From Streptomyces sp. SID3343 (lineage in GTDB: Bacteria; Actinomycetota; Actinomycetes; Streptomycetales; Streptomycetaceae): a stretch of DNA of 35,804 nucleotides. Positions within the stretch are counted from its first letter, which is position 1; every line of letters starts with the position of its first letter. The notes below the pieces were generated by a model. It worked only from the letters and a program-made list of their open reading frames with translations. It ran no database searches and had not been told where the DNA came from. The stretch lies in NCBI RefSeq assembly GCF_009865215.1, contig NZ_WWJX01000454.1, positions 1-35,804 of the forward strand, given 5' to 3'. The translations under genes and the position numbers were made by a program. Shown piece after piece: positions 1 to 35,804 of this stretch.

Positions 1-34
1 CGAGTCCAGCGAGTCCAGCGAGTCCAGCGAGTCC
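1..34. repeat. 9-bp tandem array (cgagtccag)
   Basis: Three perfect 9-bp copies of CGAGTCCAG and a partial fourth run from the first base of the window, so the array may extend further left. It lies about 55 bp past the stop codon of the leftmost acyl-CoA dehydrogenase gene. No gene was recognised in it. Confidence 0.9.
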
Positions 35-90
35 GTCACGTGCGGCAACTCCGGCGAGTTCCACGACTCACCCATCGCCACACGACCGAC

Positions 91-1077
91 TCAAAGCGTC
101 GCCGCCAACGCCTCCTCGTTCTCCTCCGCCCCACCGAACTGGGTCGCATGCACCCACGCCCGCTTGAGGTACAGGTGCACGTCGACCTCCCACGTGAAGC
201 CCATGCCACCGTGCACCTGTGTGGCGTCCTTGCCGTTGCGCGTGGCCGCGTCGTCGCCCATCAACTTCGCCGTCAGCACCGCGACCTCCGGGTCGCCCAC
301 CGCTGGGTCGTCGAGCGTGACGGCCGCCGCGTAGACCGCCGCGCGGGCGATCTCGGTCCGCACCAGCATCTCCGCGCACAGGTGCTTGACGGCTTGGAAG
401 CTGCCGATGACCCGGCCGAACTGCTCGCGCTCCTTGGCGTATTGCGTCGCCATCTCGGTCAGCCGGCCCGCGATCCCCAATTGCAGCGCGCCGGTGAGCA
501 CCGCGCCGATCCGCCGCCACTGCTCGGCAACCGCCGCGTCCGCGACGAGTTCGCCGGCCGGCAACTCGTCCACCGCCGTCACCGGCGTGAACGGGTCCAC
601 CGGGTGCGCGACCGCGGTCCCCTGCACGGTGGACGGGTCCACCCGCCGGATTCCGTCGTCGGTCAGCACCAAGAGCACGTCGAGCGCGTCCATGTGCTCG
701 ACCAGGATCGGCCACACGTCGCCCTCGACGAGCCCCACCACCGCGTCGCCGGCCGCCGCGCCGGTGCCCAGGTCGCCGGGCAGGGACGCGGCCAGGTGGG
801 TCGCCACGAGCGGGCCCGGCAGCAGTACCCGGCCGGCCTCCTCGTACACGAGCGCGGCCTCGGCCACGCCCAGCCCGACGCCGCCGTCCGCCTCCGCGAT
901 CCGCAGCGAGAAGAAGCCGGTCTCGGCCAGTTCCTTCCACAGCGCGCGATCCACCATGCCGGGCGCCGGCGCGACGTCGACCAACTTGCGCATGCGGTCG
1001 CGGTCGAATCGGCCCTCGCAGAACTCGCGAACCCCGTTGCGCAGGTCGCGCTGATCCTCGCTCAGTTGGAAGTCCAT
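91..1077 (-). CDS. Acyl-CoA dehydrogenase, short subunit (328 aa)
   Basis: FAD-dependent acyl-CoA dehydrogenase family, introducing an alpha-beta double bond into an acyl-CoA thioester in the cytoplasm. The N-terminal helical domain begins DFQLSEDQRDLR. The C-terminal domain has REQFGRVIGSFQAVKH (about 217-232) and the FAD-contacting QVHGGMGFTWE (287-297) followed by HLYLKRA. At 328 residues it is shorter than the usual 380-400, and the middle beta-domain is reduced. It begins 7 bp after the stop of a full-length acyl-CoA dehydrogenase on the same strand, so the two are probably co-transcribed. Paired dehydrogenases of this kind in actinobacteria (FadE28/FadE29-type) form mixed alpha2beta2 enzymes; that this pair does is inference. 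The substrate cannot be read from the sequence. Confidence 0.92.
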   Translation of the reverse strand: MDFQLSEDQRDLRNGVREFCEGRFDRDRMRKLVDVAPAPGMVDRALWKELAETGFFSLRIAEADGGVGLGVAEAALVYEEAGRVLLPGPLVATHLAASLPGDLGTGAAAGDAVVGLVEGDVWPILVEHMDALDVLLVLTDDGIRRVDPSTVQGTAVAHPVDPFTPVTAVDELPAGELVADAAVAEQWRRIGAVLTGALQLGIAGRLTEMATQYAKEREQFGRVIGSFQAVKHLCAEMLVRTEIARAAVYAAAVTLDDPAVGDPEVAVLTAKLMGDDAATRNGKDATQVHGGMGFTWEVDVHLYLKRAWVHATQFGGAEENEEALAATL

Positions 1078-1084
1078 GGCCCGA

Positions 1085-2272
1085 TCACCGTTCCTTCGGC
1101 AGGCCGAGGATGCGCTCGCCCACGATGTTGCGCTGGATTTGGGAGGTGCCCGCGGCGATCGTGTACGACAGCGAGGACAGCCGCTCGTCCATCAGCGAGC
1201 CGCTCGGCAGCCCCGCGACGTCGTCCACGGCGAGCGCGGCCCGGCCGAGCAGGCGGTGCGCGAGGTCGTACACCTTCTGCTTCGTCTCGGAGAAGCGCAG
1301 CTTGAACACCGAGCCGCCGACGCCGGGCACGCCCGAGCGCTGGGCCTCGGAGACGTTCCACTTGGTCAGCGCCCACAGCACCTCGAACTCGGCGGTCAGG
1401 TGCCCGAGTTCACGGCGCAGCGCGACGTCGTCCCACGCACTGGCCTGACGTCGCGTCATCTTCTTGGCGAGCGCGGCGAGTTCGCGCAGGAGCCGCTGAC
1501 ACGCGACGACCTCGCTGACGAACGCGGTGCCGCGTTCGAACGACAGCGTCACCATCGTGACGCGCCAGCCGTCGTTCTCCGCACCGACCCGGTTCGCCAC
1601 CGGCACTCGTACGTCGTCGAAGAACACCTCGGCGAACTCCGAGGTCCCCATGACGGTTTCGAGCGGGCGGATGGTGATGCCGGGCGTTTCCATCGGCACC
1701 ACCAACCACGTGATGCCCTTGTGCTTGGGGGCGTCCGGGTCGGTACGCACCAGCATCTCGCAGTAGTCCGCGACCTCGGCGTGCGAGGTCCAGATCTTCG
1801 AGCCGTTGATGACGTAGTCGTCGCCGTCCCGCACCGCGCGGGTACGCAGCGAGGCCAGGTCGCTGCCCGCGCCGGGCTCGGAGAAGCCCTGGCACCACAC
1901 GTCGTCGCCGCGCAGGATGCCCGGAAGATACTTGCGCCGCTGCTCGTCGGTACCGGCCGCGTCGATCGTGGGACCGGCGTGCAGCAGACCGACGAAGTTG
2001 GCGCCGACGTAGGGGGCGCCCGCCCGCTCGGTCTCCTCCAGGTAGATCAGGTGCTCGGTCGGCGTGGCGCCCTTGCCGCCGGCCTCGACCGACCAGTGCA
2101 GACCCGCGTATCCGGCGTCGAACAACAGGCGCTGCCACGCCGTGTCGTACGCGCGCCGGCCGGGCCAGTCGTTGCGGTCGGGCTTGGGCGGCAGCAGCGG
2201 GATGGCACGGTCGAGCCACGCGCGCAGTTCGGCGCGGAAGCTCTCCTCGGCCTCGGTATAGCGCAGGTCCAT
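1085..2272 (-). CDS. Acyl-CoA dehydrogenase, full-length subunit (395 aa)
   Basis: Full-length FAD acyl-CoA dehydrogenase. The central motif CQGFSEPGAGSDLASL (127-142) and INGSKIWTS (155-163) are classical flavin-binding beta-domain signatures, and the C-terminus carries GTSQIQRNIVGERILGLP. The glutamate that serves as base in MCAD-type enzymes (in YEGT) is not present at that place, where AAGT is found, so the base must lie elsewhere or the enzyme belongs to the FadE group with a relocated residue. The ATG at 2272 is the only good start. A degenerate copy of the CTGAC-N5-GTCAG palindrome lies 5-19 nt before it (2277-2291). It is the first gene of a two-gene unit with the shorter dehydrogenase. 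Confidence 0.94.
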   Translation of the reverse strand: MDLRYTEAEESFRAELRAWLDRAIPLLPPKPDRNDWPGRRAYDTAWQRLLFDAGYAGLHWSVEAGGKGATPTEHLIYLEETERAGAPYVGANFVGLLHAGPTIDAAGTDEQRRKYLPGILRGDDVWCQGFSEPGAGSDLASLRTRAVRDGDDYVINGSKIWTSHAEVADYCEMLVRTDPDAPKHKGITWLVVPMETPGITIRPLETVMGTSEFAEVFFDDVRVPVANRVGAENDGWRVTMVTLSFERGTAFVSEVVACQRLLRELAALAKKMTRRQASAWDDVALRRELGHLTAEFEVLWALTKWNVSEAQRSGVPGVGGSVFKLRFSETKQKVYDLAHRLLGRAALAVDDVAGLPSGSLMDERLSSLSYTIAAGTSQIQRNIVGERILGLPKER

Positions 2273-2276
2273 GGTG

Positions 2277-2291
2277 TTGACGTCCCGTCGG
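2277..2291. promoter_or_regulatory. Degenerate copy of the CTGAC-N5-GTCAG operator
   Basis: TTGACGTCCCGTCGG differs from CTGACG-N3-CGTCAG at two of the twelve defined positions and lies directly before the start of the full-length acyl-CoA dehydrogenase. It is called because exact copies precede neighbouring catabolic genes. Alone it would not be convincing. Confidence 0.35.
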
Positions 2292-2328
2292 AGATCGGAC
2301 TACGAGATCGGACTACGAGATCGAGTTC
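2291..2328. repeat. 13-bp direct repeat in the gap before the dehydrogenase pair
   Basis: Two perfect copies of GAGATCGGACTAC (2291-2303 and 2304-2316) are followed by a decayed third copy. The rest of the gap to 2433 holds three occurrences of GCACGTACG, at roughly 2359-2412. No open frame of credible coding character is present. Confidence 0.8.
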
Positions 2329-2433
2329 GGGCTGTCGCATCGGCGCGTCACGCCCGCGAGGCACGTACGCGAAGCAAGCACGTACGCCAAGCCCGCCCGC
2401 GAAGCACGTACGAGAGACACACCGACCCCGGAA

Positions 2434-3342
2434 TCAGGCGCCGTAGACAGGCGTCGGAGCCGGCGCCTCGTCGATCAGCTTCGCGACGACCGGGCCCAGC
2501 TCGGCCGGGTTCCACCGCCGCCCCGCCTTGGCCTCCGGGCCGTGCTGCCAACCGGTGGCGACCGAGACCTTGTCGCCCTCGACCTCGAACACCCGGCCCG
2601 TGACGTCGCGCGACTCGGGCGAACCGAGCCAGACCACGAGCGGCGAGATGTTCGCCGGGTCGTAGAAGTCGAAGCTGCCGTCCTCGGGCTTGCGCACCAT
2701 GTCGGGCATGGCCTCTTCGGTCATCCGGGTGCGCGCGGCCGGCGCGATCGCGTTGGCGGTCACGCCGTAGCGGCCCATCTCGACCGCGGCGATCTGGGTC
2801 AGGCAGGTAATGCCGGCCTTGGCCGCCGCGTAGTTGCCCTGCCCGACCGAGCCCATCAGGCCCGCGCCCGACGTGGTGTTGATCAGGCGCGCGTCGATCG
2901 TGTTGCCGGCCTTGGCCTGCGCGCGCCAGTACGCGCCCGCGTGCTTCATCACCGCGAAGTGCCCCTTGAGGTGCACCCGAACGACCGCGTCGAACTCGTC
3001 CTCGCCGAGCGAGACGATCATCCGGTCCCGCAGGAAGCCCGCGTTGTTGACCACGACGTCGAGCCGTCCGAACGCGTCGATGGCGGTCTGTACCAGGCGC
3101 TCCGCGCCCGCCCAGTCGGCGACGTCGTCCGCGTTGATGACGGCCTTGCCGCCGAGTGCCTCGATGTCCGCGACGACCTGCTGGGCCGGACCGGGCGAAC
3201 GGCCGTCGCCCTGCCGCGAGGCGCCGATGTCGTTGACCACAACGTGCGCGCCCTCACGGGCGAATGCCAGCGCGTGCTCGCGCCCGATGCCACCGCCGGC
3301 ACCGGTGACGATGACGACGCGCCCCTCGCAGATCCCACTCAT
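2434..3342 (-). CDS. Short-chain dehydrogenase/reductase (302 aa)
   Basis: Classical SDR fold NAD(P)-dependent oxidoreductase. It shows the cofactor loop TGAGGGIG (13-20), NNAG (99-102), and a catalytic Ser (about 158), Tyr171 and Lys175 in YAAAK. The length and the spacing of the first part (NDIGASRQGDG) resemble the 3-hydroxyacyl-CoA dehydrogenase/17-beta-HSD4-like SDRs that work in acyl-CoA breakdown, which fits the neighbouring dehydrogenases. The ATG at 3342 is chosen because AAGGGG precedes it and the Rossmann motif begins at the usual distance. The open frame continues 50 codons upstream, but that part is a translation of a 32-bp tandem repeat and is rejected. The substrate is unknown. 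Confidence 0.93.
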   Translation of the reverse strand: MSGICEGRVVIVTGAGGGIGREHALAFAREGAHVVVNDIGASRQGDGRSPGPAQQVVADIEALGGKAVINADDVADWAGAERLVQTAIDAFGRLDVVVNNAGFLRDRMIVSLGEDEFDAVVRVHLKGHFAVMKHAGAYWRAQAKAGNTIDARLINTTSGAGLMGSVGQGNYAAAKAGITCLTQIAAVEMGRYGVTANAIAPAARTRMTEEAMPDMVRKPEDGSFDFYDPANISPLVVWLGSPESRDVTGRVFEVEGDKVSVATGWQHGPEAKAGRRWNPAELGPVVAKLIDEAPAPTPVYGA

Positions 3343-3424
3343 TCCAGGCCCCTTCGGCTCAACTGACGGCTGTTCCACTGACAACACGTCGAATGACAAC
3401 GAGACAAAACGCGACAACGAGAAA

Positions 3425-3510
3425 CCAAGACACCAAGAGACCGAGACACCGAGACGCCAAGACACCAAGAGACCGAAACACCGAGACGTCAAGACACCGA
3501 GACACCAGGT
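3425..3510. repeat. 32-bp tandem repeat, about 2.6 copies
   Basis: Copy 1 is 3425-3456 and copy 2 is 3457-3488. They are identical except for one G-to-A change at unit position 20. A shortened third copy follows from 3489. Each unit is built from smaller CAAGACAC / CGAGACAC words, so the array looks like a nested expansion. It lies upstream of the SDR gene, where its promoter would be expected. Confidence 0.9.
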
Positions 3511-3565
3511 CGAAATACCTCGGAAGCGGCCCGCCGATGAATTCGACGAGCCGCTCCCTGCCGCT

Positions 3566-3587
3566 GCGCCCGCATCCGTGCGGGCGC
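3566..3587 (-). terminator. GC hairpin after the amidohydrolase gene
   Basis: A 9-bp perfect stem (3566-3574 with 3579-3587) closes on a 4-nt loop, 72 bp past the amidohydrolase stop. There is no T-run, as is common for actinobacterial terminators. Confidence 0.55.
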
Positions 3588-3658
3588 CGCGTCGTCACCG
3601 ATCGACCGCCGACCGCCGATACCGCGGCACCAAGGCCGCCGGCGGGCCGATCCGGTGC

Positions 3659-4918
3659 TCAGACCGCCGCGACGCGGTCCTTGTCGAAGTCGAGGTCGAG
3701 CATCCGGATCGCGTTGCCCCGGATGATCTTGTAGACCGTCTCCTCGCTCAGACCCGCGAGGTGCTCCTCGGCGATCTTCTTGGTGTGCGGCCACGTGGAG
3801 TCGACGTGCGGGTAGTCGGTCTCGAACGTGACGTTGTCCTCGCCGATCGCGTCGAGCGAGTTCACGCCGTGCTGGTCCCGGAAGAAGCACGCGAACATGT
3901 TCCGTCGGAAGTAGAACGACGGCGGCTCAGGCAAAGCCTCGCCGGTGACCGCCCACGCGCGGTGCTCCAGCCAGACGTCGTCCATGCGCTCCAACGCGTA
4001 CGGGATCCAACCCATCTGGCCCTCGGAGTAGGCCAGCTTGATCTTAGGGAACCGGGCCGGAATGCCCGCGAAGATGAAGTCGGCCATCGAGGCCATCGCG
4101 TTGTTGAAGCTCAGCGACGCCTGGACCGCGGCCGGGGCATCGGGCGAGGCCGCCGGCATCGTCGAGGACGAGCCGATGTGCATGTTGATCGTCACGCCGA
4201 GGTCGGCGCAGACCTCGAAGAACGGGTCCCAGTAACCGGTGTGGATGCTGGGCAGACCCAGGAACGCCGGGATCTCGGAGAAGCACACGGCGGTGACCCC
4301 GCGAGCGCGGTTGCGCCGGATCTCCTCGACCGCGAGCTGTACGTCCCACAGCGGAATGATGATCAGCGGGATCAGGCGACCGCCCGAGTCGCCGCACCAC
4401 TCCTCGACCATCCAGTCGTTGTAGGCGCGCACGCACGCGAGCGCGACCTCCTTGTCCGCGGCCTCCGAGAAGGTCTGGCCGCAGAAGCGCGGGAAGGTCG
4501 GGAAACACAGCGAGGCCTCGACATGGTTGAGGTCCATGTCCTTGAGTCGCTCGGCCGGGTCGTAGAGTCCGGGGCGCATCTCGCCGCGGGTGATGCCTTC
4601 GAGGGTCATCTCGTCGCGGCTGAAGCCGACGGCGGCGATGTTGCGCTTGTACGGGAAGCGCAGATCCTCGTAGAACCACCAGTCGGCGAGCGGGCCGTTC
4701 GGGTCGGTGGTGATCCGGTAACTGGCGCCGATGTACTCCAGCTGCCCGATACCGGTCGTGACCGCCTGTGGGCCACGCTCGTGGTACTTCTTCGGCAGCC
4801 AGCGCTCGAACAGGTGCGCCGGCTCGATGACATGGTCATCGACGCTGATGATCTTCGGCAGCTCACCGAAAGAGTTTCCGGACTGCGTAGCAGTCTGCCC
4901 GGGCTGGTTGGTGCTCAT
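3659..4918 (-). CDS. Amidohydrolase family metal-dependent hydrolase (419 aa)
   Basis: TIM-barrel amidohydrolase of the Amidohydro_2 type, probably a decarboxylase or hydrolase acting on a carboxylated or ring-opened intermediate. Visible motifs are the first metal-ligand strand ISVDDHVIEP (D28 and H29 region), TINMHIGSSS in the middle, and the C-terminal FETDYPHVDSTWP, where the Asp usually completes the metal site. The ATG at 4918 is preceded by GGGAGGGG; an upstream ATG at 4990 would add 24 residues that read through the operator region and is rejected. It diverges from an isochorismatase-like gene, and the gap between them holds two palindromic operators. Its place among acyl-CoA enzymes suggests a role in a degradative pathway; the substrate is not deducible. 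Confidence 0.92.
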   Translation of the reverse strand: MSTNQPGQTATQSGNSFGELPKIISVDDHVIEPAHLFERWLPKKYHERGPQAVTTGIGQLEYIGASYRITTDPNGPLADWWFYEDLRFPYKRNIAAVGFSRDEMTLEGITRGEMRPGLYDPAERLKDMDLNHVEASLCFPTFPRFCGQTFSEAADKEVALACVRAYNDWMVEEWCGDSGGRLIPLIIIPLWDVQLAVEEIRRNRARGVTAVCFSEIPAFLGLPSIHTGYWDPFFEVCADLGVTINMHIGSSSTMPAASPDAPAAVQASLSFNNAMASMADFIFAGIPARFPKIKLAYSEGQMGWIPYALERMDDVWLEHRAWAVTGEALPEPPSFYFRRNMFACFFRDQHGVNSLDAIGEDNVTFETDYPHVDSTWPHTKKIAEEHLAGLSEETVYKIIRGNAIRMLDLDFDKDRVAAV

Positions 4919-4937
4919 CGGCCCCTCCCGCTCATGT

Positions 4938-4960
4938 AAATCTGATGGACCGTCAGATTT
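4938..4960. promoter_or_regulatory. Operator A: extended palindrome before the amidohydrolase
   Basis: AAATCTGA, 7 nt, then TCAGATTT is a perfect 8-bp inverted repeat. The core at 4942-4956 is CTGATGGACCGTCAG, one mismatch from CTGAC-N5-GTCAG. Possible -10 boxes flank it: TACGCT on the minus strand (4961-4966) and TAATCT on the plus strand (4965-4970). A bound repressor would therefore cover both start regions. Confidence 0.65.
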
Positions 4961-4991
4961 AGCGTAATCTCTGGGCCGAGGGAACCACAAG

Positions 4992-5006
4992 CTGACACAA
5001 CGTCAG
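4992..5006. promoter_or_regulatory. Operator B: CTGACACAACGTCAG before the isochorismatase-like gene
   Basis: This is an exact CTGAC-N5-GTCAG palindrome centred 50 bp from operator A. Its right end overlaps the AGGAGA ribosome-binding sequence of the gene starting at 5018. Confidence 0.6.
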
Positions 5007-5017
5007 GAGAATCACGG

Positions 5018-5632
5018 ATGGCTCTGTCACTCGCGGAACTGATCGCCCCCGGACACACCGCACTGATCACGCAGGAATGCCAGAACGGAGTGATCGGTGA
5101 GCAGGCCGTCTTTCCGGCGCTGACGGCACACACCAAGGACCTGATCCCGGCCGTCGACCGGCTCGCCAAGGCCGCCCGCAAGGTCGAGATCCCGGTCGTG
5201 CACTGCCTCGCGGTCCGCCGGCCCGACGGCCTGGGTGCGAACACCAACGCCCGGATGTTCGGCGCGGCGGCCAAGGCGTCGGTCCTCCTGGCGCCCGGTT
5301 CCGACGCCGCCGCGGTCGCCGACGGGATCACCGTGGACCCGCTCGACCTGGTGCTCTCGCGCTATCACGGGCTCGGCCCGATGGCCGACACCGGACTCGC
5401 CGCGACGCTGCGCAACATGGGCGTACGCACGATCGTCGGCGTCGGCGTCTCGCTCAACGTCGGCATGCTCAACTTCGCGATGGACGCGGTCAACGCGGGG
5501 TTCCAGTTCGTGTTGCCGCGCGAGGCGGTGGCCGGATTCCCGCCCGAATACGCGGAGATGGTGTTGGCGAACACGTTCAACGCGATTACGACGATCACCA
5601 CGGTCGACGCCGTCCTCGACGTGTGGAGCTGA
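5018..5632 (+). CDS. Isochorismatase-like (cysteine hydrolase fold) protein lacking the triad (204 aa)
   Basis: The alpha/beta fold of the isochorismatase/nicotinamidase superfamily is recognisable from TALITQECQNGV near residue 14 to GVSLNVGMLNFAMDAVNAGF at 143-162. The superfamily uses an Asp-Lys-Cys triad. Here the Asp position is Glu20, the Lys region reads LSRYHG, and the Cys position in the TN(I/V)CV motif is Gly149, so ordinary thiol hydrolysis should not occur. I recall similar Cys-less relatives in other actinobacteria, so this looks like a subfamily and not decay. The start is fixed by AGGAGA 7-12 nt upstream. It diverges from the amidohydrolase gene and shares its operators. A binding, lyase or isomerase role is possible. 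Confidence 0.88.
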   Translation: MALSLAELIAPGHTALITQECQNGVIGEQAVFPALTAHTKDLIPAVDRLAKAARKVEIPVVHCLAVRRPDGLGANTNARMFGAAAKASVLLAPGSDAAAVADGITVDPLDLVLSRYHGLGPMADTGLAATLRNMGVRTIVGVGVSLNVGMLNFAMDAVNAGFQFVLPREAVAGFPPEYAEMVLANTFNAITTITTVDAVLDVWS

Positions 5633-5675
5633 GCCACCGCGACCCCCGACCGCACTCCCCGCCCCGGCCCACGAC

Positions 5676-5715
5676 CGACGCGCGCCGGCACCGATATCGG
5701 TGCCGGCGCGCGTCG
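5676..5715. terminator. 40-bp perfect palindrome between convergent genes
   Basis: Arms 5676-5695 and 5696-5715 are exact reverse complements with no spacer (centre CCGATATCGG). It sits between the stop of the isochorismatase-like gene (5632) and the convergent acyl-CoA synthetase stop (5740), which fits a bidirectional terminator. Confidence 0.75.
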
Positions 5716-5739
5716 CTTCGGCCGTACGACGACCTCGGC

Positions 5740-7302
5740 TCAGCGCTGCGACGTCCAAGGCTTGGCGTCGTACTCCTCGCGGAGCTTGAACTTCAGCACC
5801 TTGCGCAGCGTCTCGTTGCGCGGAAGCGCGTCGACGACCTCCAGTTGCTCCGGGATCTTCTGCGTCATCAGGCCCGATTCGCGCAGGTACGCCACCATCT
5901 CGGCGAATTCGAGGTCGGCCTCGCCCGGCCGGCGCTCGACCACGGCGCAGACCCGCTCGCCGCGTTCGCGGTCGACCAAGCCGATCACCGCGGCGTCCGC
6001 GACCTTGGGGTGGGCGAAGAGCAGGTCCTCGATCTCGCGCGCGGAGATGTTCTCGCCCTTGCGGATGATCACGTCCTTGAGCCGGCCGGTCAGCGACAGG
6101 TGGCCGTCGGCGCGCAGCTTGCCCAGGTCACCGGTACGGAAGAAGCCGTCCTCGTCGAGCGCGTCGGCGGTCAGCGCCGGATCGGTGTAGCCCTTGAACA
6201 CCATCGGCCCACGCAACCGGACCTCGCCCTCCTCGTCGGCGTCGGCGATCGTGCCGTCGGCGCGCGCGATCCGCACCTCGATGCCGACCACCGGCTTGCC
6301 CTCGGTGTACGAGCGCTGGTCCTCGGAGTCGTGCGGGCCGCCCTGCGCGATCATCGGGACCTCGGTCATCCCGTAGCCGTGGCACAGGATCGCCTGCATC
6401 TCGTCGCGCACCTCGGCGACCAACTCCGGCGGCTTCGGGGCACCGCCACCGGAGACGATCCGCAGCGTCGGGATGATCTTCTCGCCGGGCTGCTTGCGCT
6501 GCTCGTTGAGGAACGCCACGTAGAACGCGGTGGATCCGCCGACCATGGTAACGCCGAGCCGCTTGTAGACGGGGATCACCCCGGCCGGGTCGAAGTTCTC
6601 CACGATCACGGCCGGGAAGCCGGAGGCGAGCACCGTGACGATGTAGTCCGGACCCGCGATGTGCGCGTACGGGAAGGCGATCGAGCCGACTTCGGTCTGC
6701 GCCATGCCGAGCGCGATGGCCAGCCCCTTGCCGCCCGCGAGCAGCGTCGAGTCGCTGTGCTGGACGCCCTTGGGGTCGGAGGTGGTACCGGAGGTGTAGT
6801 ACAGCCAGCGCACCTGGTCACCGTCGGTCGGCGCGGCGGGCAGGTCGGCCGGGTCGCCCTCGGGCAGTTCGTCGTACGCGACGAGCACGGTCGGCGGCTT
6901 GTCCAGGTCCTTGGCGATCGCCTCGCCCATCGCGAGGAAGTCGAAGCCCTTCCACGTGCGCGGACACAGGAAGAACTCGGCGTCGGTCTGGCGCAGACAG
7001 AAGCCGACTTCCTTCTCCCGGTAGAACGGGATGATCGGGTTCTGCACGGCGCCGAGCCGGGCGAGCGCGAACGAGACCACGATGGACTCGATACGGGTGG
7101 TGAGCTGCCAGGTCACCTTGGTGCCGGCGGTGATCCCGAGCGCGTGATAGCCCGCGGCCACGCGCTCGGCCCACGCCTTGAACTCGCCGAACGTGACCCT
7201 GCGGTCGTCCGGATCGAGCAGCATCGGAACGTCGGGAGTCGCCGCCGCGCGGCGCTCCACCAGCTCCCAGAGAGTGGTGGCGTCGTAGATCGGGTCAGAC
7301 AC
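5740..7302 (-). CDS. Acyl-CoA synthetase / AMP-dependent ligase (520 aa)
   Basis: ANL-superfamily ligase that activates a carboxylic acid with ATP and CoA. It shows the A3 phosphate loop YTSGTTSDPKG (169-179), the GYGMTEVP motif, TGDLGKL, the hinge GRLKDVIIRKGENIS, and a C-terminal lysine motif LPRNETLRKVLKFK that should hold the adenylation lysine. It resembles the cyclohexanecarboxylate-CoA and medium-chain fatty acid ligases more than long-chain FadD. The GTG at 7302 is chosen because GGAGG lies 4 nt upstream. ATG codons at 7341 and 7350 would add a Pro/Gly tail without family counterpart, and the longer open frame to 7563 is not credible. A CTGACGGTACGTCAG palindrome lies upstream at 7377-7391. 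It likely feeds the dehydrogenases to the left. Confidence 0.93.
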   Translation of the reverse strand: MSDPIYDATTLWELVERRAAATPDVPMLLDPDDRRVTFGEFKAWAERVAAGYHALGITAGTKVTWQLTTRIESIVVSFALARLGAVQNPIIPFYREKEVGFCLRQTDAEFFLCPRTWKGFDFLAMGEAIAKDLDKPPTVLVAYDELPEGDPADLPAAPTDGDQVRWLYYTSGTTSDPKGVQHSDSTLLAGGKGLAIALGMAQTEVGSIAFPYAHIAGPDYIVTVLASGFPAVIVENFDPAGVIPVYKRLGVTMVGGSTAFYVAFLNEQRKQPGEKIIPTLRIVSGGGAPKPPELVAEVRDEMQAILCHGYGMTEVPMIAQGGPHDSEDQRSYTEGKPVVGIEVRIARADGTIADADEEGEVRLRGPMVFKGYTDPALTADALDEDGFFRTGDLGKLRADGHLSLTGRLKDVIIRKGENISAREIEDLLFAHPKVADAAVIGLVDRERGERVCAVVERRPGEADLEFAEMVAYLRESGLMTQKIPEQLEVVDALPRNETLRKVLKFKLREEYDAKPWTSQR

Positions 7303-7376
7303 GTGTCCTCCGCGCGGGAAAGCCGGGCCGGGCGTACGCATCCAGGACATGGCGGTGCCAGGACCTGGGCGCTGAG

Positions 7377-7391
7377 CTGACGGTACGTCAG
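7377..7391. promoter_or_regulatory. Operator C: CTGACGGTACGTCAG before the acyl-CoA synthetase
   Basis: This is an exact CTGACG-N3-CGTCAG palindrome 75 bp upstream of the synthetase start. It shares both half-sites with operators A and B. Confidence 0.6.
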
Positions 7392-7487
7392 AAGCTTTCC
7401 GGGAAGGAAGACTTCGCGTGGTCACGCGCATCACAACAACGAAGTCGTGACGGTCGCGAACCCGGTGGATCTTGCCCTGGCCAAGTG

Positions 7488-7501
7488 AGGCAGTACTGCC
7501 T
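7488..7501. promoter_or_regulatory. Palindrome AGGCAGTACTGCCT between divergent genes
   Basis: A perfect 14-bp palindrome, extendable with one mismatch to 20 bp, lies 31 bp before the Rieske gene start in the gap shared with the acyl-CoA synthetase. It looks like a dimer operator distinct from the CTGAC-N5-GTCAG family. The cognate regulator is unknown. Confidence 0.45.
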
Positions 7502-7532
7502 AACCTGAGGAAATGCCGCCTGTTGTGAGCGG

Positions 7533-7916
7533 ATGATGGCACTGTTCCGGCGGGATCGCCCACCGGTCCGGCTGGCCGCGCTCGCCGACCTGCCCGAGGA
7601 CCTGCCGCGCCGGATCAGTACGAGCCCCCCACTCGCGGTGGTCCGACACGGCGAGACGGTGCACGTCTTCGAGGACCGCTGCCCCCACGCCGGCGCGATC
7701 CTCTCCCGCGGCGTCCTGGACGGAAATCGGCTGACCTGCCCGATCCACAAGGGCACCTTCGAAATCGACACGGGCCGATCGGTAGGCGGCGTGGCGTGCC
7801 GAACCCTGCGCACGTACCCCACCTGGGTCGAGAACGGCGACGTATACATGGCCGCCGAGCCGCGCGGACGGCGATCCGCGCGGCGGGCGAAGTGCGGGGG
7901 CGAGGACGGGGTCTGA
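7533..7916 (+). CDS. Small Rieske [2Fe-2S] protein (127 aa)
   Basis: Stand-alone Rieske domain with the two ligand pairs C50-P-H52 (CPHAG) and C69-P-I-H72 (CPIHKG), spaced as in NirD-like and dioxygenase ferredoxins. Such proteins pass single electrons to oxygenases or reductases in the cytoplasm. No membrane segment is seen. The tail (RRSARRAKCGG) is basic and probably disordered. The start at 7533 is tentative: ATGATG gives two choices and only a weak GAGCGG precedes them. It diverges from the acyl-CoA synthetase and ends 7 bp from the convergent TetR gene. No oxygenase partner is seen in the window. Confidence 0.88.
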   Translation: MMALFRRDRPPVRLAALADLPEDLPRRISTSPPLAVVRHGETVHVFEDRCPHAGAILSRGVLDGNRLTCPIHKGTFEIDTGRSVGGVACRTLRTYPTWVENGDVYMAAEPRGRRSARRAKCGGEDGV

Positions 7917-7923
7917 GGGCGTG

Positions 7924-8454
7924 TCAGGCCGAGAAGGCGCTGTGGCCACTGGCCCACGCGCCGGACAGGTCGGCGCCCGGCGGGAAGCGGCCTGCCAGTT
8001 CGAGGACGACCATGCCGTGGGCGAAGCCCCAGAGGGCGCGGGCCGTGTCGTGGTCGCCGCCGACGGCGCGCATGAGTGGTGCGGCGGCGCGGTCCTCCAG
8101 GCCGGCGGGAAGCGCGTCGCGGTCGAGCGGTTGGCCGCTCATCAGGCGGTACAGGTGCGGGTGGGCGAGGGCGTAGGCGCGGTAGGCGGCCAGGAGCGCG
8201 GCGATCGGGTCGCCGTCACCGGACGCCTCGGCGATCTCCAGGGCCTCGGCCAACTCGGCCATTCCCGCCGCGGTCAGCGCGGCCTCGACTGCGGACTTGT
8301 CGGGGAAGTGCTTGTACAGGGATGGCGCCCGGATGCCGATGCGATCCGCGATGCGCCGCATCGAGACCGCCTCCGGGCCTTCCTTCTCCAGCAGTTCGCG
8401 GGCGGCGCCGACGATCTCGCGGGCCCTGGGGCTGGGTGACGTCGGGTCAGACAT
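7924..8454 (-). CDS. TetR family transcriptional regulator (176 aa)
   Basis: The N-terminal TetR DNA-binding domain has its helix-turn-helix at about 31-52 (SMRRIADRIGIRAPSLYKHF). The C-terminal ligand domain contains ALWGFAHGMVVLELAGRF, typical of the WHG-type TetR C-terminal group. Its start overlaps the end of the DUF4260 gene by 8 bp, so translation is coupled. The two-gene unit is preceded by two near-identical palindromes (8908-8922 and 8941-8957), the expected arrangement for autorepression. The ligand is unknown; a lipophilic small molecule would be usual for the family. Confidence 0.93.
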   Translation of the reverse strand: MSDPTSPSPRAREIVGAARELLEKEGPEAVSMRRIADRIGIRAPSLYKHFPDKSAVEAALTAAGMAELAEALEIAEASGDGDPIAALLAAYRAYALAHPHLYRLMSGQPLDRDALPAGLEDRAAAPLMRAVGGDHDTARALWGFAHGMVVLELAGRFPPGADLSGAWASGHSAFSA

Positions 8455-8887
8455 GCTTGCGGAGCCCTTCCGGCGTGCGCAGGCCGTATCCGGCGGCGCG
8501 GTCGAGTGCGATGTGGGTGAGCCAGGCCAGGCCGGCCGTGAACAACGGCGGCCACTCGATCGGGCCGACCGAGTAGGCGACCAGCACGATCAGCGGCACC
8601 CAGGCCCGGTGCATGGCGTTGTAGAACGGTACGGCGCGAGGCTGGAGTCGACCCGGCTGGTGTCCGTGCCGGGCCGCGTCCTTGGCGCCGATGAACATGG
8701 TCAGATCGGGCAACACGAAGAACCCGATCGCCGCCGCGGTGGTCGCGAGCCCGTACTTCGCGCTCTCGAACACCGCGAACACGGCCAGAAAGAGCGTGAG
8801 CACGATCCACGCCCCCCGCCTGGTCCACCGCATCACCGAGCGCACCGTGGTGGTGGCACCGGTCACAGCTCCGACGTCGACACTCAT
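8447..8887 (-). CDS. DUF4260-like membrane protein (146 aa)
   Basis: Small integral membrane protein resembling the DUF4260 family. Hydrophobic segments lie near 27-41, 48-66 and 93-121, and the conserved end reads LAWLTHIALDRAAGYGLRTPEGLRKH. The start at 8887 is supported by GGAGGG four nucleotides upstream. It is the first gene of an operon with the TetR regulator, with which it overlaps by 8 bp, and twin palindromes lie 20-70 bp before it, so it is probably the regulator's target. I know of no biochemical function for the family. Confidence 0.85.
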   Translation of the reverse strand: MSVDVGAVTGATTTVRSVMRWTRRGAWIVLTLFLAVFAVFESAKYGLATTAAAIGFFVLPDLTMFIGAKDAARHGHQPGRLQPRAVPFYNAMHRAWVPLIVLVAYSVGPIEWPPLFTAGLAWLTHIALDRAAGYGLRTPEGLRKHV

Positions 8888-8907
8888 TTCACCCTCCGGC
8901 CGCCACA

Positions 8908-8922
8908 GCTAACGACGTTAGC
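8908..8922. promoter_or_regulatory. TetR operator copy 1: GCTAACGACGTTAGC
   Basis: Perfect 6-3-6 palindrome 21 bp upstream of the DUF4260 start. It shares both half-sites with a second palindrome centred 34 bp further upstream. It is the likely binding site of the TetR protein encoded in the same operon. Confidence 0.75.
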
Positions 8923-8940
8923 CACCTGCGCCCATGATGG

Positions 8941-8957
8941 GGCTAACACCGTTAGCC
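8941..8957. promoter_or_regulatory. TetR operator copy 2: GGCTAACACCGTTAGCC
   Basis: Perfect 7-3-7 palindrome containing the same GCTAAC...GTTAGC half-sites as the copy at 8908-8922. Two sites suggest binding by two dimers. Confidence 0.75.
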
Positions 8958-8980
8958 GTCAAGTGGTCGACACCCACCGA

Positions 8981-9032
8981 ACCGAAGACAAACCACCGGA
9001 CCGAAGGCAAACCGAAGACAAACCGAAGGCAC
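8981..9032. repeat. 11-bp tandem array ACCGAAGRCAA
   Basis: Three head-to-tail 11-bp units occupy 9000-9010, 9011-9021 and 9022-9032. A detached fourth copy lies at 8981-8991. The array separates the TetR operators from the end of the Uma2 remnant. Confidence 0.85.
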
Positions 9033-9076
9033 GCGGAGCCGCACCGGGTGCCCACCCGCCGGTCCACCGCACCCGC

Positions 9077-9696
9077 TCAGCGGCCGGTGATCTCCGATCC
9101 GACCACGAACCCCTGCGCGGGCCCCTGCGGAATCTTCACCGGCGTCCCGTAGGCGACGCGAACCTCCACCGCATAAGCGCCCTTGGCCTGGTCCGGTTCA
9201 CTGAGCACGGTCACCACGCCGTCCCGTCGAAGTCGTCGAGGATCACGTAGACGGCGATGCCCGCCTCCGCGTAGGCCCGCCGCTTGCGCTCGCGATCTCG
9301 AACACCGGCTTCCCGTCCGGGCGAAACGACCTCCGCGACCAGCACGACCCCGGCCGCGTCGACCCCGAGCCCGTCGGGGTCGGGGGTCTCGTCCAAGTCC
9401 TCGGGCGCGACGGCGACATCCGGGATGTAGACCTTGCGGCCCCGAATCACGCTGATGTCCTGATAGGCCGAGAACGCGTCACCGGGCGCCAGGTGGTCCC
9501 GGAGCGCGTCCCGAAGGCGATTCGCGATCTTGCCGTGCCGCCTGGAACCGGTGGGAGACACCTCGATGGACCCTTCGATGATCTCTGCGCGCAGTCCCTC
9601 GGGCAGAGTCATCGCCTTCCACGTCTGCCACAGGACGTCGTCCAACGCTTCGAACTCGGAAGCAGTCACATCGGGCTCATGCGTCGCGATCGCCAT
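9077..9696 (-). pseudogene. Uma2 family (DUF820) endonuclease-like gene, frameshifted
   Basis: The frame from the ATG at 9696 encodes a Uma2/DUF820 restriction-like fold: MTLPEGLRAEIIEGSIEVSP, HGKIANRLRDAL, an IPDVAV strand that carries the active-site Asp, AEVVSPG and KRRAYAEAGI with the expected Lys. It stops early at 9211 with DFDGTAW. Immediately there, another minus-strand frame continues the family's C-terminal strand (VVTVLSEPDQAKGAYAVE, then RVAYGTPVKIP) to a stop at 9077. Adding one base near 9220 would restore a single protein of about 206 residues. Either the gene is recently broken or there is a sequencing error. Uma2 genes are abundant in actinobacteria and their role is poorly known. 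The family call is firm, the pseudogene status less so. Confidence 0.75.
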
Positions 9697-9843
9697 CGGG
9701 AAACACCACCCTCGTGCCGGTGTGGTCCACGCTCGCCGATGACGGACAAGCCCCTCCGACCCTAGGCACCGGGAAAGACTCGCCGCGATCGGATCCGAAC
9801 GGGTCACCCGAACGAGCGCAGCCGCGTGGTTCCGGCGAACACC

Positions 9844-10842
9844 TCACCGCAACCGGCGCGCCGCCTCCGTGGCCCAATAGGTCAAAATCGAGGACGCACC
9901 CGCTCGCTTGATCGAGGTCAGCGTCTCCATCATCACCCGCTCGCGGTCGATCCAACCGTTGGCCGCGGCGGCCTCGACCATCGCGTACTCGCCGCTGACC
10001 TGGTAGGCCGCGACCGGCACGTGCACCTCGTCCGCGATCCGTCGGACGATGTCCAGATACGACATCGCCGGCTTGACCATCACCAGATCCGCGCCCTCGG
10101 CGACGTCCAACAGCACCTCGCGCACCGACTCCTCGGCGTTCGCGGGATCCTGCTGGTAGGTCGTGCGGTCGCCGCGCAACGTGGACTCGACCGCCTCGCG
10201 GAACGGGCCGAAGAAGCCGGACGCGTACTTCGCGCTGTAGGCCAGGATCGACACGTCCTGATACCCGGCGCCGTCCAACGCTCGCCGGATCACCCCGACC
10301 TGACCGTCCATCATCCCGCTGGGCCCGACCATGTGGACGCCCGCGTCGGCCTGGACGACGGCCATCCGCGCGTACGCCTCCAGCGTCGCGTCGTTGTCGA
10401 CCGACCCGTCGGCGGCCAGCACTCCGCAGTGCCCGTGGTCGGTGAACTCGTCGAGGCACAGGTCCGACATCACCACGGTGTCGGAGCCCACCTCCGCGAC
10501 CACGTCGCGGATCGCGACCTGCAGCACGCCCTCCGGGTCGAACCCGGCCGAGCCGAGCGCGTCCTTGTCCGTCGGGATGCCGAACAGCATGATGCCGCCG
10601 ACGCCGGCCGCGACCGCGTCGTGCGCGGCCTTGCGCAGCGAGTCGCGGGTGTGTTGGACCACGCCCGGCATGGACGAGATCGCCACCGGCTCGGTCGCGC
10701 CCTCCCGGACGAACATCGGGAGGATCAGATCGGCGGGATGCAGCCGGGTCTCCGCGACCAGGCGGCGCACCGCCGGGGACGTGCGCAACCGCCTCGGGCG
10801 GTGCGCGGGAAACCCTGACGATGCGTCAGCCTGGTACGACAT
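9844..10842 (-). CDS. hemB: Delta-aminolevulinic acid dehydratase (porphobilinogen synthase), 332 aa
   Basis: Joins two 5-aminolevulinate molecules into porphobilinogen in the cytoplasm. The two Schiff-base lysines are at Lys205 (AYSAKYAS) and Lys257 ([11 protein letters not shown]). The metal-site loop reads [14 protein letters not shown] (127-140), where two of the three zinc cysteines of the E. coli type are not cysteine (Leu and Asp are visible), consistent with the Mg-dependent class. It is the last gene of the rex-hemA-hemC-hemD-hemB run and starts 5 bp after the hemD stop. Only a distant GGAAGG precedes the ATG, so translation may depend on hemD. Codons 5-9 contain a perfect CTGACG-N3-CGTCAG palindrome. 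Confidence 0.97.
10815..10829. promoter_or_regulatory. CTGACGATGCGTCAG palindrome inside hemB codons 5-9
   Basis: This exact match to the operator family seen before the acyl-CoA genes lies 14-28 nt into hemB. It could be an intragenic roadblock site or chance; its position within a coding region lowers confidence. Confidence 0.3.
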
Positions 10843-10847
10843 GAGAA

Positions 10848-12455
10848 CTACTTGGCCTTCCTCCGGGAACCGGGGCGCCGCTCACTCGGGCGCGTGACGG
10901 GGTCGCCCGCCTCGATCATCGCCGCGCGTCGCGCGGTGCCGAACTCCGCCAGGGCCTCGGCCAGCGCGGACACCGACGGCTCGGGAGCCATCACGTCCAC
11001 GCGTAGACCGTGTTCCTCGGCGGTCTTCGCCGTCGCCGAACCGATGCACGCGATGACCGTCACGGCGTGCGGCTTGCCCGCGATGCCGACCAGGTTGCGC
11101 ACCGTCGAGGACGACGTGAACAGGACCGCGTCGAAGCCGCCGCCCTTGATCGCCTCGCGCGTCTCGGCGGGCGGCGGCGCAGCCCGGACCGTGCGGTAGG
11201 CCGTGACGTCGTCGACCTCCCAACCGAGTTCGACCAGACCCGCCACGAGCGTCTCGGTGGCGATGTCGGCACGCGGCAGGAAGACCCGGTCGATCGGGTC
11301 GAACACCGCGTCGTACGGCGGCCAGTCCTCCAACAGACCTGCGGCGGACTGCTCTCCCGAAGGCACGAGGTCGGGCTTGACGCCGAACTCGACGAGCGCT
11401 CGCGCGGTCGCCTCGCCCACGGCCGCGACCTTGATGCCCGCGAACGCGCGCGCGTCGAGGCCGTAGTCCTCGAACCGCTCGCGCACCGCGCGCACGGCGT
11501 TGACCGACGTGAACGCGATCCACTCGTAGCGGCCGGTGACCAGGCCCTTGATCGCGCGCTCCATCTGTTGGGGCGTGCGCGGGGGCTCGACCGCGATGGT
11601 CGGCACCTCGTGCGGGACCGCGCCGTACGAGCGAAGCTGCTCGGACAGCGAGACGGCCTGCTCCTTGGTCCGCGGGACGAGCACCTTCCAGCCGAACAAA
11701 GGCTTGGTCTCGAACCACGACAGCGTGTCGCGCTGGCCGACGACCTCGCCGACGACCACGACGGCCTGCTGGGTGATCTTCGCGGCGCGCACATCCGAGG
11801 CGACCTGCGCGAGCGTGCTCACGAGGGTGCGCTGCTCGGTCGTGGTGCCGTTGATCGTGACGGCGACCGGCGTGGCCGGCTTGCGGCCGCCCGCGACGAG
11901 TTCCTGCGCGATCTCGGCGATCGAGTCGAGCGCACCGCGCAGCACGAGCGTGCCGTCGACGGAGCCGACCGTGGCCCAGTCGATCGACGCCTCGGCCGTG
12001 TCGAGCACGCGGACGCCGCCGCTGCCCTTCGCGGCGTGCAACGGAATGCCCGCATAGGTGGGTACGGCCGTGCTGACCGGGACACCGGGGACGACCTCGA
12101 AGACGATCTTCGCCTTCGCGACCGCCGTGACCTCGTCCGTGACCGACTGATCCACGCACGGGTCACCCGCCACGGCCCGGACGACCTGCCTGCCGGATCG
12201 CGCGGCGGCCACGACGACCTTGGCCCGGGCAACGGCCGACAGGAGTTCCCCGTCGTCACCGGTCACCGGGTCGAGGACCTCGACGCCGCTCTTGCAGTGG
12301 GCGAGCACCTGACGCAGCGTCGCCTCGTCGGCGACCACCACATCGGCCTCGGCCAGCACCTCGATGGCCCGCAGGGTGAGCAGTCGCGGGTCGCCGGGAC
12401 CGGCACCCACAAAGGTCACGATGCCGCTGGGCTTCTTCTTCGCTCTGGGGCTCAA
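10848..12455 (-). CDS. hemD: Uroporphyrinogen-III synthase fused to a degenerate SUMT-like domain (535 aa)
   Basis: The C-terminal half (from about 255, [12 protein letters not shown], to 520) is a HemD domain that cyclises hydroxymethylbilane to uroporphyrinogen III; ITSVNAV-like [10 protein letters not shown] and [10 protein letters not shown] are its two lobes' hallmarks. The N-terminal half has the tetrapyrrole methylase fold ([37 protein letters not shown]), but the DRLV and RLKGGDPFVFGRG motifs of SUMT have decayed to ADEA and [12 protein letters not shown]. Methyltransferase activity is therefore doubtful. The start is a TTG at 12455, overlapping the hemC stop (TTGA), with GGGGGAG about 10 nt upstream. 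The fusion matches the arrangement known in Streptomyces. Confidence 0.94.
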
Positions 12456-13384
12456 GGGACGCGCTCCCCCATCAAACCGGAGGCCCCTCGGGCGAGTAGT
12501 TCGGCGGCGAGTTCGCGGCCGATCTTCTTCGCCTCGTCGAGAGTTCCGGTGGCGGACAACCGTACGCTGTCGGTGCCGTCGACATTGACGACTACGGCCC
12601 GCAGGTACAGCTCGGTGACCTGCTCGCCTTCGGCGACCTCACAGAGGGCACCGACCGGAGCCGAACATCCGGCTTCGAGCTCGGCGAGCAGCGTGCGCTC
12701 GGCCAGTACGGCGGCCCGGGTGTCCGGGTCGTCCAAACCGGTGAGCAGTTCTACGAGGGCGACATCGTGTGCCGCACACTCGACGGCCAACGCCCCTTGA
12801 CCAGGGGCAGGCAGCATGTGGAGCGGGTCGAAGGTCTCGGTGACCTCTCCCGCACGGCCCAGGCGGCCGAGGCCGGCCTTGGCCAGAACGACCGCATCGA
12901 GCTCACCGGACGTGACGAAACCGATCCGGGTGTCGACGTTGCCGCGAATCGCCACGATCTCGTGGCCGAGCCCGAGCAGCAGCAACTGCGCGGCGCGGCG
13001 CGGCGAACCGGTGCCGATCCGCGAGCCCGCGGGCAGTTCGGCGAGCGCGAGGCCGTCGCGGGCGATCAGCGCGTCGCGCGGGTCGTGCCGGGGCGGGATC
13101 GCCACCAGCGCGATCCCCTCGGCCTCGCCCGTGGGCAGGTCCTTGAGCGAGTGCACGACGAAGTCGACCTCGCCCGCGAGCAGCGCGTCACGCAGCGCGT
13201 TGACGAACACGCCGGTGCCGCCGATCTCGCTGAGCTTCTCGCGCGAGGTGTCGCCGTGGGTGACGATCTCCACGAGTTCGACCTGTCGACCGGTCAGTTT
13301 GGTGACCGCCTCGGCGACATGACCCGACTGGGCCATCGCCAGCTTGCTTCGCCGGGTGCCCAGTCGCAACGGTGCCTCGGTCAC
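12452..13384 (-). CDS. hemC: Porphobilinogen deaminase (hydroxymethylbilane synthase), 310 aa
   Basis: Polymerises four porphobilinogens into hydroxymethylbilane. Cys240 in ELEAGCSAPVGA carries the dipyrromethane cofactor, Asp82 in HSLKDLP is the catalytic aspartate, and the Arg-rich substrate loop SPRRAAQ is at 127-133. Length is normal for the family. It starts with GTG at 13384, which overlaps the hemA stop as GTGA, and it ends overlapping the hemD TTG start. The operon is thus translationally coupled through hemA, hemC and hemD. Confidence 0.97.
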   Translation of the reverse strand: MTEAPLRLGTRRSKLAMAQSGHVAEAVTKLTGRQVELVEIVTHGDTSREKLSEIGGTGVFVNALRDALLAGEVDFVVHSLKDLPTGEAEGIALVAIPPRHDPRDALIARDGLALAELPAGSRIGTGSPRRAAQLLLLGLGHEIVAIRGNVDTRIGFVTSGELDAVVLAKAGLGRLGRAGEVTETFDPLHMLPAPGQGALAVECAAHDVALVELLTGLDDPDTRAAVLAERTLLAELEAGCSAPVGALCEVAEGEQVTELYLRAVVVNVDGTDSVRLSATGTLDEAKKIGRELAAELLARGASGLMGERVP

Positions 13385-14769
13385 GCCACACCTTCCACAG
13401 CGTCGGGTTCCAGGGGGCCTGGTGCCAGGAGGCCGGGCGCCGCGGCATCGGTCTCGACGGCGTCGGGAGCGTCGGCCCGGCGGACCACCTCGGGAGTACC
13501 CGGATCGAGGTCGAACAACATCCGCAGCGCGTCGGCGTACGACGAGCCGCCCGGCTCCCCCGCGAGCTGCTTCACCCGCACGGTCGGCGCGTGCAGCACC
13601 TTGTCCACGACGCGCCGCACGGTCTGCTCGACCTCGGCGCGCACCCGCTCGTCCATCCCGGGCACCCGGCCGGCCAACCGGTCGAGTTCGGCCCGCACGA
13701 CGTCGGAGCCCATGCTGCGCAGTGCGACCACGGTCGGCTTGACCTGCTGTGCCTGCTGCGCGACCGCGAACGCGGCCACCTCGTCGTGCACGATCTTGCG
13801 TACGAGATCCACGTCGGCCGCGGCGGTGGATCCGGCCGAGACCTCCGCGAGCAGTTCCAGGTCGATCAGCACGACCCCGTCGAGATCACGCACGGCCGCG
13901 TCGACGTCGCGCGGCAGCGCGAGGTCGATCAGCACGAGCGGGCGGCCCACGCCCCGCTCGCGGCGGGCGTCGAGCACGGCCCTGACGTCCTTGCGACCGA
14001 TCACCAGACCGGCCGCGCCGGTGCACGAGACCACCAGATCGGCGGCGGCGAGCGCGTCCGGCAGCGCCGACATCGGCACCGCTCGGCCGCCCACCGACTC
14101 CGCGAGATGCTCGGCGCGCTCGTAGGTACGGTTCGCGACGACGATGTGGCCGACGCCTTCACGATTCAGCGTGGTCGCGGCGAGCGCGCTCATCGAACCC
14201 GCGCCCACGACCAGTGCCCGGCAGCCCTCGACGGCGCCCATCGACAGCTCGGCCTGGGCCAGGCCCACGGTCATCAGCGATCGACCGGCCCGGTCGATCC
14301 CGGTCTCGCTGTGCGCCCGCTTGCCGACCCGAAGCGCCTGCTGGGCCAACTCGTTCAGGACCCGCCCGGCGGTGCCGTGGGTCTGGGCGAGCGCGAGCGC
14401 GGTCTTGATCTGGCCGAGGATCTGCCCCTCGCCGATCACCATGGAGTCCAGGCCGCACGCGACCGAGAACAGGTGCTGGACCGCGCGGTCCTCGTAGTGC
14501 ACGTACATGTGCGGGGTCAGCTCGGCGGCCGGCACGCCGGTGTGGCGCGACAGCAGGTTGCCCAGCTCGGTGACACCGCCGTGGAAGCGGTCGACCTCCG
14601 CGTAGATCTCGACCCGGTTGCACGTCGAGAGCAGCACGACCTCGGCGACCGGCCCGGCCGCGATCAGGTCGCGCAGCAGCGCCTCCTGGGCCGCCCCGGT
14701 GATCGAGACGCGCTCCAGCAGGCTGACCTCGGCCGTGCGGTGGCTCAGACCCACCACCAGGACGCTCAT
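13381..14769 (-). CDS. hemA: Glutamyl-tRNA reductase (462 aa)
   Basis: First committed enzyme of C5-pathway haem synthesis: it reduces glutamyl-tRNA(Glu) to glutamate-1-semialdehyde with NADPH. Catalytic Cys50 lies in LLSTCNRVEIY, followed by the Rossmann segment GCRALVVGAGSMSALAA. The ATG at 14769 is chosen because MSVLVVGLSHRTAEV is the canonical N-terminus and GGGAAGA precedes it; an upstream ATG at 14847 adds 26 charged residues without homologous counterpart. It lies 136 bp after rex. No hemL is present in this window. Confidence 0.97.
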   Translation of the reverse strand: MSVLVVGLSHRTAEVSLLERVSITGAAQEALLRDLIAAGPVAEVVLLSTCNRVEIYAEVDRFHGGVTELGNLLSRHTGVPAAELTPHMYVHYEDRAVQHLFSVACGLDSMVIGEGQILGQIKTALALAQTHGTAGRVLNELAQQALRVGKRAHSETGIDRAGRSLMTVGLAQAELSMGAVEGCRALVVGAGSMSALAATTLNREGVGHIVVANRTYERAEHLAESVGGRAVPMSALPDALAAADLVVSCTGAAGLVIGRKDVRAVLDARRERGVGRPLVLIDLALPRDVDAAVRDLDGVVLIDLELLAEVSAGSTAAADVDLVRKIVHDEVAAFAVAQQAQQVKPTVVALRSMGSDVVRAELDRLAGRVPGMDERVRAEVEQTVRRVVDKVLHAPTVRVKQLAGEPGGSSYADALRMLFDLDPGTPEVVRRADAPDAVETDAAAPGLLAPGPLEPDAVEGVA

Positions 14770-14905
14770 GGGGTCTTCCCAGCGTCGATCGCCGTGTTCG
14801 CCGCGCTCGCCGTCTTCGCGGGTGCGACACGCTCGGTCGCCGGACATGCGGACGTGACGCGCTCGGGCGCGACCACCCCTGCGGCAATTTCCCGGGTACA
14901 GCCGT

Positions 14906-15649
14906 TCACGCCGGCATCACCTCGGGAAGATCGCCGCGCTCGCCGGGCTTCGAAGGGCGCGCCGGTACCGGCCCCGCGACGGGGTCGAGGCCGGACTTGC
15001 GCTGCTCGTGGAAGGCCAGGATCTGCAACTCGATCGACAGATCCACCTTGCGCACGTCGACCCCCTCGGGAACCGAGAGGACGGTGGGCGCGAAGTTCAG
15101 GATGCTCGTGATCCCGGCGGCGACCAGTCGGTCGGCCACCTCCTGCGCGGCCGGGGCCGGCGTCGTGATGACACCGATCGACACGTGGTCCTCACGCACG
15201 ATCTGCTCCAGATCGTCCATGTGGCGCACCGCCATGCCCGCTATCCGCTGACCGGTGACCGCCCGATCGGCGTCCAGAAGTGCCGCGACCCGGAAGCCGC
15301 GCGACGCGAAACCGCCGTAGTTGGCGAGGGCGTGACCCAGATTTCCGATGCCGATGATGGCGACCGGCCAGTCTTGGGTGAGCCCGAGTTCACGCGAGAT
15401 TTGGTACACGAGATACTCGACGTCGTAACCGACACCGCGGGTGCCGTAGGAGCCGAGATACGACAAGTCTTTGCGCAGCTTTGCGCTGTTCACCCCGGCG
15501 GCGGCGGCGAGTTCCTCGGACGAGACCGTGGGAACACCTCGCTCCGACAGCGCGCTGAGCGCCCGGAGGTACAGCGGAAGCCGCGCTACCGTCGCCTCGG
15601 GGATGCCACGTCCCCGTTGCGCCGGTCGCTCGGTACGCCCTGTAGCCAC
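14906..15649 (-). CDS. rex: Redox-sensing transcriptional repressor Rex (247 aa)
   Basis: Rex senses the NADH/NAD+ ratio and releases DNA when NADH is high. The N-terminal winged helix (about 15-85) contains LPLYLRALSAL and SSEELAAAAGVNSAKLRKDLSYLGSYGTRG, and the Rossmann part has IIGIGNLGHALANYGGF (GxGxxG at 100-105). The C-terminal swapped helix LSIELQILAFHEQRK is also present. The start is GTG at 15649 with AGGAG four bases upstream and the family N-terminus VATGR; a 22-codon ATG extension would be read from its own operator. It is the first gene of the haem cluster, as in S. coelicolor, where rex-hemACD is a Rex-controlled operon. Confidence 0.97.
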   Translation of the reverse strand: MATGRTERPAQRGRGIPEATVARLPLYLRALSALSERGVPTVSSEELAAAAGVNSAKLRKDLSYLGSYGTRGVGYDVEYLVYQISRELGLTQDWPVAIIGIGNLGHALANYGGFASRGFRVAALLDADRAVTGQRIAGMAVRHMDDLEQIVREDHVSIGVITTPAPAAQEVADRLVAAGITSILNFAPTVLSVPEGVDVRKVDLSIELQILAFHEQRKSGLDPVAGPVPARPSKPGERGDLPEVMPA

Positions 15650-15697
15650 GCTGCTCCTGTGGGTGGGACCTGGGATTTCGAATGCCAGGTTAGGCTT

Positions 15698-15715
15698 TTG
15701 TGAACGCGCGCACAA
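15698..15715. promoter_or_regulatory. Rex operator (ROP) before rex-hemACDB
   Basis: The core TGTGAACGCGCGCACA matches the Rex consensus TGTGAACGCGTTCACA at 14 of 16 positions; the full element with flanking TT/AA spans 18 bp. It lies 49-66 bp before the rex GTG, the expected position for autoregulation. Confidence 0.85.
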
Positions 15716-15742
15716 AGTAGGTGTCCGATTTGCGCGCCTGTC

Positions 15743-15756
15743 GTGATGCTCGTCAC
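15743..15756. promoter_or_regulatory. GTGA-N6-TCAC palindrome, copy 1, upstream of rex
   Basis: GTGATGCTCGTCAC (with outer C/G pairs) fits the half-site geometry of Crp/FNR-type sites, and equally a BldD-like inverted repeat. A second copy is centred 35 bp away. Confidence 0.4.
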
Positions 15757-15777
15757 GCCTTGGTTCCCGTTTTGGGC

Positions 15778-15791
15778 GTGAACTCGATCAC
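15778..15791. promoter_or_regulatory. GTGA-N6-TCAC palindrome, copy 2, upstream of rex
   Basis: GTGAACTCGATCAC repeats the architecture of the site at 15743-15756. A degenerate third copy (GTGACGCTCGTGTG, 15797-15810) follows. All lie in the 343-bp gap between rex and the glutaredoxin-like gene. That gap otherwise holds only the Rex operator and a 16-bp tandem array; no gene was seen. Confidence 0.4.
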
Positions 15792-15943
15792 AAGAGGTGA
15801 CGCTCGTGTGGTCCCTGCGTAGTCGTGCCGGCGCATCGCGCACACTTCCCTACCGTCCGTGTCGGTGAAAATTCCCCCGCCCGGCCCTTTCCGTCCGGTC
15901 CTTCGCGGACCCGGCCTTCGCGCCCGGCCCAGTGGCGGGGCTC

Positions 15944-15991
15944 GTCGGCTGTCGCTTCGGTCGACTGTCGCTTCCGTCGACTGTCGCTGCC
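15944..15991. repeat. 16-bp tandem array, 3 copies, abutting the glutaredoxin stop
   Basis: Units 15944-15959, 15960-15975 and 15976-15991 share GTCGACTGTCGCTTCC with few changes. A fragment GTCAGCTG then runs into the stop codon of the glutaredoxin-like gene (15993-15995). Confidence 0.85.
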
Positions 15992-15992
15992 G

Positions 15993-16307
15993 TCAGCTGC
16001 CCAACGCGCGCCGCAGTCGCTTCTCGTCCACCCGCCAGAAATCGTGCTGGCGGCCGTCGACGAAGGTCACCGGGATCTGTTCCCAGTACTTGTGTTGGAG
16101 CTCGGCATCGGTGGTGATGTCGACCTCTTCCCAGGTCGCGCCCAGTTCGGCGGCCACTCGTTCGATCACGACACGGGCGTCGTCGCACAGGTGGCAGCCG
16201 GGCTTGCTCAGCAGCGTCACGGTGCGGGCGGCGGTTTCGGGGCGGCGGCGGAAGAGATTCACGTATTCGATTGTCACCCCACGAGGGGCAGACCCAGAAG
16301 GGGCCAC
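15993..16307 (-). CDS. Glutaredoxin-like (DUF836-type) thiol protein (104 aa)
   Basis: Thioredoxin-fold protein with a redox CxxC motif (Cys38 and Cys41 in KPGCHLCDDARVV), the cis-Pro strand QIPVTFVDGRQH and the tail FWRVDEKRLRRAL. These are typical of small glutaredoxin-family proteins near rex in streptomycetes, where they probably reduce disulphides in the cytoplasm. The start is uncertain: GTG at 16307 is the open choice, but a GTG at 16277 (valine 11) or 16262 (valine 16) would place the CxxC at a more usual distance from the N-terminus. No clear ribosome-binding sequence precedes any of them. Confidence 0.85.
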   Translation of the reverse strand: MAPSGSAPRGVTIEYVNLFRRRPETAARTVTLLSKPGCHLCDDARVVIERVAAELGATWEEVDITTDAELQHKYWEQIPVTFVDGRQHDFWRVDEKRLRRALGS

Positions 16308-16350
16308 CCAGGGGCCACGTCACAAACGGCTCCTCGCACGGCTCCGCACC

Positions 16351-16390
16351 ACCGCGCCACCGCGCCACCGCGCCACCGCGCCACCGCGCC
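16351..16390. repeat. 8-bp tandem array ACCGCGCC x5
   Basis: Five perfect head-to-tail copies of ACCGCGCC lie between the divergent glutaredoxin-like and HAD-phosphatase genes. The unit length and perfection make copy-number slippage likely. Adjacent bases (roughly 16297-16320) also contain a repeated GGGGCCACC word. Confidence 0.92.
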
Positions 16391-16449
16391 ATCATCGTGG
16401 CGGCATCGGGTCGCAAGGTGACCGCCACACGATCGCCATGCCCGCCTAC

Positions 16450-16455
16450 TACGCT
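16450..16455 (+). promoter_or_regulatory. Candidate -10 box (TACGCT) of a leaderless transcript
   Basis: TACGCT lies 7 nt before the ATG at 16463, which has no Shine-Dalgarno sequence. That distance would place the transcript start on the A of the ATG. No good -35 is visible. Confidence 0.35.
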
Positions 16456-16462
16456 CGACCGC

Positions 16463-17368
16463 ATGGTTCTCTTGCGCCGGCGATCGACGACCGAGGACAC
16501 CACCGACAGTGCCGTGCGGGCCGGTGCGGCCGCCGCCGAGGCAGCGCACGCCACGGCCCCGGCCCGCCCTCCGGGCGAGAACGGCCGGCCCATCGCGATC
16601 GGCGCCGCCTTCTTCGACCTGGACAACACCGTGATGCGCGGCGCGTCGATCTTTCACCTGGCCCGCGGTCTGTACGCGCGCCGGTTCCTGGGCACCCGCG
16701 ACATAGCCCGCTTCGGTCTCCAGCAGCTCCGCTTCCGGCTCGGCGGCGAGCACATGGGCGACGTGGACGACGCGCAGGACCGCGCGCTGTCGTTCGTGGC
16801 CGGCTACTCGGTCGACGAGATCCGGGCGATCGGCGAGGAGATCTTCGACGAATTCATGTCGGACAAGATCTGGCCCGGCACCCGCGCGCTCGCCCAGATG
16901 CACCTCGACGCGGGTCGTCAGGTCTGGCTGGTGACCGCCGCGCCGGTCGAGATCGCGACCACGATCGCCGACCGGCTCGGCCTGACCGGCGCACTCGGCA
17001 CCGTCCCCGAGACCCGCGCCGGCGTGTACACGGGCCGCCTCGTGGGCGAGTTGCTGCACGGCGAGGCCAAGGCCGAGGCCGTGCGCGCGCTCGCGATCCG
17101 CGAGGACCTCGACCTCACCGACTGTTCGGCCTACAGCGACTCCGCCAACGACATACCGATGCTGATGCTCGTGGGCGATCCGTGCGCGGTCAATCCCGAT
17201 GCGCGCCTTCGGCGCCACGCCCGGGAGCACGGATGGCGGATCAAGGATTACCGAACCGGACGCAAGGCCGCCCGGATCGGGCTGCCCGCCGCCGCGGGAG
17301 TCGGCGCGGTCGCCGGCGCGGTCGTCGCGAGCACCGCCGTACGCCGGCGCGCACCGCACCGAATCTGA
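16463..17368 (+). CDS. HAD-IB family phosphatase, SerB-like (301 aa)
   Basis: Haloacid dehalogenase phosphatase of subfamily IB. Nucleophile Asp52 and acid/base Asp54 are in AAFFDLDNTVMRG, motif II is in LVTAAPVEIA, and the metal-binding motif is YSDSANDIPMLMLVG. A hydrophobic tail (LPAAAGVGAVAGAVVASTAV) followed by arginines suggests a C-terminal membrane anchor. The first 45 residues are low-complexity and probably disordered. The ATG at 16463 fits the domain position and a leaderless promoter; the longer open frame from 16271 crosses the 8-bp tandem array and is rejected. Relatives include phosphoserine phosphatase and phospholipid or acyl-phosphate phosphatases; the substrate is not known. 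Confidence 0.92.
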   Translation: MVLLRRRSTTEDTTDSAVRAGAAAAEAAHATAPARPPGENGRPIAIGAAFFDLDNTVMRGASIFHLARGLYARRFLGTRDIARFGLQQLRFRLGGEHMGDVDDAQDRALSFVAGYSVDEIRAIGEEIFDEFMSDKIWPGTRALAQMHLDAGRQVWLVTAAPVEIATTIADRLGLTGALGTVPETRAGVYTGRLVGELLHGEAKAEAVRALAIREDLDLTDCSAYSDSANDIPMLMLVGDPCAVNPDARLRRHAREHGWRIKDYRTGRKAARIGLPAAAGVGAVAGAVVASTAVRRRAPHRI

Positions 17369-17398
17369 CCCACGCGCCCCTCGCACGCCCCCACCGAA

Positions 17399-17428
17399 CC
17401 CCCCGCCACCTGCGGCGCGGGGGTTTTT
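17399..17428 (+). terminator. Intrinsic terminator after the HAD phosphatase
   Basis: CCCCCGC (17400-17406) pairs with GCGGGGG (17417-17423) and is followed by five T residues. It begins 31 bp after the stop codon. Confidence 0.85.
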
Positions 17429-17429
17429 C

Positions 17430-17682
17430 GGGGCGCGCGCGATGCCGGGTTGCTGCGAGTTGTCCGCATATAGCACACGTGGCTCGCGACAACCCGACAA
17501 ACGCACAAACAACACACATCAGCGCTCGACCCAGGTAGCTTCACAACGCCGATGGGCACACTTGGTATCCCTTCCTTTACTAAGCGTTATTCTCGATCGG
17601 CGCACAGCGGTATCCAAGTTCCCTACTATGGGTGATCGATTCCGCACCGAACGTAATTACCGCTGAAGCAACAGGGAGTCCC
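17430..17682 (+). promoter_or_regulatory. AT-richer bldN upstream region
   Basis: About 250 bp without a gene and clearly richer in A/T than the surroundings. A possible -10 box TACTAT (17624-17629) lies 54 bp before the GTG. A GGTGA-N8-GCACC pair (17631-17648) vaguely recalls a BldD half-site pair. bldN is a known BldD and AdpA/BldH target in other streptomycetes; no full consensus site is claimed here. Confidence 0.4.
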
Positions 17683-18471
17683 GTGCCTCGAATCGTCCCG
17701 GTTGACGTGTCCGGGCTGGCGACACTGCGTGCGGCGGTGTGCGCGAGCTTTGCCCCCCGTCTGTCCACCGGTTTCGCCGCGACCGCCGGCTACGGCAGGG
17801 GGGTTTGCCGTGCGACCCCCGCGGGACCCATCGGGTTCACGCTCGCGACGCGCGCCGGCACCACCGAACCGACCCGTCCGAGCAGAGGCTCCGGCTACAC
17901 CCGGGGTCCGGGGCCGGACGGCGAGGCCCGCCGCATCATGGCCCTCGTCGAACTCGCCCAGGACGGCGACGGCGACGCGTTCGCCCAGCTCTACGACAAC
18001 TATTTCGACACCGTCTACCGGTACATCTACTACCGCGTCGGCGGCCGTGCCGTGGCCGAGGATCTGACCAGCGAGACCTTCCTGCGCGCCCTGCGCCGGA
18101 TCGGCACGTTCACGTGGCAGGGCCGCGACTTCGGCGCCTGGCTCGTGACGATCGCGCGCAACCTCGTCGCGGACCACTTCAAGTCCAGCCGGTTCCGGCT
18201 GGAGGTCACCACCGGGGAGATGCTCGACGCGAACGAGGTCGAGGCGAGCCCCGAGGACTGTGTCCTGGAGTCGCTGTCCAACGCGGCCCTTCTCGATGCC
18301 GTGCACAAGCTCAATCCTCAGCAGCAGGAGTGCGTGACCCTGCGTTTCCTGCAGGGTCTGTCGGTCGCGGAGACCGCACAGATCATGGGTAAGAACGAGG
18401 GCGCGATCAAGACGTTGCAATACCGCGCCGTACGGACGCTCGCCCGCCTCCTGCCGGAGGACGTGCGGTGA
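17683..18471 (+). CDS. bldN: Developmental ECF sigma factor BldN (262 aa)
   Basis: RNA polymerase sigma factor that in Streptomyces drives aerial hypha genes (chaplins, rodlins) and bldM. An N-terminal extension of about 86 residues precedes the sigma domains, as in the pro-sigma BldN of S. coelicolor. Sigma2 (about 97-165) contains YDNYFDTVYRYIYYRVGG and GTFTWQGRDFGAWLVTIARN. Sigma4 (about 200-255) contains NPQQQECVTLRFLQGLSVAE and MGKNEGAIKTLQYRAVRTL. The C-terminal two thirds match my memory of the S. coelicolor protein almost residue for residue. The GTG at 17683 is supported by AGGGAG seven nucleotides upstream and the VDVSGLATLRA start; the ATG at 17632 is rejected. It is followed by its anti-sigma gene. 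Confidence 0.96.
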   Translation: MPRIVPVDVSGLATLRAAVCASFAPRLSTGFAATAGYGRGVCRATPAGPIGFTLATRAGTTEPTRPSRGSGYTRGPGPDGEARRIMALVELAQDGDGDAFAQLYDNYFDTVYRYIYYRVGGRAVAEDLTSETFLRALRRIGTFTWQGRDFGAWLVTIARNLVADHFKSSRFRLEVTTGEMLDANEVEASPEDCVLESLSNAALLDAVHKLNPQQQECVTLRFLQGLSVAETAQIMGKNEGAIKTLQYRAVRTLARLLPEDVR

Positions 18472-18481
18472 ATCACATCTC

Positions 18482-18510
18482 CGTAACCTTCCGGGTCGTC
18501 GACTCGTTCT
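18482..18510 (+). promoter_or_regulatory. Sigma-BldN-like promoter before rsbN
   Basis: CGTAAC (18482-18487), 17 bp, then CGTTCT (18505-18510) lie in the 145-bp gap between bldN and rsbN. As I recall it, the motif reported for sigma-BldN targets is CGTAAC with CGTTGA about 16 bp later, so the -35 is exact and the -10 matches in four positions. Confidence 0.55.
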
Positions 18511-18616
18511 TCCGGACAGTGGCCCCCCTCGGGGACCGCTGCGGCGGGGAGCCGCCCTGTGGCCCCCGACCCGGAGACTTCCCTGGACGGACATCCGGGG
18601 GGAGGAGGTGCGGCCT

Positions 18617-19948
18617 GTGAGCATTGCGGCCCTGGATCGGCGACCCGCGAACGCCTTCGCGCGAGCCCTCGACGAGAACGACCGCAACAACCGATCGGCA
18701 GAGCCCCTGCCCGCGCTGGTCCCGCTGTTGCGGACGGCCGAGCTGTTGCGCGATCGGTCCGAGTCGGCACCGGTGCCGAACACGGATTTTCGAACCGCGC
18801 TCCGGCAGCGGTTGTTGGAGGAGGCCGCGGCACTGCCCGCGACCGATGGTGCGGCGACCGTGCCCGCGCCCCGTGGGGCACATCGCCGCAAGGAGGGTGC
18901 GGCGGTGCCGCGCACCGTGCGGTGGCGGCGTCGCGTGGCGATCGCCGGCACGCTCGTGGTGGTCACCGGCGGCGGCATCGGCGGGGTGGCCTACGCCAGC
19001 TCCGACGCGCTGCCCGGTGACCTGACCTACGGCGTCAAGCGCACGGTCGAAGACTTCAAGATCTCGCTCGCGGACAACGACCACGAGCGGGGTGAGCGCT
19101 ACCTGCACCAAGCCGAGACGCGGATGGGCGAGGCCGAGCAACTGCTCAGGCGCTCGGGCAAGTCCCCCGCCGACAAGGCGACCGTGCGACACCTGCGGCA
19201 GGTGCTCGACGACTGGCGCGAGGAGGCCGACAAGGGCCGCGCGCTGCTCACCGACCACTTCCGCAAGAGCGGGGCCGACGGTCCGATGCGCAACCTGGCC
19301 GACTTCGCCCGCTCGGGAGACGAGCGGATGGCCAGGATCGGCGAACGGCTCCCCGCGGAGCTCACGCCGGAGCGCGATCAGGTCCGCACGTTGCTGACCT
19401 CGATCAAGGAACAGGTCACCCCGCTCACGGGCACCTCGGGCGCCACGAGGCCCGCGCCCACCGGGCCCGGGCAGCCGGCCGATCGGGTCCCGGCGGTTCC
19501 GGGTTCCGGGAAGGACGCGTCTCCCGGCGGGCAGCCGTTGTTGCCACCGCTGCTGCCGCAGCTTCCGGGCGTCGTGGGCGGTTCCACTGCCGGCGGCGCG
19601 CCGCAGCAGGGAGGAGCAAGCTCTCCGGGCTCGGGTCCGCAGCGGCAGCAACAGCAGCCGAAGGAGCAACAGCCCCAGCAGGGTGGCGGGCTGCTGCCTG
19701 GGCTGAACATCCCGTTGTTGAACCCGCCCGGGCAAAGTCCCGCGGGCTCGTCCGGTGGCGGCGGGGCGGGGGCGGCTTCGGAGGCGGAGCCGGGTCCGGC
19801 ACCGGCTCCGGCTCGAACTCCGGAAGGTCAGATTCTTCCGCCGCTGCTGCCCGGTCTGCCGGGCATCGGGCTCAATCTCTTGGGTGGGTCCGGGTCCGGG
19901 TCCGAGGAAACCGGGTCCGGGCCCGGGTCGTCGGAGCAGAGTTCGTAA
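18617..19948 (+). CDS. rsbN: Anti-sigma factor RsbN-type membrane protein, DUF5667 (443 aa)
   Basis: Positional and sequence counterpart of RsbN, the membrane anti-sigma that holds BldN inactive. The N-terminal cytoplasmic part (1-100) begins RRPANAFARALDE and has short helices likely to bind the sigma factor. One membrane segment spans about 107-128 (VAIAGTLVVVTGGGIGGVAY) after a basic WRRR. The extracytoplasmic part begins with the DUF5667 stretch SSDALPGDLTYGVKRTVEDF and a helical region to about 270, then a long Pro/Gly/Gln/Ser-rich tail with LLPPLLPQLPG and LLPGLPGIGLN repeats. The GTG at 18617 is chosen because AGGAGG ends 8 nt upstream; the in-frame GTG at 18608 would sit on that sequence. 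The tail is expected to vary between species. Confidence 0.9.
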   Translation: MSIAALDRRPANAFARALDENDRNNRSAEPLPALVPLLRTAELLRDRSESAPVPNTDFRTALRQRLLEEAAALPATDGAATVPAPRGAHRRKEGAAVPRTVRWRRRVAIAGTLVVVTGGGIGGVAYASSDALPGDLTYGVKRTVEDFKISLADNDHERGERYLHQAETRMGEAEQLLRRSGKSPADKATVRHLRQVLDDWREEADKGRALLTDHFRKSGADGPMRNLADFARSGDERMARIGERLPAELTPERDQVRTLLTSIKEQVTPLTGTSGATRPAPTGPGQPADRVPAVPGSGKDASPGGQPLLPPLLPQLPGVVGGSTAGGAPQQGGASSPGSGPQRQQQQPKEQQPQQGGGLLPGLNIPLLNPPGQSPAGSSGGGGAGAASEAEPGPAPAPARTPEGQILPPLLPGLPGIGLNLLGGSGSGSEETGSGPGSSEQSS

Positions 19949-19973
19949 CGCCGGTACCCGGGTGCGGTCGGTG

Positions 19974-20013
19974 CCGAAGGGCGGCTCGTGGAGGTTCGCG
20001 AGTCGCCCTTCGG
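19974..20013. terminator. Bidirectional hairpin between rsbN and the acyltransferase
   Basis: A 15-bp stem (19974-19988 with 19999-20013, one G-U pair) and 10-nt loop lie between two convergent genes, 26 bp after rsbN and 33 bp from the acyltransferase stop. Confidence 0.8.
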
Positions 20014-20045
20014 GTTCGAGGTGACCGGTCGAGGCCGGGTCGGGG

Positions 20046-21176
20046 TCAGAAGAACACCGACCGTCGCTGCATCAGCAGGCGGTAGATCGTGTGCTGGATG
20101 GTCTCGCGCACCTCGTCGGTCAGGTTGAAGACGACCATCGGGTCGTCCGCCGCCTCCTCCGGATACGCGTCGGTTCGAATCGGCGCGCCGAACTCGATCC
20201 TCCACCGGGTCGGCAGTGGCACCAGGCCCAGCGGTCCGAGCAGCGGAAACGTGGGCGTGACCGGGAAGTACGGCAGGTTCAGCAGGCGCGCGAGCGTGCG
20301 CACGTTGCCGACCATCGGGTAGATCTCCTCGGCGCCCACGATCGAGCAGGGGACGATCGGTACCTGGGTTCGCAGGGCGGCCGACACGAAACCACCTCGG
20401 CCGAAGCGCTGGAGCTTGTACCGCTCGCCGAACGGCTTGCCCAGGCCCTTGTAGCCTTCCGGCCACACGCCCACGAGTTCGCCCTTGGCGAGCAGGCGCT
20501 CGGCGTCGGCGTGGCATGCGAGCGTGTGCCCGCTCTTGCGGGCCACCGAGCCCACGACCGGCAGTTGGAAGACCAGGTCGGCGGCGAGCAGTCGCAGGTT
20601 GCGCTGGTCTGGGTGGTGGTCGTGGACGGCCACCTGGGTCATCAGCGCGTCCACCGGCAGCGTGCCCGAGTGGTTCGCGACGATCAGCGCGCCGCCGTCG
20701 GCGGGGATGTGCTCCAGGCCGCTGACCTCGATGCGGAAGTACTTTTCGTACACGACGCGCAGCGCGGCCATCAGTCGGTCGTTGAGTTCGGGGTCGAAAC
20801 CGAACTCGTCCACCTCGTAGTCGCCGGTGATCCGGCGGCGCACGAACGCGAGGCCGTCTGCGGCCTTGTCCTCCCAACCGGGGCCCGCGACACCGTCGAG
20901 CAGTCCGGCGGCGGCGCCGCCCACGATTCCGCCGACCGCGCCGGCGAGTGAGCCGAGCACCGATCGTCCGGAGGCGGGGGTCCGGCGGGGGCCGATCGGC
21001 GATGGTTGTGGATCGGGCCCTGGGCGCGCGTCGATCGAGCGCACCCGTACCTCGCCTTCGACCGGTTCCGTTCCCCGTGCTCGCGCGGGCCGCGTCGATC
21101 GGCGGCCGCCGCGCGGCGACGGCGGGCGCGCTGCGGACGCGGCGCCGTCGAAGGGAATGATCCGGGCGTCACCCAT
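20046..21176 (-). CDS. PlsC-like phospholipid acyltransferase (376 aa)
   Basis: Lysophospholipid/1-acylglycerol-3-phosphate acyltransferase family. The catalytic region is IVANHSGTLPVDALM with His169; Asp176 lies seven residues later, where classical PlsC has HX4D, so the loop is longer. The second block VGVWPEGYKGLGKPFG (about 235-250) replaces the usual FPEGTRS. The first about 110 residues are Pro/Arg/Gly-rich with one short Gly/Ala hydrophobic stretch (75-96) and look disordered. It starts 8 bp inside the epimerase-like gene, so the two are translationally coupled. Similar pairs occur across actinobacteria. The acyl donor and acceptor are not evident. Confidence 0.9.
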   Translation of the reverse strand: MGDARIIPFDGAASAARPPSPRGGRRSTRPARARGTEPVEGEVRVRSIDARPGPDPQPSPIGPRRTPASGRSVLGSLAGAVGGIVGGAAAGLLDGVAGPGWEDKAADGLAFVRRRITGDYEVDEFGFDPELNDRLMAALRVVYEKYFRIEVSGLEHIPADGGALIVANHSGTLPVDALMTQVAVHDHHPDQRNLRLLAADLVFQLPVVGSVARKSGHTLACHADAERLLAKGELVGVWPEGYKGLGKPFGERYKLQRFGRGGFVSAALRTQVPIVPCSIVGAEEIYPMVGNVRTLARLLNLPYFPVTPTFPLLGPLGLVPLPTRWRIEFGAPIRTDAYPEEAADDPMVVFNLTDEVRETIQHTIYRLLMQRRSVFF

Positions 21177-22203
21177 CGAGACTCCTCCTGGTGAGCAGCA
21201 TGGTCGCGAGTCGATCGGGCACCTGTGCGAGGCGCCCGGGGTTCAGCAGGCCGATCGAGTCGCGGCCGCCCGCGTAGTCGGCGAAGGTCTCGGCCGTGGT
21301 CCTGGCCGCGACGAAACCCAGCTTGTCACGGGCTCGCGCGGGGTCGACGACGCGGCCGTGGGTGAGCAGGCGCAGCTGTTCGGCCGACAGGTGGACCGAG
21401 CCCACCCGGCGCAAGCCCTGGTTGACCAGCCCCACCGCCGCCGACGGGAAGGGCAGCACCGGGCGCCCGAGGCGGCGGGCGGCCTGGGACAGGAACAGCA
21501 CGCCGTCCGCGGCGATGTTGTAGGTGCCCGCACGGTCGGCCCGGGCGGCGATCCGCAGGGCCTCCAGGACGTCGTCCTCGTGGACGAACTGCAATCGCGG
21601 GTCGTAGCCGAGGACCGTCGGCAGCACGGGCAGCGCGAAGTAGGCGCCCATCGGCGAATCGGTTCGTGGCCCCAGCATCGGCGCGAAGCGCAGCACCGTG
21701 ACGGCGACGTCGGGGCGGCGGCGGGCGAACCCGCGCACGTAGCCCTCTATTTCGACGGCGTCCTTGGCCCAGCCCGACGACGGCTGTATGCGCGGTTCGG
21801 TGTCCTCCTCGAACAGCGCGGGGTCGCGCGCCGAGCCGCCGTAGACGGCGGTGGTCGAGCGCACCACCAGGCGGCGGACCGACGGTGCCTTCTGGCACGC
21901 GGCGAGCAACTGCATCGTGCCGATGACGTTGGTCTCCTTGATCGAGACCCGGCCGCCCTGCACCGGCGGCAACTCGCTGGGGCTCAGGTGCACCACGGTG
22001 TCCACCGCCGCGGAGGCGACGACCTTGGCGATCATCGGGTTTCGGATGTCGGCGAGCACGAAGTCGATGTCGCCGAAGTCGCCCGCGGGCTCGACCATGT
22101 CGACGCCGATCACCCGGTCGACGTCGCCTTCGTCGCGGATCATCCGTACGAAATCGGCCCCCGGGTCACCGGCGACGCCGGTGACCATGACAACACGTCC
22201 CAT
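21169..22203 (-). CDS. NAD-dependent epimerase/dehydratase-like protein (344 aa)
   Basis: Extended-SDR fold with the cofactor loop TGVAGDPG (8-15), the ligand strand FVLADIRNP and the signature RSTTAVYGGSA. The catalytic YxxxK is absent: the segment is PSSGWAKDAVEIEG, where Lys147 is preceded by Ser four residues earlier and Trp145 beside it. The enzyme may be inactive, use another acid, or serve as an NAD-binding scaffold. The ATG at 22203 follows GGGGGAAA and gives the standard MGRVVMVTG start; the ATG at 22284 adds 27 residues without family support. It is coupled to the downstream acyltransferase. Confidence 0.9.
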   Translation of the reverse strand: MGRVVMVTGVAGDPGADFVRMIRDEGDVDRVIGVDMVEPAGDFGDIDFVLADIRNPMIAKVVASAAVDTVVHLSPSELPPVQGGRVSIKETNVIGTMQLLAACQKAPSVRRLVVRSTTAVYGGSARDPALFEEDTEPRIQPSSGWAKDAVEIEGYVRGFARRRPDVAVTVLRFAPMLGPRTDSPMGAYFALPVLPTVLGYDPRLQFVHEDDVLEALRIAARADRAGTYNIAADGVLFLSQAARRLGRPVLPFPSAAVGLVNQGLRRVGSVHLSAEQLRLLTHGRVVDPARARDKLGFVAARTTAETFADYAGGRDSIGLLNPGRLAQVPDRLATMLLTRRSLDG

Positions 22204-22572
22204 GCTGCGGTTTCCCCCGCCCGTTTCGAAATCGCCGCGCGACGGAGCGGTCACAGAGCGCATGTGCGAGGCGATGGGATCCAACGTATCTGCACCGACT
22301 ACCCGACGGGGGCGCGTTTACGAGCAGTTCACACCGGTTTCGCGCCGATGCGCGCCGGTCGACTCGTTCAGCGTAAGCGGCTGGGCCGCCCGCCTCCGCG
22401 AGCGACACCGCCGCAGCGACGTCGCGTGCCGCCTGTCGCGACGCCGCGTCCGCGTCCGCGTCTACGGATACCGGACGCGGGCCCGTAACGCACGACGACC
22501 GCCCGTCGCGCCCCCGAGGGGAGCACGACGGGCGGTCGCCCAAGGCTTCAGCGGCACTAGCCGGTGGGATGC
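22204..22572. other. 369-bp gap between the epimerase-like gene and the bS22 gene
   Basis: No gene was recognised. The part nearest the bS22 gene holds a strong hairpin (22496-22538) and, at about 22444-22482, a run of GCGTCC repeats that can pair with GGACGCGG. The remainder must contain the promoter of the epimerase-acyltransferase unit, but no convincing boxes were identified. Confidence 0.6.
22496..22538 (-). terminator. Hairpin after the bS22 gene
   Basis: A 13-bp perfect stem (22496-22508 with 22526-22538) has a 17-nt loop and lies 35 bp after the stop of the small ribosomal protein gene. Confidence 0.75.
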
Positions 22573-22671
22573 CTACTTCTTATTGCGACGCTGCACACGC
22601 GTCTTCTTGAGAAGCTTGCGGTGCTTCTTCTTCGCCATGCGCTTGCGACGCTTCTTGATGACAGAGCCCAC
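22573..22671 (-). CDS. bS22-type ribosomal protein / AURKAIP1-COX24 domain (32 aa)
   Basis: A 32-residue, extremely basic protein beginning (V/M)[18 protein letters not shown] and ending VQRRNKK. This is the actinobacterial AURKAIP1/COX24-domain peptide, identified in mycobacteria as the small-subunit ribosomal protein bS22. It starts at GTG 22671 with GAGGG about 7 nt upstream and stops with TAG. It has its own terminator-like hairpin downstream and sits between the epimerase-like gene and bdtA, a conserved position. It is short enough to be missed by gene callers with a length cut-off. Confidence 0.93.
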
Positions 22672-22791
22672 CGACAACCCTCGCTTACGTCACGTTCTTA
22701 CCGCACGGAGCCGGATCAGCCCGCACAACTGGGGGCCAGCCTACTCGCCGCCCCGGCCCACCTCTAAACGAGGCGGTCCGATACTGCACTC

Positions 22792-22995
22792 CTACGCTGT
22801 TTCCACGTAGGAGTCTCGCAGGTAGTCGTGGACGGCCTGCTCCGGAACTCGGAACGACCGGCCAACCCTGATGGCAGGCATCTCGCCACTGTGAACCAGG
22901 CGATACACCGTCATCTTGGACACCCGCATCACCGCGGCCACCTCGGCCACAGTCAAGAAGTTGACCTCGTTGAGAGGCCTCTCTCCAGAAACCAT
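22792..22995 (-). CDS. bdtA: BdtA-type helix-turn-helix protein (67 aa)
   Basis: Small excisionase/MerR-like DNA-binding protein. The winged helix reads FLTVAEVAAVMRVSKMTVYRL, followed by VHSGEMPAIRVGRSFRVPEQAV and the short tail LRDSYVETA. It matches my memory of S. coelicolor SCO3328 (BdtA), a BldD target with unknown regulon. The start at 22995 keeps the conserved SGERPLNEV N-terminus; an in-frame ATG at 23010 adds five residues, and neither has a strong ribosome-binding sequence. An ACGCACGTGCGT palindrome lies 59-70 bp upstream. Confidence 0.9.
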   Translation of the reverse strand: MVSGERPLNEVNFLTVAEVAAVMRVSKMTVYRLVHSGEMPAIRVGRSFRVPEQAVHDYLRDSYVETA

Positions 22996-23053
22996 GACGC
23001 ACCGAACCATTCAGCACGCGTCGGGCGCCGGCTTCCCCTCCGGCGACTGCCAC

Positions 23054-23065
23054 ACGCACGTGCGT
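23054..23065. promoter_or_regulatory. Palindrome ACGCACGTGCGT upstream of bdtA
   Basis: Perfect 12-bp palindrome in the bdtA promoter region. It could be an operator; no regulator is known to me for this sequence. Confidence 0.3.
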
Positions 23066-23146
23066 CTTTCGAGAGTAGTGGCAGGTGGTACCAGTGGGGA
23101 AGAGGAGTGGTTATCCCACCTCAATCGCCCATTGGACTTCTTTACC

Positions 23147-23186
23147 GATCGATCCAGGACAGTACGGATCGATTCAGGACAGTTGG
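23147..23186. repeat. 20-bp direct repeat across the phosphatase stop codon
   Basis: Copies 23147-23166 and 23167-23186 share GATCGAT(C/T)CAGGACAGT. The second copy encodes the last codons and stop of the phosphatase; the first lies just past the stop. Confidence 0.85.
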
Positions 23187-23980
23187 GACCGGGCGAGCAC
23201 GTACGTCATGAGTGGTTTGTACAGGTGCGGAGCCACGTTGTCGTCGAGGGGTACGACCACTTCGACTCGCCCCTCCTCGGCCCCCACGAACAGCGCCGGA
23301 TCGTTGCAGTCGGCGAATCCGATCGCCGCGACACCCGCCTGACCTGCGCCTCCGGCCCAGCCGTGGTCGCCGATCACCAGGTCCGGCAGCGGCTCGCGTC
23401 GGGCCGCGAGTTCGGCCAACATCGCGCGGATGGCACGGGCGGAGTGCGTGTGCCGGAAGTCGCCCGCGTCGTCGGTGACCATGGCGACATCGCCCGCGTA
23501 GCGCACCGTGCGGGTGTGCCCGCCCTCGGCGGTGGGGGTGCGATATGTCCACCCTCTCGCGGGGCGCAGGATGGTACACCCCGCGTCGCGCAGCACGCGC
23601 GCCAGCGTGCGGTACCAGTCCTTTAGGCCGTTCGGGTGACCCGTGGCGACGATCACGCGCTCGCGGCGGGCGGCGGCGAGCGCGACGCGGTCGGCGTACG
23701 CGTCGAGTCCGGCGATCGTCAGGTCGGGATCGATCGTGTCCTGGCCGTTGCGGTGGGCCGGATCGGCGACGACTCCACAACGGCGGACCATCAGGTCGAG
23801 CACGTCGGCGGCGGTCCACCTGCCGTCGGGTTCGAGGCCGAACAGGTGGCCGGGATGGCGTTCGCTCATCAGCCGGTAGTGCCGGAGATTGTTCTCCCGT
23901 GAGGTCGCCACGTCGCCGGCGATCCGGCCGCGCACGAGGTGGGAGCGAAGCTCCGCAGGGGTGGGAACCGCAACGGTCAC
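23174..23980 (-). CDS. Phosphatase-like conserved actinobacterial protein (268 aa)
   Basis: A conserved streptomycete protein generally annotated as a phosphatase. Visible landmarks are RIAGDVATSRENNLRHY near the N-terminus, GQDTIDPDLT, VIVATGHPNGLKDW, GDVAMV, LVIGDHGWAGGAGQ and the end VVPLDDNVAPHLY. The HGW and GHP motifs carry invariant-looking histidines that may bind metal, but I cannot assign a mechanism. The GTG at 23980 is chosen because AAGGAG lies 6-12 nt upstream; a longer frame from 24139 enters acuC. It follows acuC by 28 bp on the same strand and is probably co-transcribed. Confidence 0.85.
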   Translation of the reverse strand: MTVAVPTPAELRSHLVRGRIAGDVATSRENNLRHYRLMSERHPGHLFGLEPDGRWTAADVLDLMVRRCGVVADPAHRNGQDTIDPDLTIAGLDAYADRVALAAARRERVIVATGHPNGLKDWYRTLARVLRDAGCTILRPARGWTYRTPTAEGGHTRTVRYAGDVAMVTDDAGDFRHTHSARAIRAMLAELAARREPLPDLVIGDHGWAGGAGQAGVAAIGFADCNDPALFVGAEEGRVEVVVPLDDNVAPHLYKPLMTYVLARSQLS

Positions 23981-24008
23981 GCACAGCTCCTTGGGTCGAT
24001 CGAACGAG

Positions 24009-25214
24009 TCACAGATCGAACATCGGGTCGAGGCCGTGCGCGGGAAAGACCGCTCGGCGCGTGGCCAAAATCGCCTGGTCGGTGCGATCCGCCGGGTCGT
24101 AACCGGCCGAGAACGGCCGAAAACAGCCGGTCCCGCCATCGGTCATGCGTTGCGGGCTCGGCTCGCGGGTCAACAGGCGGACCTCCTCGCGCCAGTCGAG
24201 CGGCACGTCGCACGCGGGGTCGATCGGGTGCCCGGCCGCCTCGGCCACCAGGTGTGTCCACGAGCGCGGGACCACGTCCACCACCGCATAACCCCCGCCG
24301 CCGGTGGCGACCCAGCGCCCACCGGCGTGCTCGTGGGCGAGGGCGTGCAGCGCGGCGTGCGTGACGCGCTGCGCGTCCAGGCTCAGCGCGAGGTGTGCCT
24401 GTTGGTCCTCCACGTGGGTGTCGGCGCCGTGCTGGGTGACGAGCACCTGAGGACGGAACTCGGCGAGCAGCGGCGGGACCACGGCGTCGAACGCGCGCAG
24501 CCAGGCTGCGTCGGAGATCCCCGGTGGCAACGCGACGTTGACCGCGCTGCCCTGGGCGTCGGGCCCGCCGACCTCGTCCACGAAGCCGGTGACGTAGGGG
24601 AACAGGAACCGCGGGCTCTCGTGCAGGCTGATGGTGAGCACCCGAGGGTCGTTCCAGAACGCCTTTTGCACGCCGTCGCCGTGGTGCACGTCGACGTCGA
24701 CGTAGGCGACCCGCTCGGCGCCGAGTTCGAGCAGGCGCGCGATGGCGAGCGCGGGGTCGTTGTACACGCAGAAGCCGGCGGCCGCGTCCGGCATCGCGTG
24801 GTGCAGGCCGCCCGCGAAGTTGACCGCGTGCTCGGCCCCCTCGGGGTGGTCGGGGCCCAGCCACACGGCCTCGGCGGCGGCGATCGAGGCGCCCGCGATC
24901 AGCGCGGACACGTCGTGCATGTGCGCGAACGCGGGGGTGTCCTGGGTGCCCAGGCCGAACTCCTCGGGCGCCTTTTCGGGGTCGATCGACGCGCGGCGCA
25001 CCGCGGCGACGAGCTCTTCGGTGTGCACCATGGCGAGTTGCCGGTCGGTGGCGATCCGCGGTGCGCGCACGGTCAGTTCGGGCAGGGTGTGCAGGCCGAA
25101 CGCGCGAATGAGGTCGATCGTCAGGCGCAGCCGTACGGGCTTCATCGGATGCCACGAACCGAAGTCGTAACCGGTCATCCGGTCGTCCCACATCACGTGC
25201 ACGGCTCGACTCAT
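24009..25214 (-). CDS. acuC: Acetoin utilisation protein AcuC / class I histone deacetylase-like (401 aa)
   Basis: Zinc-dependent deacetylase. The histidine dyad is His138-His139 (GGLHHAMPD). The zinc ligands are Asp175 and His177 (DVDVHHGDG) and Asp265 (TQHGADTH), and the transition-state tyrosine is Tyr309 (TGGGGYAV). In bacteria AcuC reverses lysine acetylation of acetyl-CoA synthetase and other enzymes, linking it to acyl-CoA metabolism. The N-terminus MSRAVHVMWDDRMTGYDFG is standard. There is no Shine-Dalgarno; a TAGCGT box lies 6 nt before the ATG, so the mRNA may be leaderless. Confidence 0.95.
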   Translation of the reverse strand: MSRAVHVMWDDRMTGYDFGSWHPMKPVRLRLTIDLIRAFGLHTLPELTVRAPRIATDRQLAMVHTEELVAAVRRASIDPEKAPEEFGLGTQDTPAFAHMHDVSALIAGASIAAAEAVWLGPDHPEGAEHAVNFAGGLHHAMPDAAAGFCVYNDPALAIARLLELGAERVAYVDVDVHHGDGVQKAFWNDPRVLTISLHESPRFLFPYVTGFVDEVGGPDAQGSAVNVALPPGISDAAWLRAFDAVVPPLLAEFRPQVLVTQHGADTHVEDQQAHLALSLDAQRVTHAALHALAHEHAGGRWVATGGGGYAVVDVVPRSWTHLVAEAAGHPIDPACDVPLDWREEVRLLTREPSPQRMTDGGTGCFRPFSAGYDPADRTDQAILATRRAVFPAHGLDPMFDL

Positions 25215-25220
25215 GCCGTC

Positions 25221-25226
25221 ACGCTA
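25221..25226 (-). promoter_or_regulatory. Candidate -10 box (TAGCGT) of leaderless acuC
   Basis: TAGCGT on the minus strand ends 6 nt before the acuC ATG and no ribosome-binding sequence intervenes. The -35 is weak. Confidence 0.35.
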
Positions 25227-25246
25227 CCGCCCGAGTCGGCTCTCGA

Positions 25247-26443
25247 TCATCGGTCGTGAGCCGGTTCACCGTGGGGGGCGAAAGCCCGGGCCAGGGGCAG
25301 TACCGCGAGCACCAGGACGAGTGGCACGAGCATCGCGATCCGAAACGACGCGAGGTCGGCGATTCCGCCGACGAGTGGGGTCCCGATCAGGAAGCCGGCG
25401 TAGTTGAAGATGTTGAGCCTGGCCACCGATTCGTCCGCGTCCGCGGGGGCTCCTCGGCCGCCCGCGGCGAAGGTCTGCGGGACGATCACGCACAGGCCCA
25501 CGCCCAGGATCACGAAGCCGAGCAGGCCCACCGCCGCGTGCGGTGCGGCCAGCACGACCGCGAAGCCCAGGGCCGAGACCACGCTGCCGGCGCGCACCAC
25601 GTTGACCATGCCCCAGCGGCGCACGCCCAGGTCGCCGACGCTGCGCCCGATCAGCGACGTGACCATGTACGCGATGTAGGGGACGGTCGCGAAGCCCTCG
25701 GAGCTGTCCAGGACCTTCTCCAGGTAGACCGCGCTCCAGTTGGCCACGGTCGAGTCGCCGATGTAGGCGAACGTCATCACGGCGCACAGCGGGAGCAGCG
25801 GGCCCCACGGGATCTTGCGCACCGGCTCGGTGGGGTCCGCGACCGTGACGGGGTCGGCTCGCAGGTAGCCCGAGCCGACGGCGAGCACGGCGGGCACGGT
25901 CAGCACGGCCGCGCCGGCGTACATCAGCACCAGGGGGACGTCGCCCCACGCGCACAGGCCGGCCACGCCCGCGCCGGCGAGGCCGCCGAGGCTGTACGAC
26001 GCGTGGAAGCCGAGCATGATGCTGCGACCCTCGCGAGCCTGGATCGCGACGCCCTGCATGTTCATCGTCGCGTCGACCGCGCCGAGTGACATGCCGAACA
26101 CGAAGAGCACGATGGCCAGTTGCCACAGTTGGTCGCCCGCTCCGACGCCGATCAGGATCGCGCAGACGATCGGCTGCGACACCCGCAGCACGGTGTGGCT
26201 GCCGTAGCGCTTGGCCAGTGACCCGGCGAGCACGCTGCCCACACCGGCGACGATCGGCACGACCGACAGGACCGCGGTCAGCGTGCCGTCGCCCATGTCG
26301 TAGCGGCGTTGGATCGCCGGGATCCGGGTCACGAGCAGGGCGAAGGACGCGCCCTGGATCAAGAAGCACGCGAGCAGGCTGAACCGTGCACGGCGCAGCG
26401 TCTCGTCCCTGGACGGCCCGGCCGCCGGTTGTGTCACCTGCAT
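25247..26443 (-). CDS. MFS transporter (398 aa)
   Basis: Major facilitator with about twelve hydrophobic segments. The motif-A-like loop GSLAKRYGSHTVLRVSQ follows helix 2, and DLGVRRWGMVNVVRAGSV is the matching loop in the second half. The best resemblance is to YbjJ/FucP-like permeases of unknown substrate. TAGCGT lies 8 nt before the ATG, again with no Shine-Dalgarno. A one-mismatch copy of the CTGAC-N5-GTCAG palindrome lies at 26498-26512, 55 bp upstream, so it may share control with the acyl-CoA block at the left of the window. Export or uptake cannot be decided. Confidence 0.92.
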   Translation of the reverse strand: MQVTQPAAGPSRDETLRRARFSLLACFLIQGASFALLVTRIPAIQRRYDMGDGTLTAVLSVVPIVAGVGSVLAGSLAKRYGSHTVLRVSQPIVCAILIGVGAGDQLWQLAIVLFVFGMSLGAVDATMNMQGVAIQAREGRSIMLGFHASYSLGGLAGAGVAGLCAWGDVPLVLMYAGAAVLTVPAVLAVGSGYLRADPVTVADPTEPVRKIPWGPLLPLCAVMTFAYIGDSTVANWSAVYLEKVLDSSEGFATVPYIAYMVTSLIGRSVGDLGVRRWGMVNVVRAGSVVSALGFAVVLAAPHAAVGLLGFVILGVGLCVIVPQTFAAGGRGAPADADESVARLNIFNYAGFLIGTPLVGGIADLASFRIAMLVPLVLVLAVLPLARAFAPHGEPAHDR

Positions 26444-26497
26444 GGGCGTGCACGCTACCGACGGGTCACTTCCGCGGACAGAGGGCGGGGGATCTTT

Positions 26498-26512
26498 TTG
26501 ACTAGCCGTCAG
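26498..26512. promoter_or_regulatory. TTGACTAGCCGTCAG: one-mismatch operator before the MFS gene
   Basis: Matches CTGAC-N5-GTCAG with one change and lies in the promoter region of the MFS transporter, 40 bp past the end of the upstream HAD gene. Confidence 0.45.
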
Positions 26513-26551
26513 ATACGACTTCGGACAAACTGGTACGAAGCGCCCTTGGGG

Positions 26552-27199
26552 TTACAGATCCAGCAGGTCCGGCAGGTCGGCCATGTCCTTGAAGAGCGCG
26601 TCGGCGTCCGCGAGCCGTTCCGGCGGGGTCATCGCGCAGTAGCCGTACACGGTCATCCCGGCCGCGCGCGCGGCGGCGACGCCCAGGGGGCTGTCCTCGA
26701 CGACCGCGCAGCGCGCGGGGTCCACCCCCATCGTGGCGGCGGCGTGCAGGAACAGGTCGGGTGCGGGCTTGCCCTGCGCGACGTCCTGGCTGCTGAAGAC
26801 GACCGGGTCGGGGAAACGGCCGATCAGCGCGGTGCGGGTCAGCGCGATCCGGATCCGCTCGTGCGTCCCGGAGGAGGCCAGGCAGTACGGGACGCCGGTC
26901 GCGTCGAGGCGGTCGAGCACGGCGGCGACGCCGACCACGGCTTGGAGTTCGGCGCGAAAGCCCGCGAAGACCCGCTCGTGGTAGACGTGGTCGAAGTCGG
27001 CGGGCAGGGTGATCCCGGCGCGCTGTGCGACCATCGCGTGCACGCGTGCCATGGTGCCGCCGAGGTAGTCGCGCAGCGAGTCCTCGTAGGTCGTGGGCAC
27101 ACCCAGTTCGGTGAGCAGGCCGGCGAGGGCCCGGTTCGCGATCGGCTCGCTGTCGACCAGCACGCCGTCGTTGTCGAACAGGACGAGATCGGGCTTCAC
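26552..27199 (-). CDS. HAD-IA family phosphatase / beta-phosphoglucomutase-like (215 aa)
   Basis: HAD hydrolase with nucleophile Asp9 and acid/base Asp11 in VLFDNDGVLVDSEP, the motif II region LASSGTHERI, motif III Lys in DVAQGKPAPDLFLHAA, and the metal site VVEDSPLGVAAA. The cap lies after the first motif (subclass IA), as in phosphoglycolate, 6-phosphogluconate or sugar-phosphate phosphatases. It begins with the ATGA overlap of the proC stop, so it is the second gene of a coupled pair. The substrate is unknown. Confidence 0.92.
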   Translation of the reverse strand: MKPDLVLFDNDGVLVDSEPIANRALAGLLTELGVPTTYEDSLRDYLGGTMARVHAMVAQRAGITLPADFDHVYHERVFAGFRAELQAVVGVAAVLDRLDATGVPYCLASSGTHERIRIALTRTALIGRFPDPVVFSSQDVAQGKPAPDLFLHAAATMGVDPARCAVVEDSPLGVAAARAAGMTVYGYCAMTPPERLADADALFKDMADLPDLLDL

Positions 27200-28005
27200 T
27201 TGAGGCCCTCGGCGATCTCCTGCGACCGGTTGCTCGCCGCTTCGAGCGCGGCCAACAGGGCGGCGCGCACGCCGTGGTTCTCCAGCTCGCGGATCGCGGC
27301 GATGGTGGTGCCGGCCGGCGACGTGACGGCCTCGCGCAGCAGGGTCGGGTGCTCGCCGGAGTCGCGCAGCATCACCGACGCGCCGATCGCGGCCTGCACG
27401 ATCAGGTCGTGCGCGGCGGCACGCGGCAGGCCCAGCAGGATGCCCGCGTCGGTCATCGCCTCGACGAGGAAGTAGAAGTAGGCCGGGCCGGAGCCGGACA
27501 GCGCGGTGACCGCGTCCTGCTGCTTCTCGGGCACCCGGATGGTCTTGCCGACCGAGCCGAAGATGTGCTCGACCTGGTCGAGGTGCGCCCCGGTCGCGTG
27601 CGCGCCGCCCGAGATCGCGCTCATCCCCTCGTCGACGAGGACGGGCGTGTTCGACATGACCCGCACCACGGGGGTGCCGGCCGCCAGTCGGGCTTCGAGG
27701 AACGCGGTGGTGATGCCGGCGGCGCCGCTGATCACCAGACGGTCCGCGGGCACGTGCGGCGCGAGCTCTTCCATCAGCGTGCCCATGTCCTGCGGCTTGA
27801 CCGTCAGGATCAAGATGTCGGCGGCCTTGGCGGCCTCGGCGTTGGAGACCGCCTCGACGCCGTAGCGCCCGCGCAGGTCCCGGGCCCGCTCGGTGCGCCG
27901 GGTCGTGACCAGGAGGTCGTCCGGGCTCTTGCCCGCCCGGATCATCCCGGACAGGAGTGCTTCACCGATTTTGCCGGTGCCGACGACGGCGACCCGCTGA
28001 GCCAT
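27196..28005 (-). CDS. proC: Pyrroline-5-carboxylate reductase (269 aa)
   Basis: Last step of proline synthesis: NAD(P)H reduction of pyrroline-5-carboxylate. The Rossmann motif VAVVGTGKIGEALLSG is at the N-terminus. The family signature region is ALSGSGPAYFYFLVEAM and GLPRAAAHDLIVQAAIG, and LLREAVTSPAGTTIAAI is the C-terminal dimer signature. The ATG at 28005 gives the standard start MAQRVAVVG with GTGGGGG upstream; the ATG at 28068 would read through a hairpin and is rejected. It is coupled to the downstream HAD gene. Confidence 0.96.
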   Translation of the reverse strand: MAQRVAVVGTGKIGEALLSGMIRAGKSPDDLLVTTRRTERARDLRGRYGVEAVSNAEAAKAADILILTVKPQDMGTLMEELAPHVPADRLVISGAAGITTAFLEARLAAGTPVVRVMSNTPVLVDEGMSAISGGAHATGAHLDQVEHIFGSVGKTIRVPEKQQDAVTALSGSGPAYFYFLVEAMTDAGILLGLPRAAAHDLIVQAAIGASVMLRDSGEHPTLLREAVTSPAGTTIAAIRELENHGVRAALLAALEAASNRSQEIAEGLK

Positions 28006-28035
28006 GGCCCCCACACTTTCTCGCGTTCGTGGTGC

Positions 28036-28059
28036 GGCGTGCGTCCCGCGACGCACGCC
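28036..28059 (-). terminator. Hairpin between the ABC operon and proC
   Basis: A 9-bp perfect stem (28036-28044 with 28051-28059) with a 6-nt loop lies 31 bp after the permease stop. A run of small palindromes (ACCGTACGGT, TACGTA) follows at 28067-28082. Confidence 0.6.
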
Positions 28060-28089
28060 CATGGCCACCGTACGGTACGTACACGTGTC

Positions 28090-28824
28090 CTATGGGGTGC
28101 GCCGGCGCAGGGTCGGCGCACCGAGCGCGAGGGCCGCGAGCACGCACCCGATGATCACCGCGATGTCGCGAACGAGCAGGCCGGAGACCTCGCTTCGGGT
28201 GCTGAGCCGCGTCATCGCGTCGACCGCGTAGGACAGCGGCAACACGTCGGAGACGGCTTCGAGCACCGGCTGCATCTCGGTGCGCGGTACGAACAACCCG
28301 CACAGCAGGAACTGCGGCAGGATCACCGCCGGCAGGAACTGCACGGCCTGGAACTCGGTGTCGGCGAACGCGCTCACCAGCAACCCCAGGGCGAGCCCGA
28401 GCAGCGCGTCGAGCACGGCGACGCACAGGATCAGCCACGTCGGTCCGGCCACGTCCAGTCCCAGCAGGCCGATCGCGAGCCCGGTGGCGACGGCCGCCTG
28501 GACCACCGCGACCAGCCCGAACGCGAGCGCGTAGCCGCCGATCAGCTGCATCCTGCCGATCGGCATGGTCAGCAGCCGCTCCAGCGTGCCGGTGGATCGC
28601 TCGCGCAGTGTGGCGACCGAGGTGACCAGGAACATCACCACGAACGGGAAGATCCCCAGGAGCGGCCCGCCGATGTGGTCGAACTGCTGCGGTCGGCCGT
28701 CGTAGAGCCAGTACAGCAGCGTGAGCAGCACGCACGGCACGAGCAGCATGAGCGCGATCGTGCGCGGGTCGTGCCGAAGCTGGCCGAGCACGCGGCGCGC
28801 GGTGGCGGTGGTGGCGTTGGTCAT
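28090..28824 (-). CDS. ABC-2 type transporter permease (244 aa)
   Basis: Membrane subunit of an exporter with about six hydrophobic segments: IALMLLVPCVLLTLLYWLY, IFPFVVMFLVTSVATL, the QLIGGYALAFGLVAVVQA region, LILCVAVLDALLGLALGLL, FLPAVILPQFLLCGLFV and VRDIAVIIGCVLAALALG. The loop RERSTGTLERLLTMPIGR is the coupling motif of ABC-2 permeases. The ATG at 28824 overlaps the ATPase stop (ATGA) and has GAGGAG nine nucleotides upstream. With the preceding ATPase it forms an antibiotic- or lipid-type exporter; the substrate is unknown. Confidence 0.94.
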   Translation of the reverse strand: MTNATTATARRVLGQLRHDPRTIALMLLVPCVLLTLLYWLYDGRPQQFDHIGGPLLGIFPFVVMFLVTSVATLRERSTGTLERLLTMPIGRMQLIGGYALAFGLVAVVQAAVATGLAIGLLGLDVAGPTWLILCVAVLDALLGLALGLLVSAFADTEFQAVQFLPAVILPQFLLCGLFVPRTEMQPVLEAVSDVLPLSYAVDAMTRLSTRSEVSGLLVRDIAVIIGCVLAALALGAPTLRRRTP

Positions 28825-29582
28825 GACGCGCTCCTCGAACTCGTGGCGGGGGTGGCGGCCCGGGCCCCGTCGACCAGCGCCAGGAAGGCCGCCTCGGCGT
28901 CCTGGGCGCCCGTGCGCGCCAGGAGCGTGGCGGGGGTGTCGTCGGCGAGCAGTACGCCGTCGCGAAGCAGCAGCAGCCGTTCGCACCGCTCGGCCTCGTC
29001 CATCACGTGGCTGGACACCAGCAGGGTCACGCCGTCCTGGTCGGCGAGCCGGTGGAACAGCGCCCACAGGTCGCGGCGCAGGACCGGGTCGAGCCCGACC
29101 GTGGGTTCGTCGAGCACGAGCAGCTCGGGGCCGCCCAGCAGCGCCGCGGCAAGCGACACACGCGCCCGCTGACCGCCGGAGAGCTGGGCCACGGCCGCGC
29201 CTTGCCGATCGGTCAGGTCCACGTCGCGGATCACCCGGTCGATCTCCGGGCCCGACGCGCCCAGGATCGCGCCGAAGTAGCGCAGGTTCTCCAGGACGGT
29301 CAGGTCGGCGTAGACCGAGGGCGCCTGGGTCACGTAGCCGATCGAGCTGCGCAGCCGCTTGTGGCCGGCCGGCAGCCCCAGCACGTCCAGTCGCCCGCTC
29401 ACCCGGGCCTGCACGCCGACGATCGCGCGCATGAGCGTGCTCTTGCCGCACCCGCTCGGGCCGAGCAGCCCGGTCACGCTGCCCCGCGGCACGGCGAACG
29501 AGAGGTCGTCGAGCACCACCCGCTCGCCGCGCACGACGCGCAGACCTTCGGCCCGGATCGCATCCCCGTCGTAATTCATCAT
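28821..29582 (-). CDS. ABC transporter ATP-binding protein (253 aa)
   Basis: Nucleotide-binding subunit of the ABC-2 exporter. Walker A is GPSGCGKST (41-49), the Q-loop Gln is Gln86, the signature is LSGGQ (134-138), Walker B is LLVLDEP (154-160) and the switch histidine is His192. The tail beyond 230 (EAAFLALVDGARAAT) is typical of DrrA/YhcG-like exporters. The ATG at 29582 has no Shine-Dalgarno but lies 6 nt after a CATATT box with TTGACG 18 bp further upstream, so translation is probably leaderless. Confidence 0.95.
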   Translation of the reverse strand: MMNYDGDAIRAEGLRVVRGERVVLDDLSFAVPRGSVTGLLGPSGCGKSTLMRAIVGVQARVSGRLDVLGLPAGHKRLRSSIGYVTQAPSVYADLTVLENLRYFGAILGASGPEIDRVIRDVDLTDRQGAAVAQLSGGQRARVSLAAALLGGPELLVLDEPTVGLDPVLRRDLWALFHRLADQDGVTLLVSSHVMDEAERCERLLLLRDGVLLADDTPATLLARTGAQDAEAAFLALVDGARAATPATSSRSAS

Positions 29583-29588
29583 GTGTTG

Positions 29589-29618
29589 AATATGCGCGCG
29601 CCGGACCCGTCCCGTCAA
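29589..29618 (-). promoter_or_regulatory. Promoter of the ABC exporter operon (leaderless)
   Basis: On the minus strand, TTGACG (29618-29613), an 18-bp spacer and CATATT (29594-29589) fit a housekeeping promoter. Six bases later comes the ATG, which would be the first codon of the transcript. Confidence 0.6.
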
Positions 29619-29655
29619 GCGATCGCGCGGCTTTCCCCCGGTTGCCGACAAACGC

Positions 29656-29693
29656 CGAAGGGGCGCCCCGGCCGCAGCCGGAACGCCCCTTCG
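29656..29693 (-). terminator. Terminator hairpin after ilvD
   Basis: CGAAGGGGCG (29656-29665) pairs perfectly with 29684-29693, and the 18-nt loop contains a smaller CCGGC/GCCGG hairpin. It lies 13 bp after the ilvD stop. Confidence 0.8.
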
Positions 29694-29705
29694 AAACGGA
29701 GAGAC

Positions 29706-31559
29706 TCAGTCGAACATCGACACGTCGCGCACCGCGCCCTTGTCGGCGCTCGTGGCCATCGCCGCATAGGCCTTCAGCGCGGTGCTGACCACGCGGTCGC
29801 GGTCGACCGGGCGGAACTTGCCCAGCTCCGTGAGCAGCGCCGCGCGGCGCTCGGCCAGTTCCTCGAACGACACTTCCAACTCGATCGTGCGGTTGGGGAT
29901 GTCGATCGTGATGGTGTCGCCGTCGTGCACGAGCGCGATCGTGCCGCCCGCCGCCGCTTCGGGGGAGACGTGCCCGATGGACAGGCCGGACGTGCCGCCG
30001 GAGAACCGACCGTCGGTGATCAGCGCACACTTCGCGCCGAGCCCGAGACCCTTGAGGTACGACGTCGGGTAGAGCATCTCCTGCATGCCCGGGCCGCCCT
30101 TGGGGCCCTCGTACCGGACGACCACCACGTCGCCCGCCTTGACCCGCTTGCTGAGGATCGCGTGGACGGCCTCCTCCTGCGACTCCACCACGACCGCCGG
30201 GCCGGAGAAGGTCCAGATCGACTCGTCCACACCGGCCGTCTTGACCACGCACCCCGCCTCGGCGAGGTTGCCGTACAGGATGCCGAGGCCGCCGTCCTTG
30301 CTGTACGCGTGCTCGACGTCGCGGACACAGCCGGCGGCGACGTCCAGGTCGAGCGAGTCCCAGCGCTCGGACTGGCTGAACGCGGTCGCCGAGCGCACGC
30401 AGCCGGGGGCCGCGTGGAACAACTCGACGGCCTCCGCCGACGGCGAACCGCCGCGCACGTCCCAGGTCTTGAGCCACTCGGCGAGGCTGTCGGTGTGCAC
30501 CGAGCCGACGTCCTCGTGCAACAGCCCGGCGCGGTGCAGCTCACCGAGCAACCGGGGCACGCCACCGGCGCGGTGCACGTCCTCCACGTGGTAGGGCGCG
30601 TTGTTCGGCGCGACCTTGGCCAGGCACGGCACCCGACGCGAGAGCGCGTCGATGTCGGCCATGGAGAAGTCCATCTCGGCTTCCTGCGCCGCCGCGAGCA
30701 GGTGCAGGATCGTGTTGGTCGAACCGCCCATGGCGATGTCCATCGCCATCGCGTTCTCGAACGCCTGTCGGGTGGCGACGTTGCGCGGCAGCACGCTCGC
30801 GTCGTCCTGGTCGTACCAGCGCTTGCACAGCTCGACGACGGTGCGCCCCGCGCCTTCGTACAGCGCCTTGCGCGCGGTGTGCGTCGCGAGCACCGAGCCG
30901 TTGCCCGGGAGCGCGAGGCCCATCGCCTCGACCAGGAAGTTCATCGAGTTGGCGGTGAACATGCCCGCGCACGAACCGCACGTCGGACAGGCCGCGTTCT
31001 CGATCCGCTCCAGGTCCTCGTCGGAGACCGAGTCGGAGGCCGAGTCGGCGATCGCGGAGATCAGGTCCATGTGCGGACGCACGGTGCCGTCCACCATGAC
31101 CGCGGTGCCGGCCTCCATCGGGCCGCCGGAGACGAACACGGCGGGGATGTTCAGCCGCAGCGCGGCCATCAACATGCCGGGGGTGATCTTGTCGCAGTTG
31201 GACACGCACACCATGGCGTCCGCCTGGTGGGCGTTGACCATGTATTCGACGGCGTCCGCGATCAACTCGCGCGACGGCAGCGAGTAGAGCATCCCGGCAT
31301 GGCCCATCGCGATGCCGTCGTCGACGGCGATCGTGTTGAACTCGCGGGGGATGCCACCGGCGGCCGTAACGGCCTCGGAGACGATCCGACCGACGGGCTG
31401 AAGGTGGGTGTGGCCGGGTACGAACTCGGTGAAGCTGTTGGCAACCGCGATGATCGGCTTGCCGAAGTCCTCACGCTTGACTCCTGCGGCCATCAGCAGG
31501 GCGCGGGCACCCGCCATTTCGCGACCGTGGGTGACCGTCCGAGACCTCAGTTGCGGCAC
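29706..31559 (-). CDS. ilvD: Dihydroxy-acid dehydratase (617 aa)
   Basis: Iron-sulphur enzyme that dehydrates dihydroxy acids to the keto acids of valine, isoleucine and leucine (and pantothenate) synthesis. Cys122 ([10 protein letters not shown]) and the cluster [11 protein letters not shown] (191-201) are the cluster ligands region; Lys124 is the usual carbamylated lysine position. [18 protein letters not shown] and [19 protein letters not shown] are family signatures. Length and sequence are of the long, E. coli-like type. The GTG at 31559 gives the canonical (V/M)[16 protein letters not shown] start with AGAGGG eight nucleotides upstream; a GTG three codons earlier is less likely. It is monocistronic by appearance, with its own terminator. 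Confidence 0.97.
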
Positions 31560-31646
31560 TGCACACACCCTCTCAGCACATTCACCGGTGAATCCGGGTG
31601 CTTTCGAGCTTACGTCCGCGCCGCGGACGAACGGCGCGGGCGTCCA

Positions 31647-32306
31647 CTATGCGACCCTCGGGCCGCCGTCGAGATGGTGCTGAAGCACGGGCGCGATCCG
31701 CGCCTCGATCTCCGCGCGGGGCGTGGACGCGATGGGCTCCAGGCGCAGGATGTAGCGGGTCAACGCGACCCCGAGGAGTTGGCTCACGGCCAGGTTCGCG
31801 CGCAGCGGCGCGTCCTCGGTACCGATCCGATCGGCGAGCCGCGTGGTCAGTTCGACGGTGACGAACTCGCGCGTCGCCGAGTTGTCGTCGCCGAGCACGG
31901 CGGTGCGCAGCATGGCGAGCAGTCGCTCCCGCGCCGCGGGGTCCTCCCACAGGTCCAGGAACGTCGCCGCCAGCCGGGCGCCGACGTGCTCGGGACCCTC
32001 GGCGAACACGTGGTCCACGACCACGTCCGGGTCGATCGGCAGTTCCATCGCCGCGATGAAAACCCGTGACTTGGAGCCGAAGTAGTGGTGCACGAGCGCC
32101 GGGTCGACGCCCGCGCCGCGCGCGATCGCCCGCACCGAGGCACCCGCGTAGCCCCGAGCGGCGAACTCGGTGCGGGCCGCGTCCAAAATCGTGGTCCGTG
32201 TCTCGCCGGTGCCGGCGCGTCGACCCGGCGGACGCCCGGGGCCACGACGCGCGGGAGTGGGCTCGCCGGTCACGCCGGTCGGTCCCTTCGGGTCCGTCTC
32301 AGCCAT
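31647..32306 (-). CDS. TetR family transcriptional regulator (219 aa)
   Basis: After a 30-residue Pro/Gly/Arg-rich leader, the TetR DNA-binding domain spans about 36-85 with the helix-turn-helix [25 protein letters not shown]. The C-terminal domain ends [18 protein letters not shown], resembling the TetR_C_16-like group. It overlaps the sugar-phosphate isomerase-like gene by 8 bp and is therefore in an operon with it. No palindrome close to the operon start stands out as its operator. The effector is unknown. Confidence 0.92.
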
Positions 32307-33183
32307 GGTTGTGCTCCGCCTCCGCTTCCGCCGCGAGGTGCAGGCGGGTGTACGCGAGCGCCTCGGCGAGGTCCGCCTCGCGTTCGGCCCGCGATCCGCA
32401 CCGACGCGTGTTGACCTCCAGGACGATCGCCCCGGCGAAAGAGGTACGAGCGAGGTGTTCGAGCAGTTCCGCGCACGGCTGCGTACCGCGTCCGGGGACC
32501 AGGTGCTCGTCCTTGAGCGAACCGCTGCCGTCGGCGAGGTGCACGTGGCCGAGCCGGTCGCCCATCCGCTCCAGCATGCGCATCGCGTCCGAGCGCGAGG
32601 TCGCGGTGTGCGACAGGTCGAGAGTGAAGTGCCGATAGTCCTCGTCCGAGGGGTCCCAGTCCGGCGCGTACGCCGCGACCTCCTTGTCGCGATAGCGCAG
32701 CGGGAACATGTTCTCGACCGCGAACAGCACGTCGGTCTCGGCGGCCATCCGCTCGATGCCCCGCACGAAGTCGCGCGCGTAGCTGCGCTGCCAACGAAAC
32801 GGCGGATGCACCACGACGGTGGCGGCCCCGAGCCGCTCGGCCGCGCTCTGCGCGCGCACGAGCTTGGTCCACGGATCCGTTCCCCACACGCGTTGCGTGA
32901 CGAGCAGACACGGAGCGTGCACGGACAGGATCGGCACGCCGTGATGGTCGGACAGGCGCCGCAGCGCCTCGACGTCCTGGCTCACCGGATCGGTCGAGAC
33001 CATGATCTCGATCCCGTCGTAGCCGAGCCGGGCCGCGATCTCGAAGCCGTCGGCCGTGGACTCGGGATACACGGAGGCGGTGGACAGGGCGATCTTCGCG
33101 TCGGGCACCCGGAGAACCGCGTCCGGCAACCGCGCCTCGGACGTGTCGGCCCCCGTACCCGTGAGTATGTCGTGGTCGGCCAC
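32299..33183 (-). CDS. Sugar phosphate isomerase/epimerase, AP endonuclease 2-like TIM barrel (294 aa)
   Basis: Xylose-isomerase-like TIM barrel. Landmarks include [78 protein letters not shown] and AIVLEVNTR, whose His, Glu and Asp residues form a typical divalent metal site. Such proteins act as isomerases or epimerases of sugars or cyclitols; the substrate cannot be read. The GTG at 33183 has no Shine-Dalgarno, but a TACTCT box ends 7 nt upstream, so it may be leaderless. The TetR gene follows with an 8-bp overlap. Confidence 0.9.
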
Positions 33184-33190
33184 GTCGCCC

Positions 33191-33196
33191 AGAGTA
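33191..33196 (-). promoter_or_regulatory. Candidate -10 box (TACTCT) before the isomerase-TetR unit
   Basis: TACTCT on the minus strand lies 7 nt before the GTG start at 33183. No canonical -35 accompanies it. Confidence 0.35.
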
Positions 33197-33285
33197 AGAC
33201 CATCCGCCCTTTTCCCGACCGGTACGACCCGAACGGGCGTGCCCGGGCCATATCGCGCGAAGACGCGGCGGACGGCCGCCGTCGG

Positions 33286-34212
33286 TCAGTCCATCCAGTC
33301 CAATCGGCGCAGGATGATGCCCTCGCGCAGCGCCCACGGGCACACCTCCAGGGCGTTCACGTTGAACAGGTCGAGCGCGGCGTCGGCCACGATCGCGCCC
33401 GCCACGAGCTGCGGCGCGCGACCCACCGAGACGCCGGGCAGGCGCCCGCGCTCGATCGCGGACATCGCCGCGAGGCGCGGCAGCCAGTCGGCGAGCCCCG
33501 CCCGGGACAGCGCGCGCTTGACATAGGGCCCCTCCCCCGAGGACGGCGCGCCGGCGATCCGGGCGAGTTGCTTGAACGTCTTGGACGTCGCGACCACGTG
33601 ATCGGGCCGGCCGTGCCGGTTGAAGTCGGCGACGGTACGCGCGATCTCGGCGCGCACGTGCTTGCGCAACACCCGCACCTCGTCCGGCGTCGGCGGGTCG
33701 CCGTGCAGCCACGCCCGGGTCAACCGGCCCGCGCCCAGCGGCAGCGACGCCACCGCGTCGGGCTCCTCGTCGACACCCGCGGCGATCTCCAGCGAGCCGC
33801 CGCCGATGTCGAGCACGAGCAGTCGCCCGGACGACCAGCCGTACCAGCGACGGACCGCGAGGAAGGTCAACCGGGCTTCGTCGGCGCCGGTGAGCACCTG
33901 GAGGTCCACGCCCGTCTCGCGGCGCACCCGATCGAGCACCGCCTCGGAGTTCGCCGCCTCGCGCACCGCGGAGGTCGCGAACGGCAGGAGGTCCTCGACG
34001 CCCTTGTCCTCGGCGATCTCCAGGGCACTCGCCATCGTCCGCACCAGCAGATCGACCCCGTGCGGGGCGATACTTCCGTCCGGTTCGAGGAGTTCGGCCA
34101 GGCGCAGCTCACGCTTGTGCGAGTACGCGGGAAGGGGACGAGCACCCTGGTGGGCGTCGACCACGAGCAGGTGGACCGTATTGGAGCCCACGTCGAGAAC
34201 ACCGAGTCGCAT
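33286..34212 (-). CDS. Ppx/GppA family phosphatase (308 aa)
   Basis: Exopolyphosphatase/guanosine pentaphosphatase family, ASKHA fold. The phosphate-1 loop is [15 protein letters not shown] (Asp7), the catalytic Glu region is [12 protein letters not shown] (Glu112) and the second phosphate loop is [12 protein letters not shown] (136-140). It consists of the core catalytic domain only, as in the mycobacterial Ppx1 type, and lacks the C-terminal extension of E. coli Ppx. The ATG at 34212 is the canonical [12 protein letters not shown] start with GGGAAC nearby; the open frame continuing to 35187 is noncoding. It may degrade polyphosphate or (p)ppGpp. It diverges from the cysteine-rich gene across a gap with two hairpins. 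Confidence 0.92.
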
Positions 34213-34250
34213 GTTCCCGACCGTATTGCGTCGGTCTCCACGCGCGAGCG

Positions 34251-34287
34251 CGGGCGCCCTTTTTCGACCGGCCCTCGAAGGCGCCCG
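34251..34287. other. Hairpin in the ppx upstream region
   Basis: CGGGCGCC (34251-34258) pairs with GGCGCCCG (34280-34287), with an inner TTCGA/TCGAA stem. It lies 39 bp before the Ppx/GppA start and could be a leader structure of its mRNA or a protein-binding site. Confidence 0.5.
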
Positions 34288-34335
34288 GTGGTCGTCGCGC
34301 CCGGCTCCCGGGCCGGTCCCCCGTCCGTGGTCGAC

Positions 34336-34369
34336 GGCCCGGGCACCGGTTCGAAACCGTGCTCGGGCC
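34336..34369. other. Second hairpin in the divergent gap
   Basis: GGCCCG-G-GCAC-C-GGTT pairs with AACC-GTGC-T-CGGGCC around a 3-nt loop, with one mismatch and one bulge. It sits midway between the divergent Ppx/GppA and cysteine-rich genes. The rest of the 252-bp gap shows no gene. Confidence 0.5.
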
Positions 34370-34464
34370 GCTTCCCGGGGCGTCCGCGGGTTCTCCCGCG
34401 TGGTTCGGGCACCGCTCGCGCGCGGGAGCGGAATCCGTCGCTCCGGGGGCCGTAGGCTGGTGTG

Positions 34465-35208
34465 GTGCCCGAGGTAGCCCTGGATTTTCCGCGCGCTTGG
34501 TTCGAGTTTCCCGACCCCGACGATGCCGATCAGCTGTTCCGCTGCGACCTGACGTGGCTGACCTCTCGCTGGCAGTGCATCTTCGGCGCGGGCTGTCACG
34601 GGGTGGTCGCCGGCCGCGCGCCGGACGGATGCTGCTCGCTCGGCGCGCACTGGTCCGACGAGGACGACGAGAAGCGCGTGCTGACGTGGGCCGAGCGACT
34701 GACGCCCGAGACGTGGCAGTTCCACGACGTGGCGACCGAACACGGCGTCAGCGAATCGGAGGACGGCGACCTCCGGACGCGGCTGGTCGACGGCGCGTGC
34801 GTGTTCCTCAACCGACCGGGCTTCGCGGGCGGCACCGGCTGTTCGCTGCACGCGCTCGCGCTGCGTGAAGGCGTGCACCCGCTGGAGACCAAGCCCGACG
34901 TGTGCTGGCAACTGCCGGTGCGCCGGACCTACGACTGGATCGACCGTCCGGACGAGACGCGCGTCCTGATGGTCACGATCGGCGAGTACGACCGCAGGGG
35001 CTGGGGCCCGGGCGGCCACGACCTGCACTGGTGGTGCACGGGCAGCACCGAGGCACACGGCGCGGGCGAACCGGTCTACCGGTCGTACGGGCCCGAGCTG
35101 CGCGAGCTGATGGGCGAGGGCGCCTACGCGGTCCTGGTCGAGGCGTGCGAGGCGCGGTTGGCCGGCGGGCGCCCGTTCGCGCCGCACCCGGCGGACCCGG
35201 TGCTCTGA
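34465..35208 (+). CDS. Cysteine-rich conserved protein, possibly a metal- or Fe-S-binding YkgJ/DUF3109-like protein (247 aa)
   Basis: Not confidently assigned. Eight cysteines are spread as Cys27, Cys38, Cys44, Cys56, Cys57, Cys112, Cys126 and Cys147 in [56 protein letters not shown] and [10 protein letters not shown]. The CxxLHxxAL-like segment and the final PxxCWQLPV are reminiscent of YkgJ/DUF3109 cysteine-cluster proteins that bind zinc or iron. It is acidic, with no signal peptide or membrane segment. GTG at 34465 is preferred because a TAGGCT box ends 6 nt before it; a GTG at 34462 is equally open. The stop lies inside a 12-bp tandem array. Confidence 0.8.
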
Positions 35209-35286
35209 CCGGTGCTCGGACCGGGGTTCGGACCGGGGTTCGGACCGGGGTTCGGAGCAGGACTCGGACCGGGGCTCGGAGCGGGA
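35203..35286. repeat. 12-bp tandem array, 7 copies, over a stop codon
   Basis: Seven head-to-tail 12-bp units of the form (C/T)TCGGACCGGGG run from 35203 to 35286. The first, most decayed unit contains the TGA of the cysteine-rich gene, and the last touches the stop codon (35288-35290) of the convergent BACON-like gene. It thus fills the whole convergent gap. Confidence 0.92.
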
Positions 35287-35287
35287 C

Positions 35288-35804
35288 TCAGCGTGTGGGC
35301 GAGGGTGACGCGCTCACCGGCGGCGTGGTCTCGACGGGCGAGGGTGTGGCCGTGGCCGACGGGCTCGGCGCCGGATCGCCGGTGCGGCCCTCGATGGTGA
35401 CGACCACGCCACCCGGCTCGACCACGATCCGCGCCGTCCACGAACCCTTGGGGGCGTGGTCGGCGTCGACGGTGACGGTGATCGTGTCCTGTCGACCGGC
35501 GGCGAGCGTGCCGCGTGCGTGACTCAGGCGCAGCCACGGGGCCTGCGAGTCGGCCTTCCAGTCGATCGGCGCGCCGGTCGTGTTGAGCAGCGTGATCACC
35601 GTGCTCTCACCGGTGTGGGCGACCGTGACGACCGGCGGCGTGGGTCTGCCGGCCGACTCGGGGCCGGGCGGGGGCGGGAGGTAGGCGGCCCCCGGCCTCG
35701 GCGCGGCGGGTTGCGCCCCGGCCGCCGGTGGCGACGCGGACGCCGCGGGCTCGCCGGGCACACCCGGCAGGGGCGGCACCCCCGGCCCGGCCGACGCGTC
35801 GGGC
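35288..35804 (-). CDS. BACON-like domain protein, 5' part outside the window (at least 172 aa)
   Basis: The reading frame is open to the right edge of the window, so the N-terminus is missing. The visible part is a Pro/Ala/Gly-rich linker followed by one immunoglobulin-like domain: [20 protein letters not shown], then [18 protein letters not shown] and [17 protein letters not shown]. The WLxLSxxxGTLxAG pattern is characteristic of BACON domains. A Ser/Thr/Pro tail follows. Such domains are extracytoplasmic, so the missing part probably has a membrane segment. I cannot tell what precedes it. Its stop abuts the 12-bp tandem array. Confidence 0.75.

Follow-up and report, generated by a model that had tools for sequence, protein, structure and literature searches.

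The described systems closest to the palindrome CTGAC-N5-GTCAG are regulators of the TetR family, and for two of them, KstR and MftR, we draw on parts of the published accounts. In mycobacteria, KstR has the operator TnnAACnnGTTnnA, for which a first search gave 16 intergenic sites in M. tuberculosis and 31 in M. smegmatis (PMC1995591). As far as that partial account goes, the system proposed here would resemble KstR as a large autoregulated TetR regulon of lipid-degradation genes, with a palindrome over the -10 region of the regulator's own gene, many divergent promoters and some sites within coding sequence, but it differs in the operator itself (PMC1995591). MftR, the mycofactocin repressor, has long-chain acyl-CoA as effectors and the operator T-N2-GGCA-N5-TGCC-N2-A, mapped at the mft promoter (PMC8728441). 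A TetR operator with N5 geometry is common to MftR and the system proposed here, but the MftR arms are GGCA/TGCC and, on the arms given in that part of the account, we rejected the palindrome as a mycofactocin operator (PMC8728441). The candidate owner that we propose, a TetR-family protein with the TetR_C_38 domain, gave no match at E 0.001 to the KstR equivalog model NF033703 or to the MftR model, and AACNNGTT was present within 150 bp of only three of the 84 intergenic palindrome sites described below. EthR of Mycobacterium tuberculosis offers the nearest solved fold and, by its HTH region, the nearest PDB sequence, but has about 18% identity with the candidate over the fold; we take its operator and targets to differ from those proposed here. 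The TetR-type acyl-CoA regulators FadR, PsrA and DesT belong to the same functional class, and structures of FadR and DesT were among the fold matches, but at lower fold similarity and with no match for the candidate to the family models at family level. Their operators presumably differ from CTGAC-N5-GTCAG as well.

The genome of Streptomyces sp. SID3343 (G000; 11.06 Mb) holds 141 exact copies of the palindrome, compared with four matches to the reversed sequence and 19 matches summed over the four spacings N6 to N9, a rate about 30 times that of the controls and not one expected from base composition. When spacings from N0 to N15 were compared in DNA fetched from three genomes, a clear excess was seen only at N5. 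A coding-frame artefact was rejected, given that the same-phase spacings N2, N8, N11 and N14 gave 0 to 3 exact matches per set against 37 to 140 for N5, and so was a mobile-repeat origin, there being no conservation of the flanks past two bases. The extended consensus has A at -2 and G at +5, giving the form ATCTGACG-N3-CGTCAGAT. The fixed gap with a free spacer suits binding by a dimer and, together with the excess and the promoter bias reported below, supports the shared TetR-type operator predicted in the preliminary description. Counts range from 41 to 346 between genomes of one genus, and the genomes G028 and G099 have about 300 sites each.

Within the window (the whole stretch of 35,804 nucleotides that was analysed; Table 1), the sequences reported earlier were found at all six positions, and the three exact sites are far above chance, the spacing controls predicting about 0.015 per window (P of three or more, about 6e-7). 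The near-matches are not significant as a class, with 20 window sites at two or fewer mismatches against 22 +/- 5 in shuffles, and further one-mismatch copies, absent from the preliminary description, start at 1445, 7913, 8436 and 13283; only the copy at 4942 is rescued by conservation. The placement of sites before genes held for 4942, 4992 and 7377, but not for 10815, where the site coincides with codons of hemB itself (ATG at 10842). An Rfam scan of the window returned zero matches.

Table 1. Features of the window and the candidate regulator gene; operators are predicted.
Feature	Position	Strand	Remark
Amidohydrolase (Amidohydro_2), predicted target	3659..4918	-	start from gene caller
Isochorismatase-like hydrolase, predicted target	5018..5632	+	
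Acyl-CoA ligase (AMP-binding), predicted target	5740..7302	-	
Rieske [2Fe-2S] protein, possible target across the 7377 site	7533..7916	+	
HemB (delta-aminolevulinic acid dehydratase)	9844..10842	-	site at 5' end
Exact operator CTGACACAACGTCAG	4992..5006	.	ends at ribosome-binding site of the isochorismatase-like gene
25-bp palindrome TAAATCTGATGGACCGTCAGATTTA, one mismatched pair, core 4942-4956	4937..4961	.	predicted operator
Exact operator CTGACGGTACGTCAG	7377..7391	.	
Exact operator CTGACGATGCGTCAG	10815..10829	.	within hemB codons 5-9
One-mismatch copy before MFS transporter	26498..26512	.	weak
Two-mismatch copy before acyl-CoA dehydrogenase	2277..2291	.	unsupported; such copies at chance rate
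Candidate owner TetR (TetR_C_38)	G000:C352:53067-53714		SDR-TetR operon

Conservation was read in up to six relatives, three of the same genus and three of a second one. The site at 4992 is conserved in all six with differing spacer bases, the three second-genus relatives sharing one arm substitution (CCGAC), and the core of the 25-bp palindrome, which lies about 20 bp upstream of the amidohydrolase start and 50 bp centre to centre from the 4992 site, is unaltered in 6/6. At 7377, which is 74 bp from the acyl-CoA ligase start and 141 bp from the Rieske protein on the other side, the site is identical in the three same-genus relatives, the alignment falling short of it in the second genus. The arms at 10815 are retained in all six relatives despite spacer changes and nearby indels. 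Membership of the dehydrogenase pair (2277) and of the MFS transporter (26498) in the regulon, as suggested earlier, found no support: the copy at 26498 departs from the palindrome at two positions in the three same-genus relatives, its right half being conserved, and judged from its sequence it is probably not a full operator.

Genome-wide, 138 of the 141 sites were analysed after merging by surrounding sequence, with gene calls from a home-made codon-based caller that trims some starts, that of hemB for example, so that 10815 is counted as intergenic. Sites are not equally frequent inside genes: 84 of the 138 are intergenic, against about 26% of non-coding sequence by the same caller, the 54 intragenic ones being nevertheless above the control prediction. 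Divergent gaps are over-represented (31/78 observed against 16.5 expected, p 3e-4 over three orientations), 54 of the 84 intergenic sites have a gene start at most 150 bp away (45% of random intergenic positions do; p 3e-4), and those carrying A at both -2 positions number 25 intergenic to three intragenic, the remaining sites being 59 to 51 (p 3e-4). The expected concentration before acyl-CoA and SDR genes was found, as 25 of 93 first genes behind sites matched CoA/SDR-type queries compared with 2 of 89 first genes in control loci (173 kb, from 20 arbitrary contigs and five stretches of long contigs with sites elsewhere; p 1e-6). With the loci that supplied most queries removed, 16/79 first genes still matched (p 1.3e-4). 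The enriched classes are SDR, CoA-transferase, luciferase-like and acyl-CoA genes. The palindrome stands before genes of fat and xenobiotic breakdown, and occurs at more than 100 places in this genome.

Other genomes were sampled less evenly. Among the matches listed, extended sites lay inside called genes at five of about 110 informative loci, from a non-random sample of at least 120 GTDB loci in which the caller found no genes in 10 of 120. Promoter bias was absent from the sites sampled in G099 (15 fell within genes and 22 between them, 15 of the latter in convergent gaps) and in G028 (24 intergenic, 24 intragenic, one divergent), a sampling biased by the pattern that chose the stretches. 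The intragenic and convergent sites of these two genomes often overlap stop codons.

As to the owner, the preliminary description had judged neither TetR gene of the window likely, and indeed no exact site lies close before 7924-8454 or 31647-32306. A one-mismatch copy (8436-8450) falls within the opening codons of the first of these genes, which we consider an unlikely owner. The proposed check for a TetR gene carrying the same palindrome led outside the window, to the TetR_C_38 gene on contig C352, which has a one-mismatch site of its own. The protein scores 24.4 bits for the N-terminal TetR HTH domain PF00440 (cut-off 24) and 216.9 bits for the TetR_C_38 domain PF19352, and the AlphaFold model of a Streptomyces orthologue (L238) has the all-helical TetR fold, with ten helices, a mean pLDDT of 89 and EthR as best Foldseek match (TM about 0.79). 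The gene has six palindrome sites around it within 12 kb, where 0.31 would be expected (P 9e-7). In G098 three of seven sites fall within 5.3 kb and in G246 four of nine within 26.5 kb; these spans were picked after the positions were known.

In the 30 best-scoring orthologue loci, its own included, which are the top of 92 genomes and mutually related, a one-mismatch site contains the tetR ATG in every case, and early synonymous positions are unchanged there; the own-gene site is imperfect, with GACAG instead of GTCAG. Of 20 further regulator stretches, 18 were read (G098 and G108, without a helix-pattern match, were left out) and three (G005, G006, G007) were excluded as repeating genomes of the first set. 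Nine of the 15 remaining loci have a site with at most one mismatch close upstream, among them G246 and G100 from other lineages, where it stands just before the gene, that of G246 being the sole exact copy close before a TetR_C_38 gene among the loci read; in the other six (G099, G142, G153, G167, G117 and G081) no such site lies close upstream.

Of 120 genomes searched, 92 have an orthologue, G000 being one of them and matches below 28 bits being scored as absent. Every one of the 72 family relatives searched has it, in single copy except for one genome with two. Co-occurrence with the motif is partial. It was significant in the phylum sample outside the class (seven genomes with against 174 without, p 4e-5) and not within the class outside the order (5 against 27, p 0.12), these tests covering all 181 and all 32 members, respectively, of genomes that are not independent; pooled medians took in 20 of the 72 family members, six of 14 of family f3, and G073. 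Among class members outside the order, motif density is highest in G099 and G100, both of which have the orthologue. Few sites accompany it in G098 (7), in G108 (5) and in G117 (6), the gene of G117 containing an internal stop codon, and the family member G014 has only five sites though its orthologue is intact. Among the matches listed, four of the five TetR genes detected by profile in the GTDB loci were TetR_C_38 orthologues, the profile having been grown from the two window TetR genes, so that others may escape it.

We therefore predict, with a probability of about 0.78, that CTGAC-N5-GTCAG is the operator of an autoregulated TetR_C_38 repressor of CoA-ester catabolism, a reading that draws on computed motif excess, spacing, promoter bias, target enrichment, conservation, the own-gene operator, the fold, and the clustering and partial co-occurrence. 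A dimer would bind directly at promoters and starts of genes for ligases, acyl-CoA dehydrogenases, enoyl-CoA hydratases, thiolases, CoA-transferases, SDRs, luciferase-like monooxygenases and amidohydrolases, and would block initiation, repression being presumed over activation. It may limit its own expression through the site over a -10-like element and the start codon, and, by analogy with related regulators and from the target genes, an acyl-CoA or related lipid probably releases it. More speculatively, and we think this a long shot, it could be among the widest-reaching actinobacterial acyl-CoA regulators and, in lineages with 250-350 sites, many of them intragenic or where convergent genes end, could have been recruited as a genome-wide, nucleoid-associated-like protein linked to CoA-ester status.

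A real operator could have another owner, for example a KstR-like TetR gene (L081:1696-2400) that is divergent from a CoA-transferase gene and adjoins a P450 gene. Of the profile-detected TetR genes in the examined G000 loci, it alone has a promoter containing an exact site, which lies 100 bp upstream of the gene start. That promoter, however, also has a KstR-type box, GAGAACGTGTTC, a likelier operator for such a protein, and its orthologues at high identity (74-91%) are confined to two genera (g1 and g2); the highest-count genomes are without a close one, G006 giving a distant match only and none being reported for G028. Since close orthologues do not follow motif counts, this owner, quite improbable in our estimate, was rejected. 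That the palindrome is mainly a genome-wide element of structure or housekeeping, serving nucleoid organisation, termination or the like, with promoter sites as a by-product, is improbable too. This reading could account for the intragenic and convergent sites of G028 and G099, for the 54 intragenic sites of G000 and for the spread of counts within one genus, but not readily for promoter bias, target enrichment and conserved promoter sites, the grouping of sites near one TetR gene in G000, G098 and G246, the rarity of extended sites in called genes elsewhere, or a fixed N5 with a free spacer, which fits a dimer.

A single local pathway under its own regulator, uniting the amidohydrolase, isochorismatase, ligase, dehydrogenases and transporter, as the preliminary description had it, would agree with the three conserved sites that flank the first three of these genes. 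What survives of it is a shared regulon with CoA-ester and SDR genes at its core; its reach is genome-wide, with 138 exact sites outside the window, the dehydrogenase and transporter sites are unsupported and hemB is marked too, so that we find a local pathway very improbable. Chance or base composition would suit the near-matches of the window, which occur at the shuffled rate, but is refuted for the exact sites by their number (141 against 4-5 expected) and conservation, and is hardly credible overall.

Our search of the open-access literature found no paper on the TetR_C_38 regulator, its domain or its operator, and no description of the regulon, in keeping with the earlier suggestion that it is undescribed. 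In relatives of Streptomyces, as in other actinobacteria, the palindrome is likely the docking site of a conserved uncharacterised repressor. A connection of CoA-ester catabolism with haem synthesis is hinted at by the hemB site, and a known operator would provide a ready map of lipid and xenobiotic CoA-ester catabolic genes, many of which are poorly annotated.

The three exact copies of the palindrome CTGAC-N5-GTCAG reported at 4992, 7377 and 10815 were recovered at those coordinates by direct sequence check. The preliminary description had linked six copies; the exact ones stand, but near-matches as a class do not, the window holding 20 copies at two or fewer mismatches against a mean of 22 in shuffled sequence, and since near-matches occur at the shuffled rate, we gave weight only to exact or independently supported copies. 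The window is the entire contig C1200 of an 11.06 Mb assembly in 1645 contigs. Across this genome the motif is in excess of the expected rate, with 141 exact sites against 4 of the reversed pattern and 19 for identical arms at N6 to N9 combined, and no exact site was found in 173 kb of its control segments. In the DNA examined from three genomes, a clear excess among spacings N0 to N15 was seen at N5 only, and one-mismatch N5 copies were likewise in excess. Half-sites around intergenic copies carry A at -2 in 51% and G at +5 in 70%. The palindromes are predicted to be separate binding sites, not copies of a repeat, since the flanks of the intergenic sites show little conservation beyond these bases.

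With a codon-based gene caller, which trims some starts, control DNA included, 84 of 138 distinct sites were intergenic, whereas non-coding sequence makes up 26% of control DNA; intergenic DNA is thus preferred, and the other 54 sites, which do not fit, were called intragenic. Where both half-sites have A at -2, the sites divide 25 intergenic to 3 intragenic, compared with 59 to 51 for the remainder. Of 78 sites, 31 lay in divergent gaps, where 16.5 were expected, and 7 in convergent gaps, against an expected 10.7; a gene start lay within 150 bp of the site in 54 of 84 cases, against 45% of random intergenic positions. A Pfam run over the 93 first genes behind intergenic sites gave 127 families in all, including SDRs (7), CoA-transferases III and luciferase-like monooxygenases (4 each), enoyl-CoA hydratases, SnoaL and ABC transporters (3 each), and AMP ligases, thiolases, acyl-CoA dehydrogenases, amidohydrolases, MFS and MarR proteins (2 each); each CoA/SDR family had at most one member among 89 first genes from control DNA. 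A single set of query proteins matched 25 of the 93 against 2 of the 89 controls, and 16 of 79 against the same 2 without the loci supplying most queries. CoA-ester and SDR genes are thus enriched behind the sites.

Within the window, the 4942 core is identical in six of six relatives from two genera and sits in the middle of a 25-bp palindrome in which one pair is mismatched. The 4992 site retains its arms in six relatives, apart from a single second-genus substitution, and has a variable spacer; the 7377 site is identical in three same-genus relatives despite a diverged left flank, the second-genus alignments ending short of it. Because the 4942 and 4992 centres lie 50 bp, about five helical turns, apart, both sites could be occupied on the same DNA face. 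The 10815 site does not precede a gene but lies inside hemB (see table), and both its arms are kept in six relatives of two genera with indels alongside; its placing resembles that in the candidate regulator's own gene, where a site covers the start codon. In the window, hemB, of the haem operon, is the only gene outside catabolism to carry an exact site, which is conserved and operator-like. A one-mismatch copy at 8436-8450 lies within the first codons of the window's TetR gene (7924-8454), a placing like that of the copy over the candidate owner's start.

Location of the candidate owner gene and of the exact site in hemB
Feature	Position	Placing	Basis
Candidate owner TetR gene	L134:15068-15718, contig C352 (G000, the genome of the window)	4 bp after SDR gene, operon	
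Exact site	10815-10829 (window)	hemB codons 5-9	sequence, protein reading

Profile-detected TetR genes in the examined loci (GTDB and G000) were compared, and four of five from listed GTDB loci (two Streptomyces, Actinomadura xylanilytica and one MAG) proved orthologous, together with one G000 gene, at 45-88% identity; the Streptomyces orthologues are similar to those of family f1. A candidate for the TetR gene with the same palindrome lies on C352; its SDR-TetR operon has an exact site upstream of the SDR by 89 bp and of a divergent enoyl-CoA hydratase by 111 bp, and the copy at the regulator's own start has one mismatch. The candidate has six exact sites within 12 kb, against 0.31 expected, and in five other genomes (G001, G002, G003, G020, G030) the regulator gene shares a contig with the window's region, some 42-67 kb off. 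The surrounding catabolic island (L134/L135/L048; C352:38000-65852) contains a ligase, two enoyl-CoA hydratases, an acyl-CoA dehydrogenase, a thiolase, an SDR, a flavin reductase and a CoA-ligase-like gene, and we take it to be reminiscent of steroid-ring degradation clusters. Elsewhere in this genome (L081:1696-2550, on C1113), a KstR-like TetR gene with a P450 gene adjacent and a CoA-transferase gene divergent has a promoter combining the CTGAC palindrome with GAGAACGTGTTC, a box of the KstR type.

Across the 30 best-scoring orthologue loci, the start of the regulator gene carries CTGACGGCATGACAG in 29 and CTGACGCCATGACAG in one; this site includes the ATG and overlaps a -10-like element, TAAACT or TAAGCT, spaced as for a leaderless transcript. 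The codons ACA GGA CAA are identical in all 30, unusual at 70% G+C, which suggests DNA-level constraint. Some 40 bp here (L357-L386) are nearly invariant over many genera, synonymous positions included, with A/T-rich codons and a layout like a leaderless promoter. In nine of 15 other orthologue loci, a site with no more than one mismatch lies close upstream (chance about 0.01 in 250 bp), and independent lineages carry different sites there, exact in G246 and one-mismatch in G100.

The orthologue is present in 92 of 120 genomes searched, G000 counted: in all 72 family relatives (two copies in one), in 14 of 14 of family f3, and in G098, G099, G100, G108 and G117. Outside the order but within the class, its association with the motif was not significant (5 against 27 genomes, p 0.12), and among phylum members outside the class it was significant at p 4e-5 (7 against 174 genomes), shared ancestry being uncorrected. 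G099 (296 sites) and G100 (21) have the highest motif density in the class outside the order, both with the orthologue, and G073, of the same order as these two, lacks it and has 3 sites. In G117 (L399/L444) the orthologue has an internal TGA stop, and the genome, with 6 sites, is not enriched; G014 has an intact orthologue, yet just 5 sites. The extended pattern occurs at no fewer than 120 loci of GTDB genomes; among 80 matches listed by name, 28 are Streptomyces, 16 are Acidimicrobiia or Acidimicrobiales, and the rest are scattered, some non-actinobacterial. Five of the 120 sites listed fall within called genes, and 10 loci have no called genes. When representative loci were read by eye, the genes recurring beside listed sites, commonly 2 to 60 bp downstream, were of the SDR, luciferase-like, acyl-CoA dehydrogenase and amidohydrolase types, and at least 15 loci have a DoxX-like and then a DUF35-like gene beside the site.

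In G028 and G099 (L317-L356; about 300 sites each, counts inside a single genus ranging from 41 to 346), half or almost half of the sampled sites are intragenic. Their intergenic sites lie mostly at convergent or tandem gene ends, the TGA of the site often being the stop codon. Either the protein plays a wider role in such high-count lineages, or a second process spreads an identical motif there; that these sites, too, are enriched for A at -2 and for G at +5 favours the same protein.

The Streptomyces orthologue was modelled at pLDDT 89, and its best fold match was EthR (TM about 0.79, 18% identity), with FadR and DesT further down the list; NCBIfam gave just two matches to the candidate, both weak. 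The candidate resembles KstR in regulon type and putative autoregulation (PMC1995591) and MftR, which has acyl-CoA effectors, in N5 operator geometry (PMC8728441). On the features tested it belongs to neither, and by analogy with these closest known systems it is predicted to work like both.
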